Part shown: piece by piece, positions 1 to 64,000 of the stretch
How positions within the stretch are numbered: position 1 is the stretch's first letter
Layout of the letters: every line of letters starts with the position of its first letter
Assembly (NCBI RefSeq): GCF_000265295.1
Contig: NC_018002.1
Coordinates: 1,116,001 to 1,180,000, forward strand
DNA from: Sulfurospirillum barnesii SES-3
GTDB lineage: Bacteria > Campylobacterota > Campylobacteria > Campylobacterales > Sulfurospirillaceae
Length of the DNA stretch: 64,000 bases
Reading direction: 5' to 3'
Program-made: the position numbers and the translations under genes
Notes under the pieces: model-generated
Database searches by the model: none
Told to the model about the DNA's origin: nothing
Seen by the model: only the letters and a program-made list of their open reading frames with translations

Positions 1-6
1 AGAGAT

Positions 7-1236
7 TTAGCGTAAAACTTTCCATGCTAACACTGCAATGATACACAGAACAATCCAATGCGAACTCATAAGAATACCTCCAAATACAATTGCTAATAAA
101 AGTGCTGCATAACGCATTGTTTTGTTGGTTGCTAGTTTATAGGCTGCAAGGAGAGCAATGGTTGCATTGGCGATAAAAAATCCATCGGCTAAAGCGACTA
201 AATCTTCTGTCCGAAATACGTTCACACAGACCAATCCTAAGACCAGAGCATTGATAGCCGATAAAAAAAGTGTTGCACTTATGGGTGAGCCATTTTGCAG
301 ACGTGTGCTTAAGAGCCTTAGGATACCTTTATGCTCACAAGCCAATCCACAAATCAGCCTTGAGACACCACCCACAAACAACAAAACCGTGCTTAAACAC
401 AAGAGCATCACTAAAATACCCATGACCTCATCACTGATACTACCAAAGAGCGGAGAAATAAGTGCAGTCATGGCATTAGGATGCTTAGGTGCGACAAAGG
501 GGATGGCACAAACAACCAAAAGGTAGATTACAGAAATAATCACAGCACTTATCTTGACTGCTTTTGGAATAGTTTGTGTGGGATTATGTACTTCTTTTGA
601 GTAGTTTCCTATGACTTCCCATCCGACAATAGACCAAAAACAAAGCAGTAAGGCTTTTGAAATTAAAGTCATATCCAAAGGTGTATCCCATGAAACCATC
701 ATTTTATTTTCCAGTAAAATAAGACTACTGCCAAGGCTTAAAACGATTCCAATGATAGTAGTAACACCCAGCGAAAGGATGCCTAAAAAGTGAATCGGGC
801 GAAGGAGGGCAAAAAGGGTAAACAGTAACATAAGGAGTGCAATCAGATGAACATTAAGCCCTAAAAGGGGTTGCAAAAACTGTGCGCCTACAAGATACAC
901 AGCAACAGGACCAAAAAAAACAGCGCTAATAAGATAGTAAGAAGTCAGGTATTTTAGTTTCGTATTGAATGCGGCTTGTACGGCATTGGTGACACCCTCA
1001 TCCCCTGGAAATTTAATACTTAAATTGCCTAAAACCAAAGCAAATGCAAAGCCCAATGCTAAAACACCACACCACACAAGAATAGAAAAATGACCAACGA
1101 GACGATACACAATGGGTGGTAAGAGAATAATACCAGAGCCTAAAATAGGTCCTATTATCAAGCCTGAAAGGGTTAGGGTGCTAAGCTGTTTTTTCATGGG
1201 GTTCACTTTGAATAGATTGAAAAGAGAGTTTATCAA
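7..1236 (-). CDS. APC-superfamily amino-acid permease, YjeH-like
   Basis: This is a polytopic inner-membrane protein of the amino acid-polyamine-organocation superfamily. It resembles YjeH, which exports methionine and branched-chain amino acids. The N-terminal helix carries the glycine-rich unwound segment GPILGSGIILLPP typical of APC transporters, and hydrophobic segments follow throughout, about 11-12 in total. The 409-residue reading begins at a TTG (1236). An ATG at 1197 would give 396 residues, nearer the usual YjeH length; neither start has a strong ribosome binding site. The gene stands alone, downstream of the siderophore receptor and separated from it by an intrinsic terminator. The family call is secure; the substrate is inferred. 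Confidence 0.8.
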   Translation of the reverse strand: MINSLFNLFKVNPMKKQLSTLTLSGLIIGPILGSGIILLPPIVYRLVGHFSILVWCGVLALGFAFALVLGNLSIKFPGDEGVTNAVQAAFNTKLKYLTSYYLISAVFFGPVAVYLVGAQFLQPLLGLNVHLIALLMLLFTLFALLRPIHFLGILSLGVTTIIGIVLSLGSSLILLENKMMVSWDTPLDMTLISKALLLCFWSIVGWEVIGNYSKEVHNPTQTIPKAVKISAVIISVIYLLVVCAIPFVAPKHPNAMTALISPLFGSISDEVMGILVMLLCLSTVLLFVGGVSRLICGLACEHKGILRLLSTRLQNGSPISATLFLSAINALVLGLVCVNVFRTEDLVALADGFFIANATIALLAAYKLATNKTMRYAALLLAIVFGGILMSSHWIVLCIIAVLAWKVLR

Positions 1237-1249
1237 AATATTTCTCTAA

Positions 1250-1282
1250 AAAGGCATCACATCTTTAAGATGTGATGCCTTT
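1250..1282 (-). terminator. Intrinsic terminator of the TonB-dependent receptor gene
   Basis: A perfect 16-bp inverted repeat (arms 1250-1265 and 1267-1282, AAAGGCATCACATCTT and its complement) lies directly after the receptor stop codon. On the minus strand it is followed by a run of five T residues. This is a classical Rho-independent terminator. Confidence 0.85.
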
Positions 1283-1285
1283 ATG

Positions 1286-3415
1286 TTAATACAATTCTAA
1301 TTTATAATTTAAGCGAATGGTGCGTGGAGAACCTGAGGCAAGGCGTGTCCCACCTGCTGCCCAATACTCTTTATTGGTGACATTATCGACATTGATTTGC
1401 CAAATATTTTTCTTACCATACAGCTTAGTGGTGTAGCGTCCACCTACACTAAAGAGTGTTACCGCATCTAACCACGCTTGGTTCAGGTCATTGACAGGGC
1501 GACGACCTGTATAGTAAGCGCCTGCGTTCATTGAAAGTCCAGCAATGCTGCTCAACTCGTAGCTTAAAAATAGACTGCCTGTACGGCGTGCTGCATTTTC
1601 AGGCAATTTGCCATTGAGTGCGCTTGCATTACCACTCATATCTTTAAAACGAGGGTCTAGCCATTGTGTGGAAGCAAGCCAACTGAGTTGTTCGGTGATT
1701 TTCCCCTGCGCGGAAAGTTCAACGCCACTGTAGCGTTTATGCCCACCCGCAACATAATAGTTCGCCGCGTCGGTGTAATATCCAGGGCTTTCTATATCAA
1801 ACACCGCTGCTGAGACAAGTGTACCTGTCGTTGGTATCAGCCAATGAGCGCCTAGCTCGTACTGTTTGCTGATACCAGGATTTAGGCGTTCAGCTTCATT
1901 TTGCGTTCCTGTGGGTGCCGCTTCGCCTTCTTCCAATCCTTCTGAATACGAAGCATACAACGATACACTCTCTAAAGGTTTGTAAACAAGGGCTACCATC
2001 GGTGTGGTTTCACTCGCCTTATAGCGTGTTACATCTTGATTGCTCTCATATTTGGAATGGCGCACTCCTGCGATAACCTGCCACTGCGGATCCAGTGTGA
2101 CACGATCCATCGTATAAAAACCCGTATCTTTTGTGGTATACGAAACACCCGTTGTTTGCGTGAAAACCGTTGGGGTTATAGAGTGTGGTGTATAGAGATT
2201 TTGCGCCATTGTGGCAGATGTTCTACTTCCAAGAGGTTTTTGATTTTTCTCAGTGTAACTGGTACCTAAGGTTAAATCATGTTGAATATCTCCTGTAGTC
2301 ACAACGCCGTAAAGTTCCGCACGTAACAGATCAGAGGTGTACTCGTACTCTTGGTGGTTCACTTTTACTGTTCCAGCACCTGTGTTGAGCGTGGTCGCTT
2401 GAGGGTTTGAAAAGGTAAAGGTAGCAAGGTTACGTTCACGCTCCGTTTTTGCTCGTCCTGCTTCAAGCCCAAGACTCCATGTATCGCTAAGCGCATAATC
2501 GGATCTGAGCAAAACATTGGTCGTTTCGGTTTCAAACTTACTCGAATCAGGTCCTACCAATGTTGTTGGATTAACCGTTTTAGGTAAGGTGATAACACCG
2601 TTAACCGCTTTGGGAAGAGCAATGCCTACTTGTTCCGTCACTTGACGATGTTCATGCTCGACATCGGCTTTAATGATTAAGCGATCATTCACGTGCCAAT
2701 CCAGCGCCATGGAGACAAAGCTTCGATTGCCATTGTCCACATCATCCAGATACGAACCCAGTGTGCCTCCTGCGGCATTGACCCTTACACCCACCTGTTT
2801 TTCTTCGCCAAAACGTTCACTCACATCCGCAGATCCAACGGCTGAACCATACTGATCCATCATTAAACCAACGGTTGCCATAGGCTCGTTTGTCGGGCGT
2901 TTGGTGACGTAATTAATAATACCAGCAGGAGACGTAAATCCATAATAGAGTGCTGAAGCTCCTTTAAGCACTTCAACGCGCTCTTTATCTTCAAGGGGAA
3001 CTTGACTAAAGTTCATCAGTGGCAAAGAGCCATTAAGTCGATAATTGGTACGGTTTTGAACTTCAATACCCCGAATGACCAACTGATCCCATGTCTCACC
3101 ACCGTTTTGCTGTTTGGTGACACCTGCGGTATTGCGTAGCGCGTCATACGTGCCTGTTGCTGCTTGTAACTCCAAAGCCTCTTTGGTGATGACATTCACG
3201 GTTGAGGGCACATCCATAATGTTGGTTCCTCGAAATGTTCCTGCTTCTACCGTTTCAGGTCTCAGCCCATCGGCACGTATATCTTCAATCGTAATGCTTG
3301 AAAGGACAGATGTATCCTCTTTTTCTATAAGGTTTGTCTCTGCAAGTGCACTCACCGTAGCTAAGCTTAATAACGTGCCTATGACATGACGAGACTGGAT
3401 CCTAAAAATGCTCAT
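1286..3415 (-). CDS. TonB-dependent siderophore receptor
   Basis: This is an outer-membrane gated channel for ferric siderophores, energised by TonB-ExbBD. The start was set at the ATG at 3415 because AAGGAG lies just upstream and the protein then begins with a clean signal peptide (residues 1-25, ending SALA). The longer reading to 3538 would add an implausible leader. The plug domain follows (about residues 45-175) with the typical elements DVPSTVNVITKEAL, VIRGIE and VEVLKGASALYYG. A large beta-barrel ends in an aromatic residue (ELY). The 709-residue length fits the FhuE/FpvA-type family. A Fur-box-like sequence lies upstream and a strong terminator downstream, so it is probably an iron-repressed single gene. 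No siderophore synthesis genes are nearby, so it probably takes up foreign siderophores. Confidence 0.9.
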   Translation of the reverse strand: MSIFRIQSRHVIGTLLSLATVSALAETNLIEKEDTSVLSSITIEDIRADGLRPETVEAGTFRGTNIMDVPSTVNVITKEALELQAATGTYDALRNTAGVTKQQNGGETWDQLVIRGIEVQNRTNYRLNGSLPLMNFSQVPLEDKERVEVLKGASALYYGFTSPAGIINYVTKRPTNEPMATVGLMMDQYGSAVGSADVSERFGEEKQVGVRVNAAGGTLGSYLDDVDNGNRSFVSMALDWHVNDRLIIKADVEHEHRQVTEQVGIALPKAVNGVITLPKTVNPTTLVGPDSSKFETETTNVLLRSDYALSDTWSLGLEAGRAKTERERNLATFTFSNPQATTLNTGAGTVKVNHQEYEYTSDLLRAELYGVVTTGDIQHDLTLGTSYTEKNQKPLGSRTSATMAQNLYTPHSITPTVFTQTTGVSYTTKDTGFYTMDRVTLDPQWQVIAGVRHSKYESNQDVTRYKASETTPMVALVYKPLESVSLYASYSEGLEEGEAAPTGTQNEAERLNPGISKQYELGAHWLIPTTGTLVSAAVFDIESPGYYTDAANYYVAGGHKRYSGVELSAQGKITEQLSWLASTQWLDPRFKDMSGNASALNGKLPENAARRTGSLFLSYELSSIAGLSMNAGAYYTGRRPVNDLNQAWLDAVTLFSVGGRYTTKLYGKKNIWQINVDNVTNKEYWAAGGTRLASGSPRTIRLNYKLELY

Positions 3416-3496
3416 TTTACTCCTTGATGTATTTAAATGCATAGTTTGTTGGGAATTATTTGAATTCTTGCATAAGTGATTTGAGAAGAATTTTAT

Positions 3497-3515
3497 ATAA
3501 TTGATAATCATTGTA
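3497..3515 (-). promoter_or_regulatory. Putative Fur box upstream of the siderophore receptor
   Basis: The stretch contains TTGATAATCATTGTA. It matches the 19-bp Fur consensus at 13 of 19 positions, including an uninterrupted TGATAATCATT core. It lies about 80 bp upstream of the receptor ATG, in the right place for iron-dependent repression. The assignment is by similarity only. Confidence 0.6.
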
Positions 3516-3584
3516 TAAAACATATATTTAAACAACACTATTGTAGTTCGAACTAGAAGGTAAAATTTAGCAAAATATCAAATT

Positions 3585-4256
3585 TTATTGAATGAGTTTG
3601 TGGCTTAAAATGGATCGTTGCTCATCTTGAGTGTAGTTAAATTTAAACTCCGCCTCTTTAAGATAATAGATAAAATTCTCCTTTTTAATGCCTTTAAAAT
3701 GTTCCATCCAACTTTCTAAAAAATGCCAAAAGTCGATGAGAGCGTTATTGAAACTCTCGTAGTGCGCGACTTTATGTTGGTTGAGGTAGCGTGCGTAGGT
3801 CTCTTTTTCAATGGAGTTTTCTTCTAAATTTTTAAGATGGGCAAATTGATCAGGGAGTAAAAGCGTGTGTATACGCTTACCATACAACATCCCTAAAATA
3901 CCGATAGCATCGAAAAGATACTTTGGTTTTCCTCGTTTACATGTAGGAAGATAATAGTACTCATCGTACTGTGAAAAGGTTTGTGTTTGCTCTGTGTAAA
4001 GGGTTTGGGAGTGTTCTATGAGTAAAAAGCGCAGTTTTTGGTAGGTTTTGCTAACGCTTGGGTAGTTGACTCCTAAACGTATGGCACACTCATTTGCACT
4101 GTGATTGGCGATAAAAGAGTCAATAATATGCATGTTTTGAGTGTATTTTACATGACTAAAGGTACGTTTACATGTAACGCAACGATACTGTGTGGAAGAG
4201 ACTTTGTACAGTTTGCGTTCTCCGCAAAAAATACACACGTTTTGTTCTGTTTTCAT
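3585..4256 (-). CDS. IS1595-like transposase, solitary, possibly domesticated
   Basis: A 223-residue protein with an N-terminal zinc ribbon (CIFCGERKLYK then CVTCKRTF), a short helix-turn-helix-like segment (NECAIRLGVNYPSVSKTYQKL) and a DDE-like core. The core shows DEYYYLPTCKRGK, LLLPDQFAHL, and a C-terminal stretch around FWHFLESWMEHFKGIKKENF. This order is that of IS1595/ISXO2 transposases. The position usually holding Glu in the 'IExFW' segment is Asp here (ALIDFW). I found no terminal inverted repeats or target duplication around it, so it may be an immobile remnant or a domesticated gene. One copy of the TTACATGTAA palindrome falls inside the gene and encodes part of the second zinc knuckle. 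Confidence 0.65.
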   Translation of the reverse strand: MKTEQNVCIFCGERKLYKVSSTQYRCVTCKRTFSHVKYTQNMHIIDSFIANHSANECAIRLGVNYPSVSKTYQKLRFLLIEHSQTLYTEQTQTFSQYDEYYYLPTCKRGKPKYLFDAIGILGMLYGKRIHTLLLPDQFAHLKNLEENSIEKETYARYLNQHKVAHYESFNNALIDFWHFLESWMEHFKGIKKENFIYYLKEAEFKFNYTQDEQRSILSHKLIQ

Positions 4257-4321
4257 CGTCTTATTTTTCCTAAAAATAACTAAGAAACTTCTTTTTTTAG
4301 CTCCTATTTAAAGAGTTGTTC

Positions 4322-4327
4322 TATAAT
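4322..4327 (+). promoter_or_regulatory. Putative -10 element of the hyp operon
   Basis: A perfect TATAAT lies 28 bp before the hypB start, with no convincing -35. This is common for sigma-70 promoters of Campylobacterota. AAGGAT at 4343-4348 is the likely ribosome binding site. Confidence 0.5.
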
Positions 4328-4355
4328 AGAGGAAAAATATGCCTAAGGATTTAAA

Positions 4356-5204
4356 ATGTGTAAAGATTGCGGTTGTTCAATTACTCCGACTCAATGGTCT
4401 GCTCATACGCACGAACACTCTCACGATGGTCATACGCATAGCCATTCACACGATCATGACGATCATACCCATCATGAGCATCCTCATGCGCATGACCACG
4501 CTCATCATGAGCACAAAACGCATGATGAGATTCATGCCAATCCTCAACTGAACGATAAAAAAACCATCGCAGTCATCACCAAAATTTTGGATGCCAATGA
4601 CAAACAAGCAGGACACAATAGAGCACATTTTGAAGAGCATGGTGTACTTGCTATTAATTTAATGAGTAGCCCAGGTAGTGGAAAAACCACGCTTTTGGAA
4701 GCGACGATTGATACAAAAGAGATAAAACTTGGTGTCATTGAAGGTGATCTTGAGACCAATCAAGATGCCGATCGTATCATCGCCAAAGGCGCACTTGCGC
4801 ATCAAATCACCACAGGACAAGCATGCCATTTGGACGCGTTTATGGTGCATGAAGGGCTTCACCATCTCCCAATTGAAGGGCTTGATGTTGTCTTTATCGA
4901 AAATGTGGGCAATTTGGTTTGTCCAGCCAGCTACGATGTGGGAAGCCACCTCAATGTTGTGTTGCTCTCTGTTCCTGAAGGCGATGATAAACCCGCCAAA
5001 TACCCCGTGATGTTTCGAAGTGCAGACCTCTTCTTAATTACCAAATGCGATTTATTGCCGCATTTTGATTTTAGTGTTGAAAAAGCCATCCGTGAAGCTC
5101 GAAAGCTTAATCCAAAAGTGGATGTCATCGAGATAGACAGCAAGTCTGGCAAAGGAATTGATCAGTGGATTAATTACTTAAAAATGAAAAAAGCATTGAG
5201 GTAA
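4356..5204 (+). CDS. hypB: Hydrogenase nickel-insertion GTPase HypB
   Basis: HypB hydrolyses GTP to help deliver nickel to the [NiFe]-hydrogenase large subunit, working with HypA. The N-terminus has the CxxCGC nickel motif (Cys2, Cys5, Cys7). A histidine-rich tail follows (about residues 17-60, 21 His), probably a nickel store. The G domain has the P-loop SSPGSGKTTLL (GSGKTT at about 107-112), the GQACHLDA metal-site segment, ENVGNLVCPASYDVG, and the NKxD-like TKCD. The start was chosen at the CxxCGC methionine, with AAGGAT upstream. It is the first gene of hypBCDEA, two bases before hypC. Confidence 0.97.
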   Translation: MCKDCGCSITPTQWSAHTHEHSHDGHTHSHSHDHDDHTHHEHPHAHDHAHHEHKTHDEIHANPQLNDKKTIAVITKILDANDKQAGHNRAHFEEHGVLAINLMSSPGSGKTTLLEATIDTKEIKLGVIEGDLETNQDADRIIAKGALAHQITTGQACHLDAFMVHEGLHHLPIEGLDVVFIENVGNLVCPASYDVGSHLNVVLLSVPEGDDKPAKYPVMFRSADLFLITKCDLLPHFDFSVEKAIREARKLNPKVDVIEIDSKSGKGIDQWINYLKMKKALR

Positions 5205-5206
5205 CT

Positions 5207-5476
5207 ATGTGTTTATCTATACCTTCTAAAGTCGTTGAAATCGACGAAAACAATTATGCAACGGTGGATACTATGGGTGTTAGGCGCCAAGTGACGCTGG
5301 ATTTAATTTCTGAGCCTGTGAATGTGGGTGATTATGTACTCATTCACGTAGGATTTGCCATGAATAAGATTAGTAAGGAAGAGGCAGAATTGAGCATTGC
5401 AGCGTATAACGAGATTGCAGAAGCGATGCGAGAGGGTGAGATCAGTGAGGATGAGGGAAACAGTAATTATGTCTGA
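5207..5476 (+). CDS. hypC: Hydrogenase maturation chaperone HypC
   Basis: HypC is a small (89-residue) chaperone that carries the Fe(CN)2CO unit with HypD and docks on the hydrogenase large-subunit precursor. The N-terminus MCLSIPSKV holds the essential Cys2. The rest is the usual OB-like HypC/HupF fold with a short acidic tail. It is translationally coupled: hypB ends two bases before its start, and its last 8 bases overlap hypD. If more than one hydrogenase is present, other HypC paralogues could exist elsewhere; none is in this window. Confidence 0.95.
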   Translation: MCLSIPSKVVEIDENNYATVDTMGVRRQVTLDLISEPVNVGDYVLIHVGFAMNKISKEEAELSIAAYNEIAEAMREGEISEDEGNSNYV

Positions 5477-6593
5477 AGTGGATCTCATTGAGGGGTTTCG
5501 TGACCCTGAACATATGAAAGCTTTGGCGGCGCTGATTAAAAAAGAATGCAAATCCAAAATTAACATTATGGAAGTGTGTGGTGGGCATACGCATACCATT
5601 ATGAAATTTGGGCTTTCTCAGATTTTACCAGAGCTGATTGACTTTATCCACGGTCCTGGATGTCCTGTGTGCATTATGCCTAAAGAGCGCATTGATCATG
5701 CCATCGCTTTGGCTTCGATGCCTAATACCATTTTAGCCACTTTAGGTGATATGATTCGTGTGCCTGGGAGCAAAACTTCTTTGCAAAAACTACGTGCGGA
5801 GGGTAAAGAGATTCGCTCGTTGTATTCTCCTTTGGATGTGATTAAAATTGCGCAAGAAAATCCTGATAAAAACGTGGTTTTTTTCGCCATTGGCTTTGAG
5901 ACTACCACGCCGATGAGTGCGGTTTTAATCCAACAGGCGATTGCGTTAAATCTAAAAAACATTTTCTTTCACATCAATCATGTCACGGTACCTGAAGCAG
6001 TGGAAGCGATTATGAGTAGCGGAGATGCACTGATTGATGCGTTTTTAGGACCATCCCATGTGAGTGTCATCACAGGCTATAAAATTTATGAGCCAATTGC
6101 AGAAAAATACCACACACCCATTGTTGTTGCTGGTTTTGAACCTACTGATGTCATGGAGTCAGTTTTACGCATTGTACGTCAAGTCAATGCAGGTAAAAGT
6201 GAGGTAGAAAATGAGTATGCTAGAGCTGTTTCCCGTGAGGGAAATCTTAAAGCACAAGCTTTAATCAATACTTATTTTGAAAAAAGAGACCATTTTAGAT
6301 GGCGAGGCATTGGGGATATTCCCAAAAGTGCCTTGAAACTTAAAGCCGAATATGCAGCCTATGATGCGGAAATTGTGTTTGGTGAAGTGCTTCCTAAAAC
6401 AGAGTTGAACGACCATAAACTTTGTATTTGTGGCGATATTCTCAAAGGACGTGCGAAGCCATTTGATTGCAAAGTATTTGGTAAAGCCTGTACGCCTACC
6501 AATCCTATGGGCTCGTGCATGGTTTCAAGTGAGGGTGCGTGTTCAGCGTACTTCAAATATGGAAAACTCAATCTCAAAGGAGCAAGAGCGTGA
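5469..6593 (+). CDS. hypD: Hydrogenase maturation iron-sulfur protein HypD
   Basis: HypD is the redox-active scaffold on which Fe(CN)2CO is assembled with HypC and HypE. The start at ATG 5469 overlaps the hypC stop and gives MSEVDLIEGFRD, the normal family N-terminus; upstream in-frame methionines are inside hypC. Diagnostic motifs are CGGHTHTIMK, GPGCPVCIMP (redox thiols) and the C-terminal cysteines that hold a [4Fe-4S] cluster (CGDILKGRAKPFDC, then FGKACTP and GSCMVSSEGAC). The length (374 residues) fits the family. The stop overlaps the hypE GTG start. Confidence 0.97.
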   Translation: MSEVDLIEGFRDPEHMKALAALIKKECKSKINIMEVCGGHTHTIMKFGLSQILPELIDFIHGPGCPVCIMPKERIDHAIALASMPNTILATLGDMIRVPGSKTSLQKLRAEGKEIRSLYSPLDVIKIAQENPDKNVVFFAIGFETTTPMSAVLIQQAIALNLKNIFFHINHVTVPEAVEAIMSSGDALIDAFLGPSHVSVITGYKIYEPIAEKYHTPIVVAGFEPTDVMESVLRIVRQVNAGKSEVENEYARAVSREGNLKAQALINTYFEKRDHFRWRGIGDIPKSALKLKAEYAAYDAEIVFGEVLPKTELNDHKLCICGDILKGRAKPFDCKVFGKACTPTNPMGSCMVSSEGACSAYFKYGKLNLKGARA

Positions 6594-7594
6594 GCAAAAA
6601 AATACTTCTCTCTCATGGCGGTGGCGGTGAAGAGACGCAAAGTTTGATTAAAGAGCTTTTTTTTAAACACTTTGAGAATGAGATTTTACTGCGTATGGAA
6701 GATGCGGCAAGTTTAGTGATGAATAGCACAAACATTGCTTTTACGACAGATTCTTTTGTGGTAAGTCCTCTTTTTTTTAACGGAGGAAACATCGGTAAAC
6801 TTGCCATTGCAGGAACGGTAAATGATTTGTGTATGATGGGAGCAAAGCCAAAATACCTAACCTGTTCGTTTATGATTGAAGAGGGGTTTGAATACGCAAA
6901 ATTGGAAGAAATTGTTATTAGTATGCGTGATGAGATGGCAAAAAGTGGTGTGAAAATTGTAGCGGGTGATACCAAAGTAGTTCCTCGTGGGGGTGTTGAT
7001 GGGTTATTTATCAATACCACGGGTATTGGGGAAATTATTTATAAAGGTATTTCTGCACATCATTTAGCAAACGATGATGTCATTATCGTTTCACATGAAG
7101 TGGGTAATCATGGGGCGTGTATTTTAGCTACTCGTGAAGAGATTGAGTTGGAGAGTGAGCTTCAAACGGACTGTGCAAGTTTATGGAAACCTGTGGAAGC
7201 GCTCATAAACGCAGGTATAAAAATCCATGCGCTTCGCGATGCCACCCGTGGAGGGCTTAGTGCGGTACTTAATGAATGGGCTGAGACATCAAAGGTGTGT
7301 ATTGAAGTGGATGAGGCTAAAATCCCTGTGGCAAAAGAAGTTAAAGGGATATGTGAGCTTTTAGGCTTTGAGCCTTATGAGTTCGCTAATGAGGGTACGA
7401 TGGTGATTGCCTTGCCAAAAGAAGAGGCACTAAAAGCGCTTGACGTACTTCAACACTTTCCCGAAACAGCACACGCTACCATTATTGGGAAGGTGACACA
7501 GGCCTTTACATGTAAAGTTATTTTACACACGCCGTGGGGTTCAGAGCGCTTTTTAGAACCGCCCAAAGGTGAGTTACTTCCAAGGATTTGTTAA
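6590..7594 (+). CDS. hypE: Carbamoyl-dehydrating protein HypE
   Basis: HypE dehydrates the thiocarboxamide on its C-terminal cysteine to thiocyanate, the source of the cyanide ligands. The protein (334 residues) starts at GTG 6590, which overlaps the hypD stop and has AAAGGAG upstream (6577-6583); this gives the canonical SKKILLSHGGGGEE start. It belongs to the PurM/AIR-synthase fold and ends in PRIC, the strictly conserved modified cysteine. A TTACATGTAA palindrome at 7506-7515 encodes the segment TCK near the C-terminus. HypF, its carbamoyl donor, is not encoded in this window. Confidence 0.97.
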   Translation: MSKKILLSHGGGGEETQSLIKELFFKHFENEILLRMEDAASLVMNSTNIAFTTDSFVVSPLFFNGGNIGKLAIAGTVNDLCMMGAKPKYLTCSFMIEEGFEYAKLEEIVISMRDEMAKSGVKIVAGDTKVVPRGGVDGLFINTTGIGEIIYKGISAHHLANDDVIIVSHEVGNHGACILATREEIELESELQTDCASLWKPVEALINAGIKIHALRDATRGGLSAVLNEWAETSKVCIEVDEAKIPVAKEVKGICELLGFEPYEFANEGTMVIALPKEEALKALDVLQHFPETAHATIIGKVTQAFTCKVILHTPWGSERFLEPPKGELLPRIC

Positions 7595-7935
7595 TGCATG
7601 AATTTTCTATTGTAAATGCACTTTTAGAGATGTGTGAAAAAAGTGCCAAAGAGAACAATGCTACAAAAATTACCAAAGTAGAGATCAAAATAGGAAAACT
7701 AAGCGGCATTGAGCCTTATTTACTTGAGAGTGCCTTTGATACGTTTAAAGAGGAGGGCATTTGTATGGGTGCCAAGCTTGAGATGCATCTTCAAGAGGTT
7801 GTCATTCACTGTAATGTGTGCCATCATGAGGCAACCCTCAACCAAAATGAATTTCTCTGCCCAGCATGTCAAAGTCCTGAGATTAGTGTTATTGATGGCG
7901 AAGAGATGTTTTTAATGCACTTAGAGATGGAGTAA
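7594..7935 (+). CDS. hypA: Hydrogenase nickel metallochaperone HypA
   Basis: HypA binds nickel and hands it to the hydrogenase precursor with HypB. In related H. pylori it also serves urease. The start at ATG 7594 shares one base with the hypE stop and yields MHEFSIV, whose His2 is the nickel ligand. The C-terminal half has the structural zinc site as two CxxC pairs (CNVC and CPAC). It has 113 residues, the normal length, and is the last gene of the hyp operon. Confidence 0.95.
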   Translation: MHEFSIVNALLEMCEKSAKENNATKITKVEIKIGKLSGIEPYLLESAFDTFKEEGICMGAKLEMHLQEVVIHCNVCHHEATLNQNEFLCPACQSPEISVIDGEEMFLMHLEME

Positions 7936-7970
7936 ACAGCGCCTAAGTCATCTTAATGTAAAATAAGTTT

Positions 7971-7980
7971 TTACATGTAA
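7971..7980. repeat. TTACATGTAA palindrome copy (intergenic)
   Basis: One of 32 exact copies in the window. It lies between hypA and the acetyltransferase gene, about 35 bp after the hypA stop. Confidence 0.8.
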
Positions 7981-8010
7981 TGTGTAATATCTATTGTGAA
8001 AAGAGATGTT

Positions 8011-8511
8011 ATGTTAGATGATTTAAGAGTCGCAAGCCTACATGATCTGCCTGAAATTATTAAAATTTATAACGAGGCCATTCAAGATGGTATTTCAACA
8101 GCTGACAGTAAAATGGTCAGTGTTGAGGAGAAATTACCATGGTTTTATGCCCATAATGAGACCTATCCTATTTTGGTGAAAGCGTATTGTGGGCGCATTA
8201 TTGCATGGATTAGTTTTCAGCCTTTTTATGAGAATGTTCCTGTATATGCACACAGTTGTTTTATCAGCATTTTTATTGATAAAAACTTTCAAGGTAAAAA
8301 ATTAGGGCAACAATTCTTAAAAGAGGCGATTGAACAAGCGCAAACAGGAGAGATGAAGACCTTGTTGGCACTTATTTTTGCAGATAATCCTGTGAGTCTT
8401 AAACTCTTTAAAAAATTAAACTTTAAAGAGTGGGGGCATTTAAGTCGTGTGGCAAGTGTTGAGGGTGTTGATAAAGACCTTCTTGTGTTAGGACTTCGCA
8501 TAAAAGAGTAG
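8011..8511 (+). CDS. GNAT N-acetyltransferase, phosphinothricin acetyltransferase-like
   Basis: A cytoplasmic acetyl-CoA-dependent N-acetyltransferase of the Pat/Bar/MnaT subgroup. Members acetylate phosphinothricin, methionine sulfone/sulfoximine or related amino acids. The N-terminal RVASLHDLPEIIKIYNEAI is typical, and the acetyl-CoA loop is QGKKLGQQFL after the beta-strand ISIFIDK. The ATG at 8011, preceded by AAGAGA, was preferred; a GTG at 7996 would add five residues. It is followed after 3 bp by the HAD gene, so the two probably form an operon. The natural substrate cannot be read from the sequence. Confidence 0.8.
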   Translation: MLDDLRVASLHDLPEIIKIYNEAIQDGISTADSKMVSVEEKLPWFYAHNETYPILVKAYCGRIIAWISFQPFYENVPVYAHSCFISIFIDKNFQGKKLGQQFLKEAIEQAQTGEMKTLLALIFADNPVSLKLFKKLNFKEWGHLSRVASVEGVDKDLLVLGLRIKE

Positions 8512-8514
8512 GGT

Positions 8515-9156
8515 ATGAAAAAAGAGAGATTGGTTATTTTTGATATGGATGGAACGCTCATTGACTCCAGTGAAGCAATGACGCAGAGTGTTAATTATGT
8601 AAGAAATGCGATAGGGCTTGAAACGCCTGTGAGTAAAGAGGCATTAGAATATCACATTAATGCGCTTGACCAACAGCTTCCTAAAATCTTTTATAATACA
8701 GAAACCTATCATCCTGAGCATCGTGCTCTTTTTAAAGAGCATTATATGCAATACGCTCCTTCTAATATTAGTTTATACCCTGATGTACGTCAGATGTTAG
8801 AGGTTTTAAGTCAAAAAGCACATTTAGGCATTGCGACCAATGCGCATGATTGCTTTGCGCATAATATGCTTGATGCTTTGGATATTGCGCACTATTTTTC
8901 AGGTGGTATCGTTGGTGCAAATAATGTAGCAGAACCAAAACCAAGCCCTTTGATGGTTGAAGAGTTAATGAAAACCTTTGGAGCGAAGGCTGAAGAGACT
9001 GTTTTGGTGGGCGATAGTATTAAAGACGAGCAAGCTGCTTTCAACGCAGGCGTGTCGTTTATTTTTGCCAATTGGGGATATGGCAAGTCTCAAACCTCAA
9101 ACCTTCGTGCGCATAATGTGCATGAACTTCTCCTTCTTTTAAACACCCTTATTTAA
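8515..9156 (+). CDS. HAD-superfamily hydrolase, phosphoglycolate phosphatase-like
   Basis: A haloacid-dehalogenase fold phosphatase of subfamily IA, 213 residues. Motif I is FDMDGTLIDS, with the two catalytic aspartates. A helical cap follows, then motif II (IATNA), a lysine-containing motif III region (EPKPSP) and motif IV (VLVGDSIKDEQAAFNAG). It resembles Gph and pyrophosphatase PpaX, but the substrate is unclear. It begins 3 bp after the acetyltransferase and overlaps the convergent AsmA-like gene by 8 bp at their 3' ends. Confidence 0.85.
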   Translation: MKKERLVIFDMDGTLIDSSEAMTQSVNYVRNAIGLETPVSKEALEYHINALDQQLPKIFYNTETYHPEHRALFKEHYMQYAPSNISLYPDVRQMLEVLSQKAHLGIATNAHDCFAHNMLDALDIAHYFSGGIVGANNVAEPKPSPLMVEELMKTFGAKAEETVLVGDSIKDEQAAFNAGVSFIFANWGYGKSQTSNLRAHNVHELLLLLNTLI

Positions 9157-11710
9157 GAAGCTCTAAGGGTGCCTCAAGCGTACGTTTGAGAATATTCACA
9201 GGCGATTTTAGGGTGTCTAAGAGCAAGTGTGTTTCAATATTAGGCTCATCTAAAGTCCCTTTAACATCCACGTTGGTTGAAATACGTTTATCTTCACCTA
9301 AAATGAGACCACCAACAAGGGGTATAAAATCAATAGCGGAGCTAAAGGTTTTGAGCGTTTTAACACGCAATTTTAAATCCAGTGCATCGGTGTGCAAATC
9401 AACACTGCCTTTACCTGTAATATCTGCATTCTTCCCTCTAAGCTGAAACTCTTTAATGTTTAAGGTGTCTTCATTTTGTTCAAAAATAAGGGTACCCGTT
9501 TCAACAAAATAGCCCTCTTTACTAAAATTTGGGTCACTAAAAACAAGCAAAGAAGGAATGGTATTAATCGTTGCCATAAGGTTATTAAAAAACTTTAAAT
9601 CCTTAATAAAAGTATTGTGCATTTTAAAAACACCTTGTGTTGTTTTGAGTGTTGTAGGCTCTAGGCTAAGTTCAAAAGTGCCTTGATGAAAATAGGAGTG
9701 GTTAAAAAGAGCATTTATGCTTTCATCGTCCATGGCTTGTGCATGAAGCGTCAGCTGATTGTCTTTTTTTTGATACGAAAAAGAGGCAGTGCCTTTTTTT
9801 GATTCTAAATGAACTGTATCTTTAAAAAGACTTAAGGTGTAGCGATTAGAGAGTATTGTACGGCTACTGTTTGCATCTATAATAGAGCTATTCTCTCCAT
9901 AAAGTGTTGTTTTAATAGGAATATTTAAAGGTTCAGTGCTATTGGGGACCAAGAGGTCAAGATTCTTTACATGTAAAGCGATTTCCTTGTCTAAATGCAA
10001 CGCTAAGGCATAATCACTGGTGTAGGCATCAAGGGTTTTAGTGTTGGTTGTAAGGGTAATATCAAAATCTTTTACAGGAATGCCATTGGTAAGAAAAGGC
10101 GTGGAGACATCGTAAAGATTTAGTTTTGCCAAAAAACTTTCAAAATCTTGTGTGGTAACCTTTACACTCCCTTTTTCTATTCCATTTTCATACATGAAGG
10201 GTGAAATAGGAGCAATTTTTGAAAGGTCATTAAAAATAAATTGATTATTTTTAGGCTCAAAAATAATGTTCGTCTCAAGTCCTGGTAAACGCATGGTTGT
10301 CGTATTTTTATCAATTGTAAAAGAGGCTTTTTGATGTTTGAGGTTTTTTCCTTTTAAAAGTTCCATTTCTCCAAATTTTAACAACAGTGAACGAATATCA
10401 ATGGAGCCATTAAAATCAGAAGTTTTTGTTTCAAAAATGCCTGTAGTATCAATGTCAAAAAGGTTTTTGTATTGCAAATTAGCACGATTTAATGTCACAC
10501 GGTAATTATCGAGTAAAACCTCACCAGAACGTGTTGCCATTGGTAAACCACTGAGGTTAAAGGTACTAGGGGAGAGTTTAAATTCGCCTGTTGCATTAAT
10601 ATCATAGGGTAAAAATTTAATATCAAGTTTAACATGAGCCTCTGTTTTTCCTGAGGTCTGTGTAATAGGTACATCAATCTTAAAAGCATGTAAAATTTTA
10701 TGTATCGAAGCATCCAATGTAGCGGTCGCATTTAAATCCACCACAATACCTGTACCTTTGGTTAAAAGATTGTAAATGTAGACATCTGCTTGTTGAATCT
10801 CTTTTTGTTCATAGTAGGGCTCAAGCACATCAAAAAGAAGTTTATCTTCGTGCAGGGTAATCCCAATTTGCTTTGCAAAAGCAGGCGGTACACTAGGCTC
10901 AAAGCTAATGGTCGCATCTTTAACAGTAGCGTGACCTCTCATTTGCATTGGAAAATAATCAAGCGTTTGAATGTCCAATTGTCCCTCTAAAAACTCCAAA
11001 ATATACTCTTGCCCCACGATATTGGTATGAATCCAATCTTTAGCTAAAGGTTCTAATTCGACTATGGGTGATAAAAAATTCATAAAATCACTCAATGCTT
11101 GATTGGTAAAAGGTTCACTTTGAACGTGGTAGCTTAGAAGATTTTTTTGAAGTTCTAAACGTGTGCTACCTTTAAGCCCAAAAGTATCATACGCTCCTTC
11201 AAAACGGTAATTTTCTGCTTTTAAATCAAGATGGGCATTTCCCTTTACATGTAAAAAGAAATCTTTAAAGTTCGCTTCTAAAATGGTGACATCCAAAGCC
11301 GTTTTGGAATAAGGGGTGAGCATAAGCTTCACATCAAGGTGTTGGCTGGTGAGCTCAAACTGATTCTCTGCATAATATAAGGCGATACGCTCGTTTGCAT
11401 AAATGAGATTTTGAATGCTAATGTGTTTAAAAAATTGATTAAGATACGGAAGGCTTTGGATAATTTGAGTGCTCTCTTCTAGGGAGGTATCGGTTTGTGT
11501 GTGGGCATTGATTTCAAGGCTTTGAATGGTTACAATCAATTTTTTATCTAGTTTAATATATAATTGATCAACTTTTATTTTGGGCAGGACAAGAGAATCC
11601 AGCGAGATACCATACATAAGAGTACCAATTAACACTACAAAAAAAAGAACAATGAACAGAAAAAATTTCCAAATATTTTTAATCGCATGCGATATTGCTT
11701 TAATTATCAT
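9149..11710 (-). CDS. AsmA-like / DUF3971 periplasmic protein
   Basis: A large (853-residue) protein with one N-terminal membrane anchor (about residues 14-36, rich in F, V, L, I) and a long periplasmic region predicted to be mostly beta-strand. The C-terminal part (KEFQLRGKNADITGKGSVDL, then LKLRVKTLKTFSSAIDFIP and GGLILGEDKRISTNVDVKGT) is typical of the AsmA/YhdP/TamB family of bridge-like proteins. These move phospholipid between inner and outer membranes or affect outer-membrane biogenesis. The 5' end overlaps the divergent mltG by 59 bp, and the 3' end overlaps the HAD gene. It contains two TTACATGTAA copies, both encoding LHVK. Confidence 0.75.
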   Translation of the reverse strand: MIIKAISHAIKNIWKFFLFIVLFFVVLIGTLMYGISLDSLVLPKIKVDQLYIKLDKKLIVTIQSLEINAHTQTDTSLEESTQIIQSLPYLNQFFKHISIQNLIYANERIALYYAENQFELTSQHLDVKLMLTPYSKTALDVTILEANFKDFFLHVKGNAHLDLKAENYRFEGAYDTFGLKGSTRLELQKNLLSYHVQSEPFTNQALSDFMNFLSPIVELEPLAKDWIHTNIVGQEYILEFLEGQLDIQTLDYFPMQMRGHATVKDATISFEPSVPPAFAKQIGITLHEDKLLFDVLEPYYEQKEIQQADVYIYNLLTKGTGIVVDLNATATLDASIHKILHAFKIDVPITQTSGKTEAHVKLDIKFLPYDINATGEFKLSPSTFNLSGLPMATRSGEVLLDNYRVTLNRANLQYKNLFDIDTTGIFETKTSDFNGSIDIRSLLLKFGEMELLKGKNLKHQKASFTIDKNTTTMRLPGLETNIIFEPKNNQFIFNDLSKIAPISPFMYENGIEKGSVKVTTQDFESFLAKLNLYDVSTPFLTNGIPVKDFDITLTTNTKTLDAYTSDYALALHLDKEIALHVKNLDLLVPNSTEPLNIPIKTTLYGENSSIIDANSSRTILSNRYTLSLFKDTVHLESKKGTASFSYQKKDNQLTLHAQAMDDESINALFNHSYFHQGTFELSLEPTTLKTTQGVFKMHNTFIKDLKFFNNLMATINTIPSLLVFSDPNFSKEGYFVETGTLIFEQNEDTLNIKEFQLRGKNADITGKGSVDLHTDALDLKLRVKTLKTFSSAIDFIPLVGGLILGEDKRISTNVDVKGTLDEPNIETHLLLDTLKSPVNILKRTLEAPLELLK

Positions 11711-12596
11711 CTATACACTTCTCTTTCACTTAAGCAGACCTATGGGTTCAAGCTCCGTTGCTTTCGTACCTCAAGGCTCAATAGCCCAAATTATAACATA
11801 TATGGTGGATAAAAATTTCGACCTGCACCCTGAGGTAGATAAATACCTCTTACGCTTCATTGGTAAACCTCAAGCAGGTTGGGTGAATATTAACAAAGAA
11901 GTGTTAACACGGGGTGATTTTCTCTATAAATTATGCACGGCTAAGGCACCTTTAAAGGCGATTACCTATATTCCAGGCGAAACCAAAGAGCTTTTATTTG
12001 TACAACTTGCATTGGCATTTGAGCTTTCTTATGAAAAATTGCACGAAGAGTATGCTCTAGCAACCCCTTATGTTGATGGGTTTATTGTGCCTGAGACCTA
12101 TTATATCCCTGTTGGTATTAGCGAAAAGCATTTGATTCATTTCCTCCTAGCCCATGCAAAGGCATATCATAAAGCTGTTTTTGAAAAAATATTTGGTGAA
12201 TTTAATGAGGCAAAATGGCAAAAATTTATTATTATTGCTTCGATTATTCAAAAAGAAGCAGCCAATGTAGAAGAGATGCCTCTGGTTTCATCGGTGATTT
12301 ACAATCGTTTGAAAAAAGATATGAAGTTACAGATGGATGGAACACTAAACTATGGAGAGTATTCTCACACAAAAGTAACGCCTCAGCGTATTCGTGAAGA
12401 TACCTCCTCGTACAATACCTATATGCATAAAGGCTTACCTCAAAACCCTATTTGCAGTGTCAGTAAAGAGGCTATTTTTGCTGCTATTTTCCCAAAAACA
12501 ACCAATTATCTCTATTTTGTAAAAAATAAAAGTGGAACGCATAACTTTTCCCAAAATTACGAGACACATTTAGAAAATATTCGCAACGGTTTTTAA
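11652..12596 (+). CDS. mltG: Endolytic peptidoglycan transglycosylase MltG
   Basis: MltG (YceG family) cuts nascent glycan strands at the inner membrane and sets glycan length. The protein has a single N-terminal membrane helix (about residues 7-28) and a YceG domain with the catalytic Glu in IIASIIQKEAAN. The domain also shows VSSVIYNRLKKDMKLQMDGT and the C-terminal LPQNPICSVSKEAI and TTNYLYFV. The ATG at 11652 starts MNRKNFQIFL and is the only methionine before the membrane helix. The start lies inside the divergent AsmA-like gene, so its promoter must too. The 314-residue length is close to the family norm. Confidence 0.92.
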   Translation: MNRKNFQIFLIACDIALIIIYTLLFHLSRPMGSSSVAFVPQGSIAQIITYMVDKNFDLHPEVDKYLLRFIGKPQAGWVNINKEVLTRGDFLYKLCTAKAPLKAITYIPGETKELLFVQLALAFELSYEKLHEEYALATPYVDGFIVPETYYIPVGISEKHLIHFLLAHAKAYHKAVFEKIFGEFNEAKWQKFIIIASIIQKEAANVEEMPLVSSVIYNRLKKDMKLQMDGTLNYGEYSHTKVTPQRIREDTSSYNTYMHKGLPQNPICSVSKEAIFAAIFPKTTNYLYFVKNKSGTHNFSQNYETHLENIRNGF

Positions 12597-12643
12597 TAAA
12601 AAAATGGGTAGCATTTTTAAAATTTAATTTCATAAAAGGCTAA

Positions 12644-14890
<2,247 letters not shown>

Positions 14891-14893
14891 TCT

Positions 14894-14903
14894 TTACATG
14901 TAA
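14894..14903. repeat. TTACATGTAA palindrome copy between icd and mdh
   Basis: It occupies most of the 26-bp gap between the icd stop and the TTG start of mdh, immediately upstream of the AAAAAAGGAG ribosome binding site. Here the motif sits within a transcription unit rather than at its end. Confidence 0.8.
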
Positions 14904-14916
14904 AAAAGGAGTCTCT

Positions 14917-15867
14917 TTGGCACAGGGAAAAAAAGTCTCTATTATTGGTGCAGGAAACGTAGGTGCAACCATCTGTTATTGGTTGGCGATGCGTAAAAGT
15001 TGCCGTGAAATTGTCATGATTGATTTAATTGAGGGTGTGGCACAAGGAAAAGCTTTAGATATTTCCCAAGCCACCAGTCCTGAGGGCAGTCATACACAAA
15101 TTCGAGCGTCCAGTGAGTATGCGTCAATTGAAAACAGTGATATTGTGGTTATTACTGCAGGCAGTCCACGCAAACCTGGCATGAGTAGAGATGATTTATT
15201 ATTGATCAATGCAAAGATTACAAAAGGTATTGTAGAACAACTAAAAACGTATGCACCTGAGGCTATTGTGATTACGGTATCCAATCCTTTAGACGCCATT
15301 ACCTATGTGGCACAAAAAGTGGGAAATTATCCTCGAAATCGTGTTATTGGGATGGCAGGTATTTTGGACAGTTCACGTATGGAGACCTTTATTTCTGAAA
15401 AATTGGGTTTTGGGTATGGACAAGTAACTGCAAGCGTTATGGGCGGACATGGGGACGACATGGTGCCTCTGCCTCGTTACTCTTCGGTGAATGGTGTTGC
15501 CCTTAAAGATTTGCTTTCGCACGGTGAAATTGCAGAGATTATTGAAAAAACCCGTCATGGTGGTGCTCAAATTGTGCGTTGTATGGGAACATCCGCCTAT
15601 TATGCGCCTGCTAATGCTACGGTAAAGATGATAGAAGCCATTTTAAGTGATTCACACTCTATTTTTCCTTGTGCAACCCTACTAGAGGGTGAATATGGCT
15701 ATTGCGATACCGTCAATGGTGTTCCTGTTGTCTTAGGCAAAAATGGGATTGAAAAAATTGTAGAATTACCTTTAAATGAGGACGAACAAGCTCAGTTTGC
15801 TAAAAGTATTGCATCCGTGGATGCGTTGTTGGAAACATTACATGTAAACCATTTTTTTGGAACTTAA
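14917..15867 (+). CDS. mdh: Malate dehydrogenase (LDH/MDH type)
   Basis: NAD-dependent interconversion of malate and oxaloacetate. The start is a TTG at 14917 with a strong AAAAAAGGAG site, giving the Rossmann motif VSIIGAGNVGAT close to the N-terminus. SPRKPGMSRDDLL carries the Arg that marks malate rather than lactate dehydrogenases. Other family segments are VSNPLDAITYV, GMAGILDSSRM and the catalytic-His segment GGHGDDMVPLPRYSSV. At 316 residues it has the normal length. A palindrome copy at 15838-15847 encodes LHVN near the C-terminus. Confidence 0.95.
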   Translation: MAQGKKVSIIGAGNVGATICYWLAMRKSCREIVMIDLIEGVAQGKALDISQATSPEGSHTQIRASSEYASIENSDIVVITAGSPRKPGMSRDDLLLINAKITKGIVEQLKTYAPEAIVITVSNPLDAITYVAQKVGNYPRNRVIGMAGILDSSRMETFISEKLGFGYGQVTASVMGGHGDDMVPLPRYSSVNGVALKDLLSHGEIAEIIEKTRHGGAQIVRCMGTSAYYAPANATVKMIEAILSDSHSIFPCATLLEGEYGYCDTVNGVPVVLGKNGIEKIVELPLNEDEQAQFAKSIASVDALLETLHVNHFFGT

Positions 15868-15958
15868 TATTAGAGCAAAAAAAAGAGGTAGTTTAAAATT
15901 TTTCTTGATTGTAAGATAGCTTCATTATAGAGTTAAGGACTTAATCACTAAAGGTAGA

Positions 15959-17137
15959 ATGATGAATATTCATGAGTATCAGGCCAAAGAGATTTTTAGG
16001 CGCTACAATGTTCCAACGCCACGTGGGTATGTTGCTAGCAGTGTTGAAGAAGCAGTGCAAAATGCACAGAAACTAGGCGGCACGCTGTGGGTAGTCAAAG
16101 CACAAATTCACGCAGGTGGCAGAGGTTTGGGAGGCGGTGTTAAATTAGCACGAAGCCTAGACGAGGTCAAAGCGCACGCACAAGCACTTCTTGGTATGAA
16201 CCTTGTGACGCATCAAACAACAGCTTTGGGAACATGTGTCCAAAAAATCTATATCGAAGAGGGTGTGGAGATTGCGAATGAGTTTTATTTAGGGATGGTT
16301 TTAGACCGCTCTCAAGAGTTGCCTGTCATGATGGCATCGTGTGAGGGAGGCATGGAAATTGAAACGATTGCTCAGAGTGCACCTGAAAAAATTATCAAGG
16401 TCAGTATCGATCCTTTTATTGGTTTTCAGTCATATCACGGACGAGAGCTTGCCTTTGGTTTAAATTTACCGCAAGAAGAGACACAAAATTTTATTCACTG
16501 TGCTAAGGCTTTGTATGAAGCATATATGCACAATGATGCCTCAATGATAGAAATTAATCCTTTAGTCAAAACGAAAAACGGAACATTTATTGCCCTTGAT
16601 GCGAAAATGAGTTTTGATGACAATGCTCTTTTTCGTCATCCTGAAATTGTGGCGATGCGTGATACGAGTGAGGAAAATCCTATTGAGAGAGAAGCCTCAG
16701 AGTATGGGTTGAGTTATGTTAAGTTGAATGGTTCTGTAGGGTGTATGGTCAATGGTGCAGGTTTGGCGATGGGAACCATGGATATTATTGATTATGCAGG
16801 GGGCGAGCCTGCAAACTTCTTAGACGTGGGTGGTGGGGCAAATGCCAATACCGTTGCAAAAGGGTTTGAGATTATCTTAAAAGACCCAAATGTGAAGTCC
16901 ATTTTTGTGAATATTTTTGGTGGTATTGTTCGTTGTGATCGCATTGCTAATGGTATTTTAGAAGCGACCAAAATGGTAAAAGTGGATGTACCTGTGATTG
17001 TTCGTTTGGATGGCACCAATGCCAAAGAGGCAGTTGAAATTCTCAAAAATGCAAATATTAAAAATATTATCAGTGCTACAGATTTAAGTGATGGAGCACA
17101 AAAAGCAGTTGCTGCCGCAAAAGGAGCGTTGGTATGA
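15959..17137 (+). CDS. sucC: Succinyl-CoA synthetase beta subunit
   Basis: The ATP-grasp subunit of succinyl-CoA synthetase, which interconverts succinyl-CoA and succinate with substrate-level phosphorylation (oxidative) or runs in reverse (reductive TCA). The N-terminus [20 protein letters not shown] is diagnostic. The C-terminal half has [27 protein letters not shown] and [11 protein letters not shown]. Two adjacent ATG codons (15959 and 15962) could both start it, preceded by AAAGG. It overlaps sucD by 4 bp (ATGA), indicating translational coupling. Confidence 0.96.
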
Positions 17138-18006
17138 GTATTTTGATTGATAAAAATACCAAAGTCGTGGTGCAAGGATTTACAGGCAAAGAGGGAAGCT
17201 TTCATGCAGAACAGTGTTTAGCATATGGTACAGACATTGTAGGCGGTGTGACACCTGGTAAGGGTGGAAGTGTTCATTTGGGTAAGCCTGTTTTTAATAC
17301 CATGAAAGAAGCCATTGCGAAAACAGGCGCAACAGTGAGTATGGTCTTTGTTCCTCCTGCCTTTGTTGCAGATGCCATTTTGGAAGCGGCGGATGCGGGT
17401 ATTGAACTGGCGGTTATTATTACAGAGGGTGCCCCTGTTCGTGATATGCAACGGGTGAAAGCCTATGCCACAAAAAAAGGTATGAAAACCATTGGGCCTA
17501 ATTGCCCTGGGATTATTACTGCGCAAGAGTGCAAAATAGGCATTATGCCAGGTTCTATTTTCAAAAAAGGCTCAATTGGTTTAATTAGCAAATCAGGAAC
17601 ATTGACCTATGAGGGTGCAAATCAAGTCTGTAATGAGGGCTTAGGGATTTCAACCGCCATTGGTATTGGAGGGGATCCTATTATTGGGCTTTCGTATAAA
17701 GAATTGTTGGCACTGTTTGAAGCAGACCCTCAAACAGAAGCCATTGTGATGATTGGTGAAATTGGCGGTGATCTTGAAATTCAAGCAGCTTCATTTATTA
17801 AAGAACATATTTCAAAACCTATTGTGGCATTCATTGCAGGGCAAAGTGCTCCAAAGGGAAAACGTATGGGACATGCAGGAGCCATCGTGAGTGGAAGTTC
17901 AGGTACGGCGCAGGAAAAAATGACTGCCTTAGCATCGGTGGGTGTTCATGTGGTCAAATCACCCGCACATATTGGTAAAAAAGTAGCAGAGGTACTTAAA
18001 AAATGA
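17134..18006 (+). CDS. sucD: Succinyl-CoA synthetase alpha subunit
   Basis: The CoA-binding subunit that carries the phosphohistidine intermediate. The 290-residue protein begins [21 protein letters not shown]. Family segments are [30 protein letters not shown] and [12 protein letters not shown], with the active-site histidine in [16 protein letters not shown]. It overlaps sucC by 4 bp and the HMA-domain gene downstream by 4 bp. The three genes are therefore translationally linked. Confidence 0.96.
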
Positions 18007-18296
18007 AAAAGAACTACGAAGTGTTAAACATTAAATGTGGCGGTTGCGCAGGTACAGTTAAATCAAAACTTAAAGAGCGTTTTCCTGATATTGAGGTGAG
18101 CCTTGAGAGTGATCCTAGAGTGGTTAGTGCAACCATCCATTCCGATGAGGAAGAGCGTTATTTGTTGGAAACTTTAAAGTCTCTAGGATACCCATCAATT
18201 CATGAAGATTTGGGTGGCTTAGAGGGAGCGCTTTTAAAAGGGAAGAGTTTTGTTTCGTGCGCAATTGGCAAGATGAATCAAGATAAAGGGGAATAA
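18003..18296 (+). CDS. Small heavy-metal-associated (HMA) domain protein
   Basis: A 97-residue protein whose first ~70 residues form an HMA-like ferredoxin fold with the metal-binding motif [11 protein letters not shown] (Cys12 and Cys15). The C-terminus is short, with one more cysteine (SFVSCAIG). Such domains bind Cu(I) or other soft metals, but here the gene overlaps sucD by 4 bp and lies 3 bp before oorD, within an energy-metabolism operon. No P-type ATPase is nearby. A role in metal or cofactor supply to the iron-sulfur enzyme OorDABC is a guess from position only. Confidence 0.75.
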
Positions 18297-18299
18297 GCA

Positions 18300-18617
18300 A
18301 TGGGTTTAATGAGTGCTCCTGAACATACACCAGTATGGGTAAATATAGCACGATGTAAAGCATGTGATATATGTGTGAGTATGTGTCCAGCAGGGGTCTT
18401 GGCAATGGTGCCAGCCCCGAGTTCAACACAAGGCTCCATGATAGAAGTAGTGGTTCCTGATGCCTGTATTGGCTGTAGGGATTGTGAATTACACTGTCCT
18501 GATTTTGCAATTTTTGTGGCAGATAAAAGTGAATTTAAATTTGCAAAACTCTCTGAAGCGTCTAAAGAGCGTGCAGAAGCTATTAAAAATAATCACTTTC
18601 AAAAACTTGGTGCATAA
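18300..18617 (+). CDS. oorD: 2-Oxoglutarate:acceptor oxidoreductase delta subunit (2[4Fe-4S])
   Basis: The ferredoxin-like subunit of 2-oxoglutarate:acceptor oxidoreductase, which passes electrons from the TPP centre to ferredoxin, flavodoxin or a quinone-linked acceptor. It has two complete [4Fe-4S] motifs, CKACDICVSMCPAGV and CIGCRDCELHCPDF. At 105 residues it matches OorD of Campylobacter and Helicobacter. It is the first of four oor genes; oorA starts 10 bp downstream. Confidence 0.93.
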   Translation: MGLMSAPEHTPVWVNIARCKACDICVSMCPAGVLAMVPAPSSTQGSMIEVVVPDACIGCRDCELHCPDFAIFVADKSEFKFAKLSEASKERAEAIKNNHFQKLGA

Positions 18618-18627
18618 GGAATCAGAG

Positions 18628-19761
18628 ATGGCAAGAGAAGTAATATCAAGCGGTAATGCACTGGTTGCAAAAGCTGCCGTTGAGTGTGGCTGTAAATTTT
18701 TTGGTGGCTATCCTATTACCCCCTCCAGTGAAATAGCAGAAGATTTAAGTGGATTACTCCCAAAATTTGGTGGTAAATTTATTCAGATGGAAGATGAAAT
18801 TGGCGGTATTTGTGTAGCCCTTGGTGCATCAATGAGTGGAACAAAGGCCATGACTGCATCCTCCGGTCCTGGTATCTCTTTAAAAGCGGAACAAATTGGA
18901 TATAGCTTTATTGCAGAAATTCCATTGGTCATTGTCAATGTAATGCGAGGAGGGCCTTCTACTGGACTTCCAACACGTGTTTCACAAGCCGATATTGGAC
19001 AGGCAAAGTATCCAACGCACGGTGATTTTGCTTCCATTACACTGTGCCCAGGAAGTTTAGAAGAGGCCTATACCGAAACGATTAGAGCATTTAATATTGC
19101 TGAAAAATATATGACACCTGTATTTTTACTTTTAGATGAAACGCTAGGACATATGCATGGTAAGGCTATATTACCTGATTTAGTGGAAATCGAAAAAAGT
19201 GTTATTAAGCGTGCAGAGTTTATGGGTGATCCTGATGCTTATAAACCTTATGCAGCGGCGCCAAATGAGCCAGCTGTACTCAATCCTTTTTTCAAAGGCT
19301 ATCACTATCATGTTACAGGGCTTCATCATGGAGATATGGGATTCCCCACAGAAGATGGAAAAGCGTGTGAGTATAATATTGAGCGTTTGATGAATAAAAT
19401 TAAAACAAAAACGGATGATTTAGTTACGTATGAAGAGTTTATGTTAGAGGATGCTGAGGTATGTATTATTGCCTATGGAAGCATCAGTAGAGGAGCAAAA
19501 GAGGCTGTGATGAAGCTTAGAAATGAGGGCATTAAAGCAGGACTCTTTAGACCAATTACACTCTGGCCAAGCCCCGCATCAAAATTACAAGAGATAGGCA
19601 AACGCTTTTCTAAAATTATGGTAACTGAACTCAATATGGGACAATACCTCGAAGAGATTCAACGTGTGATGAAACGAGATGATTTTGCAACACTGCATAA
19701 AGCGAATGGTCGACCAATTGCACCACTTGAAATGGTTGCTAAAGTGAAGGAGATGATGTAA
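18628..19761 (+). CDS. oorA: 2-Oxoglutarate:acceptor oxidoreductase alpha subunit
   Basis: The pyrimidine-binding half of the TPP enzyme that converts 2-oxoglutarate and CoA to succinyl-CoA and CO2; it can run in reverse for CO2 fixation. The start at ATG 18628 (MAREVISSGNALVAKA) sits 10 bp after oorD; the longer open frame upstream is an out-of-frame shadow of oorD. Family segments are FFGGYPITPSSEIAEDL, MEDEIGGICVALGASMSG and GPSTGLPTRVSQADI. It has 377 residues. The last base overlaps the oorB start (TAATG). Confidence 0.95.
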   Translation: MAREVISSGNALVAKAAVECGCKFFGGYPITPSSEIAEDLSGLLPKFGGKFIQMEDEIGGICVALGASMSGTKAMTASSGPGISLKAEQIGYSFIAEIPLVIVNVMRGGPSTGLPTRVSQADIGQAKYPTHGDFASITLCPGSLEEAYTETIRAFNIAEKYMTPVFLLLDETLGHMHGKAILPDLVEIEKSVIKRAEFMGDPDAYKPYAAAPNEPAVLNPFFKGYHYHVTGLHHGDMGFPTEDGKACEYNIERLMNKIKTKTDDLVTYEEFMLEDAEVCIIAYGSISRGAKEAVMKLRNEGIKAGLFRPITLWPSPASKLQEIGKRFSKIMVTELNMGQYLEEIQRVMKRDDFATLHKANGRPIAPLEMVAKVKEMM

Positions 19762-20594
19762 TGGCTTTTAATTACGATAAATATTTACGTATGGACAAAA
19801 TGCCAACCCTATGGTGTTGGGGGTGTGGCGATGGTGTGATTTTAAAAGCGGTTATTCGTGCGATTGATAAAATGGGCTGGGATATGAACGATGTGTGTGT
19901 AGTTTCAGGCATTGGGTGTAGTGGGCGTTTTAGCTCTTACATCGACTGTAACACGGTTCATACGACACACGGTCGTGCCATTGCGTATGCAACAGGCATT
20001 AAACTTGCCAATCCTGACAAGCATGTGATTGTCGTGACAGGTGATGGTGATGGTTTAGCCATTGGCGGTAACCATACCATTCATGGGTGTCGTAGAAATA
20101 TTGACTTAAATCATATTTTAATTAACAATTTTATTTATGGTTTGACCAATTCTCAAACCAGTCCAACCACACCACAAGGTATGTGGACATCCACAGCGCA
20201 TTATGGTAATGTTGATCCTAGTTTTGATGCCGCCAAACTAGCCGATGCTGCAGGGGCTACCTTTGTGGGACGTGAATCCGTACTAGACCCTCAAAAACTT
20301 GAAAAAATATTGGTTGCTGGGTTTTCGCACAAAGGCTACTCCTTTTTTGATATTTTTTCCAACTGTCATATCAATTTAGGGCGTAAAAATAAAATGGGTG
20401 AAGCGGTACAAAATCTTGCGTGGATTGAAAACCGTATTGTAGGTAAAAATAAGTTTGACCTTTTAAGTGAAGAAGAGCGTGTAGGTAAGTTTCCAACAGG
20501 CATCTTAAAACAAGAAGAGGGCAGACTCGAGTACTGTGAAGCGTACGATAAAGTCATTTACGCAGCACAACATAAAACAACCGTAGCGTTATAA
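19761..20594 (+). CDS. oorB: 2-Oxoglutarate:acceptor oxidoreductase beta subunit (TPP-binding)
   Basis: The TPP- and Mg-binding subunit. The N-terminus has the cluster-associated cysteines PTLWCWGCGDG. The TPP motif is VTGDGDGLAIGGNHTIHG, and the 2-oxoacid region includes GIGCSGRFSSYID and THGRAIAYATG. It is 277 residues long, normal for OorB. It overlaps oorA by one base, and oorC begins 10 bp downstream after an AAGGAG site. Confidence 0.95.
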   Translation: MAFNYDKYLRMDKMPTLWCWGCGDGVILKAVIRAIDKMGWDMNDVCVVSGIGCSGRFSSYIDCNTVHTTHGRAIAYATGIKLANPDKHVIVVTGDGDGLAIGGNHTIHGCRRNIDLNHILINNFIYGLTNSQTSPTTPQGMWTSTAHYGNVDPSFDAAKLADAAGATFVGRESVLDPQKLEKILVAGFSHKGYSFFDIFSNCHINLGRKNKMGEAVQNLAWIENRIVGKNKFDLLSEEERVGKFPTGILKQEEGRLEYCEAYDKVIYAAQHKTTVAL

Positions 20595-20604
20595 GGAGCC
20601 CTTG

Positions 20605-21162
20605 ATGCGAAGACAATTACGTTTTGTAGGTGTGGGTGGCCAAGGGGTTATTTTAGCAGGTGAGATTTTAGCCGTTGCGAAGATTAAACAAGGTGGGTAT
20701 GGTGTGAAAGCCTCAACGTACACTTCTCAAGTAAGGGGAGGTCCTACCAAGGTTGATATTTTACTCGATGAGAGTGAAATATTATTTCCCTATGCGAATG
20801 AGGGTGAAATTGAGTTTATGATAGCCACGGCACAAGTGAGTTTTAACCAATTTAAAGAGGGTGTGAAAGAAGGTGGTATCATCGTCGTGGAGCCCAATCT
20901 TGTTAAACCCAGTGAGGACGATCGCAAAAAGTGGAAGATTATTGAAATTCCTCTCATTACCATCGCCAAAGAAGAGGTAGGAAATGTCATCACCCAATCA
21001 GTTGTTGCCCTTTCCATTACGGTTGAAATGACACAGGTGCTTCCACATGAACTCGTTCGTGAAGTCATGCTCTCAAAAGTACCTGAGAAAGTACATCCTG
21101 CCAATAATAAGGCTTATGAATTGGGCGTTAAATACGCTAAAGAAGCACTCAAAACGCTTTAA
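20605..21162 (+). CDS. oorC: 2-Oxoglutarate:acceptor oxidoreductase gamma subunit
   Basis: The CoA-associated gamma subunit. It starts at ATG 20605 (the TTG one codon earlier is less likely), with AAGGAG upstream, giving RQLRFVGVGGQGVILAGEIL. It also shows VRGGPTKVDILL, typical of the family; total 185 residues. It is the last gene of the oor cluster. A 34-bp hairpin built from two TTACATGTAA copies follows and separates it from a convergent chemoreceptor gene. Confidence 0.95.
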   Translation: MRRQLRFVGVGGQGVILAGEILAVAKIKQGGYGVKASTYTSQVRGGPTKVDILLDESEILFPYANEGEIEFMIATAQVSFNQFKEGVKEGGIIVVEPNLVKPSEDDRKKWKIIEIPLITIAKEEVGNVITQSVVALSITVEMTQVLPHELVREVMLSKVPEKVHPANNKAYELGVKYAKEALKTL

Positions 21163-21168
21163 AAAGAG

Positions 21169-21202
21169 TTTACATGTAAAGAAATTTTTCTTTACATGTA
21201 AA
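21169..21202. terminator. Bidirectional hairpin made of two inverted palindrome copies
   Basis: Arms 21169-21184 (TTTACATGTAAAGAAA) and 21187-21202 are perfect reverse complements over 16 bp with a 2-bp centre. Each arm contains one TTACATGTAA. The structure fills the gap between convergent oorC and a chemoreceptor gene, as expected for a terminator acting on both strands. Confidence 0.75.
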
Positions 21203-21212
21203 GGATTATATT

Positions 21213-22820
21213 TTATTGAAACTGAGAGAGTTTTATATTGAGATTTTCTGCTAATTTTGACAGATGATCAGCAGCGGCGGCAATTTCTTCTACACTTCTT
21301 GCATTTTCTGAGGTAATGGTATTAATATTTGTCACTAAATCGACAATTTTATCGGTATCTTTGGCTATTTTTGTGGAGTTATTGGCACTAATACTAACGG
21401 ATTGAACACTCTCATCCATCACCGTTGTTGTTTCAATAATGGTCTCTTCCACCGTGGTTGAAACCCCCGCAAGGCGTCTAATATTTTGTGCATTTTTACT
21501 CATTTTATCAGATGAATTGACAATGGATTGAACAATGATATTAATCGTCGCATTAATCTCAATAAGGGAAGATTGGGTACGCTCTGCTAGTTTTCGCACT
21601 TCATCGGCAACCACCGCAAAGCCACGCCCGTGTTCTCCTGCTCGTGCGGCTTCAATGGCGGCATTCAGCGCTAAAAGATTGGTCTGATCGGCAATATCTG
21701 AAATCACCGTTAAAATTTGCTTCACTTGTTCTGCATCTTTGCTCATCTGCTCTAACTGCCCTGCTAATAGCGTCTCCTCTTCGCTAGCAAGTTCGACTTC
21801 ATCTTTAAGCTTAATGACTTCATTTTTAGCTGATTCTAGTTTATTCCCTGCAATACCAATGCTCTTTTTCATCTCCTCAGAAAGCAGTGCGGTTTCTTGT
21901 ACAAACTTTTTAATAGAGACAATCTCTTCAATCGTATTGTTGACAATGACCGTACTGTTTTCTGCATTGCGTCCTATTTGCATACTGGTGGTACCTAGTT
22001 CATGTGAAACAGAAGCATTTTCAGCTGAGGAGCGTTTCACATCTTCTATAATTCCTTCTAAGGCAGAGACCAAGTCATTAAAGCTATTGACAATCTCTTG
22101 AATTTCGTTTTTTTTACCATAGTGAATGCGAAATTTTAAATCTTTATGCGTGACAAAACCAATAATGCTATCATGAATCAGTGAAACACCGTGCATAATA
22201 TTTTTTCGAATCATAAAGCTTAAAATTAGAATCACAATAGCAACCAAAAGGGATAACGCAATCATGATAAATGTAGCACTGTTTTTTTCATTAACGGCAT
22301 CTATAGCATCTTCTTGTGCTAATTTTTGGTTGTATTGCATATGTTCATCTGTGGTATTCATTAACGTACGTGGAATATTTGCTGTTTCTTCAAGAAATTT
22401 ATTCAGCTCATCTTTTTTGCCTTCATTGGAGAGTGCAAAAACCTTTGCTACAAGATTGGTGTATTTTTGGAAATACTCTTGTTCTTTTGCATGCAAGGCT
22501 TTATCCTTATCATCGACTAAAAAGCGTTCGTAATGTTTATTGGCTTGTTCAAACTCATTTTTGTACTTAGAAAAGGTCTCTTCAAGGGCTTTTTTGGTTT
22601 TAAGATCTTCTGCTAGTATATGTTGAAGTCCTGTAAGGCGCATGCGATACATGGCTTGTTGTAAATCACTAAGCAGTAAAATACTGGGTAAAGAATTGAC
22701 ATTACATGTATTGGTTTGTGTATAGACCTGCTCCATTTTTGTAAAACCTATGCTAAAGACAGCTAAAATTCCCAAAATCGCAATGCTTAGCATTGTAATC
22801 AATTGTTTCGAAATACTCAT
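21213..22820 (-). CDS. Methyl-accepting chemotaxis protein with 4-helix-bundle-type sensor
   Basis: A 535-residue transducer. Topology: a membrane helix at about residues 8-28, a periplasmic helical sensor of ~150 residues consistent with a 4HB_MCP bundle ([19 protein letters not shown]), a second membrane helix near 185-205, a HAMP linker and a cytoplasmic coiled-coil. The signalling tip is conserved ([20 protein letters not shown], then [19 protein letters not shown]). It would relay ligand binding to CheA/CheW. It is a single gene with its own upstream region, convergent with oorC. The ligand is unknown. Confidence 0.93.
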
Positions 22821-22932
22821 ACTTTTCTCCTTCCTAATAATATATAGTACTTAGTAATGTTATCACTAAATATTCGAAAAAAAAAGCGCAAAAAGTCGTT
22901 TTTATAAACAAAAAGATGGAGAAAGAAGAACC

Positions 22933-23823
22933 TTAGTGAAAAAGACCCAACCGAAATGCTTTGGGCGTCATTGTATGATACGATTTAAAAAAGCGTGAAA
23001 ACTCAGAAGGTGTTTGAAATCCAAGCATAGAAGCAATGGCTGCAATGGATAAATTGGTATATTCTAGCAAATAAAGTGCCTCTTTAAAAAGGCGATGATG
23101 AATGCACGAGAGGGCATTTTTACCCAAAGTCTCTTTGATGGTTTCGCCCAAATGTTTGGATGAGATATGAAGCAATTGTGCATAGTCTGATACTTTTTTA
23201 TACTCTAAAAAGTGTTTTTCAATCAGTTCTAAATAGCAATGCGTAATGTGTTGTGCACGTGATGTAAAGACAATAGCCGTTTTTTGTGCCATTTTTTCAC
23301 GTTTTAAAAGCATAAGCAGTTTTAAAATAATGAGGCGTATGAGTAAATGATGCCCTTCTTGTTTTTCATGCAATTCGGTATTAATATCCATATATAAATT
23401 AAGAATACGTGTATACATAGAGGTAGAAAGATGCACGGGGCTTAGATTATTATGGTGATAATCAAAGAGCTGTTGAATTGTTGGGCTAATGTGATGTTCT
23501 TGATACGCCTTAATATAAGATTCACTAAAGAGTAAAATGTAAATTTCTGTTGTTTCTGTAATGTTTTCAAAAGAGTAGATGGTATTGGGGGGAATGAGTT
23601 GTAAGGTATGTTTTGTAATTGTGTAGGTGTAGTGATTAAGGTGGCGTATAAGTTCACCATCAAGGCACAAAAGTAGGGCATAAAAGTCAAATTTTAGTGC
23701 GGTCTTTTTTTGTAAATTGACATCTTTTTCTAAAATGGCAACGCCATCGATGTCTACATTGTCACGATGCAAATCAAGACCAAATTTTGGATGTTTCATA
23801 AACGAGTATTGGTAGATTTTCAT
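22933..23823 (-). CDS. AraC-family transcriptional regulator
   Basis: A DNA-binding regulator with an N-terminal cupin-like sensing half (about residues 15-150) and a C-terminal pair of helix-turn-helix motifs. The second recognition region is LSIAAIASMLGFQTPSEFSRFFKSYHTMTPKAFR (about residues 245-280), the standard AraC/XylS signature. The start was set at ATG 23823 (MKIYQYSFMKHPKF), because the 17 extra residues of the longer reading are not family-like. It is divergent from fumC, 174 bp away, and could regulate fumC or itself. The effector is unknown. Confidence 0.87.
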   Translation of the reverse strand: MKIYQYSFMKHPKFGLDLHRDNVDIDGVAILEKDVNLQKKTALKFDFYALLLCLDGELIRHLNHYTYTITKHTLQLIPPNTIYSFENITETTEIYILLFSESYIKAYQEHHISPTIQQLFDYHHNNLSPVHLSTSMYTRILNLYMDINTELHEKQEGHHLLIRLIILKLLMLLKREKMAQKTAIVFTSRAQHITHCYLELIEKHFLEYKKVSDYAQLLHISSKHLGETIKETLGKNALSCIHHRLFKEALYLLEYTNLSIAAIASMLGFQTPSEFSRFFKSYHTMTPKAFRLGLFH

Positions 23824-23945
23824 AGCATCTTTTAAGCTTAGTAATATCATAAGGATAGCTCCAAAACTATACAAAAGTACGGATAGTATACCCCATCGTT
23901 TCTAAAAATATAAAAATTATTTTTTTCTGAAAATGTTTATCAAAA

Positions 23946-23951
23946 TATAAT
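23946..23951 (+). promoter_or_regulatory. Putative -10 element of fumC
   Basis: A perfect TATAAT lies 47 bp before the fumC ATG in an AT-rich divergent region shared with the AraC regulator. A strong AAAGGAG site sits before the ATG. Confidence 0.4.
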
Positions 23952-23997
23952 CTTTATTGTACGATACTATGATTATTTTTTCATCAAAGGAGTTTTC

Positions 23998-25389
23998 ATG
24001 GAGTATCGCATTGAAAAAGATACGATGGGTGAGATTAAAGTTCCTAATGAGCGTTATTGGGGAGCACAAAGCGAGCGTAGTTTGGAGAATTTTCGCATAG
24101 GGACGGAGAAAATGCCTCATGAATTGATTCGTGCGTTTGCTTATTTGAAGCGTTCTCTTGCAACGGTCAATCAGAACCTAGGCAAGCTTGATGCCAAAAA
24201 AGCCGAAGCGATTATTCAGGCGTGCGATGAGATTTTAGCAGGGAAGTTTGATGAAGAGTTTCCTTTAGCCATTTGGCAAACAGGCAGTGGTACTCAAACC
24301 AACATGAACCTTAATGAAGTCATCGCCAATCGTGCGACGGAGATTTTAGGTGGGGATTTTCGCAAGGAAAAACTCGTGCACCCAAATGACCATGTCAATA
24401 TGTCTCAAAGCTCTAACGACACCTTTCCCACAGCGATGCATATTGCCAGTGTCATAGAAGTGGAAGAGAAACTTTTGCCATCCTTAGCCAAATTGCAAGC
24501 GGTGTTGGAGGAAAAAGAAAAAGCGTTTGCCTCCATCATCAAAATAGGGCGAACCCACCTTCAAGATGCCACACCTCTGACCTTAGGACAAGAGTTTAGC
24601 GGGTATAAAAGTATGCTAGAACACAGTGCCTCGCATATTCGCCTTGCATTAGAGTCTTTGCGAGAACTTGCCATTGGTGGAACGGCGGTGGGAACGGGTA
24701 TTAATGCCCATCCAAAACTAGGTGAAATGGTTAGTGTGGAGCTTTCAAAACTGACACAAAAGCAGTTTGTCTCCGCCCCCAATAAATTTCATGCGCTCAC
24801 CTCACACGATGCCCTTGTGTTTGCCAGTGGAGCAAACAAAGGTTTGTCCGCCAATTTAATGAAAATCGCCAATGATATTCGTTGGCTCGCCTCAGGGCCT
24901 AGGTGTGGCATAGGGGAGCTCAGTATTCCTGAAAATGAGCCAGGCAGTTCCATTATGCCAGGTAAAGTCAATCCCACGCAAGCCGAAGCCGTGACGATGG
25001 TGACATGCCAAGTCTTTGGAGCAGACGCTGCTATTGCGTTTGGGGCAAGTCAGGGTAATTTTGAGCTGAATGTCTTTAAGCCTGTCATCATCTACAATTT
25101 CTTACAGCAAGTGAGGCTCTTAAGCGATGTGATGGATTCGTTTCGCATTCATTGTGCGCAAGGAATTGAAGCCAACACGGAAAAACTCACGCATAACCTC
25201 AATAATTCACTGATGCTCGTCACCGCCCTCAATCCTTACATTGGCTATGAAAATGCGGCGAAAGTGGCAAAATTGGCGCATAAAGAGGGTTTAAGCCTCA
25301 AAGAGGCGTGCGTGAAGTTGGAACTTTTAAGTGAAAGTGATTTTGATAAGTACGTTATTCCATCCGAGATGATTCACCCAAAAGCCTAA
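23998..25389 (+). CDS. fumC: Class II fumarase FumC
   Basis: Iron-independent hydration of fumarate to malate. The 463-residue protein begins [24 protein letters not shown]. It carries the superfamily signature [13 protein letters not shown], with [29 protein letters not shown] and [17 protein letters not shown]. The ribosome binding site AAAGGAG precedes the ATG. It complements mdh, sucCD and oor in the TCA cycle 2.8 kb upstream. A weak hairpin and a palindrome copy separate it from the convergent tex. Confidence 0.97.
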
Positions 25390-25395
25390 AAAAAG

Positions 25396-25416
25396 GAAGC
25401 GATAAAGCGTCGCTTC
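25396..25416. terminator. Weak hairpin between fumC and tex
   Basis: The 7-bp arms GAAGCGA (25396-25402) and TCGCTTC (25410-25416), with a 7-nt loop, are followed by TTCTTT and a TTACATGTAA copy. It lies between two convergent genes and is probably a modest terminator. Confidence 0.5.
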
Positions 25417-25420
25417 TTCT

Positions 25421-25430
25421 TTACATGTAA
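25421..25430. repeat. TTACATGTAA palindrome copy between fumC and tex
   Basis: Located between convergent stop codons (25389 and 25433), directly after the fumC hairpin. Confidence 0.8.
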
Positions 25431-25432
25431 GC

Positions 25433-27547
25433 CTAATTCTCTTTGAGGCTTAGGCTTACCTTGCCTTTTTCTTTATCGACTTCCAACACACGAATGCGCA
25501 TGAGTTGCTGATTGATGCTTAAGACTTCCAAAGGATGGGCGATGCGTTTATCACTCATCTGCGAGATGTGAATCAGCCCATCGTTTTTAAGTCCAATGTC
25601 CACAAACGCTCCAAAATCGGCGATATTTCGCACTACGCCTGAGACGATAGAGCCTTCGCTAAGTTCGTTAATATCTGTCAAATCCGAGCGAAAGGCAATG
25701 GGAGGCAACTCTTCTCTAGGATCAAACCCCGGTTTTAAAAGCTCAGCCACAATGTCTTGAAGCGTGACTTCTCCGATGCCTTGCTCTTTTGCTAAAGCGA
25801 TAATTTGCTCCTTAGAAAGTGTCGCCAAATCAGAACGTGCTAAAAGTTTTTGTGCTATGGCGTAACTCTCAGGATGAACACCCGTGTTGTCAAGCACGCT
25901 TTTGCCCTCACGAATGCGGAAAAATCCCGCACATTGTTCGTAGGCTTTCGCACCCAAACCCTTTACATGTAAAAGCTCCGACTTGCTTTTAAACGCTCCT
26001 TTGCTTTCACGATGCTCAACAATTGCTTTGGCAAGCTTTGCGCCCACACCTGCCACATACGAAAGCAAAGAAATGGACGCACTGTTGGGATCAACCCCGA
26101 TGCGGTTTACCAAATCTTCGATGACTTCATTCAGTTTTTTCTCCAACTGTTTTTGGTCGACATCGTGTTGGTATTGACCTATTCCTAGCGATTTTGGGTC
26201 GATTTTCACCAGTGCTGCCATAGGATCACGCAGACGTTGTGCGATGGAAATAGCCCCACGGATGGTCACGTCAAGGTTCGGGTACTCCTCTGTGGCAATT
26301 TTTGAAGCCGAATAGATGGAAGCACCCGCTTCAGAAACCACCGTGTAGGCAAGACTCAATCCTTCTTCACGGTTTAAACGTGCAAAAAACTCTTGGCTCT
26401 CACGAGAGCCCGTACCATTGCCAATCGCCACGGCGGTGATGTGGTATTTTTGCGTAAACTCTTTAATGACTTTAGCGGATTTTTCATAGTCACTTTGGGG
26501 CGGTGTTGGGTAGATAACCGCATGCGTGATATACGTGCCATGCTCATCCACGACAGCCAGTTTGCACCCCGTGCGATACGCTGGGTCAACGCCTAAAATC
26601 ACACGCTTAGTAACGGGTGGTGTGTTAAGCAGTTGAGAGAGATTTTTCCCAAAGGTCGCAATCGCCTGTGTATCGGCTCTTTCTTTGACAATGACATGAA
26701 TTTCACGCTCTAATGAAGGAAACAAAAGTCGTTTAAACCCATCCAAATAGGCTTCCAAAAGATAGCTTTTGGAACTTTTAGCATTGCGTGGTATGCGGTA
26801 ACGATCAACAGCACTTTCCACTCGTTCCATCTCGTGCAGTATCTTTACATGTAACTCTTTTTCGCTCACACCACGCATCATCGCAAGGTAGCGGTGGGAG
26901 GGAATGGAGGCGATGCGCTCACTTTTTCCTGCCAATTTGGCGTAAAGTCCATCAGGCTTGAGCGTTTTGGTTGCTTTGATCTCAAATGAGGCGTAATCAT
27001 GCAGTTGCGCCCTCCAATACTCTCGCTCTTTCGCATCATCACTGTAACGCTCTGCAATAATATCTTGCGCCCCTGCAATCGCCTCTTTGACACTCCCCCT
27101 TTTCTCATTCACAAAACCCTGCGCCTTTTTCTCAAACGCTTCTATTTCAAGTTCGGCACGCTCTAAAATGTCCGCCAAAGGCGTCAAACCTGCCGCAATC
27201 GCAAGAGCCGCACGGGTGTTTTTCTTCTCTTTAAAAGGTCGGTAGATGTCTTCTAGGACTTGAAGTGTTTGCGCTTTTTCCACCGCACTTTTCACCTCAT
27301 CGCTCAACCGAGCTTTCTCCGCAATCAACCGCAAAATCTCCTCTTTGCGCTCATGGAGTTTCTTCGCATAGGCATAAATGTTCTCAAACACACGAAGCTG
27401 CTCATCACTCGCCCCACCCGTCATCTCCTTGCGGTAACGGGCAATAAAAGGAATGGTTGAGCCCTCTTCTAACAGTTTTAAAATGTTGATGATATTTTCT
27501 TTGGCAATGCCTGTTTTTTGGACTAAAATGGGAATAAGTGGATTCAT
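25433..27547 (-). CDS. tex: Tex-family S1 RNA-binding protein
   Basis: A 704-residue homologue of Tex (YhgF), an RNA-binding factor linked to transcription and toxin expression. Domains run in order: helical Tex N-terminal region (ENIINILKLLEEGSTIPFIARYRKEMTG), YqgF RNase-H-like domain (RVILGVDPAYRTGCKLAVVD), helix-hairpin-helix region (LSYVAGVGAKLAKAIVEHR) and a C-terminal S1 domain (GSIVSGVVRNIADFGAFVDIG). The length is slightly below the E. coli protein's. Two palindrome copies lie inside (25963-25972 and 26845-26854), both read as LHVK. It is divergent from the Fic antitoxin gene. Confidence 0.95.
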   Translation of the reverse strand: MNPLIPILVQKTGIAKENIINILKLLEEGSTIPFIARYRKEMTGGASDEQLRVFENIYAYAKKLHERKEEILRLIAEKARLSDEVKSAVEKAQTLQVLEDIYRPFKEKKNTRAALAIAAGLTPLADILERAELEIEAFEKKAQGFVNEKRGSVKEAIAGAQDIIAERYSDDAKEREYWRAQLHDYASFEIKATKTLKPDGLYAKLAGKSERIASIPSHRYLAMMRGVSEKELHVKILHEMERVESAVDRYRIPRNAKSSKSYLLEAYLDGFKRLLFPSLEREIHVIVKERADTQAIATFGKNLSQLLNTPPVTKRVILGVDPAYRTGCKLAVVDEHGTYITHAVIYPTPPQSDYEKSAKVIKEFTQKYHITAVAIGNGTGSRESQEFFARLNREEGLSLAYTVVSEAGASIYSASKIATEEYPNLDVTIRGAISIAQRLRDPMAALVKIDPKSLGIGQYQHDVDQKQLEKKLNEVIEDLVNRIGVDPNSASISLLSYVAGVGAKLAKAIVEHRESKGAFKSKSELLHVKGLGAKAYEQCAGFFRIREGKSVLDNTGVHPESYAIAQKLLARSDLATLSKEQIIALAKEQGIGEVTLQDIVAELLKPGFDPREELPPIAFRSDLTDINELSEGSIVSGVVRNIADFGAFVDIGLKNDGLIHISQMSDKRIAHPLEVLSINQQLMRIRVLEVDKEKGKVSLSLKEN

Positions 27548-27565
27548 AAAATTAAATTCCTTGCT

Positions 27566-27575
27566 TTACATGTAA
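27566..27575. repeat. TTACATGTAA palindrome copy upstream of tex
   Basis: Located in the divergent region between tex and the Fic antitoxin gene, 18 bp from the tex start codon. It marks the left edge of the 27.6-30.1 kb accessory block. Confidence 0.8.
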
Positions 27576-27667
27576 AGATTTTTGGAGGAGGTATTGTAAC
27601 GAAATTTGTCTCTATATATTTAAAAATTTGATACAATTAGACATCTGTAAAACAAAGGTAACGGGTT

Positions 27668-27814
27668 ATGAAATCACGCGAAATTTCAAAAGAAACGATC
27701 AAAAAAGTTGTTTCAATCTCCCAAAGTATAGAAGGCTACAAGCCTGCATCTAAACTTTTGCAACAACAAGCTAAAGAGATTATGGCAAAGTACAATGTCA
27801 AAATATCGGCTTGA
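27668..27814 (+). CDS. Class I Fic antitoxin (VbhA/YhfG-like), 48 residues
   Basis: A small gene directly upstream of and overlapping fic by 20 bp. The 48-residue product starts MKSREISKETIKKVV and contains SQSIEG (residues 18-23). This fits the (S/T)xxxE(G/N) inhibitory motif, whose glutamate blocks ATP gamma-phosphate binding in class I Fic modules. The size, position and overlap are exactly those of VbhA-type antitoxins. AAAGG lies upstream (around 27654). The rest of the protein is charged and helical. The call rests on the motif plus the neighbouring fic gene. Confidence 0.75.
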   Translation: MKSREISKETIKKVVSISQSIEGYKPASKLLQQQAKEIMAKYNVKISA

Positions 27815-28403
27815 TGAGAGTCCTATCTACATTGAAGGAACGGATGTTCCTAAAAACAAACTAGGCATTGCTGATGCAGATATTATCCACGAAATAGAAA
27901 ACAATCTTCTCTTTCAAGCCTACGAAAAATTTCCCTCCCAAATCACTGAAAAAACACTCTTCGATGAAACCTATTTCATCAATCTTCACAAAAAAACATT
28001 TGAGTCTTTGTACGATTTTGCAGGAGTGTATCGCACGGTCAATATGAGCAAAGGCGACTCACAATTTTGCCTAGCATAGTACCTTCCAAGCGAGTCTACA
28101 AGAATCTTTACCGAACTCAAAAAGGACGCTTATCTTCTTACATGTAAAGATAAAAAAGAATTTGCAAAAAAACTGGCATACTACAAAAGTGAGCTGATAG
28201 CCTTGCATCCTTTTTATGAACTAAACGGTCGAATACTCCGCCTTTTCATCGATATGCTTTGCCTTTACAATGGTTATAATTTTATTGATTATTCCATGAC
28301 TATTGAAAATAATGCCTATATCGAAGCATCAATTTTGTGTGTGCAATATGCTGACAGTTCTAAGATGGAAGAGATTATTGAAAATGGATTAACAAAAAGT
28401 TAA
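27795..28403 (+). pseudogene. Fic-family AMP transferase interrupted by an in-frame amber codon
   Basis: A Fic-domain toxin reading frame of ~200 residues with a single in-frame TAG at 28077-28079. The frame continues without shift to the TAA at 28403. Before the stop: MSKYRLDESPIYIEGTDV, LHKKTFESLYDFAGVYR and the flap-like SKGDSQFCLA. After it: YLPSESTRIF and the active-site loop HPFYELNGRILR. The loop keeps the catalytic His, acidic residue, Asn and Arg of HxFx(D/E)xNxRxxR, with Leu replacing the usual Gly. A CAG-to-TAG change would explain the break. A palindrome copy at 28138-28147 encodes TCK. It is probably an inactivated toxin beside an intact antitoxin; sequencing error or suppression remain possible. 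Confidence 0.8.
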
Positions 28404-28464
28404 AAGTTTAGCTCGGACTCCTATCTTTGATTTAATTTATCAACAAAGAAAATAAATATTTTTC

Positions 28465-29322
28465 TTAATATTCAAAACTCATTGACCACTGAATACCAGT
28501 TAATTCTTTAAAAACTTTCATTTGCATTAATCCATAAAAAGTTCTATATTCTTGAAGATTTGAATACTGCTCCATCAATAAATTGAATGAACGATTATAC
28601 TCATTGCTTTCTCTCATAACTTCATTGACTGTTGATGTAAATGAAGTTAATTTGTCAAAACTAAAATCTTGACCATCTATATTGTTTAAAGTTTTTAGTA
28701 AATCAACATTTTCAATTTTTTCTGGTTGACTAAATGCTTTTGAGATTGTTCCCGCTTGAACAAATGTATTTTTATGATGCCCTGACAAGTTTGACACTTT
28801 TTGAAAGTTTGTTTTTTCAATTATCTGTTTTTTCATACTTGCTTCTACTAATTCTTCCACATTTTTAATAGCAGGTGCAGCATATAAAACCAATGCTTGT
28901 TGTCCAAACTGACCTTCAAGATGCTCAAGTAATTTTTGCTGTTTTGGATATATTTCATATCTAAAATATGGTTGTTTCCAATGACTCCATTGTCCGCTCG
29001 AAGGTAATATCAAATATTCAGATCTTTTGTACTGAAATAATAAGTTGGTTTTTATTTTTGGTATATTGTGAATACTTGCTTTTGTATGATACTCCATCTC
29101 CTGTGCAATATCCTGTAAATTTCTACCTCTGTAAGGTGGCTGAAACCAAAACCAAGGATAACCGAACATCTTCCATAGTTGCCTATTTTTTGAATATGCT
29201 ACAGAATCTGCACCTATGACTCCTTCTTGTGTCTGACCAAGAGGGAAATAGACAGAACTTAAATTACCCAATTCTGCATTAAAATAATTTTCAAATGTTT
29301 TTTCTTCATACGATGTATTCAT
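28465..29322 (-). CDS. Unknown protein, possible PD-(D/E)XK-like nuclease
   Basis: A 285-residue soluble protein that I do not recognise by name. The start was set at MNTSYEEKTFENYF (29322); a longer reading adds seven residues. The N-terminal third has an arrangement consistent with a restriction-endonuclease-like core. There are glutamates at 17 and 33 (AELG, QEGVIG), an Asp at 39 in GADSVAYS, and Q97-x-K99 in LLFQYKRSEYL. The middle is rich in aromatic residues (YPWFWFQPPYRG), and the C-terminal half looks helical. It sits between a Fic module and a HepT/MntA module on AT-rich DNA, which suggests a defence or accessory role. No function is established. Confidence 0.45.
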   Translation of the reverse strand: MNTSYEEKTFENYFNAELGNLSSVYFPLGQTQEGVIGADSVAYSKNRQLWKMFGYPWFWFQPPYRGRNLQDIAQEMEYHTKASIHNIPKIKTNLLFQYKRSEYLILPSSGQWSHWKQPYFRYEIYPKQQKLLEHLEGQFGQQALVLYAAPAIKNVEELVEASMKKQIIEKTNFQKVSNLSGHHKNTFVQAGTISKAFSQPEKIENVDLLKTLNNIDGQDFSFDKLTSFTSTVNEVMRESNEYNRSFNLLMEQYSNLQEYRTFYGLMQMKVFKELTGIQWSMSFEY

Positions 29323-29453
29323 TGTTTTCCTTCGATAATACATTTATCAAACCCAAACTGTTAGTTAAACAGAAGAGCTTTTTTGTCATCACTAAGCTTC
29401 AAAAAGCAGTTGATAACAAAAAACAAAAAGGATCGGAACTAAATTTTTAACTT

Positions 29454-29801
29454 TTATCTTGCCACCAACTCTTTTTTCATCACCTCTATTTGAACTTTAA
29501 GCGTTGGAAACTGCTCAGTAATCACTTTCCAAACAATCTCTTCATCGATTTCAAAGTACCAATGAATGAGCTTATCACGCATTTTTGCCATGAGTGACCA
29601 AGGAATTTGGAGGTATTTGGAGGCTATTTCATCGGGGATTTGTTTGGTGGCTTCACCGATAACTTCTATTTCACGAACACAAGCGCTTACTGTTTTATCA
29701 TCAGCCTTGAAGCGTTCAAAGTCATAGCCAGCGGTGAATGTTTCTATCTTGTGAATGCTTTTGAGAATATCATCAAGGTATAAAATATAATTGCGTTTCA
29801 T
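29454..29801 (-). CDS. hepT: HepT-like RNase toxin (DUF86)
   Basis: The toxin of a HepT/MntA type VII toxin-antitoxin pair: a small all-helical HEPN-domain ribonuclease. The 115-residue protein contains the HEPN active-site motif RX4HXY as RDKLIHWY. It also shows the family segments LDDILKSIHKIETF and REIEVIGEATKQIP. Its start overlaps the end of the upstream antitoxin gene by 4 bp (ATGA). The active-site residues are all present, so the toxin is probably functional when not AMPylated. Confidence 0.88.
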   Translation of the reverse strand: MKRNYILYLDDILKSIHKIETFTAGYDFERFKADDKTVSACVREIEVIGEATKQIPDEIASKYLQIPWSLMAKMRDKLIHWYFEIDEEIVWKVITEQFPTLKVQIEVMKKELVAR

Positions 29802-30091
29802 ACCGCAATCGCTTCTTGGAGAATGGTTTGGGAGAGTTCAGCTCTTAGTTTTCGTTTGGGCACCAAATCAACATTTTTACCCAGTGCACTTTTTAGTTTC
29901 TCTTCGAGTTCGATAAAAGTCAATAAATCAGGAGTTTGCGAAAAATCGACGAGTACATCAATATCGCTTTTTTCTGTCGCCTCGCCTCTTGCCATTGAAC
30001 CAAAAAGAGCAAGTGATGTGATATGATAGTTGGGTGCAAGTTGAGCTTTTAAGACAGATAATTTTTGCAAAATTAGCTCTTTTTCACTCAT
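29798..30091 (-). CDS. mntA: MntA-like minimal nucleotidyltransferase antitoxin
   Basis: The antitoxin partner of HepT, which inactivates the toxin by transferring AMP to the tyrosine of its RX4HXY motif. The 97-residue protein has the nucleotidyltransferase signature GSX10DXD (GSMARGEATEKSDID) and continues VLVDFSQTPDLLTFIELEEKL. It is the first gene of the pair, and hepT overlaps its stop by 4 bp. A palindrome copy lies 67 bp upstream. Confidence 0.88.
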   Translation of the reverse strand: MSEKELILQKLSVLKAQLAPNYHITSLALFGSMARGEATEKSDIDVLVDFSQTPDLLTFIELEEKLKSALGKNVDLVPKRKLRAELSQTILQEAIAV

Positions 30092-30157
30092 CTTTTCTTT
30101 CCTTAAATTTTTTATTTTATTGTATCAAAAAAGTCCATTACTTCGATAATATTAGCT

Positions 30158-30167
30158 TTACATGTAA
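30158..30167. repeat. TTACATGTAA palindrome copy upstream of mntA
   Basis: Located in the 86-bp gap between the mntA start and the 3' end of the membrane-anchored unknown gene. It marks the right edge of the accessory block. Confidence 0.8.
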
Positions 30168-30177
30168 AACTAAAAAA

Positions 30178-30735
30178 TCATTTCTGAAGTGTATTCACAT
30201 CCGCTGGTAAAGAAGCTCTTCGCACTACAAAGCCTGTTGGGGTTTTGTAGATTTCAAAGCGTTGATTGAGTGTGATTTCTTGATAAACGGAGCTTCCGTA
30301 TTCGATGTCGACGAAGGGATTCCAGCCAAATAGGGTGAATCGGTCTAGTAAGGTGTTTTCGCCTAGATCGTGTGAGAGTTTTTGCTGAGTGTTTTGGTCT
30401 TCACTCTTTTTGTAACGTCCTTCAAAGCGCTCTAAAACGTAGCGAGAGTCTAGTTTTAAAAGATTTGACCAGTATTTCATTTTCATAAATTTAGCATCGA
30501 TGCGCCACTGCTCACCATAGATTTTAAAGTCTCCAACCACTTTGCCATCTTCGCCATTTAGATGAGCGATATGAAACCCACTGCTCTCATAAGGTTTGCT
30601 AAAGGAAACCGTGGCGATGAGTGTCTCTTGAGTAAGCGCTGTGTACGTCCATGAAAACAGCAGTACCAGAACGGCATTTAACACAAGGCTCGCAAAGATG
30701 AACCCCAAAGAGATACGCATCAAAAATCGTCTCAT
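30178..30735 (-). CDS. Unknown membrane-anchored protein
   Basis: A 185-residue protein with one N-terminal membrane helix (about residues 8-32, ISLGFIFASLVLNAVLVLLF) and an exported remainder predicted to be mainly beta-strand. Recognisable but unnamed features are FKIYGEQWRIDAKFMKMKYW and FTLFGWNPFVDIEYGSS. Similar proteins in other proteobacteria are uncharacterised. It stands alone, convergent with nothing, and divergent from the dCache chemoreceptor gene with 152 bp between them. I assign no function. Confidence 0.6.
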   Translation of the reverse strand: MRRFLMRISLGFIFASLVLNAVLVLLFSWTYTALTQETLIATVSFSKPYESSGFHIAHLNGEDGKVVGDFKIYGEQWRIDAKFMKMKYWSNLLKLDSRYVLERFEGRYKKSEDQNTQQKLSHDLGENTLLDRFTLFGWNPFVDIEYGSSVYQEITLNQRFEIYKTPTGFVVRRASLPADVNTLQK

Positions 30736-30887
30736 TGTCTCTCCCTTAGCACGTTTATCGTTTCAGTATCATAGCTAAATTGTTCTATGCTATGTTTATA
30801 TAGTAATAATTTGGTAATGCTGCTTTAGTATGATACTTGCATGATTGGATGAAACATTGATATTGTCATGGTACACAAAGGAGTGTT

Positions 30888-32786
30888 ATGCAGGTTGGAT
30901 TTAAACAAAAAATTGCCCTCTCTTCAGGGCTGTTTTTAGGGATTTCTCTGTTGATTTTAGGGATTTTTAGTTTTAACAATGCAAAAGAGGCGCTACGCAC
31001 GGAAATAGGGCAAACACAATTAAGTAAAGCCAATGCTTTAAAGATAGATATTAATGCATGGTTTAGTGAACAACAAGCCGTCTTAGAGACAACAGCTGAA
31101 ACGCTCTCTCGTTTAGACGTTTTTACGGAAGCGTCGATGAAGCCTTACCTTAAAACTGCCTCAGTAAAGACGAAAGCGGCTATGGCATATATGGGCGTGG
31201 AAGAGACGGGCTTAATGGTCTATAGCGATGAGACAAAAGCAAAAGAGGGGTACGACCCTCGAAAACGACCGTGGTACATCAAGGCGAAAGCGGAGAAAAA
31301 GTCTGTCATCACCGATGTGTATACCGATGCAACTACGGGGCAGCCCACAATTTCCATTGCAACACCTGTTATGGTTGATGGCGTATTTAAAGGCGTTGTC
31401 TCTAACGATGTCTATTTAACACACGTTATTGAAAAAATCAATACAATTAAGTTTGAAGGTGGGTATGCTTTTGCCATCAATGAACTAGGAGAGCGAACGG
31501 TACATCCCAAAAAAGAATTAATTGGCAAAGTGCTTTATAACGCTACCGCTTCGCTTAAAAATCTTGAATCTTTAGTGAAAAATAATGAAACAGGTACATA
31601 CGAATACACTGCAAGTGATGGAAAAGAGAAATTTTTAGCGTTTAATAAACTGGTTAATGGCTGGATTGTTTTTATATCAATAGAAAAAGATGTAGCGTTT
31701 AAACCTATTCAAGAGATGTTTATAACCCTTCTTTTTACAGGTCTGATTATGGTTGTAGCTTCACTCTTTTTATTGCAATTTATCCTCAACGCTCAGTTTA
31801 AACCTTTGATAAAGCTCAATGATGTTATTAGAAATCTCTCAAGTAATGATGGCGATTTGACGCAACGTCTTGTCATTCACTCCAAAGATGAATTGGGCAA
31901 AATTGGTGAAAATATTAATCTGTTCATTCATAAGATTCATACCATCATCACAACTGCAAAAACCAACAGTGCGGAAAATGCCTCCGTAGCGCATGAGCTT
32001 TCTATCTCTGCTATTGATGTGGGTAAACGTGCTGAAGAAGAGGCGATGATTGTGCGGAAAACAACCACAGATGCACTTGCTTTAAAAAATTATCTGCAAG
32101 CTTCTATCTCAAGTGCTGAAGCTTCCAAAAATGAATTAGAAGAGGTGACACATAGTCTTAAACGAGTGGAAGAAAATGTATCAAATCTCTCAACACTGCT
32201 CCAAAATACAGCGCATAATGAGGTTGAACTTGCCAACAAACTCACCCTGGTAAGCGATAACACCACAGAAGTTAAAAATATTCTTAATGTGATTAATGAT
32301 ATTGCTGATCAGACCAATTTATTAGCGCTGAATGCTGCGATAGAAGCGGCACGTGCAGGTGAACACGGGCGTGGCTTTGCTGTAGTTGCCGATGAAGTAC
32401 GAAAGCTTGCCGAGCGGACCCAAAAGTCTTTGGTTGAAATTAACGCAACCATAAATGTGGTTACACAATCCATTAATGGTGCGAGCATGGAGATGAATAC
32501 CAATTCGCTCAATATCAATAAAATTTCTGATATTTCTATTAATGTTCAGTCCAATGTTTCAGAGGTTACGGGTGTGCTTGGTCGAACCATTAGCAATACG
32601 AAAAAGACCGTGCAAGATTATATTGACACATCCACGCAGATTGATGCAATCACCAAAGACATCGAAGCGATAAGTGCACTGACCAATACCAATACACGTA
32701 GTGTTGAAGAGATTGCAGGGGCAAGTGAACACCTCCATGAACTAACAGAAACTCTCAATAACGAATTAGCAAAATTTAAATCTTAA
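30888..32786 (+). CDS. Methyl-accepting chemotaxis protein with amino-acid-type dCache sensor
   Basis: A 632-residue chemoreceptor. It has a membrane helix at about residues 9-30 and a periplasmic dCache_1 domain at about 35-275. A second membrane helix near 280-300, HAMP, and a signalling tip follow ([20 protein letters not shown]). The sensor shows the amino-acid-binding pattern YxxxxRxWY as YDPRKRPWY (Tyr122, Arg127, Trp129, Tyr130) plus Asp174 in SNDVYL. This is the dCache_1AA signature known from receptors such as PctA. It lies just upstream of an aminotransferase/TRAP catabolic cluster, so it may sense an amino acid or GABA-like compound used by that cluster. Confidence 0.92.
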
Positions 32787-32799
32787 GTCCATCTCTTAT

Positions 32800-32820
32800 G
32801 GGTACATTTTTGATGTACCC
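32800..32820 (+). terminator. Hairpin after the dCache chemoreceptor gene
   Basis: The 8-bp arms GGGTACAT and ATGTACCC flank a TTTTG loop, 14 bp after the stop codon. The T-run after it is weak (GCTTTT) and leads into a palindrome copy. Confidence 0.55.
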
Positions 32821-32827
32821 AATGCTT

Positions 32828-32837
32828 TTACATGTAA
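32828..32837. repeat. TTACATGTAA palindrome copy after the chemoreceptor hairpin
   Basis: Eight bases downstream of the hairpin that follows the chemoreceptor gene. It is the last copy before the 33.1-39.3 kb catabolic cluster, which contains none. Confidence 0.8.
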
Positions 32838-33060
32838 ACTCTCAAGCTTAAAAAGTCTTCCTAAATCTCTTAAATTATCTCCTCAAAAGTTAAGGATTCC
32901 CTTTTGATTTTCCTTGTGAAGCGTGGTTACATTTTAATCACTCGTGACGCAAAAATAGGAATTTTTATATGGTACTCTTGCGTATTGCAATTTTATTATG
33001 ATAGGGTTGTTAATTATAAAAGTATGACAATTTAAAGTTATTTGAATTGTTGTGTGCCTT

Positions 33061-33066
33061 TATAAT
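33061..33066 (+). promoter_or_regulatory. Putative -10 element of the aminotransferase/TRAP cluster
   Basis: A perfect TATAAT lies 71 bp before the ATG of the aminotransferase. No good -35 is visible at standard spacing. Confidence 0.4.
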
Positions 33067-33137
33067 CAAGATAAAAAAGCTTACCAGTAGTTTTCAAAAA
33101 TCATTGGTAGTTAAAAACCAATACAAAAGGTGGAACA

Positions 33138-34421
33138 ATGAAGAACAAAGAGCTTCAGGAGAGAAAAAATAAAGCATTTGCACGAGGACAAGGGAATGCG
33201 TATCCTATTTTTGTAAAACGTGCTAAAAATGCCGAGTTATGGGATGTGGAAGAGAATCGATACATCGATTTTGGAACAGGTATTGCGGTGTGTAATACAG
33301 GGCATAGCCATCCAAAAATCATTGATGCGGTCAAAAAACAAATTGAAAATTTTAGTCACACATGCGTCATGGTCAACCCGTATGAAGTGGCCGTAGAATT
33401 GGCAGAAAAACTCACTAAAATTGCTCCAGGACCGAGTGAAAAAAAAGCTATTTTTGTATCAACCGGTGCAGAAGCCGTTGAGAATTGTGTCAAAATTGCA
33501 CGAGCCTATACAGGACGTCGTGGTGTTGTGGCATTTAACGGAGGTTTTCATGGCAGAACCAACTTAACGATGGCACTTACGGGCAAAACTGCTCCTTACA
33601 AAAAAGCTTTTGGTCCTTTTGCGGGCGATATTTATCATATACCTTTTCCATGCGTACAAACCGATACCACAGTCAAAGATACACTTAAAGCTATCAAAAA
33701 TCTTTTTAAATCTGACATTATTCCTGAGGATATTGCCGCGTTTATCATTGAGCCTGTACAAGGTGAGGGTGGTTTTTATGCTGCACCTTTAGAACTGTTG
33801 CAAGCCATAAGAGCACTGTGTGATGAGCATGGTATTGTCATGATTGTGGATGAAATTCAATCTGGATTTGGAAGAACAGGCAAAATGTTCAACATCGAAT
33901 ACTCTGGGATTGAGCCTGACTTGATGACGATGGCAAAAGGTATTGCTGGAGGGTATCCTCTTTCTGCCGTTGTGGGAAAAGCTGATATTATGGATGCCCC
34001 AATTCCTGGAGGACTTGGTGGAACCTATGGTGGTTCACCCGTGGCATGTGCTGCAGCCTTAGCCGTTTTAGAAATCATGGAAGAAGAAGATCTCTTGACA
34101 CGCTCAAATCAGCTTGGCGCATTGTTTAACACAAGGTTAAATGCCCTCAAAACACAATACCCAGAGCTTATCAGCGATGTAAGAAATCAAGGCGCTATGA
34201 TAGCCTTAGAGTTGATGATGGAGGGTGATTATACAAAACCCAATGTCGAATTGACACAAAAAATCATTGCCAATGCGACGCAATTTGGACTCATTTTACT
34301 CTCATGCGGCTTTAATGGAAATGTCATTCGTTTCTTACCTGCCCTTACCATGAGTGATGCTATTGCCAATGAAGGCTTAGACAAATTTAGTGAATTGTTT
34401 GCACACGTAGTCCAAAAATAA
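33138..34421 (+). CDS. gabT: Class III aminotransferase, 4-aminobutyrate aminotransferase-like
   Basis: A PLP-dependent class III transaminase of 427 residues, closest in pattern to GabT. GabT converts GABA and 2-oxoglutarate to succinate semialdehyde and glutamate. Typical segments are YIDFGTGIAVCNTGHSHPKI, STGAEAVENCVKIARAYTGR, FNGGFHGRTNLTMALTGK and DEIQSGFGRTGKMF. The Schiff-base lysine lies in LMTMAKGIAGGYPLSAV, near residue 268. Related enzymes use taurine, beta-alanine or 5-aminovalerate, so the substrate is not fixed. It leads a cluster with a TRAP transporter, a universal stress protein and an aldehyde dehydrogenase. Confidence 0.85.
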   Translation: MKNKELQERKNKAFARGQGNAYPIFVKRAKNAELWDVEENRYIDFGTGIAVCNTGHSHPKIIDAVKKQIENFSHTCVMVNPYEVAVELAEKLTKIAPGPSEKKAIFVSTGAEAVENCVKIARAYTGRRGVVAFNGGFHGRTNLTMALTGKTAPYKKAFGPFAGDIYHIPFPCVQTDTTVKDTLKAIKNLFKSDIIPEDIAAFIIEPVQGEGGFYAAPLELLQAIRALCDEHGIVMIVDEIQSGFGRTGKMFNIEYSGIEPDLMTMAKGIAGGYPLSAVVGKADIMDAPIPGGLGGTYGGSPVACAAALAVLEIMEEEDLLTRSNQLGALFNTRLNALKTQYPELISDVRNQGAMIALELMMEGDYTKPNVELTQKIIANATQFGLILLSCGFNGNVIRFLPALTMSDAIANEGLDKFSELFAHVVQK

Positions 34422-34514
34422 ACCATACAAGGAGGAAGCAGTACTTCTAGACGCATCATTATTTTTTAGAGCGAATACAAAATTACAATCAATAACACAG
34501 AAGGAGATGTATTA

Positions 34515-35543
34515 ATGTTGAATTTCATCCGTAATATTAAGAAAAACATAGTGACGACTTCCGTCATTGCGCTATTAGGAGTTATGGCTATCGTGGATAC
34601 TGCATCAGCAGCGGATTATAATTGGAGATTTGCAAACCTTTATGGTAGAGGTACTGCCTTTGGTGAATTGTACGAAGGACTTGCTAAAGACATAGAGAAA
34701 AGAACTGAGGGTAAAATCAAAGTTCAAGTTCTTTATTCAGGAGAGGGCGTTGGTACCTCAGGTTTACTCGCAGCAGCAAAATCAGGCTTAATTACCATGG
34801 CAGCACCGTTCCAATCTATGCACGCAGGTGAATTACCAGCAGGTGTTGTGGAAATTGGTTTACCTGGTGGAACAGACAATCCTGATGAATTGTATAAGCT
34901 CTTTCATAATGATGGCTGGGACAAAGTCCTAACACAAGCGTATGGTTCTCAAGGACTTGTCTGGCTAGAGCCTTACATTCAACCAGCGGTCTATATTATC
35001 ACCAAAAAACCTATTAACTCTGTAGAAGATTTCAAAGGTCTTAAAATTAGAGCACCAGGAGCGTATGGTAAATTCCTTAGAAACCTTGGCGCATCGCCTG
35101 TCTCTTTAGCATGGAGTGAAATTTATACCAGTTTAGCAACGGGTGTTATTGATGGCTCAATCGGTAGTAACATGATTGATCATAGAGATGGTAACCACGT
35201 AGAAGTCGCAAAATACATGTACAAATTACCACTAGCAGGTGCGCAAGTATTGCCTATTTTAGTCAATAAGGCTGCTTGGAATAAATTGCCAGATAATTTA
35301 AAAAAGGCTGTTCAAGAAGCCACAGTTGAGCATGCAAAAACACAATTAGCGATGTCTAAAAAATGGGAAAGTGAAGCGATTGCTCAAATGGAAGCCAAAG
35401 GTTTACAATGGAGTCCTGCCCCTTCAGATGCGGATAAAGCTGCATGGAAAAAAGCAGGTGCAGGCTTGTGGGATGAATACGCAGCTGCGGATAAATACAG
35501 CAAAGAGTTGATTGATATTCTTAAAAAGACTCAAGCACAATAA
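34515..35543 (+). CDS. dctP: TRAP transporter substrate-binding protein DctP
   Basis: The periplasmic receptor of a tripartite ATP-independent periplasmic transporter, which binds a carboxylate or related acid and delivers it to the DctQM membrane complex. The signal peptide spans residues 1-32 (ending ASA). The mature protein has the DctP/P-subunit features GEGVGTSGLLAAAKSGLI and FKGLKIRAPGAYGKFLRNLG, whose Arg clamps the ligand carboxylate. It also has SEIYTSLATGVIDGSIGS. GAAGGAG precedes the ATG. With the upstream aminotransferase and downstream aldehyde dehydrogenase, the ligand is probably an amino or oxo acid, or a sulfonate. Confidence 0.9.
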   Translation: MLNFIRNIKKNIVTTSVIALLGVMAIVDTASAADYNWRFANLYGRGTAFGELYEGLAKDIEKRTEGKIKVQVLYSGEGVGTSGLLAAAKSGLITMAAPFQSMHAGELPAGVVEIGLPGGTDNPDELYKLFHNDGWDKVLTQAYGSQGLVWLEPYIQPAVYIITKKPINSVEDFKGLKIRAPGAYGKFLRNLGASPVSLAWSEIYTSLATGVIDGSIGSNMIDHRDGNHVEVAKYMYKLPLAGAQVLPILVNKAAWNKLPDNLKKAVQEATVEHAKTQLAMSKKWESEAIAQMEAKGLQWSPAPSDADKAAWKKAGAGLWDEYAAADKYSKELIDILKKTQAQ

Positions 35544-35569
35544 TTCAATTTTGAGAACAGGAGCCAACC

Positions 35570-36112
35570 ATGTTGATACAAAATTTGAAATTATTTTGCA
35601 TCGTGGTCGATAAAATTATTATGTGGTTGGGCAAGGGGGCATCAGTAATGATGCCCGTTCTTGCCTTTATTGTCGTGTTTGAAGTAGCGGCACGGTATTT
35701 GTTTAATGCGCCTACGATATGGGCGTACGACACCTCTCTTTTTTTATTTGGTTATATTGCTGCACTTGGTGGAGCGTACGCTCAACAACGAAAAGCGCAT
35801 ATCAATGTTGATATTCTCTATATAACCGTCTCTCCAAATGTTAAAAATATTTTTAATCTTATCTCATTCTCTTTGGGAATCTTTTTTCTTATTATCGTTT
35901 TTTATGTTAGTTTTGGAAAATTTAATGAAGCTATAGAATATGACTATCGTCGTGAAAGTGAGTGGGCTCCAGCCATGTGGCATTTTTGGGTCATGTTATG
36001 TATCGCCAGTACACTTTTTATCATGCAGTTAGTGAAAGATATAATCCTAGAGTTGTATCACTTAATAACGGGTCGAGAATTGTTTGAAAAGGAAGTAACC
36101 AATGGGTATTGA
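35570..36112 (+). CDS. dctQ: TRAP transporter small permease DctQ
   Basis: The small membrane subunit of the TRAP transporter, 180 residues with four predicted membrane helices. Characteristic segments are FEVAARYLFNAPTIWAYDTSLFL and GGAYAQQRKAHINVDILY, the conserved Q-subunit 'R..AH..VD' element. It starts 27 bp after dctP behind a GGAG site and overlaps dctM by 11 bp, so the transporter genes are cotranscribed. Confidence 0.88.
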   Translation: MLIQNLKLFCIVVDKIIMWLGKGASVMMPVLAFIVVFEVAARYLFNAPTIWAYDTSLFLFGYIAALGGAYAQQRKAHINVDILYITVSPNVKNIFNLISFSLGIFFLIIVFYVSFGKFNEAIEYDYRRESEWAPAMWHFWVMLCIASTLFIMQLVKDIILELYHLITGRELFEKEVTNGY

Positions 36113-37427
36113 GTTATTAACGATTGTTCTATTATGCTCTATCTTGATTTTTTTCGCCCTAGGTGCTCCTGTTGGATTAGCCTTAGGTGGCATTGCCATG
36201 CTCATTGGCTATTTTACGTGGGGAGAGGGCATTTTTAATGTGATTCCAACAACGGTTGAGTCAACATTTTTTAGTTTTATTTTACTTGCCATCCCGCTTT
36301 ATATTTACATGGGGCAGCTTTTGACCCATTCGGGTATTGGCGATGCCATGTTTAAAGCAAGTCAAATGGTCATTGGTAAACTTCGTGGCTCATTGGCGAT
36401 TAGCGTTGTGTTTATCTGTTCGATGATTGGAGCGATGGTGGGTATCATTGGGGCTGGTATTATGAGTTCAGGTAGTATTGCCCTAAAACCGATGTTAGCA
36501 GCAGGCTATGATAAACGTTTAGCGATGGGAACAATTATGGCAGGTGGTGCACTTGGTATTTTAATTCCACCTAGCATTCCGATGATTATGTTTGCAGCAT
36601 CGACACAAAACTCAGTGGGACGTATGTTCCTAGGAGCAATGACACCTGCTTTGATTACGATTCTGCTCATTGTAGCCTATATTATTATCAGCTGTAAAAT
36701 CAATCCTGAACGTGCCCCATTACTGAGTGAAACCGAAGTGGGATTGCCAAAATTAACCACAAAAGAAAAAATCAAGGTCTTAACAGATGGTACGCTCTCC
36801 ATTGGATTGATTTTTGTTGTGCTTGGAAGTATTATGAGTGGTATTGCTACACCTACAGAATCAGGTGCACTTGGGGTTGCAGGTGCGGTATTGCTTGCTA
36901 TCTTTTTCAAGCGTTTTAAACTGGAGATGTTTCGCTTGGTTGGTTTTCAAACCGCTGCTTTGGTGAGTGTGGCGATGTGGATTATCTTTGGGGCATCTGT
37001 ATTTAGCAATTTTCATTTGCTTATGGGCATTCAAGGGATGATTGCGGGTTTTACACAAGGATTGGATTTACCTCCTATCATGATTATTATCATGTTTCAA
37101 ATCATTATGCTGCTTTTGGGATTTATTATTGATGAGTTTATTATTGTCTTGATGTGTGCACCTTTGTTTACACCTATTGCAGTTGCCTTGGGGTATGATC
37201 CTATTTGGTTTGGTGTTTTGATGATTATAAATATTCTGATTGCTGTACAAACACCTCCGTATGGCTTTGCGCTGTTTTATCTTAAGGGTATTGCACCCCC
37301 TGAAGTAGGCATGGGAGAAATTTATAAATCCGTTACTCCTTTTATTCTTGTGAACCTTACTGTACTGGTTCTTTGTATGGTGTTTCCTGATATAATTCTA
37401 TGGCTACCCAATAAAGTTATGGGTTAA
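36102..37427 (+). CDS. dctM: TRAP transporter large permease DctM
   Basis: The ion-coupled translocating subunit of the TRAP transporter. It has 441 residues and about 12 membrane segments. Family segments are APVGLALGGIAMLIGY, GIIGAGIMSSGSIALKPML, GGALGILIPPSIPMIMFA and TPTESGALGVAGA. It belongs to the DctM/SiaM/TeaC class and probably uses Na+. It overlaps dctQ by 11 bp. The universal stress protein gene starts 12 bp downstream. Confidence 0.93.
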   Translation: MGIELLTIVLLCSILIFFALGAPVGLALGGIAMLIGYFTWGEGIFNVIPTTVESTFFSFILLAIPLYIYMGQLLTHSGIGDAMFKASQMVIGKLRGSLAISVVFICSMIGAMVGIIGAGIMSSGSIALKPMLAAGYDKRLAMGTIMAGGALGILIPPSIPMIMFAASTQNSVGRMFLGAMTPALITILLIVAYIIISCKINPERAPLLSETEVGLPKLTTKEKIKVLTDGTLSIGLIFVVLGSIMSGIATPTESGALGVAGAVLLAIFFKRFKLEMFRLVGFQTAALVSVAMWIIFGASVFSNFHLLMGIQGMIAGFTQGLDLPPIMIIIMFQIIMLLLGFIIDEFIIVLMCAPLFTPIAVALGYDPIWFGVLMIINILIAVQTPPYGFALFYLKGIAPPEVGMGEIYKSVTPFILVNLTVLVLCMVFPDIILWLPNKVMG

Positions 37428-37438
37428 AGGATGTAAAA

Positions 37439-37873
37439 ATGTTTAAAAATATTTTAGTACCGCTTCATTTATCCTACAAAGAGAACCACAAAAAATTGTT
37501 TGAAGGGGTTTTAAATGTATTGGATGAGGATGGAAAGATGACTCTGTTTTACGTCAATGAAAATCTCATTCATGGCTCAGTACAGCCTATTTTAGAAGAA
37601 GCACAAAATAAGAGCGCCAATCAGCTCGCATTGGAAGAGTTACAAGCCATTGCAAAGAAGCATGCTTTGCCTCTTGATAAAGTAACGTTCAAAATCAAAG
37701 AAGGGGTTGTCCATAGAGAAATCCTTCAAAGTGCGCAAAAAATGAAAGCAGATGCCATTGTCATGATGGCAACTAAACCTGGTCTTGGGAGCTATTTTAT
37801 CAGTAGTACGGCTGAACGGGTCATTCGTCATGCGAATTGTTCAGTCTTTGTGATCCGTTTAACGGAGTATTAG
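37439..37873 (+). CDS. UspA-type universal stress protein
   Basis: A cytoplasmic 144-residue UspA-family protein beginning MFKNILVPLHLSY. The ATP-binding C-terminal pattern G-2x-G-9x-G(S/T) is seen only in degenerate form (GLGSYFISSTAERVIRHANCSVFVIR). Usp genes often accompany TRAP operons; TeaD of the ectoine TRAP system binds ATP and modulates transport. Its position 12 bp after dctM suggests the same regulatory role here. This is inferred from context. Confidence 0.85.
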   Translation: MFKNILVPLHLSYKENHKKLFEGVLNVLDEDGKMTLFYVNENLIHGSVQPILEEAQNKSANQLALEELQAIAKKHALPLDKVTFKIKEGVVHREILQSAQKMKADAIVMMATKPGLGSYFISSTAERVIRHANCSVFVIRLTEY

Positions 37874-37926
37874 GCTATAAAATTCATTTCGCAAGAAAGT
37901 TATTATAAAAATGAAAAAGGTACACA

Positions 37927-39318
37927 ATGAATACAATTGAAGTGACATCTCCCTTTGATGGAAGCGTCGTAGGTACGGTTCCTTATGGTTCTACTGCGGA
38001 GGTAGAAGCTGCGTTAGATTTAGCAAAATCTACATTTTTAGATCACAAAAACGCATTACCAAAGTACAAAAGAGTTGAGATTTTAGAAAACGTTGTCAAA
38101 ATCATGTCGTCTCAAATTGATGAACTGACCAAACTGTGCGCCTCAGAGGGTGGCAAACCGTGGATGGATTCTAAAGTTGAAGTGAATCGAGCGATCAATG
38201 GGGTTAAATTAGCGATTGAGGCATTAGGCGTTCATGAGGGCAAAGAGATTGCGATGGGACATACGGCTTCATCTGCCAATCGTATGGCCTATACGTTTAA
38301 AGAGCCTATTGGTGTGGTCGCTGCCATTTCTGCGTTTAACCACCCCCTAAACTTAGCCATTCACCAAGTCATCCCAGCACTTGCTGTTGGGTGTTCTGTG
38401 ATTATCAAGCCTGCGACACAAACACCCATGTCTGCGATTCGATTGGTTGAGATTTTAGAAGAAGCGGGGCTTCCCAAAGGTTGGGCACAAGCGATTGTGT
38501 GTGATCGAAAAGGTGGAGAGCTTCTTGCAACATCCCCTAAAATCAATTTTTTAACCTTTATTGGCTCAGGTGCTGTGGGTTGGTACTTAAAGTCTAAAGT
38601 GGCGAATGGTACCCGTGTGGCATTAGAACACGGTGGTGTCGCCCCTGTGATTGTTGAAGCGGATGCAGATATTGATGAATTAATCCCCTCCATCGGCAAA
38701 GGTGGTTTTTACCATGCAGGTCAAGTGTGTGTATCGGTTCAGCGCGTCTTTGTTCACGAGAGCATTGTAGAAGAGGTTGCTTCAAAATTGACCCAATACG
38801 CATCAAAGCTTGTTGTTGGTAATCAGTTAGACCCAAAAACCGAAGTGGGACCATTGATCAATTACGATGAAGTAGACAGAGTAGAAGCGTGGGTCAATGA
38901 AGCCATCACCAAAGGTGGAAAAATTTTAACAGGTGGAAAAAGAATCTCCGCATCGTGTTATGAACCAACGGTTATTTTAAACCCCTCTGATGATGCTTTA
39001 GTGTCGACTAAAGAGGTTTTTGCTCCTGTGGTATGTATCTACTCGTATAGAGATATTGAAGAGGCGTTTGATCGCGCCAATCAACTTGAAGTATCGTTCC
39101 AAGCGGCTATTTTTACCAAAAATATTGATACCGCACTCAGAGCCGTTAAACGCTTAAATGGCACAGCCGTGATGGTCAATGACCATACCGCTTTTAGGGT
39201 TGACTGGATGCCATTTGGTGGCGCTAAAGCCTCTGGTCTTGGACTAGGAGGCATTCACAATTCCATGGAAGAGATGTCCAATCAAAAATTAATGGTGATT
39301 AAATCGCCTGTTTTATAA
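37927..39318 (+). CDS. NAD(P)-dependent aldehyde dehydrogenase
   Basis: A 463-residue aldehyde dehydrogenase. The catalytic Cys is in GFYHAGQVCVSVQRVF and the general-base Glu in ALEHGGVAPVIVEAD. The cofactor region is AISAFNHPLNLAIHQVIPAL and VIIKPATQTP. The C-terminus shows FGGAKASGLGLGG. It probably oxidises the semialdehyde formed by the upstream aminotransferase (succinate semialdehyde if the substrate is GABA, sulfoacetaldehyde if taurine). The subgroup resembles lactaldehyde/sulfo-aldehyde dehydrogenases as much as GabD. A strong terminator follows it, closing the 6.2-kb cluster. Confidence 0.88.
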   Translation: MNTIEVTSPFDGSVVGTVPYGSTAEVEAALDLAKSTFLDHKNALPKYKRVEILENVVKIMSSQIDELTKLCASEGGKPWMDSKVEVNRAINGVKLAIEALGVHEGKEIAMGHTASSANRMAYTFKEPIGVVAAISAFNHPLNLAIHQVIPALAVGCSVIIKPATQTPMSAIRLVEILEEAGLPKGWAQAIVCDRKGGELLATSPKINFLTFIGSGAVGWYLKSKVANGTRVALEHGGVAPVIVEADADIDELIPSIGKGGFYHAGQVCVSVQRVFVHESIVEEVASKLTQYASKLVVGNQLDPKTEVGPLINYDEVDRVEAWVNEAITKGGKILTGGKRISASCYEPTVILNPSDDALVSTKEVFAPVVCIYSYRDIEEAFDRANQLEVSFQAAIFTKNIDTALRAVKRLNGTAVMVNDHTAFRVDWMPFGGAKASGLGLGGIHNSMEEMSNQKLMVIKSPVL

Positions 39319-39334
39319 TCCAAACTTCATTGAT

Positions 39335-39363
39335 AAAAGGGAAAAGGTAGCCTTTTCCCTTTT
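39335..39363 (+). terminator. Strong intrinsic terminator of the aminotransferase/TRAP/ALDH cluster
   Basis: A perfect 13-bp stem (AAAAGGGAAAAGG and its complement) with a TAG loop runs directly into a T-run and then a TTACATGTAA copy. It sits 17 bp after the aldehyde dehydrogenase stop codon. Confidence 0.85.
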
Positions 39364-39372
39364 TACATGTAA
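39363..39372. repeat. TTACATGTAA palindrome copy after the ALDH terminator
   Basis: It begins at the last base of the terminator stem, so the T-run of the terminator is shared with the palindrome. Confidence 0.8.
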
Positions 39373-39433
39373 AGATTCTTTACTTAGAATAAATCTTAAA
39401 TAACCCCTCATTTTAGGACTCCTTTTTTATTAT

Positions 39434-39464
39434 TTGACACTTTTTTGTTTTTTTGTGCTACAAT
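39434..39464 (+). promoter_or_regulatory. Putative promoter of the DASS transporter gene
   Basis: A perfect -35 TTGACA (39434-39439) and a TACAAT -10 (39459-39464) with an extended TGC are separated by 19 bp of T-rich sequence. This is one of the best promoter matches in the window. Confidence 0.55.
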
Positions 39465-39470
39465 TTTTTA

Positions 39471-39493
39471 TTTAATAAAATTAATTTATTAAA
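39471..39493. promoter_or_regulatory. 23-bp AT-only inverted repeat in the DASS gene leader
   Basis: The perfect 9-bp arms TTTAATAAA (39471-39479) and TTTATTAAA (39485-39493) surround a 5-bp centre. They lie between the -10 and the AAGGAGG ribosome binding site, a typical operator position. The arms contain only A and T, so chance is a real alternative in this AT-rich leader. Confidence 0.4.
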
Positions 39494-39509
39494 TTAAGGA
39501 GGTTATAAA

Positions 39510-40985
39510 ATGGAAGCTGGTTTTGATGTAAAGTATTATACAAAACTTCTTGCACCTGTTATTGTGGGTCTCTTCGTTTTTATGTGTCCAACACCAGAAG
39601 GTCTTAGCATAAATGCCTGGCTTTACACCAGTATTTTTGCAGGTCTTGTTGTGGGTCTTATTTTAGAACCTATTCCCCCTGCATTGATAGGTATTATTGC
39701 TGTTGTATTAGCTGTATTGTTTAAGGTGGGTCCTGTTGGTTCAGGGAAAGATGGTGCTCTTATTAAATCAGCAGTTGCTATTAATTGGGGTCTTAGTGGC
39801 TTTTCGAATGCTGTTGTATGGCTTATCTTTGCAGCTTTTATGATCGGCATTGGTTATCATAACAGCGGTCTTGGTAAACGAATCGCTTTTTTGCTTGTGA
39901 ATAAATTAGGGACTTCAACCCTAGGACTAGGTTATGCTATTGCACTAGCTGATCTTGCTTTAGCACCATTTATACCTAGTAATGCAGCTCGAAGTGGTGG
40001 AACAATTTATCCAATTGTTACAAGTATTCCACCTATGTTTGAGAGTTATCCTGAAAAAGATGCTCGAAAAATTGGTGCCTATCTTATTTGGGTTTCACTC
40101 GCAACCACATGTGTTTCTAGTTCTATCTTTTTAACAGGTCAAGCACCCAACCCGCTTGCTCTTGAATTGGCCTCAAAAGCGGGTGTACATACGGTTAGTT
40201 GGATGGGTTGGTTTATTGCTTTTGCTCCTGTAGGTATTGTCCTTTTTGCATTAACCCCACTTCTTGCATTATGGATCTATCCACCAGAAATTAAGGGCTC
40301 ACCCATTATTTCAAAATGGGCTGGTGAAGAATTACACAAATTGGGAAAAATTAGTAAAAGTGAAATTTTTATGCTTACTATTTCAGTACTTGCTTTAGTG
40401 CTTTGGATTGGTAGTTCTGCTTTTGGAATTAATGCAACAACAACAGCACTGATTGTGATTGTTTTAATGATTGCAGCGAAAATTATTTCATGGAATGATT
40501 TTTTAGGAAATAAACCTGCATGGAATGTTTTAACATGGTTTGCAACGCTTGTGACAATGGCAGCAGGACTTAAAAATGTTGGATTTTTGGATTGGATTGC
40601 CAAAGCAACAGGTAGTTATTTACATGGCTTAACACCGTTTATGGCAGTACTTGGTCTTATTATTGCCTTTAGTATCTTACGTTATTTCTTTGCCTCAGGA
40701 ACAGCCTATGTTACAGCAATGGTTGGACTCTTTACGGTTTTAGCTATCTCTATTCCTAATACGGATCCATCTCAAACGATGCTTTTATTACTGCTTCCTA
40801 TGGGTATCATGGGTGTTTTAACACCGTATGGCACAGGTCATAGCCCTGTTTGGTTTGCCAGTGGATATGTTACAGGACCAGAGTTTTGGAAACTTGGAGC
40901 TATTTTTGGAATTATTTATCTTGGTGTTTTCTTAGTGATTGGGCTTCCTTGGATAAAATTTATTTATCCTTATATCGCAGGATAA
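39510..40985 (+). CDS. DASS-family (SLC13) dicarboxylate/anion:sodium symporter
   Basis: A 491-residue membrane transporter of the divalent anion:Na+ symporter family, similar to the 2-oxoglutarate/malate translocator (SodiTl/DiT1) and CitT. It has about 12 membrane helices, with PSNAARSGGTIYPIVTSIP matching the conserved SNT-like hairpin region and NATTTALIVIVLM in the second half. The gene is preceded by a good promoter, an inverted repeat and AAGGAGG. It is monocistronic, ended by a hairpin. The substrate is probably a di- or tricarboxylate (malate, fumarate, citrate or 2-oxoglutarate). Confidence 0.88.
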   Translation: MEAGFDVKYYTKLLAPVIVGLFVFMCPTPEGLSINAWLYTSIFAGLVVGLILEPIPPALIGIIAVVLAVLFKVGPVGSGKDGALIKSAVAINWGLSGFSNAVVWLIFAAFMIGIGYHNSGLGKRIAFLLVNKLGTSTLGLGYAIALADLALAPFIPSNAARSGGTIYPIVTSIPPMFESYPEKDARKIGAYLIWVSLATTCVSSSIFLTGQAPNPLALELASKAGVHTVSWMGWFIAFAPVGIVLFALTPLLALWIYPPEIKGSPIISKWAGEELHKLGKISKSEIFMLTISVLALVLWIGSSAFGINATTTALIVIVLMIAAKIISWNDFLGNKPAWNVLTWFATLVTMAAGLKNVGFLDWIAKATGSYLHGLTPFMAVLGLIIAFSILRYFFASGTAYVTAMVGLFTVLAISIPNTDPSQTMLLLLLPMGIMGVLTPYGTGHSPVWFASGYVTGPEFWKLGAIFGIIYLGVFLVIGLPWIKFIYPYIAG

Positions 40986-40992
40986 GAGAATC

Positions 40993-41016
40993 AGGATGAG
41001 CTATAGGGCTCATCCT
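40993..41016. terminator. Hairpin between the DASS and nitroreductase genes
   Basis: The 9-bp arms AGGATGAGC (40993-41001) and GCTCATCCT (41008-41016) have a 6-nt loop. It sits between convergent genes, with a TTACATGTAA copy just beyond. Confidence 0.65.
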
Positions 41017-41025
41017 AAAATAGGA

Positions 41026-41035
41026 TTACATGTAA
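41026..41035. repeat. TTACATGTAA palindrome copy before the nitroreductase stop
   Basis: Located three bases from the 3' end of the minus-strand nitroreductase gene, in the convergent gap. Confidence 0.8.
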
Positions 41036-41037
41036 AC

Positions 41038-41793
41038 CTATTCATCTTTAAATGCGAACCCTTGTGCGACTAAGCTTTTTGCAGTTTTTCGGTAGTAAAC
41101 ATCGGCATAGTTGCTAGAGGTTATCTTTGCATACGTTGGCATTGAACCACTGCCTGTAGTATCACGAAATGTTTTGAGTATTTGCTCATACCCGAGCACA
41201 CCATTGCGTACTTTCTCTCTATCATAGGTCTCTTGCATCACAAAACTTTCCAGTGAAATACGTGGTTTGAGTGGAGCATTTTTAGCTTCTTGTGTGGGGA
41301 CTCCAATGGTACAACCTACTGCTAAAAAAGTCTTTTTAGGAAGATTAAAAATCTCAATGATAGCATCAGAGTCTTTTCTTACCCCTCCAATAGCTGTTGT
41401 TCCATAGCCCAAAGCTTCTGCTGCAACTTGTAGAGCGTGTAGCATAATGCCAGCATCCACTGCACCAACCATAATGCCCTCAGCGCTTTGTTCAATAATC
41501 TGCTTTTTTCCAATACTTTCAACAATAATATCTGTGCGGTTAAAATCAATAACAACACCTACAAAAACATCGGCAGTGGCAATGTGCGTTTGCCCACCAC
41601 ACAGTTCTGCAATGGTTTTTAGCTTTTCTTTATCACGGGTATAAATTAGGCTGATTTGTTGTCCATTAATGGAAGTAGGTGCACGCTGTGCTGTTTTAAA
41701 GATAGTCTCTAAGTCTTCTTTACTGACTGCTTCGCCTGTAAAATGGCGAATCGATTTTCGGTTTTGCAGCTGCTTAAGGGTTTGATTTTCCAT
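41038..41793 (-). CDS. NfsA/FRP-type flavin nitroreductase
   Basis: An FMN-dependent NAD(P)H oxidoreductase of the nitroreductase superfamily, 251 residues, near the NfsA size. The N-terminus LQNRKSIRHFTGEAVSKEDL and FKTAQRAPTSINGQQISLIY give the FMN-binding Arg and Ser residues. GAVDAGIMLHALQVAAEALG and GYGTTAIGGVRKD are typical of the family. It begins 3 bp after mdaB and is presumably in one operon with it under the divergent HxlR-type regulator. Likely substrates are quinones, nitro compounds or free flavin. Confidence 0.88.
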   Translation of the reverse strand: MENQTLKQLQNRKSIRHFTGEAVSKEDLETIFKTAQRAPTSINGQQISLIYTRDKEKLKTIAELCGGQTHIATADVFVGVVIDFNRTDIIVESIGKKQIIEQSAEGIMVGAVDAGIMLHALQVAAEALGYGTTAIGGVRKDSDAIIEIFNLPKKTFLAVGCTIGVPTQEAKNAPLKPRISLESFVMQETYDREKVRNGVLGYEQILKTFRDTTGSGSMPTYAKITSSNYADVYYRKTAKSLVAQGFAFKDE

Positions 41794-41796
41794 GCC

Positions 41797-42390
41797 TCAT
41801 CCTAAAAAGTTTTTGGACAAAATATCAATAAATTTAACTTTTTCCATTTCAATGTTCAAATCACCTTTAAAAATGTCATGCACAGAGTAGGTTTGCATGG
41901 GTTTTGCGCCGCAAAATTGCCATGTTTTATGTGTAGCGATGTTGGCTTCATCAAGGCTAAGGCCATCAAAAAAGCCTGCTTTGTTGCTAAATTCTGAGCT
42001 TGGGCAGTTATAGGTTAAAGAGAGCATGTATTGTTTGCCTTGCATTAATCCTCCACTGCCGTAGCGTTTGCTCGCATCACTTCTGCTTCTTCCATCATTG
42101 GCATAAATGCCATTATTCGTTCCTGCTGAAAAGACTTCATCAATGTATTTTTTCATCATCCATGGTGTGCCCATCCAATAAACAGGGTATTGAATGATAA
42201 AAAAATCTGCCCACTTAAACTTTTCAACCTCTTCAAGAGGATTATAGTCGCTTTCGGCTTTGGCATGTTTGACGTTAAAACCGTTTGTTTTTAAAAAACT
42301 CTCTGCGGTATCGACATACATTTGTGTGAGTTTACCCTCTGCAATATTTGGGTAGTATTGGTGGCCGTTGATAATCAGTACATTTTTCAT
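41797..42390 (-). CDS. mdaB: NADPH:quinone reductase MdaB
   Basis: A flavodoxin-fold FAD enzyme that reduces quinones by two electrons, protecting against oxidative stress. Comparison with E. coli MdaB is very close in pattern: NVLIINGHQYYPNIAEGKL, PVYWMGTPWMMKKYIDEVF, NDGRSRSDASKRYGSGGLMQ and KQYMLSLTYNCP. The length is 197 residues. It is the first gene of an mdaB-nitroreductase pair and is divergent from an HxlR-family regulator, with a 130-bp intergenic region containing a palindromic operator candidate. Confidence 0.93.
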   Translation of the reverse strand: MKNVLIINGHQYYPNIAEGKLTQMYVDTAESFLKTNGFNVKHAKAESDYNPLEEVEKFKWADFFIIQYPVYWMGTPWMMKKYIDEVFSAGTNNGIYANDGRSRSDASKRYGSGGLMQGKQYMLSLTYNCPSSEFSNKAGFFDGLSLDEANIATHKTWQFCGAKPMQTYSVHDIFKGDLNIEMEKVKFIDILSKNFLG

Positions 42391-42450
42391 ACGTTTCCTT
42401 TTTTTTGAAGTGCTTTATGAAGTATAAAATGGCTCTACTTAAAATACTCT

Positions 42451-42470
42451 TACGATACTTTAGTAATGTA
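42451..42470. promoter_or_regulatory. Palindromic operator candidate between mdaB and hxlR-type gene
   Basis: An imperfect 20-bp palindrome of the form TAC-N2-TACT-N2-AGTA-N2-GTA lies in the divergent intergenic region, upstream of the regulator's -10 (42494-42499). Half sites of TACT/AGTA type are known for YodB/HypR, members of the same regulator family, although their spacing is wider. Confidence 0.5.
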
Positions 42471-42493
42471 ATGATGAAAAATAGATACTGTGT

Positions 42494-42499
42494 TATAAT
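42494..42499 (+). promoter_or_regulatory. Putative -10 element of the HxlR-type regulator gene
   Basis: A perfect TATAAT is placed 22 bp before the ATG at 42521, 24 bp downstream of the operator candidate. AAAAAAGGAA precedes the ATG. Confidence 0.5.
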
Positions 42500-42520
42500 A
42501 CGTACAAAAAAAGGAATGTC

Positions 42521-42892
42521 ATGTATTATGTTAACGGCAAGGAGTATATCTGCTCGGTTTCAATCGTACAAGATATTTTCAATGACAAATGGAAATTAGG
42601 CATTATTTGGCATTTGCTTGAGGGTGAAAAGCGTTACAAAGAGTTGTTTGAAGAGGTCTCTGAGATTACACAAAAAACACTCACCATTAAGTTAAGGGAT
42701 TTGGAAGAAAAACACCTCATCAAACGGGTTGTTTTTCCAGAAATTCCTCCTAAAGTTGTCTATTCGCTCACACCTATTGGAGAAAAACTTAGACCTGTGC
42801 TTAAAGAGATGTTTGAGTGGGGTATTTTGTATGTAAAAGAGTGTGGAGAAGTTACAAAAATGAATGCTTGTGAAGTAAAATTTAGCAACTAA
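42521..42892 (+). CDS. HxlR-family (winged helix) transcriptional regulator
   Basis: A 123-residue winged-helix regulator. It shows the HxlR core DIFNDKWKLGIIWHLLEGEKRYKEL, ISEITQKTLTIKLRDLEEKHLIKR and VVYSLTPIGEKLRPVL. There is an early cysteine in KEYICSVS (Cys11), the position where redox-sensing family members such as YodB and HypR carry their reactive thiol. It is divergent from mdaB, so it probably represses mdaB and the nitroreductase until quinone or thiol stress. This is inferred from layout and family. Confidence 0.9.
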   Translation: MYYVNGKEYICSVSIVQDIFNDKWKLGIIWHLLEGEKRYKELFEEVSEITQKTLTIKLRDLEEKHLIKRVVFPEIPPKVVYSLTPIGEKLRPVLKEMFEWGILYVKECGEVTKMNACEVKFSN

Positions 42893-42898
42893 AAGAAG

Positions 42899-42930
42899 TG
42901 CACAGGAGGAAGTGTTATCCCTCTTGTGCA
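42899..42930. terminator. Hairpin after the HxlR-type gene
   Basis: The arms TGCACAGGAGG (42899-42909) and CCTCTTGTGCA (42920-42930) pair at 10 of 11 positions around a 10-nt loop. It lies between this gene and the convergent 31-residue gene. Confidence 0.6.
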
Positions 42931-42939
42931 TACAATGTA

Positions 42940-43035
42940 TTACGCTTTTTTTGCTTTTTTCTCTTCACGTTTTTCTTTTAACGATTTTTCGGGCTTCTTC
43001 TTGACTTCTTTTTTAACATCTTTACTTTTTGCCAT
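42940..43035 (-). CDS. 31-residue lysine-rich small protein
   Basis: A complete short gene: ATG at 43035, stop at 42940, preceded by an excellent AAAAAGGAG ribosome binding site. The product starts MAKSKDVKKEVKKKPEK and continues in the same lysine/glutamate pattern (more than 40 % Lys, strongly basic), with no cysteine or hydrophobic stretch. Such peptides may bind RNA, DNA or ribosomes, but I do not recognise this one. Its own spacing and the convergent hairpin suggest real expression. Confidence 0.6.
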   Translation of the reverse strand: MAKSKDVKKEVKKKPEKSLKEKREEKKAKKA

Positions 43036-43170
43036 GCTTTCTCCTTTTTGAATGTTGGTTAAAACGCTCCTTATTTTATAGGAGTTTAGCTTAAAGACTA
43101 AAAGCCTCTCTTGTGGGCGTTTTATTCTGAGAGAGATTTGAGTATAATGAGTCTTATTTTAAGGTGAAAA

Positions 43171-43839
43171 ATGCAGACATTTTATGGGAATAGAGAAAAA
43201 TGTTACCGCTGTTATAGACCCAAAAGTTCGTGTATGTGTCGTCATATTCGTCCCATTAATACGCACACTAAATTCATCATTTTAATGCACCCAAAAGAGT
43301 TTAAAAAGACCAAAAATGGGACGGGGCATTTGACGCATCTCTCTTTACCAAATTCTGAGCTTTTTATGGGGATTGACTTTAGTGACAATGCACGCATTAA
43401 TGAGATTATCGCAACGCATGAGAGTTTTATTCTCTACCCATCTCCTCATGCTATCAACCTTACTCACACAAATCTTCTGGAAAAAAAAGCTTTACATGTA
43501 AAGAGACCTATGGCGATTTTTCTCATTGATTCGACATGGGCATGTTCGCTTAAAATGATGCGAGAGAGTATGAATTTACACTCCCTTACACATATTAGTT
43601 TTGATGCGACAAAACCTTCAGCGTTTAGAATTAAAGAGCAACCTTTGGCGTATTGTTTATCCACCATTGAATCGACGCTTCGGGTATTAGAACTTCTTCA
43701 TGAGTGGCATCATGAAAGCATCTGTCCAACACAATTAGAAGACTTCCTTCGCCCTTTTTATGCGATGGTTGAGTACCAACTAGCGTGTATTGAAGCCTCT
43801 TCGCATCATGCACTTAGATTCAAGCCTAAAACATTGTAA
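43171..43839 (+). CDS. DTW-domain tRNA-uridine aminocarboxypropyltransferase-like protein
   Basis: A 222-residue DTW-domain protein related to TapT/YfiP, which adds an aminocarboxypropyl group from S-adenosylmethionine to uridine in tRNA (acp3U). An N-terminal cysteine cluster (CYRCYRPKSSCMC) probably binds zinc. The SPOUT-like core has LMHPKEFKKTKNGTGHL and the eponymous motif as DSTW (LIDSTWACSLKMMRES). A palindrome copy at 43492-43501 encodes LHVK. It lies 35 bp upstream of a secreted glycosidase gene. Confidence 0.85.
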   Translation: MQTFYGNREKCYRCYRPKSSCMCRHIRPINTHTKFIILMHPKEFKKTKNGTGHLTHLSLPNSELFMGIDFSDNARINEIIATHESFILYPSPHAINLTHTNLLEKKALHVKRPMAIFLIDSTWACSLKMMRESMNLHSLTHISFDATKPSAFRIKEQPLAYCLSTIESTLRVLELLHEWHHESICPTQLEDFLRPFYAMVEYQLACIEASSHHALRFKPKTL

Positions 43840-43874
43840 CTGCGCTATAATTTTTTAAAAATCAAAGGATAGGC

Positions 43875-44960
43875 GTGCGCAGAATCACTCTTGTTTTCAT
43901 AGGGTTGTTTTTTTATTCATTGCCACTGCATGCGATGCCAGAGGATGAAGCTTTAAAAAAGATGATAGGGCATATGCTTATCGTGGGTTTTGAGGAAGAA
44001 AAGCTGGTTGCCACCAGCCCTATTGTGGAAGCAATTGAGCGTTATGAGCTGGGGGGAGTCATTTTGTTTGACCGCTTTTATACTGATAAAAGTCGTGTTA
44101 AAAATATTCGCTCCTCAGAACAACTCAAAGCACTCACACATACGCTTAAAGCTTCTGCTAAAACACCTCTGCTCATTTGTGTGGATCAAGAAGGTGGAAA
44201 GGTGGCACGGCTGAAACCTTCTTACGGTTTTGTGCAAACGCCCTCTGCATTAAAAGTAGCAAGCGAGTCATTGGAAAAAGCCAAAGAGACGTATGACGCT
44301 TTAGCGTTGATGCTGCGTGAACATGGTATTAATTGTAATTTTGCTCCTGATGTGGATCTTTCTCTTAATCCCAAAAACAGTGTTATCGTAGGTTTGGAGC
44401 GCTCGTATGGCACAGAGCCACACCGTGTTGTTTCGTATGCGGGAGTGATGTTAGAATCCTTTGTGGAGCATAATATTACGGGTGTGCTCAAGCATTTTCC
44501 AGGACATGGCTCCTCCTTTGAGGATTCACATTTGGGATTTGTCGATGTAACGCAAACGTGGAGTGAAGTAGAATTAGACCCCTATCGAATGCTTATAGCA
44601 CAAGAGAAAGCCTCAATGATTATGTCAGCACATGTTTTTAATGCAAAGCTTGATAAGAACTATCCTGCAACGCTTTCGTATGCGACCAATACGCTTTTGC
44701 TAAGACAAACGCTAGGCTTTAAGGGTGTGTTGGTCAGTGATGATATGCACATGCAAGCCATTGCGAACGATTACTCCCTAAAGGATGCCATAACCTTAGC
44801 CATTAATTCAGGGGTGGATATGCTTCTTTTTGGCAATCAGCTCTCATACACATCTACCCATGAGATTATTGAGACGATTGCCACACAAGTCAAAAGTGGT
44901 GCTATTTCACTGCAACGTATTCGTGAAGCCAATACGCGTATAGAACACCTAAGGCATTAA
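43875..44960 (+). CDS. Secreted glycoside hydrolase family 3 (NagZ-like)
   Basis: A family 3 beta-N-acetylhexosaminidase-like enzyme of 361 residues that would trim GlcNAc from peptidoglycan fragments. It starts at GTG 43875 behind AAAGGA and opens with a signal peptide (about residues 1-20, ending LHA), so it is exported, unlike cytoplasmic E. coli NagZ. The catalytic signature KHFPGHGSSFEDSHLGF and the nucleophile Asp in LVSDDMHMQAI are intact. VDQEGGKVARL is also typical. A 16-bp perfect palindrome follows the stop. Confidence 0.9.
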   Translation: MRRITLVFIGLFFYSLPLHAMPEDEALKKMIGHMLIVGFEEEKLVATSPIVEAIERYELGGVILFDRFYTDKSRVKNIRSSEQLKALTHTLKASAKTPLLICVDQEGGKVARLKPSYGFVQTPSALKVASESLEKAKETYDALALMLREHGINCNFAPDVDLSLNPKNSVIVGLERSYGTEPHRVVSYAGVMLESFVEHNITGVLKHFPGHGSSFEDSHLGFVDVTQTWSEVELDPYRMLIAQEKASMIMSAHVFNAKLDKNYPATLSYATNTLLLRQTLGFKGVLVSDDMHMQAIANDYSLKDAITLAINSGVDMLLFGNQLSYTSTHEIIETIATQVKSGAISLQRIREANTRIEHLRH

Positions 44961-44962
44961 AT

Positions 44963-44978
44963 CCTTTACATGTAAAGG
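44963..44978. repeat. Extended palindrome CCTTTACATGTAAAGG
   Basis: A perfect 16-bp palindrome begins 3 bp after the glycosidase stop. It contains the TTACATGTAA core at 44966-44975. Confidence 0.8.
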
Positions 44979-45030
44979 GTCTATGTCCTTGTTTTTGTTA
45001 CAATGAAAAATTACGTCTTAGGAGCAGATC

Positions 45031-47382
45031 ATGAAACAAAATCCACTCTCTTTGGAAGCTTTAGCGCAAGTGGATGCTTATTGGAGGGCATCGAATTATT
45101 TAAGTGTGGGGCAGATTTACCTATTGGACAATCCTTTGCTCAAAGAGCCTCTTAGCATAAAACATATCAAACCTCGTCTTTTAGGGCATTGGGGGACAAC
45201 TCCTGGGCTTAATTTTATCTATACCCATATGAACCGCCTTATCAATCAGTACGATTTAAATATGCTTTTTATCGCAGGGCCAGGGCATGGAGGACCTTCG
45301 GTGGTAGCACAGACCTATTTAGAAGGGGTTTACAGTGAAGTGTATCCTGAAATTTCACACGATGAAGAGGGTCTTCAAAAGCTCTTTAAACAGTTCTCCT
45401 TTCCAGGCGGTATTCCTAGTCATGCTGCACCTCAAACACCTGGTTCGATTCATGAGGGAGGTGAGCTTGGCTATGCACTCTCCCATGCCTATGGAGCGGT
45501 TTTTGACACGAAAGATTTAATAGCATGTTGTGTGATAGGCGATGGGGAGGCGGAGACAGGACCACTGGCTGCTGCATGGCACTCCAATAAATTTTTAGAC
45601 CCCAAACGTGATGGTGTGGTTTTGCCTATTTTGCATCTTAATGGTTATAAAATTGCCAATCCAACCATCCTCGCCCGTATTTCGCATGAAGAGTTAGAAG
45701 AGCTATTTTGTGGTTATGGATATGAGCCTTATTTTGTTGAGGGTGATGAGCCAGAACTTATGCATCAAAGAATGGCAGCAGTTTTAGATGAAATGGTGCA
45801 GAAGATTAAAACGATTTGGCACAATGCACGTACGTTAGATTCCCATGAGCGTCCACGCTGGCCGATGCTGATTTTACGAACGCCTAAAGGCTGGACTGGC
45901 CCTAAAGAAGTCGATGGACTCAAAACAGAGGGGCACTGGAGGTCGCATCAAGTACCTCTTTCCTCTTTAGAGAGCAAACCTGAGCACATTACTATTTTAG
46001 AAAAATGGCTGAAAAGTTATAAGCCTGAAGCGCTTTTTGATGAGAAGGGAAAACTCTTTGCGCACATTGCTTCGTTAGCACCCAAAGGTGAAAAACGTAT
46101 GGGTGCCAATGTATATACCAACGGTGGGCAGTTACTTAAGCCGTTAGTGCTACCTGATTTTACAGCGTATGCGGTGAATGTTCCTGCTCCTACTCAAAGT
46201 AGTGCCGAGGCTACACGCATTTTGGGGTATTATTTGCGGGATGTTATGCGAGAAAATATGCAAAATTTCCGTGTGTTTGGCCCTGATGAAACGGCATCCA
46301 ATCGTTTAAGCGCACTCTTTGAAGTGACCAATCGTGTCTGGATGGCTGAAAAAAACAGCTTTGATGAGCACCTAAGTTCGGATGGTCGTGTGATGGAGAT
46401 ACTCTCAGAACACACCTGCCAAGGGTGGCTTGAGGGGTATTTGTTGACAGGTCGTCATGGCTTTTTCTCGTGTTATGAGGCGTTTATTCATATTGTTGAT
46501 TCGATGTTTAACCAACATGCTAAATGGCTTAAAGTGACCAGTCGTGAAATACCGTGGCGAAAACCCATTGCTGCACTCAATTATCTTTTAACCTCACATG
46601 TTTGGCGACAAGACCATAATGGATTTTCACATCAAGACCCTGGATTTATTGATGTCGTGGTGAACAAAAAAGCACACATTATCAATGTCTATTTTCCACC
46701 CGATGCCAATACCCTTTTATGGGTGGGCGATTGGTGTTTGAAAAGCAGGGATTGCATTAATGTTATTGTGGCGGGCAAACAGCCTGAAGTGCAGTGGCTG
46801 AACATGAATGATGCCATAGCGCATTGTGAAAAAGGCATGGGCATTTGGGAGTGGGCGAGTGATAAAGATAAGCCTGATGTGGTCATGGCATGTTGTGGCG
46901 ATGTGCCTACACTTGAAACCTTAGCCGCAGTGAGTCTTTTAAGGGTGCTTGTACCAAGCTTGAAGATTTGGGTGGTTAATGTTGTTGATTTAATGGCTTT
47001 ACAACCCAAAGAAGAACACCCTCACGGATGGACACACGAAGCGTATAATGCGCTTTTCCCCAAAGATGTTCCTACGATTTTTGCGTACCATGGCTACCCG
47101 TGGTTGATTCATCGTTTGGCATACAAACGAGCGCACCATGAACATTTACATGTAAGAGGTTACAAAGAGGAGGGCACGACCACAACCCCGTTTGATATGG
47201 TGGTTTTAAATGATACCGATAGGTTTCATCTGGTAATGGATGTGATGCATCGTGTGCCTAAAATGAAACCCTATCAAGAGGAAGTATGCCAAAAAATGTC
47301 TGCAAAGCTGGCTGAACATAAGGCATATATTGAGGAGTATGGCATTGATATGCCAGAAATTTTAACGTGGAAGTGGGAATGA
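45031..47382 (+). CDS. xfp: Phosphoketolase (D-xylulose 5-P / fructose 6-P)
   Basis: A TPP enzyme that splits xylulose 5-phosphate (or fructose 6-phosphate) with phosphate to acetyl phosphate and glyceraldehyde 3-phosphate (or erythrose 4-phosphate). The 783-residue length is normal. Motifs are [58 protein letters not shown] and the TPP-binding [19 protein letters not shown]. No other pentose-phosphate gene is adjacent. Acetyl phosphate formed here could be turned into ATP by acetate kinase. A palindrome at 47146-47155 encodes LHV. Confidence 0.96.
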
Positions 47383-47397
47383 TGCATTTTTAAGCAC

Positions 47398-47432
47398 TCT
47401 ACCTCTTTTACATGTAAAGAAAAAGAGGTAGA
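47398..47432. terminator. Hairpin after phosphoketolase enclosing a palindrome copy
   Basis: The 12-bp arms TCTACCTCTTTT and AAAAGAGGTAGA pair perfectly. The loop holds most of a TTACATGTAA copy (47408-47417). It begins 16 bp after the xfp stop. Confidence 0.7.
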
Positions 47433-47518
47433 CTTCGCTCTTTAATTTCGCTTTTAGAGCAGTTTTGCTATAACTTTAAGTTTTATTTTAAATATTTAGA
47501 ATTTTTTAAGGAAATTGA

Positions 47519-48841
47519 ATGAATCCTGTTGTCGTTTCTGTCCTTTTGATGTTAGCACTGAGTCTTTTACGGGTAAATGTTGTGGTTGCGCTAACATTGA
47601 GTGCCCTTTTGGGAGGATTTATTGCAGGGTTGCCTTTGAGTGAGACAATGAGTGCTTTTAATAAAGGACTAGGCGGTGGGGCTACCATTGCATTGAGCTA
47701 TGCGATGTTAGGTGCTTTTGCTGTTGCCATTTCGCATTCAGGTATTACCGATGTTTTAGCACGCTATGTGATTAAAAAAATGGGTAAAGAGGCAACACCC
47801 ACACAAAGAAGTTATTTAAAAGCAACCCTTTTAAGTGCTATTTTACTGGTTGCTATTAGTTCACAAAATCTAATTCCTGTTCACATTGCGTTTATCCCGA
47901 TTTTGATTCCACCGCTTTTACATACGATGGCACAACTTCACATTGATAGGCGTATGGTGGCATGTGTGATTGCTTTTGGCTTAACCGCTACGTATATGTT
48001 ATTGCCCGTTGGCTTTGGTGGTATTTTTCTCAATAATATTCTTTTAAAAAACATTGTTGAAAATGGCATGATGGTCACATCGGCTCAAATGCCTGTGGGT
48101 ATGATGATTCCTGTTTTTGGAATGTTTTTAGGTCTTTTGGTGGCTATTTTTATCACCTATAAAAAACCACGCCATTATTCGGTTCAAAAAATATTAGATA
48201 CCCAACCAGAAGCCCGCACATTAAATGTTTTACATGTAGGGACTGCTCTTGTTGCGATTGTCTTAGCACTCTCTTTGCAACTTTACAGTGATTCCATTAT
48301 TGTAGGTTCTTTAGCGGGTTTAGTGGTCTTTGTTATGGGTGGGGTTGTCAAAGCCAATCAAACGCACGATGTCTTTACCAAAGGTGTCTACATGATGGGC
48401 ATGATAGGTTTTATTATGATTGCAGCGAGTGGATTTGCAGAAGTGATGAAAGCCACACAAGGGGTCAGCTCACTTGTTAATTCTGTATCATTACTTATCG
48501 GGAGCAATAAAGCATTACTTGCTTTTTTGATGCTTCTTGTGGGACTTTTAATTACCATGGGTATTGGCTCATCCTTTTCAACCATTCCGATTATTGCAAC
48601 CATTTATGTACCTTTATGTGTAGAATTTGGCTTTTCGCCTCTAGCAACCATTGCGCTTGTGGGTGCGGCAGCAGCCTTGGGTGATGCAGGTTCTCCTGCA
48701 TCTGATACCACATTAGGACCTACATCGGGTTTAAATGTGGATGGTCAACATGATCATATTTGGGATACGGTTGTGCCTACGTTTATTCACTATAATATTC
48801 CATTGATTCTTTTTGGATGGATTGCGGCGATGGTGCTTTAA
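47519..48841 (+). CDS. Na+/H+ antiporter family protein (YuiF/HI0325-like)
   Basis: A 440-residue integral membrane protein of the ion transporter superfamily, in the group annotated as 'Na+/H+ antiporter family' (NhaC-related, including YuiF). It has about 11-12 hydrophobic segments. Notable segments are [36 protein letters not shown] and the glycine-rich [20 protein letters not shown] near the C-terminus. Members may exchange Na+ for H+ or import amino acids such as histidine; the substrate is not determined. It is a single gene flanked by palindrome-containing gaps. Confidence 0.8.
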
Positions 48842-48848
48842 GATGCTT

Positions 48849-48858
48849 TTACATGTAA
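48849..48858. repeat. TTACATGTAA palindrome copy after the antiporter gene
   Basis: It begins 8 bp after the stop codon, inside an extended near-palindrome GCTTTTACATGTAAAGC. The rest of the 216-bp gap to the next gene shows no feature that I recognise. Confidence 0.8.
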
Positions 48859-49057
48859 AGCTGAATTCACGAAATGTCACTTTACTTAACAATTTTGAGA
48901 TTTCATTTTTAGACTGTAACTTTTTTTCTCACTAAAATGTAGCGAATATACACAAGAGTCTTTTTTTAGCGCTTGATTTTGGTTTCAAAAAAGAAAAAGT
49001 CTCTTTCGGGTCGCTTTGGGTTTTTAAAATAAATTTATCTTATAAAAAGGAAGAAAA

Positions 49058-50279
49058 ATGATGGCATGGTGGAAACACTTAGCGCTTTGGAAGAAGATCT
49101 TTATTGGTCTTTGTTTAGGTTTGGTTGTCGGTCTTTTATTTAAAGAGACAGCATTGATGTTGAAACCTTTGGGAACACTCTTTATTAACATGATTAAGAT
49201 GTTGATTGTGCCTTTGATTTTCGTAACATTGGTTACGGGTATTACTTCTATGGAAGATATTGGAAAGATGCGTCGTATTGGTCTAAAGACGTTTTCTATC
49301 TATTTGGTTACAACAGCCATTGCGGTTGCAATTGGTTTGGCATTTGGTATTGTATTTGAACCAGGTTCTGGTGTTTCACTAGAGAGTGCAGCTGCAATGA
49401 ATGCTAAAAGTGCGCCACCATTAATGGAAACGCTCTTAGCGCTTATCCCCTCAAACCCATTAAACAGTTTGATGAAAGGTGATATTTTACAAATTATCGT
49501 TTTTGCTATCTTTTTAGGTATTTCCATTAACCTAGCAGGTGAAAAAGGCAAACCTGTTGCGGCATTTTTTGAATCGTTTTCAGAAGCGATGTTTAAAATG
49601 ACTGAGATTGTTATCTCTTTTGCGCCTATTGGTGTTTTTGGTTTGATGGCATGGGTTTCTGCATCGTATGGTATTAAGCCTTGGTAAAGTCATTGCGTGT
49701 GTGTATGTGGCTTCTTTGATTCATATGGCTCTTACCATGGGTGGTGGTATAGCCGTGTTTGCAAAACTCAGTCCTGTTAAATTCTTTAAGGGTATTTTAT
49801 CCGCACAAAGTGTTGCTTTTACAACCACCAGTAGTTCAGGAACATTGCCAGTGACTACGAGCAATACCATTCACAACCTCGGTGTTTCAAAACCAATTGC
49901 AAGTTTTGTTTTACCATTGGGTGCAACTATCAACATGGATGGAACCGCACTTTATCAAGGGGTTTGTGTCATGTTTGTTGCGCAAGCTTTTGGAGTAGAC
50001 TTAAGCTTTGCGAATTACTTAACCATTATTATCACCGCAACACTCGCTTCTATTGGAACGGCAGGTGTGCCAGGGGCGGGTCTTATTATGCTTTCATTGG
50101 TATTAACATCTGTTGGTCTTCCTTTGGAGGGTGTTGCGATTATTGCAGGAATCGATAGAATCTTAGATATGGCTCGAACGACTGTGAATGTTACAGGCGA
50201 TGCGATGGTTTCTGTTTTAGTCGCCAAGAGTGAAGGTGAACTAGACGAGAAAATTTACAATCAAGACAACGTTGAATAA
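49058..50279 (+). pseudogene. DAACS (SLC1/GltP-DctA) symporter, frameshifted
   Basis: Two adjacent open frames together make one dicarboxylate/amino acid:cation symporter of ~406 residues. The first (49058-49687) carries the N-terminal half, with MIKMLIVPLIFVTLVTGI. The second (from about 49668) carries the diagnostic C-terminal half with TTSSSGTLPVTTSN, LPLGATINMDGTALYQG, GTAGVPGAGLIML and DRILDMARTTVNVTGDA. The frame changes by +1 near 49665-49690, consistent with one inserted or two deleted bases, just after ASYGI. No shift-prone heptamer with a stimulator is evident. It is either a recent pseudogene or a sequencing error. An intact protein would import glutamate, aspartate or C4-dicarboxylates with Na+ or H+. 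Confidence 0.85.
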
Positions 50280-50294
50280 AAAGATGTAAGTAGA

Positions 50295-50326
50295 TTTACA
50301 TGTAAGGCAAATGCCTTACATGTAAA
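50295..50326. terminator. Bidirectional hairpin made of two inverted palindrome copies
   Basis: Arms 50295-50309 (TTTACATGTAAGGCA) and 50312-50326 are perfect 15-bp complements with a 2-bp centre. Each contains one TTACATGTAA. It lies exactly between the convergent DAACS and CPA2 antiporter genes. Confidence 0.75.
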
Positions 50327-50331
50327 CACTC

Positions 50332-51531
50332 TTAAACACACTCTGCTTTAAAATAGTGCTTCAAAATAAACGGCGGAATCACCGTGGTAATGACAATCAC
50401 AAAAATCAACATGGCATAAATCTCATTAGGCAATACACCATTGATACGTCCCATCTCAGCAAAAATAAGTCCCACTTCGCCACGTGGAATCATGGAAACA
50501 CCAATAAGAGCGTTATTGCGAATGGATTTTTGAAAGATAAAAAATGCCCCTGCAAATTTTGTTAAAAACGCTAGAAAGATAAAGCTTAAGCTCATAATCC
50601 AAAACGTACCAGAACTAAAGTCAATGACCCTTAAATTCAACGAAAGACCCACCATAACAAAGAAAATAGGGGTAAAAATTTGAATAATAGGGGTCATATT
50701 GACCTTAACATCGTTAAGCAGTTGCTCGTTGGTTCCAAGAGCGGTTCCAAAAGGAAGAAAGAAACGACGAGAAAGGGCAACACCTGCTGCAAACGAGCCT
50801 AAAATGGCAGGCGCTCCTACCATATGCGAAAAATAGGAGAAGATAAGAATCAAAGAGATAATAATCGTTGGAATGTACCCTGGAACAAGCATCTTTGCGT
50901 GGAATTTATGAATAAGAAAGGAGAGTACTTTTGCAAGAATGGGGGCTAAAATTAAAAAAGAGACCACCATCGTCGTTACGGAGAGTGTGTGTTGAAAACT
51001 TACCTCTTGTGCAATGGAAAAATCATAAATAAAGACCAATAAAATTATTCCAATAATATCATCAATGACCGCTGCACCAATGACAATTTGAGCAATATTG
51101 GTCTGTTCCATATGAATGTCTTTAAGCACCCTTAGCGTAATACCAATACTCGTTGCAGTGAGCGTTCCTCCAATAAAAAGAGAAATATCAAAGGAGAGGT
51201 TAAAAAGATAATAGGCTAGTAAAAATCCACAGATAAAAGGAAGAACAACCCCCAATATAGCAACCGTAAATGATTTCATGCCCGCATCTTTGAGTCTATG
51301 AAAATCAGTTTCTAAGCCCACTTCAAATAAAAGCAAGATAATACCAATCTCAGCTAATATTTTTAACACTTCATTGGGAGTAATTAAACCAAAAACAGAA
51401 GAGCCTAAAAGAACCCCTGCTAAGAGTTCTCCTAAGACAGAAGGAATGCCGTATTTTGCAAAAAGTTCGCTCAAAAAGCGTGCAACAATTAAAATCAAAA
51501 AAAGCGATAAAAAAAACTCATGAATTTGCAT
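50332..51531 (-). CDS. CPA2-family cation:proton antiporter
   Basis: A 399-residue monovalent cation:proton antiporter-2 membrane protein, similar to the transport domain of KefB/KefC and NapA-type exchangers. It has about 12-13 membrane helices. Conserved segments are YGIPSVLGELLAGVLLGSS, the paired-acid-type AAVIDDIIGIILLV (Asp-Asp at the ion site) and GAPAILGSFAAGVALSR, then SMIPRGEVGLIFAEMGR. There is no C-terminal TrkA-N domain, so it is probably a simple Na+ or K+/H+ exchanger. MarC is encoded 63 bp upstream on the same strand. Confidence 0.9.
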   Translation of the reverse strand: MQIHEFFLSLFLILIVARFLSELFAKYGIPSVLGELLAGVLLGSSVFGLITPNEVLKILAEIGIILLLFEVGLETDFHRLKDAGMKSFTVAILGVVLPFICGFLLAYYLFNLSFDISLFIGGTLTATSIGITLRVLKDIHMEQTNIAQIVIGAAVIDDIIGIILLVFIYDFSIAQEVSFQHTLSVTTMVVSFLILAPILAKVLSFLIHKFHAKMLVPGYIPTIIISLILIFSYFSHMVGAPAILGSFAAGVALSRRFFLPFGTALGTNEQLLNDVKVNMTPIIQIFTPIFFVMVGLSLNLRVIDFSSGTFWIMSLSFIFLAFLTKFAGAFFIFQKSIRNNALIGVSMIPRGEVGLIFAEMGRINGVLPNEIYAMLIFVIVITTVIPPFILKHYFKAECV

Positions 51532-51594
51532 CTGTTGTCCTTGATTTTAAAGGATAATCAAACCAATAGTAGTCTTACTCCAATTAATTCGCTC

Positions 51595-52200
51595 TTAATG
51601 AAAAAAGTTTTTTATCCCTGTAAAAATAAGTTGAGCAGCCAGTGCGGCTAAAACAAGACCTGTTATCTTACTGAGCACAATCAATCCTGTGCGACCAATC
51701 AGTTTTTCAATATGTCCTGAGAGGTAAAGAAGCACACCAATACTCATAATAGCACATAAGAGCGCTCCCGAACCTAGCAGCATATCATCAAAGCCATTCA
51801 TATCTGCACCCATGACCATTAACGCACCCACCGTACCAGGTCCTACAGTGACAGGAATGGCTAAAGGCACAACCGCATGTTTTAAAATATCGGCTTTACA
51901 TGTTGGTTCAGCATTGACATCTTTTTGAACCAAATCAACAGCGGTTAAAAATAAAAGTGCTCCCGCTCCAATACGAAAAGCATCCAGAGTAATACCAAAA
52001 AGCTCAAAAATATACTTACCAAAAAAGAGAATAATAAGACAGGTGATAGAAATCGCTAAGGTGACCTTGATGGCAAGACGTTTTTTATCACCCTCATCAA
52101 TCCCTTTGGTCATAGATAAAAAAATGGTAGTCACAAAAAACGGTGTCATAATGAAAAAGAATTTAACAAAAATAGCAAAAAATGCTGAGAGATGAATCAT
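51595..52200 (-). CDS. MarC-family integral membrane protein
   Basis: A 201-residue membrane protein with six predicted helices, of the MarC/UPF0056 family. Typical segments are FFVTTIFLSMTKGIDEGDKKRLAIK, FRIGAGALLFLTAVDLVQKD, VVPLAIPVTVGPGTVGALM and GLIVLSKITGLVLAALAAQ. The molecular function is unknown; MarC was once linked to multidrug resistance, but that link was not upheld. It is divergent from the unknown 198-residue gene. Confidence 0.88.
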   Translation of the reverse strand: MIHLSAFFAIFVKFFFIMTPFFVTTIFLSMTKGIDEGDKKRLAIKVTLAISITCLIILFFGKYIFELFGITLDAFRIGAGALLFLTAVDLVQKDVNAEPTCKADILKHAVVPLAIPVTVGPGTVGALMVMGADMNGFDDMLLGSGALLCAIMSIGVLLYLSGHIEKLIGRTGLIVLSKITGLVLAALAAQLIFTGIKNFFH

Positions 52201-52266
52201 GAAATTACTCCTTTAAAAAGCGGGTATTATAGCACTTTTTCAGTTGCACTTTGGCAGAATAAACGT

Positions 52267-52863
52267 ATGAAAAAAGAGATACTTTACTTAACCGAATACC
52301 TTGCGAAAAGCAAAGAAAACCCATTCTATCCACGCCTAGTAGAAAACCTTAGTGAATGTTCCTTGTATACACCTACGCATTTTACACAGGCACACATCTG
52401 TGCTTTACTTAAACATCACTCCTTGCGTGTTCCTAGCAATGAAGAAGAGGGTATTCAACAGCTTGATATGTGTTTGCAAAAATCTTTACCTGAAGCACTC
52501 AATGAAGCCAAAAAAACGCTTTTTATGACACTTTTACAAAGCAATTTTCCAAAGAAAAAAAGTTTTTTAAATGTTTCTTTAGAGCTTTTTATCTCTCAGC
52601 TTGAGCCTGCTGAAAAAAGTATTTATGAAAATCTTTTAGCTTATGTTGTAGGTATAAATCGTGCGCTAGCACTTTTTTTCGTCTTTGCAAAAGAGGAGCA
52701 AAAAGAGCTAACACCAGAGCATTTGGTCACGTTTGCGCAGTCTTTACATGTAAGCTTAATGGCATTGATTTTTAATGATGATGAGCAAGCCCTTTTAGAA
52801 GAAGGCTTAACATCTTTGTTAGGGGTTTATTTAAGTTTATATGGAAAATACCTTTACATGTAA
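52267..52863 (+). CDS. Unknown soluble helical protein
   Basis: A 198-residue protein that I do not recognise. It was started at ATG 52267 (MKKEILYLTEYLAKSKENPF); the 25 extra residues of the longer reading overlap the marC start region and look non-coding. It appears largely alpha-helical and cytoplasmic, leucine- and glutamate-rich, without cysteine motifs or membrane segments. Two palindrome copies touch it. One at 52744-52753 encodes LHV; the other at 52854-52863 encodes the last residues Tyr-Met, and its TAA is the stop codon. Its neighbours (marC, yggS) give no clear hint. Confidence 0.65.
   Translation: MKKEILYLTEYLAKSKENPFYPRLVENLSECSLYTPTHFTQAHICALLKHHSLRVPSNEEEGIQQLDMCLQKSLPEALNEAKKTLFMTLLQSNFPKKKSFLNVSLELFISQLEPAEKSIYENLLAYVVGINRALALFFVFAKEEQKELTPEHLVTFAQSLHVSLMALIFNDDEQALLEEGLTSLLGVYLSLYGKYLYM
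52854..52863. repeat. TTACATGTAA palindrome copy supplying a stop codon
   Basis: The final TAA of the palindrome is the in-frame stop of the preceding gene, whose last codons are TAC and ATG. It is the only copy here that is read in the third frame. Confidence 0.8.
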
Positions 52864-52904
52864 ACAGAGAAAAAAAGAAGTCAAGCCCATAGGGGTGCTC
52901 CTTT

Positions 52905-53582
52905 TTATTTAAATAAAATACTCCCTAAGCGAATCATATTCGCACCACATGCAATAGCAAGTTCAAAATCATTGCTCATACCCATAGAACAATATTTTGC
53001 CCCTTTACTTTGGAGTGATTCAAAAAGCGTGTGGGTTGTCTCAAAACTTTTTTGAATCAACTGTGTATCTTCGCTGTGTGCTCCAATGCTCATAACTCCC
53101 TTAAGCTGAATGTTTTTACATGTAAGGCTGATTTGCTCATAAATTTCTAAAGCTTCTTCAGGAAGAACACCTGCTTTTTGCTCTTCATAGGCACTGTTGA
53201 TTTGTAAAAGCGCATTCATCTGTTTATTCTTTACATGTAAACGTTTATCGAGTTCTTGAGCAAGTTCTAGTGAGCTGAGTGAGTGCATTAAAAAGGGGTC
53301 AAGGTCAATGAGTTGATTGATTTTGTTGGTCTGCAAACGCCCGATAAAGTGCCACTCTAAAGGAAGATGTGCGAGTGCGTGTACTTTTTCACTCATGTCT
53401 TGAATCTTATTTTCTCCAAAACAGCGTTGCCCTATGTTATACATGGCTTCAATCATCTGGGGCGTTGCGCTTTTACTCGCTGCGACAATTTTGACGATAT
53501 GATGACCACTCACGCCCAAACGTGCTTTTTCAATACGGGTAAGAATCGCATCCATTGTTGTGACAAATTGTTTAGTTTCCAT
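52905..53582 (-). CDS. yggS: PLP homeostasis protein (YggS/PROSC family)
   Basis: A single-domain alanine-racemase-fold protein that binds pyridoxal 5'-phosphate and buffers its level. The PLP lysine is in KIVAASKSATPQMIEAMY. Other family segments are GENKIQDMSEKVHAL, EWHFIGRLQTNK and SMGMSNDFELAIACGANMIRLGS. The start METKQFVTTMDA (53582) was chosen; ATG 53603 is seven codons earlier. Either start overlaps the end of rseP, so it is coupled to that gene. Two palindromes occur in it (53116-53125 TCK, 53231-53240 LHVK). Confidence 0.92.
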   Translation of the reverse strand: METKQFVTTMDAILTRIEKARLGVSGHHIVKIVAASKSATPQMIEAMYNIGQRCFGENKIQDMSEKVHALAHLPLEWHFIGRLQTNKINQLIDLDPFLMHSLSSLELAQELDKRLHVKNKQMNALLQINSAYEEQKAGVLPEEALEIYEQISLTCKNIQLKGVMSIGAHSEDTQLIQKSFETTHTLFESLQSKGAKYCSMGMSNDFELAIACGANMIRLGSILFK

Positions 53583-54630
53583 TGGCCAACCTGTATATGT
53601 CATTGATAATTGTAAACGCCATAAGGCTCAAAAGCAATCCCCACCCTGCCATAGTAAGGCTTGTAAGAATTTTCTCATTGGGCGCTTTTTTTGTCAGCAT
53701 TTCATAGGCATTAAACATAATGTGCCCACCATCAAGAGCGGGAATAGGCAATAAATTAAAAACACCCAGATTGACTGAAATAAGCGCTGTGAGTGCAAAG
53801 AGTGCGATGATACCTGCATCACTTGCATCCGAAGTGACTTTGACGATGCTGATAATGCCACCCATCTCCTTGGGAGAGACAACCCCCTCAACCAGTTTTT
53901 GCAGTCCTGTGAGAATCAATGTGGTTGCCCTTAGTGTTTGTTCCCACGCAAATTGAGGGAGTTCATCCATACCATAGTGTATCTCGAGGGTTTTACCACT
54001 CGGAGAGATTCCTAGCATTTTTTTCTCTAAAATTTCACCAAACATATTTTGATATTGAGTAATTTTAGGTGTCATATGAAATGTAAAAACACTGCCCGCT
54101 CGCTCAATTTTAACTTCCAAAGTATCTGTGCTTTTTTGAATTAAAGCGCTCACTTCATCCCACGTTTGAATCAAAACACCATCAATCATCACAATGCGAT
54201 CATTGCTTTGAATACCCGCTTCTAAGGCAACAGAATTTTCACTCATTTGACCAATAATAGGGGAGAGTTTGCTCACACCCATACTCCCAATTGCCATATA
54301 GAGTAAGAAGGCTAATAAAAAATTTGCAAAAGGCCCTGCAAAAAGAATGATAATACGTTTCCACGGTGCTTTTGTTGTGTAGCTATCGGCATCATAACTG
54401 AGCTTAGTAGGGTCTTTGTCGTCTTGCCCTTTCATTTGAACATAACCACCAAGAGGAATCAAAGAGAAGCAATACTCTGTTTTGCCAATGATCTTAGAAA
54501 AAACTTTTTTCCCAAAACCAATGCTAAAAACTTCCACATGAACACCAAAAAAGCGAGCGGCTAAAAAATGACCCAATTCGTGAAAAAAAATCAAAAAAGA
54601 GAGGACGAGAAGAGATGTAAGTGTACCCAT
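53572..54630 (-). CDS. rseP: Site-2 zinc metalloprotease RseP
   Basis: An inner-membrane protease that cleaves transmembrane segments, such as anti-sigma factors or remnant signal peptides. The zinc motif HExxH appears as FFHELGHFLAARFFG in the first helix (His17-His21). A periplasmic PDZ domain is at about residues 105-185 (AGIQSNDRIVMIDGV). The third metal ligand lies in NLLPIPALDGGHI. The 352-residue length is normal. Its start shares its boundary with the pgsA stop, and its end overlaps yggS. Confidence 0.95.
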   Translation of the reverse strand: MGTLTSLLVLSFLIFFHELGHFLAARFFGVHVEVFSIGFGKKVFSKIIGKTEYCFSLIPLGGYVQMKGQDDKDPTKLSYDADSYTTKAPWKRIIILFAGPFANFLLAFLLYMAIGSMGVSKLSPIIGQMSENSVALEAGIQSNDRIVMIDGVLIQTWDEVSALIQKSTDTLEVKIERAGSVFTFHMTPKITQYQNMFGEILEKKMLGISPSGKTLEIHYGMDELPQFAWEQTLRATTLILTGLQKLVEGVVSPKEMGGIISIVKVTSDASDAGIIALFALTALISVNLGVFNLLPIPALDGGHIMFNAYEMLTKKAPNEKILTSLTMAGWGLLLSLMAFTIINDIYRLANGN

Positions 54631-55172
54631 TATTTGACCTCTTTTTTCGTATAACCTATAATATATTCATAACCAGAATAGAGTGTCAGTGCCACTGCAA
54701 TCCATAAAAGAAGTTCTGCAAAAGGCCAATTCATCATTAAAAAGCCAATGGCAATCATCTGAAAGACCGTTTTGACTTTTCCAGCCATACTTGCCGCAAT
54801 ATTTTTCCCCTCGCTGATTGCTGCCACACGCAATCCTGTAATAAAAAATTCACGGGTAAGGATTAAAAAAATAGCCCAAGGATTGGCTCTGTCTATCATC
54901 ATTAAACCTAAAAATGCCGCCAATGTGAGCATTTTATCTGCTAAGGGGTCTAAAATGGCGCCTAATTGTGTTTTTTGATTCCAGCTTCGAGCAATATAGC
55001 CATCAAAAAAATCAGTTGCACTGGCGAGTACAAAAATAAGGGCTGCAAAATAGTCCAACCAGCTTACATGTAAGCCTGCAAACAAAGCTATATCACGATT
55101 GACTAAAAAAATAAACATGAGAGGCGCTAAGGCAATTCTCATGCTTGCAAGGGCATTGGGAAGATTCATCAT
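54630..55172 (-). CDS. pgsA: Phosphatidylglycerophosphate synthase PgsA
   Basis: An integral membrane CDP-alcohol phosphatidyltransferase that makes phosphatidylglycerophosphate from CDP-diacylglycerol and glycerol 3-phosphate, the first step to phosphatidylglycerol and cardiolipin. The active-site pattern DG-x2-AR-x8-G-x3-D-x3-D is seen as DFFDGYIARSWNQKTQ followed by LGAILDPLADKML. The 180 residues carry about four to five helices. It overlaps the upstream SDR gene by 4 bp and rseP by one base. A palindrome copy encodes LHVSW. Confidence 0.94.
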   Translation of the reverse strand: MMNLPNALASMRIALAPLMFIFLVNRDIALFAGLHVSWLDYFAALIFVLASATDFFDGYIARSWNQKTQLGAILDPLADKMLTLAAFLGLMMIDRANPWAIFLILTREFFITGLRVAAISEGKNIAASMAGKVKTVFQMIAIGFLMMNWPFAELLLWIAVALTLYSGYEYIIGYTKKEVK

Positions 55173-55936
55173 TTAAATGTCGTTCCGCCATCAATAAGCA
55201 TGGTATGCCCTGTAATCCAAGAGGCTTTCTCAGAACAGAGAAATAAACACGCACCTGCTAAATCTTGTGGTTGTCCCATGCGACCTAGTGGTGAGAGTTT
55301 GGCAGTGACATCACGCACTTCCTCGTAATTGGTAAAAGCACGTAAGGCATCTGTTTCAATAGGTCCACCACTAACCGCATTGACACGAATGCCCTTGCAT
55401 CCAAGTTCTGCTGCTGCGTAACGAACCATTGTTTCCACAGCTGCTTTTGCCGTACCATGACCTGCATAATTTTCAATATAAACTAAATTACCTGTGGATG
55501 AAAGGGAAATAATACTTCCTCCTCCTACTTTTTCCATACGTTTTGCCGCTTCTTGTGCTCCTACGACAAATGCATTGACCGTTGCAGTAAAAATATTATT
55601 AATGCCTCTGGGTTTTAACTTCATAAATTTAGTATAGCCACCTACAACAGGACGTCCCGAAATAATAGCGTTGGAGATGAAAAAATCCACACGATCAAAC
55701 TCTTTATCAATCTCTAAAAAAAGATCTTTATAGGTTTCAGGTTCTAAAATATTTAAAGAATAAGCTCTGGCTTTGATACCATAATTTTTTTCTAAATCCT
55801 TAACTTGTTCAATGGCTAATTCTTCATTTGAGTTGTACGTAAATGCAATATTTACTCCCTCTTTTGCAAATTCATAAACAATCGCTTTGCCAATACCTCT
55901 GGTACCGCCGCTAATTACAAGTGTTTTACCTTGCAT
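55169..55936 (-). CDS. SDR-family enoyl-ACP reductase-like protein (FabL type)
   Basis: A 255-residue short-chain dehydrogenase with the cofactor motif GGTRGIGKAI at the N-terminus and the C-terminal GHTMLIDGGTTF. The active-site spacing is Tyr-x6-Lys (YAGHGTAK) rather than the YxxxK of most SDRs; this spacing is seen in enoyl-ACP reductases FabI and FabL. I recall C. jejuni Cj0807 and H. pylori HP0357 as close counterparts at the same gene position. It probably acts in fatty-acid synthesis. It is coupled to dapA upstream and pgsA downstream. Confidence 0.8.
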   Translation of the reverse strand: MQGKTLVISGGTRGIGKAIVYEFAKEGVNIAFTYNSNEELAIEQVKDLEKNYGIKARAYSLNILEPETYKDLFLEIDKEFDRVDFFISNAIISGRPVVGGYTKFMKLKPRGINNIFTATVNAFVVGAQEAAKRMEKVGGGSIISLSSTGNLVYIENYAGHGTAKAAVETMVRYAAAELGCKGIRVNAVSGGPIETDALRAFTNYEEVRDVTAKLSPLGRMGQPQDLAGACLFLCSEKASWITGHTMLIDGGTTFK

Positions 55937-56829
55937 TAAAATCCTTTAATAGTATATTTTTTAAGTGTGTTTTCAATACGTTTCATATTCGCAGGTGTAG
56001 GTGCACACAGTGGTAAACGATACTCTAAGGTATCTATCAACCCAGCAATATACATCGCCGCCTTAATAGGAATAGGATTACTCTCACAAAAGAGAATTTT
56101 ATTGATTTCATAGAGTGAATCATTGATAGCTTTAGCTCCATGATAATCCCCTTTAAGTGCTAAATGTGTAAGCTCTGCAATTTGGTCTGGCAAAATGTTT
56201 GAGGTAACTGAAATAACCCCTGAACCTCCATTAGAAAGAATAGGGTAGTTAATCGCATCTTCTCCACTAAAGACAGAAAGATTGGGTTGGTGTGCCAGTA
56301 AATCCACACAACGATCAATCGAACCCGTTGCCTCTTTAACCCCAAAAATATTTTGACATGCATCAAAGAGTCTAAAAATTGTATCGGGCAATAAATCACA
56401 GCCTGTGCGTCCAGGAACATTGTATAAAAGGACTGGGATTTCAACCGAATTTGCAATGGCTTGATAGTGTAAAAAGAGACCCTCTTGGGTGGGTTTATTG
56501 TAGTAGGGAGTTACTGAGAGGATAGCATGTGCACCATGAGATTGTGCAAATTTTGCCAAATCAATGGCTTCATGCGTTGCATTACTTCCTGCTCCTGCTA
56601 GGACTTTAACATTGCTTTTGGCGCACACATCCACAGCGATTTCAATACACCTGCGATGCTCTTCATGATTAAGGGTTGCACTCTCACCCGTGGTTCCCAC
56701 AGGTACAACAACATCAATGTTATTTTTAATTTGTCTTTCAATAAGTTTTGCATATTGAACTTCATCTAATTTTCCATTTTTAAAGGGGGTGATGAGAGCA
56801 GTCATTGCTCCTTGTAAACTGTATTGCAT
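55936..56829 (-). CDS. dapA: 4-Hydroxy-tetrahydrodipicolinate synthase DapA
   Basis: It condenses pyruvate with aspartate semialdehyde in lysine and meso-diaminopimelate synthesis. The 297-residue TIM barrel shows [36 protein letters not shown] (catalytic Tyr), [11 protein letters not shown] and the Schiff-base lysine in [14 protein letters not shown]. It lies one base after the M16 peptidase gene and shares its end with the SDR gene. It is part of the pyrD-to-yggS operon. Confidence 0.96.
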
Positions 56830-56830
56830 T

Positions 56831-58132
56831 TTAATAATCCTTTCGTAAGATCACTGTCGTGGATGATTGTGGTACTAAATAACGAGTTACAGCGTTAATA
56901 ATATCTTCTTTTTTTAGTTGATTGATCTGTTCTTCATAATTGAGTAACGGTGCAATATCGCCTTTTGCATAGTACGAACCAAAAAGGCTTGCTAACTCAC
57001 TTGAACTTTCTAAATTATGAATAAAATCTGCTTTGGTGTTGATTTTAATTTTTTCAATCTCTTTATCGCTTATTTCACCTTTTTTGAGGCTTTCAACAAT
57101 CGCTAAAATCTCTTTTTCAACATCTTCTGCCTTCACCCCAGGGTTACACACCGCTAGAAAAAGAAATAAAGAGGGGTCTTTGGCTTGCATGGCATAACCG
57201 TATACTTGATTGACTAACTGTTTTTCATCCACTAAAACACGTTGTAATTTACTACTTTTCCCGCTGCTTAAAAGTTCACTCAGGCCTGAAAGTGCGACTT
57301 GATCTTCATGTTTAAAATTTGGAATTTTATAGGCAATTGCCACCATTTCAACTTCACTCTCTTTTTTAAGCATTACTCGTTTTGCACCATCTTGTTGGGG
57401 TTCAATTTGATGGTGCGGTAAAGGTACCTCGGTGTCGTTTTTGATAGAAGCAAAATAGGTTTCAACATTTTGAAAGACTACTTCAGGGCTAATATCTCCT
57501 GCTACAACCACAATTGCGTTGGCAGGTTGGTAGTATTTCGAGTGAAAACTACGAATATCTTCAATGCTCCAATGCTTAATATCTTCCTTAAAACCAATGG
57601 GTGTCCAGTGGTAGGGATGATAGGTAAATGCGTTGTTAAAAAGTCTAAAGTATAAATAACCAATTGGAGAGTTATCCGTTCTCCATAAACGCTCTTCCAA
57701 GACTACATTACGTTCAGGTTGAAACTCTTCATCGGTAAGTCTTAAATTTTGCATCAGTTCTGCAAAAAGTTCTAAAGATTTTGCAAGATTTTTTGAGGAA
57801 CTTTTTATAAAATAGTGGGTGTAATCAAATCCTGTTGAAGCATTATTGACGCCACCAAAACCTTTTACAATTTCATCAAATTCACCCGATTTTAAATTTT
57901 TAGTCGATTTAAAATTAAGGTGTTCAAGCATATGCGCAATACCACTTTTACCCATAATTTCATTGCCACTGCCTACTTTATAGAAAATATCAGTGGTAAT
58001 TACATCGCTTTTATTGTTCATAGGAATAACGACAATTTGCAAACCATTGTCTAAAGTTTTTGTCACGTGTTGGGGAAGAGAGTTAGCCATTAATGCTCCT
58101 AAAAAAGTTAAAAAAAGTAATAAATATTTCAT
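56831..58132 (-). CDS. Exported M16-family zinc peptidase
   Basis: A 433-residue pitrilysin/insulinase-like peptidase. A signal peptide spans about residues 1-16 ([14 protein letters not shown]). The inverted zinc motif HxxEH is intact ([14 protein letters not shown]), and the downstream Glu ligand lies in the [12 protein letters not shown] region. The second, inactive-type domain follows ([19 protein letters not shown]). It probably acts in the periplasm. The C. jejuni counterpart (Cj0805 as I recall it) lies at the same position between pyrD and dapA. Confidence 0.9.
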
Positions 58133-58138
58133 TGTGTA

Positions 58139-59203
58139 TCATCTCCTATCGCTTCCTATAAGCTCACTAATATGTGTAAAACCATCTCGGTTCATACGCT
58201 CTAAAATGCCCAAATTGATTTCACGATTTAGAGATGGACCTTTAAAAATAAAGGCTGAGTAAATTTGGATTAAGCTAGCACCCGCTTTAAGCCTTCGATA
58301 CGCTTCATCGGCTGAGTCAATGCCTCCAACAGAGATAAGCGTGGTTTTTCCAAAGAACTCTTTAGCTAAAGCTTCAAACATGTTAAAGCTTTTTTCACAT
58401 AAAACTTTACCGCTAATGCCTCCAAAATCTTTGGCATTAGGAAGCAGTGAATAATCAATCGTTGTATTGGTTGCGACAATACCTTGTGCACCATTTTCAA
58501 GGGCACATGAACAAAGCTCTAGTGCCTCTTTTATTTCTAAGTCAGGTGCAATTTTTAGTAAAACAGGTTTACATGTAAGCTCTTTTGCCATCACAAAAAG
58601 CTCTTTAATAAACTGTTCATTTTGCAAATCTCGAAGTCCTGGAGTATTAGGAGAAGAGATGTTGATCACCAAAAAATCACTTAAATCTTTAAAGCGTTTA
58701 ATAAGCTTTTCATAATCACTGAGTGCATTCTCCGCACTGGTAGTTTTATTTTTTCCAATATTGGCTACTAAAGGTGTTGCAAAAGGGTAGAGTGATTCTA
58801 AGCGTTTTGCAATTTTATGCATACCATCATTGTTAAATCCCATAGCATTTTGAATGGACTCTTGTTCAGGAAAACGAAAACAACGAGGTTTTGCATTACC
58901 ATTTTGAGGCTCAGGTGTCATGGTGCCATATTCAATATGTCCAAATCCAAGGGCTGTAAGCATTTTTATCATGGTGGCATTTTTATCAAACCCTGCCCCT
59001 AATCCTACAGGATTGTGAAAGGTGCGATCAAACAGCGTTTGTTCTAAACGTTTATCGTGAATAAAAAAGCGCTCAGCCAAAAAGGAGAGAACAAAAGGTG
59101 TATAGTTTGCCCCATGTTTGAAAAAAAATTCTGCAATGGTGTGTGCATTCTCTGGTGAGAAGTTAAACATCAATTTTTTCATCATTTTATAGCAATCAAA
59201 CAT
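58139..59203 (-). CDS. pyrD: Dihydroorotate dehydrogenase, quinone-dependent (class 2)
   Basis: The membrane-associated flavoenzyme that oxidises dihydroorotate to orotate in pyrimidine synthesis, passing electrons to the quinone pool. The N-terminal helical extension (about residues 1-40) marks class 2. Core segments are NPVGLGAGFDKNATMIKML, FGHIEYGTMTPEPQ, NISSPNTPGLRDLQ (catalytic Ser) and ISVGGIDSADEAYRRLKAGA. AAAGGA lies before ATG 59203 and a -10 element is upstream. It starts the seven-gene pyrD-yggS operon. Confidence 0.95.
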   Translation of the reverse strand: MFDCYKMMKKLMFNFSPENAHTIAEFFFKHGANYTPFVLSFLAERFFIHDKRLEQTLFDRTFHNPVGLGAGFDKNATMIKMLTALGFGHIEYGTMTPEPQNGNAKPRCFRFPEQESIQNAMGFNNDGMHKIAKRLESLYPFATPLVANIGKNKTTSAENALSDYEKLIKRFKDLSDFLVINISSPNTPGLRDLQNEQFIKELFVMAKELTCKPVLLKIAPDLEIKEALELCSCALENGAQGIVATNTTIDYSLLPNAKDFGGISGKVLCEKSFNMFEALAKEFFGKTTLISVGGIDSADEAYRRLKAGASLIQIYSAFIFKGPSLNREINLGILERMNRDGFTHISELIGSDRR

Positions 59204-59232
59204 CTTTTATTTCCTTTGGTATAAAGTATGCG

Positions 59233-59238
59233 ATTATA
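59233..59238 (-). promoter_or_regulatory. Putative -10 element of pyrD operon
   Basis: TATAAT on the minus strand lies 30 bp before the pyrD ATG, within the 74-bp gap to msbA. It suggests that pyrD and the genes after it have their own promoter. Confidence 0.5.
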
Positions 59239-59277
59239 CTCTATGAAAGATAAAAGATGGTTGATTTTGGGCTTTTC

Positions 59278-60993
59278 TTAGTGTTGAAGCCCTTTAAGTT
59301 TAAGATACTCACTTGAGCTTGCTAAGAGTTCTTCATCGCTTCCTATCGCACAAATATGACCGTGTTTTAGAAGGGCAATTTTATCAGCCTTTTTAATGGT
59401 TGAGAGACGATGTGCGATAACAAAGGTAATTTTATCTTTAATAAGATTTTCAATGGCTTCAGTAATTTTTTGCTCACTTTGTGTATCGAGTGCGGATGTT
59501 GCTTCATCAAGAATCAGCACTTGAGGATTTGAATAGATCGCTCTTGCAATGGCAATGCGTTGTCTTTGTCCCCCTGAGAGATTGGTTCCAAATTCATCTA
59601 AGTGTGTAAAAATACCATCAGGAAGTTTTTGTATAAAATCATAGGCATTGGCTTTTTGCAGTGCATCTATGACTTTTGTCTCATCAATTTCTTTTCCATA
59701 CGCAACATTGGCGGCAATACTATCGTGAAAAATATAGACCCGTTGCGTCACCATAGCAATATTATCTCTTAGATCATATAGGTTAAATTCTCTAAGATCA
59801 ACTCCATTGATACGAATAGCACCTGAAGAAGGATCGTAAAAGCGCATCAGCATATTCATAAGTGAACTTTTGCCACCACCACTATCTCCAATAAGCGCTA
59901 TCATCTCGCCCGCTTTGGCTTCAAGGTTCACCCCATGGAGTGCTTGTTTTTCTCCATAATGCAGTGAAGTATTTTCAAAAGAGATTGTATCAACCTGTGT
60001 AGGAAAAGCATGGGTACCATTTTGAATATCTGTGCGTTGGTCGAGTAAAAAGAAAATACGCTCACTAGCAACCAGGGCATCTTGCATTTTATTGTAAAGA
60101 GATGAGATTTTTTTAATAGGGGTATAGAGCATAAAAAGTGCTGTTAAAAAGGAAAAAAATGAGCCAACACTCATCGTTTCATCAATGACTTCTCCTCCAC
60201 CAATAATCACAACAACGGCGACACCCACTGCCCCAATAGTTTCCATTAAAGGACTCACCAATTCATTCACTTTAACAGATTTCATGGTTAGCTTAAAGTA
60301 GCGCTCATTATCCTTTTGAAAGAGAGCATGCTCATAGTTTTGTGCATTGTTAGCTTGAATCACTTCGATATTATTAAAAATTTCACTCAGTTTTGCTGTA
60401 ATATCAGAAATTTTTTCTTGAGAGGCTTTGGAAATTTTTTTCATTTTTTTAGCCATTTTGCTCAGTGGGTAGATGGCTAAAGGCATGATAATCAAAGAAA
60501 AGAACGCCAATTTTGGACTTTGGTAAATGACCACTCCCATGAGCCCCACAATGGTGAATGATTCACGTAAAAATTCAGGGATAATGCTTGAAACCACAGA
60601 TCTTATACGTTCTACATCGCTGGTATTTCGGCTAATAAGCTCGCCTGTTCTATAGGTATGAAAAAAGGAGAGATTGAGCTTAAGAAGGTTTCCCAAAATA
60701 TCTTCACGCAGACGTTTGATAATATTTTGACCAATGTAGGCAGTTGAACAGGCTTGGAGGTATTTTCCCCCTTCTTTTGCCGCATACACTGCGATAATGG
60801 CATAAGGAAGCAAATAGAGCATTTCTCTGTCTTTGGCAATAAAAATTTCATCTAAAAGAGGTTTGACCAAATACGCAGATGCTGCTGTTCCGCCACTAGC
60901 AAGTGTCATACCAATAACCACTAAAATAAAATAAGGAATATAGTCCTTATAAAAAGGGGCAAATCGCTTTAAAACATCTTTCAGGCTGTACAT
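59278..60993 (-). CDS. msbA: Lipid A/lipid export ABC transporter MsbA
   Basis: A homodimeric ABC half-transporter of 571 residues that flips lipid A-core or other lipids. The N-terminal ABC_membrane region (about residues 1-310) has six helices. The nucleotide-binding domain has Walker A (IGDSGGGKSSLMN), Q-loop, signature LSGGQRQRIAIARAI, Walker B (VLILDEATSALD) and the His of the switch (FVIAHRLSTI). It overlaps cysS by one base. The position in a murJ-cysS-msbA series supports an envelope-lipid role. Confidence 0.93.
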   Translation of the reverse strand: MYSLKDVLKRFAPFYKDYIPYFILVVIGMTLASGGTAASAYLVKPLLDEIFIAKDREMLYLLPYAIIAVYAAKEGGKYLQACSTAYIGQNIIKRLREDILGNLLKLNLSFFHTYRTGELISRNTSDVERIRSVVSSIIPEFLRESFTIVGLMGVVIYQSPKLAFFSLIIMPLAIYPLSKMAKKMKKISKASQEKISDITAKLSEIFNNIEVIQANNAQNYEHALFQKDNERYFKLTMKSVKVNELVSPLMETIGAVGVAVVVIIGGGEVIDETMSVGSFFSFLTALFMLYTPIKKISSLYNKMQDALVASERIFFLLDQRTDIQNGTHAFPTQVDTISFENTSLHYGEKQALHGVNLEAKAGEMIALIGDSGGGKSSLMNMLMRFYDPSSGAIRINGVDLREFNLYDLRDNIAMVTQRVYIFHDSIAANVAYGKEIDETKVIDALQKANAYDFIQKLPDGIFTHLDEFGTNLSGGQRQRIAIARAIYSNPQVLILDEATSALDTQSEQKITEAIENLIKDKITFVIAHRLSTIKKADKIALLKHGHICAIGSDEELLASSSEYLKLKGLQH

Positions 60994-62393
60994 TAAGCGT
61001 TTACCTTTTCCCAGTGTGTACCATTTGCTGTATCCATGAGTTGAATTTGTTTGGCTTCTAAAAGAGTGCGAATCGTGTCAGCTTTGGCAAAATCTTTGGC
61101 TTTTTTGGCTTCTGTTCGTTCTTGAAGTAATGCTTCAATGTCTGCTTTTTCTACTTCACTCACACCCATTTGAAAATACATGTAGGGATGATAAAGACCA
61201 ATGCCTAAGAGTTCTTCAATCCATTTCAAATTTGCATGCGTTGTGGCTTTGAGGGGTTTGTCTTTAGGATTTGCATCGAGCATTTCATTGGCGGCAGAGA
61301 TCATTTCATCCAAACTGGCCAATGCTTTTGAAATGTTTAGATCATCTTTAAGTGCTTCAAGCATCAACTCTTTAAAAGAGGATGAAATCTGTGAAGGAGG
61401 TGTTTCAAAAATACGTTTCTTCAGCCGATAGAGTTTATCAAGGCGTTTTTTACTCATCAGTAAATCTTCTTCAGAGAAGTTAAAATTGGCTCTGTAGTGT
61501 GTTGCAAGCAAATAAAAGCGTAAAACTTCACCACTGTAGTTGGCAAGAGCATCTTTTAAAAAGAAGCTATTACCTAAAGATTTGCTCATTTTCTCACCAT
61601 TAATCGTGACAAAGCCATTGTGCATCCAGTATTTTGCAAGTTCTTGATGGCTTTTACATCTGGTTTGTGCGGCTTCATTTTCGTGGTGGGGGAAAAGCAA
61701 ATCAGCCCCACCTGCATGAATGTCAATCTGAAAATCACCCTCACTTGCAAGATGTTTTTCTATCATCGCCGAACATTCAATGTGCCATCCTGGACGACCC
61801 GTTCCAAAAGGGGCAGGGTAGCTTGGTTCATTCTCTTTTGAAAATTTCCACAGAGCAAAATCTTTTTGGTCTTTTTTCTCTTCTTTTTGCTCTACACGTG
61901 ATTGTGAAGCCTCTTCTTCCACAAGGCGATGACTTAAGCAGAGGTATTTTTTATCTTTTGACGTATCAAAATAAATCCCATCACTGGTCGCATAAGCAAC
62001 CTTTGTATCTAGCATGGATGCAACAAAAGAGATAATCTCTTCAACCGTTTCTGTCGCTTTTGGCTCAATATCAGCATCCTTTACATGTAAAGCATGCATT
62101 TCTGCTTTGTAACGCTCAATATAGTGCGATGTAATCGCTTCTAGGGATTGATGGCTCTCGTGCATTTTCTTAATAATTTTATCATCAATATCTGTAAAAT
62201 TTTTGACAAATGTGACCTTATAGTTTAATGCAATAAAAACACGGCGCAATAAATCAAAAGCAATAGCACTTCTTGCATGGCCTAAATGAGCATCATCATA
62301 AACGGTTGGACCACAGACATAAATTTTAACTTCATTGTCTCTAATGGGGATAAAGGGTAGTTTTTTCTTGTGTACCGAATCATAAATAAGCAT
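60993..62393 (-). CDS. cysS: Cysteinyl-tRNA synthetase
   Basis: Class I aminoacyl-tRNA synthetase for cysteine. The start at ATG 62393 (MLIYDSVHKKKLPF) fits the family; the six-residue longer reading is less likely. The catalytic motif HIGH appears as DAHLGHARSAIAFD, the zinc ligands as VCGPTVYDD, GRPGWHIECSAM and FPHHENEAAQ, and the second signature as KMSKSLGN. It has 466 residues. It overlaps the end of murJ by 14 bp and the start of msbA by one base. A palindrome copy encodes LHVK. Confidence 0.96.
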   Translation of the reverse strand: MLIYDSVHKKKLPFIPIRDNEVKIYVCGPTVYDDAHLGHARSAIAFDLLRRVFIALNYKVTFVKNFTDIDDKIIKKMHESHQSLEAITSHYIERYKAEMHALHVKDADIEPKATETVEEIISFVASMLDTKVAYATSDGIYFDTSKDKKYLCLSHRLVEEEASQSRVEQKEEKKDQKDFALWKFSKENEPSYPAPFGTGRPGWHIECSAMIEKHLASEGDFQIDIHAGGADLLFPHHENEAAQTRCKSHQELAKYWMHNGFVTINGEKMSKSLGNSFFLKDALANYSGEVLRFYLLATHYRANFNFSEEDLLMSKKRLDKLYRLKKRIFETPPSQISSSFKELMLEALKDDLNISKALASLDEMISAANEMLDANPKDKPLKATTHANLKWIEELLGIGLYHPYMYFQMGVSEVEKADIEALLQERTEAKKAKDFAKADTIRTLLEAKQIQLMDTANGTHWEKVNA

Positions 62394-63789
62394 GAATAAG
62401 TTCCTTTGCATAACGTAAAATGACCCATTCTAAAAGAAGTAGGGCGAGTAAAATCATCAGCTTTTTACTATACAGTATAGCAAAAAAGGCTCTAAAGCCA
62501 AAAGAGCGGAGGGTAAAAAACAACAACACGCATCCTGCTAAAGAACCTGCCAATGCAAGCCCAGCAGCCCCCATAGGTTTGATGAGTGCCAAAGAAAAAA
62601 GAAGGTTAGCAACCAGGGAATATGCGGCAATAACCGCAGCCTCTTTTTGGCGCATACGGGCATAAAGCCACAGTGAAAAGAGTTTAGCCAAGCCAAAAGG
62701 TACCAGCCCTATCATGTACATCGCTAAGATAAACCCCGTATTTAGGGTGTCTTCTTTGCTAAAAGAGCCATGCTCAAACAAAAGCCAGACAATTTCATGG
62801 CTAAGCATATAGCCACCAAGCGTAGACGTTGTCAGTAAAAAAGCTAAAATCCAAAAGCCTTGAGAGAGTAATTTGGATGCTTCTATTTCGTTATTGGCTT
62901 TTAAAAGGCGTGTCATTTTGGGAAAAATTCCTGTGGTAAGCGCAATGGCAAAAAGTGCTAGGGGAAGCTGAAAAATGCGGTTACCATAATAAAGGTAACT
63001 AATACTTCCACTGATTAAAAAACTAGCCAATGTTGTGTCAACAAAGGAGACAATTTGTGGGGTTGAATTTCCTAAAATTGAGTGAAAAAAAGCACGGTTA
63101 AAGTTTTTATTGCTCTCTTTTAAAAGAGCATCTTTCTTCTTTCTATGTCGAAAAGCGAGGGTAAAAAGCCTGCAAAAATTATCTTTTTTGAGGGCAATAA
63201 GATGGACGATAACTTGTAAGATACCACCGACTAAGACACCATAACTGAGAGCATAGACAATGGTTTTTTTATCGTATCCTTGAAAGAACAATAAAGCACC
63301 TATCATACCAATGTTTAAAAGGGCGGTGGAAAAAGCAGTGACCGCAAAATGATGCTTGTATTGAAGCAGTGAGCCAAAAAGAGTGACACAAAAAATAAGC
63401 GGTAAATAGTAAAAATTAATAGCAACAAAAGGTGCGCTAAGCGTAATGGTTTCTTTATCAAAACCAAAGGCAATAATTTTGGCAAAAAATTCACTAAAGA
63501 GTGTTACAATCAGTGAAAAGAAAATCAGAAACAAGAAAAAACGTGTAAAAATAGTATAAGTAAAGAGCGCTTTTCTAGGTGTTTTAATAAAACTAGGAAT
63601 AAAACTTTGTGTAAAGGCTCCTTCAGCAAAAATACGGCGAAACAAATTAGGGAATTTAAAGGCTACAAAGAATATATCACTGTAAATATTTGCCCCTAAT
63701 ATAGAAGCACTAAGCATATCTCGAATAAAACCGAAAATGCGTGATACTAGGGTTCCAATACTGTTTGTAAAAAAAATTTTAATAAGCAT
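62380..63789 (-). CDS. murJ: Lipid II flippase MurJ
   Basis: A MOP-superfamily flippase that moves lipid II across the inner membrane for peptidoglycan synthesis. The 469 residues carry about 14 helices. Diagnostic segments are the N-terminal TLVSRIFGFIRDMLSASILG, FRRIFAEGAFTQSFIPSF and SYLYYGNRIFQLPLALFAIA. The start is placed at ATG 63789; a TTG two codons upstream is possible. It heads the murJ-cysS-msbA group and is divergent from the partial gene at the window end. Confidence 0.94.
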   Translation of the reverse strand: MLIKIFFTNSIGTLVSRIFGFIRDMLSASILGANIYSDIFFVAFKFPNLFRRIFAEGAFTQSFIPSFIKTPRKALFTYTIFTRFFLFLIFFSLIVTLFSEFFAKIIAFGFDKETITLSAPFVAINFYYLPLIFCVTLFGSLLQYKHHFAVTAFSTALLNIGMIGALLFFQGYDKKTIVYALSYGVLVGGILQVIVHLIALKKDNFCRLFTLAFRHRKKKDALLKESNKNFNRAFFHSILGNSTPQIVSFVDTTLASFLISGSISYLYYGNRIFQLPLALFAIALTTGIFPKMTRLLKANNEIEASKLLSQGFWILAFLLTTSTLGGYMLSHEIVWLLFEHGSFSKEDTLNTGFILAMYMIGLVPFGLAKLFSLWLYARMRQKEAAVIAAYSLVANLLFSLALIKPMGAAGLALAGSLAGCVLLFFTLRSFGFRAFFAILYSKKLMILLALLLLEWVILRYAKELIHAYL

Positions 63790-63921
63790 GCGCAATGGTA
63801 TCTAAAAATCGTTTAAACGAAATTTTTATCTATTTTTTGCTACCATTCCCTAATCTTTTACATGGCATTCGCCGATATGTAATCACACCGTTATAAGTTT
63901 ATGTCACTAAAGGTTATTATT

Positions 63922-64000
63922 TTGGGAATATTTGATAAAATTAAAGGTCAAACTTCAGACAAAACAACAGAGGTTTCTCAAGTATCGCCTGAATTTAAAT
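63922..64000 (+). CDS. 5' end of an unidentified gene (partial)
   Basis: An open frame runs off the window end. The likely start is TTG 63922, with AAAGG eight bases upstream; an in-frame ATG at 63901 is also possible. The visible residues begin GIFDKIKGQTSDKTTEVSQ. They are too few to identify. From memory of C. jejuni and H. pylori gene order (gene between murJ and ruvA), it may be the homologue of Cj0800c/HP0884, but that is a guess from position. Confidence 0.5.
   Translation, partial: MGIFDKIKGQTSDKTTEVSQVSPEFK

Follow-up and report, generated by a model that had tools for sequence, protein, structure and literature searches.

A palindrome iterated along the chromosome

The window analysed here, a stretch of 64,000 nucleotides from the chromosome of Sulfurospirillum barnesii SES-3, holds 32 exact, unstranded copies of the 10-letter palindrome TTACATGTAA, all 32 at the coordinates assigned to them by an earlier, sequence-only reading of this DNA. 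Seven of the 32 extend to the full 14-mer CTTTACATGTAAAG, and at six more TACATGTA cores in the window one or both of the outer bases of TTACATGTAA are missing. Two hairpin-capable pairs lie between convergent genes, one with members 22 bp apart (21170–21179 and 21192–21201, the latter a full 14-mer), the other with members 20 bp apart (50296–50305 and 50316–50325). Single intergenic sites also lie between convergent genes (25421–25430 and 41026–41035) or directly 3' of a stop codon (14894–14903, 44966–44975 with the full 14-mer, and 48849–48858), and the site at 52854–52863 supplies with its TAA the stop codon of a gene. The remaining intergenic sites are at 4168–4177, 7971–7980, 27566–27575 (full 14-mer), 28138–28147, 30158–30167, 32828–32837, 39363–39372 and 47408–47417. 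Coding sequence carries the full 14-mer at 7506–7515, 9967–9976, 43492–43501 and 62081–62090, and further sites at 11245–11254, 15838–15847, 25963–25972, 26845–26854, 47146–47155, 52744–52753, 53116–53125, 53231–53240, 55064–55073 and 58569–58578.

The repetition is genome-wide. The 2.51-Mb chromosome contains 1230 exact copies, about one per 2,000 letters, against 6 of the reversed control word, so the enrichment extends well beyond the window. Shuffling the window 100 times gave a mean of 0.14 copies and a maximum of 2, in keeping with the sequence-only estimate of fewer than one copy by composition, and the enrichment persists against a Markov background, where an order-4 model with exact sites masked predicts 0.34 copies in 464 kb and 250 are observed. 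With none of the shuffle, reversed-word and Markov controls reproducing the count, chance or a composition artefact is refuted as its source. Within 624 kb, perfect copies outnumber one-off copies by 320 to 57, while one-off variants of the core are no more frequent than expected (171 against 180); with the core variants at background, the sites are all-or-none. Departures from the 10-mer cluster at the outermost base. The CT half-flanks are mutually independent, flank preferences are alike in coding and intergenic sites, and the twofold symmetry, with A-rich flanks, spans about 26 bp altogether.

The proposed bias towards intergenic DNA is real, with the count for the window revised from 15 to 17 of 32 sites, in 4,658 intergenic bp as delimited by a simple gene caller. 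Density is 2.15 per kb in intergenic and 0.36 per kb in genic DNA, rising to 5.36 per kb between convergent genes; 208 of 319 sites are intragenic, and 3' ends of genes are favoured. Pairs 10–30 bp apart number 14 against 3.0 expected under an assumption of even density, so that part of this excess reflects clustering between genes, and inverted pairs are in excess. Gap lengths over 624 kb are approximately exponential save for a surplus of very short gaps, and 20 genome segments are evenly filled (chi2 9.9, df 19), which rules out regular spacing or large site-free islands; no island depleted of the word was seen in the 624 kb. The sequence-only reading had attached weight to the site-free catabolic cluster at 33.1–39.3 kb and the sucCD-oor genes, a weight that gap statistics do not bear out: the window has two gaps above 5 kb (6,535 and 5,332 bp), and about 1.2 of 31 gaps are expected to exceed 6.5 kb by chance. 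On each of two related S. diekertiae plasmids there are 4 copies, against about 17 expected.

Conservation and dialects among relatives

Site positions are conserved between species far beyond control words. In G015, at 82% DNA identity, 75 of the 85 sites that could be aligned are identical, compared with 19.8% of control words, and in G005 the figures are 83 of 86 and 37.4%. Where amino acids are conserved, 30 of 31 sites are nucleotide-identical in G015 (control, 33.4%) and 41 of 41 in G005 (control, 52.2%); synonymous bases within the sites are thus also retained. For comparison, the available portion of PMC2397512 gives 71% of neisserial DNA uptake sequences (DUS) as exactly conserved across all aligned genomes. 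G009, of the same genus, holds 49 copies only and retains the site at none of 15 aligned places.

The word is iterated across much of the family to which Sulfurospirillum belongs, and relatives use the dialects CTACATGTAG, TNACATGTNA and TATCATGATA, with up to 1549 copies; the centre CATG is common to TTACATGTAA and every dialect. Species can be arranged in a series in which the sites are full, relaxed, decaying or lost. Genomes with an iterated word come from three families, namely f1, f7 and f17. No clear iterated palindrome was seen in two methylase-bearing genomes, G058 (80 kb read) and G190 (60 kb read; 48 copies of TTACATGTAA genome-wide), and at Bacteroidota loci that carry a methylase homologue no CATG palindrome was strongly iterated, with small excesses such as CATCATGATG (3 vs 0.16). 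Viral contigs with the 14-mer mostly hold one copy among the matches listed. We found no earlier description in the literature of a self-mark word for Sulfurospirillum and its relatives.

An orphan methylase as candidate partner

A single adenine methylase with a D12 class domain (PF02086, 7.2e-41) was found in the genome, and no PF01555 methylase. No restriction gene was found among the methylase neighbours checked, and the genome has no ICEA match, so the methylase is solitary. It is an orphan D12 enzyme of the NlaIII/HpyI kind, for which CATG is the likely target: it belongs to a subfamily adjoining ICEA genes, and 23 of 25 ICEA-bearing genomes have a homologue at most 1.4 kb from the ICEA (NlaIII-like) gene. 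In the iceA1–hpyIM system, hpyIM is described as CATG-specific and iceA1 shares 52% identity with NlaIII; here, by contrast, the methylase stands alone. A search of the PDB gave no relatives at 1e-3.

Copy number follows the presence of the methylase within the genus; over the order as a whole the association is weaker. Among genus members at least 90% complete, the median is 1169 copies with the methylase (n=14) and 238 without it (n=5; p=0.005), and p values for the genus range from 0.005 to 0.007. Among genomes outside the family, 9 of the 53 that have a full-length homologue reach 30 copies, as do 4 of the 216 that lack one (p=9e-5), a comparison in which the cut-off was chosen after the data were seen and the counts ignore kinship; the other 44 of the 53 stay below that number for both tested words. 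In family members not of the genus, methylase and core density are uncorrelated (p = 1.0), and G017, G025, G027 and G160 iterate a word without a full-length homologue, G017 with no decay of the core. A methylase of another family may substitute in these four. Since several genomes iterate a word without the enzyme and the test in the rest of the family is null, we regard the methylase as a candidate partner and not as a proven cause; as sole cause it is ruled out by the same observations.

A probable self-DNA mark and competing explanations

We interpret TTACATGTAA as the core of a self-DNA mark that runs through the whole Sulfurospirillum genome, most likely of the kind represented by the DUS of Neisseriaceae and the uptake signal sequences (USS) of Pasteurellaceae, with a probability of roughly 0.58. 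The excess of perfect over one-off copies, the positional conservation, the placement at 3' ends and in inverted pairs, the scarcity on two plasmids and the fixed-core dialects favour this reading. Like DUS and USS, the word is over-represented at about one per 1–2 kb, perfect copies exceed singly mismatched ones, and positions are conserved beyond their flanks. The likeness to DUS extends to copies in the thousands, over-representation in the core genome (a DUS trait), family-wide dialects with a fixed core (CTG being common to the DUS dialects), and a location in permissive regions and as inverted pairs at terminators. We know of no DUS that is a palindrome, whereas TTACATGTAA is a perfect one, belongs to another phylum and has a possible methylase link. 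The part of PMC1626085 available describes perfect over one-off copies as an attribute common to USS and DUS and very unlike regulatory binding sites, and the USS cores displayed there are not palindromic; inverted DUS pairs occur at terminators in the accessible text of Frye et al. (PMC3630211). Biased uptake is demonstrated for H. influenzae, whereas for TTACATGTAA it is a prediction.

Mechanistically, a twofold-symmetric reader in the natural-transformation machinery would recognise about 14 bp (CTTTACATGTAAAG with its A-rich flanks) and favour DNA carrying it, and transformation within the population would keep restoring perfect copies. Such restoration would yield all-or-none sites, fixed positions and accumulation in the least constrained DNA, at gene 3' ends. 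The orphan CATG-type methylase may methylate the centre, as CtsM does on RAATTY in Campylobacter jejuni, a member of the same order whose choice of DNA for uptake depends on adenine methylation at a palindromic motif (available sections of PMC10046745); the target there is other than CATG, and those sections mention no iterated 10-bp word. ComEC, the competence gene searched, occurs in 41 of the 44 genomes of the family, S. barnesii included. It has matches in all five methylase-less genus members at least 90% complete (G009, G010, G011 with a short match, G017 and G020), which argues against low counts being due to a loss of competence; its presence in G009 despite 49 copies means that competence alone does not explain the loss. 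The papers listed by a literature search do not mention Sulfurospirillum by name, and among them there is thus no report of its being transformable.

A more specific proposal, which we put forward tentatively, is a methylation-gated palindromic uptake code. The orphan CATG methylase would have been domesticated from a restriction–modification system of the NlaIII type and would mark the palindrome centre, the transformation machinery would read both sequence and methyl mark, and the dialects TTACATGTAA, CTACATGTAG, TNACATGTNA and TATCATGATA would sexually isolate species across Campylobacterota.

It is also conceivable, if rather unlikely, that the palindrome is created and maintained independently of uptake, in a system like HIP1 of cyanobacteria, by the orphan methylase acting with methylation-directed mismatch repair or with some other intracellular reader of methylation. 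HIP1 is likewise palindromic and iterated, gives way to alternate words in certain genomes, as among the relatives here, deviates at its outer bases according to Elhai, and contains the targets of orphan methylases; Elhai 2015 links a methylase to HIP1 and alternate HIPs, with some HIP1 genomes known to lack it. The predicted target at the centre of every dialect, the sole D12 methylase with no restriction partner found, and the copy-number correlations in the genus and outside the family fit this explanation. Against it, most methylase-bearing genomes outside the family hold few copies and four genomes iterate without the enzyme; the methylase statistics ignore kinship, with iterated genomes confined to three families and a post hoc cut-off; and a 4-bp methylase by itself is unable to specify a word of 10–14 bp. 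Its presumed target covers 4 of 10 bases, compared with GATC and CGATCG within the 8 of GCGATCGC, a different word in a different phylum. One-off copies of HIP1 are common in many cyanobacteria (Elhai), whereas core one-offs are at background here. Of the options raised by the sequence-only reading, the uptake-like mark is thus favoured and a methylase link is possible, while HIP1 serves as a good analogy from which the one-offs differ.

Slightly less probable still is a role in chromosome organisation, in which a putative dimeric DNA-binding protein would fold, space or segregate the chromosome by way of the roughly 1200 sites. The twofold symmetry with independent half-flanks and A-rich flanks to about 26 bp, the even filling of the 20 segments and the fewer sites on the two related plasmids agree with such a protein, and the strong positional conservation would also fit it. 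Yet spacing is random rather than regular, G009 of the same genus does without the sites, the 3'-end preference and inverted pairs are not predicted, and regulatory binding sites are more relaxed in consensus in the portion of PMC1626085 available. A transcription-factor operator is excluded by the number of sites, the intragenic majority and the intolerance of one-off cores, in line with the earlier view that the density is too high for such a site. A transcription terminator or RNA element at gene ends is very improbable: the excess 3' of genes and the hairpin-forming close pairs suit it, but most sites are single, most are intragenic, and no fold is predicted for a lone 14-mer (0.0 kcal/mol), which makes it unlikely as the main role.

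If confirmed, the self-DNA mark would enlarge the set of lineages known to have a dense self-DNA code by one that lies outside Neisseriaceae and Pasteurellaceae, offer dialects and natural losses within one genus, and join iterated uptake words with methylation-dependent uptake, ideas that are now separate. The series of species with full, relaxed, decaying or lost sites makes it testable whether uptake drive, methylation with repair, or chromosome function maintains the word. The mark could also yield a practical rule for transforming Sulfurospirillum, including organohalide-respiring strains.

Abundance and anatomy of the iterated palindrome

All 32 places in the window at which the CATG-centred palindrome TTACATGTAA had been listed from the sequence alone proved exact, against 0.14 expected from shuffled sequence. 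The enrichment reaches far beyond the window: the S. barnesii chromosome (2,510,109 bp, a single contig, with the window at 1,116,001-1,180,000) holds 1230 exact copies and 6 of the same word read backwards. It also lies far above a Markov background, as 250 copies were found in 464 kb of this genome against 0.34 expected from an order-4 model with exact sites masked; an order-5 model gives 0.76 for the same 464 kb.

The strict core of the site is the 8-mer TACATGTA, which occurs 359 times in 624 kb of this genome, in 320 cases as TTACATGTAA. A weaker symmetric preference around the core favours CT on the left and AG on the right, which makes up the 14-mer CTTTACATGTAAAG, and A is favoured 5 to 8 bases out. 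Both flank preferences hold for sites inside and outside genes, and the CT preference on one side occurs independently of that on the other (Fisher p = 0.64), a symmetric arrangement that points to a reader which would itself be twofold-symmetric and span about 14 to 26 bp. Single-base variants of TTACATGTAA, counted over the same 624 kb, number 57 against the 320 perfect copies, 34 of the 57 deviating at the outermost base. Single mismatches to the 8-mer core occur at background level, with 171 seen for 180 expected, as they do in two compared genomes, G015 (53 observed, 52 expected) and G005 (52 and 54).

Placement and conservation of the sites

Genes were called over 624 kb of sampled sequence with our own simple gene caller, and the intergenic bias suspected from the window was borne out, with 208 sites inside genes (0.36/kb) and 111 between them (2.15/kb). 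Intergenic density varies with gene orientation, from 5.36/kb between convergent genes through 2.25/kb in tandem to 1.15/kb between divergent ones, or 3.57, 1.84 and 1.15 per kb when paired sites are excluded. Of the 79 intergenic sites whose distance was measured in the 464-kb set, 37 have their centre at most 20 bp after a stop codon. At 52854-52863 of the window, a copy of the palindrome itself provides a gene's stop codon; the word carries TAA on both strands. Spacing is about exponential except for short pairs, neighbours 10 to 30 bp apart occurring 14 times against 3.0 expected under even density, and such close pairs are able to form hairpins. Twenty genome segments are evenly filled with sites (chi2 9.9, df 19). 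Two related S. diekertiae plasmids carry 4 copies each against about 17 expected at chromosomal density.

The sites are strongly conserved between species. In a set that includes overlapping stretches (L027, L028 and a 200-kb piece), and hence a few sites counted twice, G005 (86.4% identity, 141 kb aligned) has 83 of 86 aligned sites unchanged and G015 (81.8%, 146 kb) 75 of 85, against 37.4% and 19.8% of control 10-mers. A non-overlapping 200-kb comparison, in which 35 (G005) and 37 (G015) of 97 sites are unaligned, agrees, with 59 of 62 and 53 of 60 identical. Where the four spanned codons encode the same amino acids, sites are nucleotide-identical in 41 of 41 cases (G005) and 30 of 31 (G015), the figures for control windows being 52.2% and 33.4%; where the amino acids are not conserved, 10 of 13 and 22 of 28 sites nevertheless remain intact.

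Other members of the genus form a loss series, traced on small samples of 15, 2, 8 and 9 aligned sites (G009, G020, G010 and G017). G009, with 49 copies, keeps 0 of 15 aligned S. barnesii sites, each showing 2 to 5 mismatches. G020 (238 copies) has one-off cores in excess (32 against 16.6 expected), as would be expected of decaying sites. ACATGT is kept in G010 (412 copies) with the outer bases varied, and in G017 (934 copies) the core is intact and the outer base relaxed.

Dialects and a candidate methylase

Counts in related genomes showed iterated words in much of the family and in some genomes of families f7 and f17. Across the family's 44 genomes, TTACATGTAA ranges from 6 to 1496 copies, and TACATGTA is at least twice as frequent as its reversed control in 43; the exception, G026 (28 against 25), carries TATCATGATA instead (166 copies). 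G036 prefers CTACATGTAG, with 10 copies in 100 kb against an expectation below 0.05. In G021 the second base or its mirror accounts for 18 of 25 one-off 10-mer variants, and TNACATGTNA stands, e.g. as TGACATGTCA, at 7 of the 11 places that align with S. barnesii sites. Word counts over 298 genomes of the order found TATCATGATA 1549 times in G083 and 1009 times in G174, both of genus g35 in f7; locus L167 holds 17 copies in 21 kb. Outside the window's family, the genomes with at least 30 TTACATGTAA all belong to f17 (G139 367, G160 340, G210 96, G190 48, G229 31), and the 8 with at least 30 TATCATGATA all belong to f7. CATG is common to all dialect words. Separately, locus L164 of Sulfurimonas sp. 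RIFOXYD12_FULL_33_39 holds 23 ACATGT in 21 kb against 3.3 expected, 7 of them TACATGTA, likely another dialect, in Sulfurimonas. GATC is under-represented in S. barnesii (observed/expected 0.36 over 624 kb), G015 (0.31) and G005 (0.36), more mildly in G009 (0.71), and is near normal in G021 (0.92).

Two methylase families were searched in the S. barnesii genome: D12 adenine methylase gave a single match (2,225,021-2,225,989, minus strand) and PF01555 none. Around this gene lie, among others, a transglutaminase-like and a MerT-like gene as well as a two-component pair; none of the neighbours checked is a restriction partner. The NlaIII-like endonuclease family ICEA occurs in 25 of the order's 298 genomes, and in 23 of them a homologue of the methylase lies no more than 1.4 kb away from it. 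A passage of PMC2749054 gives iceA1 as 52% identical to NlaIII, and one of PMC4687069 terms Helicobacter pylori hpyIM CATG-specific and mentions an iceA1/nlaIII homologue. Given this linkage and the specificity ascribed to hpyIM, the methylase would likely target CATG, the centre of every dialect. In the methylase gene region of ten genus members (L063-L072), 199 kb in all, TCACGTGA has 23 copies against 2.6 expected; as all lie near one and the same gene, they are probably not independent.

For genus members with a completeness of at least 90%, median copy number is 1169 with the methylase (n=14) and 238 without (n=5; p = 0.005); those below 90%, left out, are G003 (1035), G022 (934) and G006 (1405; two pieces) with it and G001 (840) and G018 (608) without. 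Outside the family, at least 30 copies of TTACATGTAA or TATCATGATA are reached by 9 of the 53 homologue-bearing genomes and by 4 of the 216 others (p = 9e-5), where the 30-copy cut-off and the homologue cut-off of at least 385 bits, under which weaker ones (e.g. G154, 213 bits) count as absent, were chosen after seeing the data and the statistics ignore phylogeny. Two observations speak against a simple causal role of the methylase: in the family outside the genus, methylase and core density are uncorrelated (13 with, 6 without; p = 1.0), and no full-length homologue was found in G017 (934), G025 (265), G027 (567) and G160 (340), all of which have the word iterated. Among homologue-bearing genomes outside the family, 1 of 21 with an ICEA partner is iterated, against 8 of 32 without (p = 0.07).

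In G136 (L223-L226), where the methylase lies beside an ICEA gene, CATG stands at 1.31 times expectation and GCATGC occurs 68 times against 34 expected. A diverged second methylase copy is present on S. diekertiae plasmids (L392 1692-2732, L393 6933-7829), where on pSDIE1 the match coincides with several short genes of the annotation. G016, of the window's genus, has its second methylase gene on contig C2, at the position that the gene occupies on S. diekertiae plasmid NZ_CP059996.1.

Comparison with known iterated sequences

Among the papers returned for TTACATGTAA by a full-text literature search, which reached few subscription papers, no title or abstract opening deals with an iterated palindrome of this kind, and no paper matched DNA uptake sequences together with Sulfurimonas. 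Sulfurospirillum is not named in any of the 15 papers listed out of 258 matches to a further search. Of three papers that combine Sulfurospirillum, methyltransferases and palindromes, the one on Sulfurospirillum strains uses 'palindrom' solely in the CRISPR name.

The sequence-only reading had likened the palindrome to uptake sequences and to HIP1, and the second likeness holds in part. The analogy with HIP1 is strong for the methylase link; however, one-off copies of HIP1 are common, whereas core one-offs here are at background. A term search of Elhai 2015 gave no CATG. The combination seen here resembles descriptions of DUS and USS: perfect copies outnumber near misses, conservation is positional and synonymous, placement is permissive, inverted pairs occur, two plasmids are poor in sites, and dialects share a fixed core. 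The strong consensus of USS and DUS is contrasted with that of regulatory sites in a passage of PMC1626085. In C. jejuni, of the same order, only DNA methylated by CtsM at RAATTY is taken up, according to passages of PMC10046745 that cite Beauchamp 2017. From these likenesses, we consider it most likely, with a probability of a little under 0.6, that TTACATGTAA serves as a mark of self DNA for uptake. In a bolder version, a methyl gate would act on the uptake of the DNA so marked.

Follow-up and report, generated by a model that had tools for sequence, protein, structure and literature searches.

The gene at positions 28465 to 29322 (minus strand) of the window, the whole 64 000-nucleotide stretch of Sulfurospirillum barnesii SES-3 DNA that was analysed, encodes a 285-residue protein, which is best explained as a metal-dependent nuclease of the PD-(D/E)XK superfamily with a D-QxK active site. 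We read it as a mobile, self-contained effector that would act against phages or other mobile elements by cutting invading DNA, and put the probability of this reading at roughly two-thirds. The argument draws on residue conservation, on the predicted fold, on the mobility of the gene and on the recurring immune neighbourhoods of its relatives, all observed computationally. For the antiphage role, only the context of the relatives speaks; on that ground the window gene is a good candidate for phage defence by one gene.

The open reading frame, listed in a preliminary description of this DNA, is genuine: its start and full length are kept in relatives. An alternative, longer frame begins with the ATG at 29343, but the start at 29322 was preferred because GAAGGA lies just upstream of this ATG and the methionine is shared with the relatives. 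The AT-rich setting reported earlier was also found; the GC content is 30.5% in the gene, 39.2% over the window and 46.6% in the Tex gene. Like the preliminary description, which could name no defence family, we found no match to the 285-residue protein among the PADLOC, Pfam, NCBIfam and PHROGs profiles, or among PDB sequences. Profile searches with single proteins returned DUF7018, DUF2797 and AMA1 as chance matches only. The D-QxK protein was filed as an undescribed family inside the PD-(D/E)XK superfamily, absent from every library searched.

Iterative profile searches gathered about 20 relatives, with identity down to 16%. The close copy in another species of the genus (G123) is 95% identical and has the same start and full length, and these are also kept in the relatives from Candidatus Nitrotoga (47% identity) and from a Vibrio coralliilyticus plasmid (40%). 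Further relatives were found in G760, G310 (frameshifted), G1068, G1399, G1240, G1374, G457, G484 and G360, on plasmids of Pseudoalteromonas, Sulfitobacter, Pseudosulfitobacter, Phyllobacterium, Sinorhizobium and Agrobacterium, and in two viral contigs, one with restriction-modification (RM) genes (L018) and one prophage-like (L040); the annotated phage records searched contained none. The family is rare: it occurs in 2 of 249 genomes of the phylum, in 2 of 24 of the genus and in about 1% or fewer of the sampled Pseudomonadota genomes. Profile comparison of the long subfamily, to which the window protein belongs, with the compact one gave a probability of 98.6 (E 6.9e-16) and placed their QxK motifs opposite each other; by this comparison the two subfamilies are homologous. 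The G310 copy (L007:1429-1520) is frameshifted near its start, and is therefore probably non-functional. The Phyllobacterium copy (L028:8989-9818), near two HipA genes, also looks broken, its annotation consisting of two short ORFs.

In an alignment of 14 sequences only G37, D39, Q97, K99, Q128, L132 and Y147 are invariant, whereas E7, E33, R121 and S198 are near-invariant. D39, Q97 and K99 are thus present in 14 of 14 aligned relatives, at identities down to 16%, and supply the conserved acidic residue and the (D/E/Q)xK motif in adjacent strands by which the superfamily is recognized. D39, the predicted catalytic residue of a GxD motif, is encoded at 29206-29208, the predicted metal ligand Q97 at 29032-29034 and the predicted catalytic lysine K99 at 29026-29028, all on the minus strand. 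The preliminary description had pointed to E17, E33, D39, Q97 and K99, and translation of the ORF places all five where it had put them. As the helix glutamate, however, E17 had to be dropped, because it is not conserved. The likely active-site glutamate is E7 (codon 29302-29304, minus strand), which lies in the first helix (residues 7-20 of the model) and is glutamate in all rows covering that position. E33 (29224-29226, minus strand) is glutamate in 12 of the 13 covering rows of one alignment (A10) and in 13 of 13 of another (A7). The distance from D to Q is 53-64 residues in the window's long subfamily, 24 in the relatives at L012 and L019, and 13-14 in the compact relatives. Since the spacing is longer than in other members, the window subfamily carries an insertion between the catalytic D and QxK, at about residues 44-87 (29062-29193, minus strand).

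An AlphaFold2 model built from six sequences had a pLDDT of 37.5 and was discarded. The model used here was built from 14 sequences, leaving out relatives of plasmid origin such as Vibrio L004 and Pseudoalteromonas L019, and had a pLDDT of 79.1 and a pTM of 0.65. The predicted model has an alpha-beta core with a central sheet as in Hjc and restriction endonucleases; strand 94-98 ends in QxK, and D39 immediately precedes strand 40-43. A structural aligner run with residues 4-195 put Hjc resolvases at the top (Z 8.9, rmsd 3.0, 107 residues); further matches were I-Ssp6803I (Z 8.0), DREN of the SPARDA system (7.0), RecU (6.5), a tRNA-splicing endonuclease and EcoRV (4.5). Foldseek also placed Hjc first, with a probability of 0.96 but a weak E-value of 0.13, and Z scores of 8-9 are only moderately above background. 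The best viral match in Foldseek was a DUF4365 phage protein. Matches given by VIA for the C-terminal helices (Ebola VP30 and Lon, Z about 4) and its match to Rep15 (Z 6) were judged uninformative. Because the well-ranked chains come nearly all from a single superfamily, and because the residues expected in it are those found invariant, the protein very probably adopts the PD-(D/E)XK fold. The restriction-endonuclease-like fold suggested earlier is thus backed by conservation and by the model, and the structure search that had been proposed as a check returned Hjc, I-Ssp6803I and DREN at the head of a list in which nearly all of the best matches are PD-(D/E)XK nucleases.

With Holliday-junction resolvases as the top structural matches, the protein could be a recombination or junction-processing nuclease of the Hjc/RecU kind, serving the mobile elements that carry it rather than defence; the carriers are plasmids, a prophage and integrons. 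Archaeal Hjc, the best match, has a similar core arrangement, and the short distance from D to ExK in Hjc is much like the 13 residues that separate D from Q in compact relatives. In the comparison with Hjc and RecU the model fold matches, but the glutamate of ExK is replaced by Q; the window protein is also more than twice as long as Hjc, and is encoded by a bacterial accessory gene of immune and mobile contexts. Hjc is not singled out by the structural scores, because DREN and the homing endonuclease I-Ssp6803I lie within 1-2 Z of it. Members of the family, moreover, occur in unrelated types of element and in RM and CBASS loci. A junction-processing role appears very unlikely.

The defence reading has a parallel in DREN, the DUF4365 nuclease of SPARDA short-Argonaute systems, whose role is defence and which shares the PD-(D/E)XK fold and the D...QxK site with the window protein (Z about 7). 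The catalytic residues of DREN, which has the same fold, are D41, Q60 and K62; the D41A and Q60A replacements abolish cutting, and K62A impairs it (PMC12205087). In TmuRE, a related DUF4365 protein, Q62 and K64 were mutated as the active site (PMC10810196). Since both enzymes use glutamine, Q in the usual acidic place is compatible with activity. Unlike DREN of SPARDA, the 285-residue protein has no APAZ match, carries the 44-residue insertion between D and QxK, and has a C-terminal helical part. No DUF4365 profile match was obtained with four members (Pfam, E<=10), nor at L002, L004, L007, L008, L012, L022 and L023, and no Argonaute gene was noted among the genes adjoining the window gene (HepT, MntA, the broken Fic frame and Tex) or in the neighbourhoods of relatives that were read. 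In its way of working the protein can be compared with Shedu (SduA, DUF4263), a lone PD-(D/E)XK nuclease that protects against phage; there was no DUF4263 match in Pfam and no Shedu match in PADLOC. It also resembles type IV or Mrr-like solo restriction enzymes as a solo gene of DNA-cutting type in defence islands, cutting being a prediction for our protein. Mrr, too, carries QxK-type sites, and the D-QxK family gave no Mrr_cat profile match.

The preliminary description had placed the gene between a HepT/MntA module and a Fic module. The former is a real neighbour: a HepT-like toxin is encoded at 29454-29801 (minus strand; PF01934, E 3.2e-28) and an MntA-like nucleotidyltransferase antitoxin at 29798-30091 (minus strand; PF01909, PDC-S09, NF047752 sub-threshold). 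In the Fic-family frame (27795-28403, plus strand) one TAG codon, at 28077-28079, interrupts the reading in frame, and the neighbouring Fic module is therefore not intact. The motif HPFYELNGR follows downstream of the TAG in the same frame, and no antitoxin was recognized alongside. G235 has HepT/MntA but not the nuclease, and Vibrio, among others, has the nuclease but not HepT/MntA. Since each is found without the other, the nuclease was rejected as a third component of the HepT-MntA type VII toxin-antitoxin system, and HepT/MntA is treated as a separate module. Toxin-antitoxin pairs (HepT/MntA, BrnT, HipA) are nevertheless common neighbours of the family, as they would be if the nuclease itself belonged to a toxin-antitoxin or addiction module whose antitoxin has escaped recognition. 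This is highly improbable: the neighbourhoods read contain no conserved small partner gene, and in cassettes the nuclease stands alone.

Comparison of sister species located the gene at a genus-variable site between Tex and a conserved gene of 185 residues. The site is occupied by HepT/MntA and the nuclease in the window and in G123, by HepT/MntA and a CheB/CheR-type gene in G235, by other arrangements in G109 and G804, and by low-GC single genes without assigned function in G248, G056, G206 and G812. The interval looks like an exchange hotspot. Low-GC (27-28%) single genes, further orphan candidates, lie in it in sister species at L075:209-1003, L077:156-776 and L080:149-973, and a CheB/CheR-type chemotaxis fusion gene is present in G235 and G804 (L076:847-3414 and L081:2206-4788).

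Between the window and G123 the synonymous divergence (dS) of the nuclease gene is 0.045, compared with 0.82 for HepT, 0.73 for MntA and 0.51 for the 185-residue gene. A segment from about 28431 to 29350 is approximately 95-100% identical, its flanks are more diverged or absent, and the high identity ends just beyond the 3' end of the nuclease gene. As dS is low compared with the neighbours and identity stops past the 3' end, the gene has been transferred recently between two species of the genus, essentially alone. The dN/dS between the two copies is 0.48, on few changes; this counts against the best explanation, as do the broken copies at L007 (frameshift) and L028 (split).

The neighbourhoods of homologues, another proposed check, were also read. 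Many relatives have immune or mobile neighbours, but about one-third (L002, L019, L029-L031 and L038) have no recognized defence or toxin-antitoxin gene nearby, which was counted against the defence reading. Judged by reading the neighbourhoods, immune-gene company is recurrent, and this impression is strong. In the viral contig L018 the genes after the nuclease encode AbiH (PF14253, E 7e-70), a C5 methylase and an AAA protein of the REase_II type, and in the prophage-like contig L040 the nuclease lies between tail genes and an integrase gene. Two TIR genes and HipA accompany it on a mobilizable plasmid (L027), and a BrnT-like toxin gene (E 1.4e-9) lies downstream at L008. As an integron cassette the nuclease was seen twice. 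On the Vibrio plasmid (L004) about ten VCR-like attC copies flank single genes of a cassette array; in G1374 (L026) a ThsB-like TIR gene (PF08937) and a gene for a PDC-M50A membrane protein lie directly upstream of the nuclease. The G1374 array is integron-like: the three genes are consecutive cassettes, and attC-like repeats flank the nuclease gene on either side (L026:6300-8690). Of 179 Vibrio cholerae integron cassettes at least 16 (about 10%) proved antiphage (review PMC12409362); the copies in Vibrio and G1374 therefore start from a higher prior. Because the nuclease is a lone cassette in integrons, a single-gene system is plausible.

As a counterpoint to a single-gene system, several relatives are closely packed among other immune genes. 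At L025 the order is an hsdR-like gene, an hsdS-like gene and the gene for a 4TM effector (PDLC00724, 8e-12), which overlaps that for a CBASS cyclase (PDLC00776, 3e-52), with the nuclease 65 nt on; an hsdM-like gene lies farther along beyond the nuclease. The CBASS cyclase, 4TM effector and nuclease are inserted between the hsdS-like and hsdM-like type I RM genes (L025:7704-11719). At L037, near a tyrosine-type integrase, HsdR, HsdM and HsdS (PDB matches E 9e-155, 3e-117 and 1e-26) are followed by the nuclease and, 10 nt on, by an ATPase; the nuclease and ATPase (L037:7580-10198) are possibly a pair added to hsdRMS. This AAA-type ATPase weakly resembles AriA of PARIS. At L036 an MmeI-like RM enzyme (3.5e-34) precedes a small gene that the nuclease overlaps by 4 nt, and an Mrr-like gene and a KAP-like NTPase, both assigned by eye, lie downstream.

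The 65 and 10 nt spacings, the position between hsdS and the ATPase and the 4 nt overlap would suit a suicidal effector, an accessory toxin released by other immune modules (CBASS, TIR, RM damage or HepT/MntA) instead of a self-contained sensor and cutter. The partner genes differ, however, at every locus, HepT/MntA and the nuclease occur without each other, and the nuclease is alone in integron cassettes. We consider a suicidal effector unlikely as an account of the family, though some members, closely linked as they are to genes of CBASS, type I RM or TIR systems, may be co-opted effectors.

For the self-contained nuclease, we infer activity on DNA and a role in defence. Invading DNA would be cut with a metal held by E7/E33, D39 and Q97, and K99 would serve as general base or transition-state stabilizer. 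The stand-alone cassette form argues that the enzyme can sense or select its target itself. Candidates for this function are the 44 residues inserted between D39 and Q97 and the helical C-terminal part (208-275), which may contribute substrate recognition or a restraint that spares the host. A more far-reaching proposal, which we hold tentatively and rate below an even chance, is that the D-QxK proteins are an undescribed single-gene antiphage family with two modes of use, as stand-alone cassette defence and as a plug-in effector repeatedly inserted in type I RM, CBASS, TIR and MmeI-like RM operons, the subfamily insertion by the active site setting sensing or cutting.

The family is missing from the annotation and defence-finding profile libraries searched, and its members therefore read as 'hypothetical protein' even in CBASS, RM and integron loci. 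If the nuclease alone protects against phage, it would be a compact defence gene of a kind that fits integron cassettes; if it is a plug-in effector, one nuclease would be common to unrelated immune systems.
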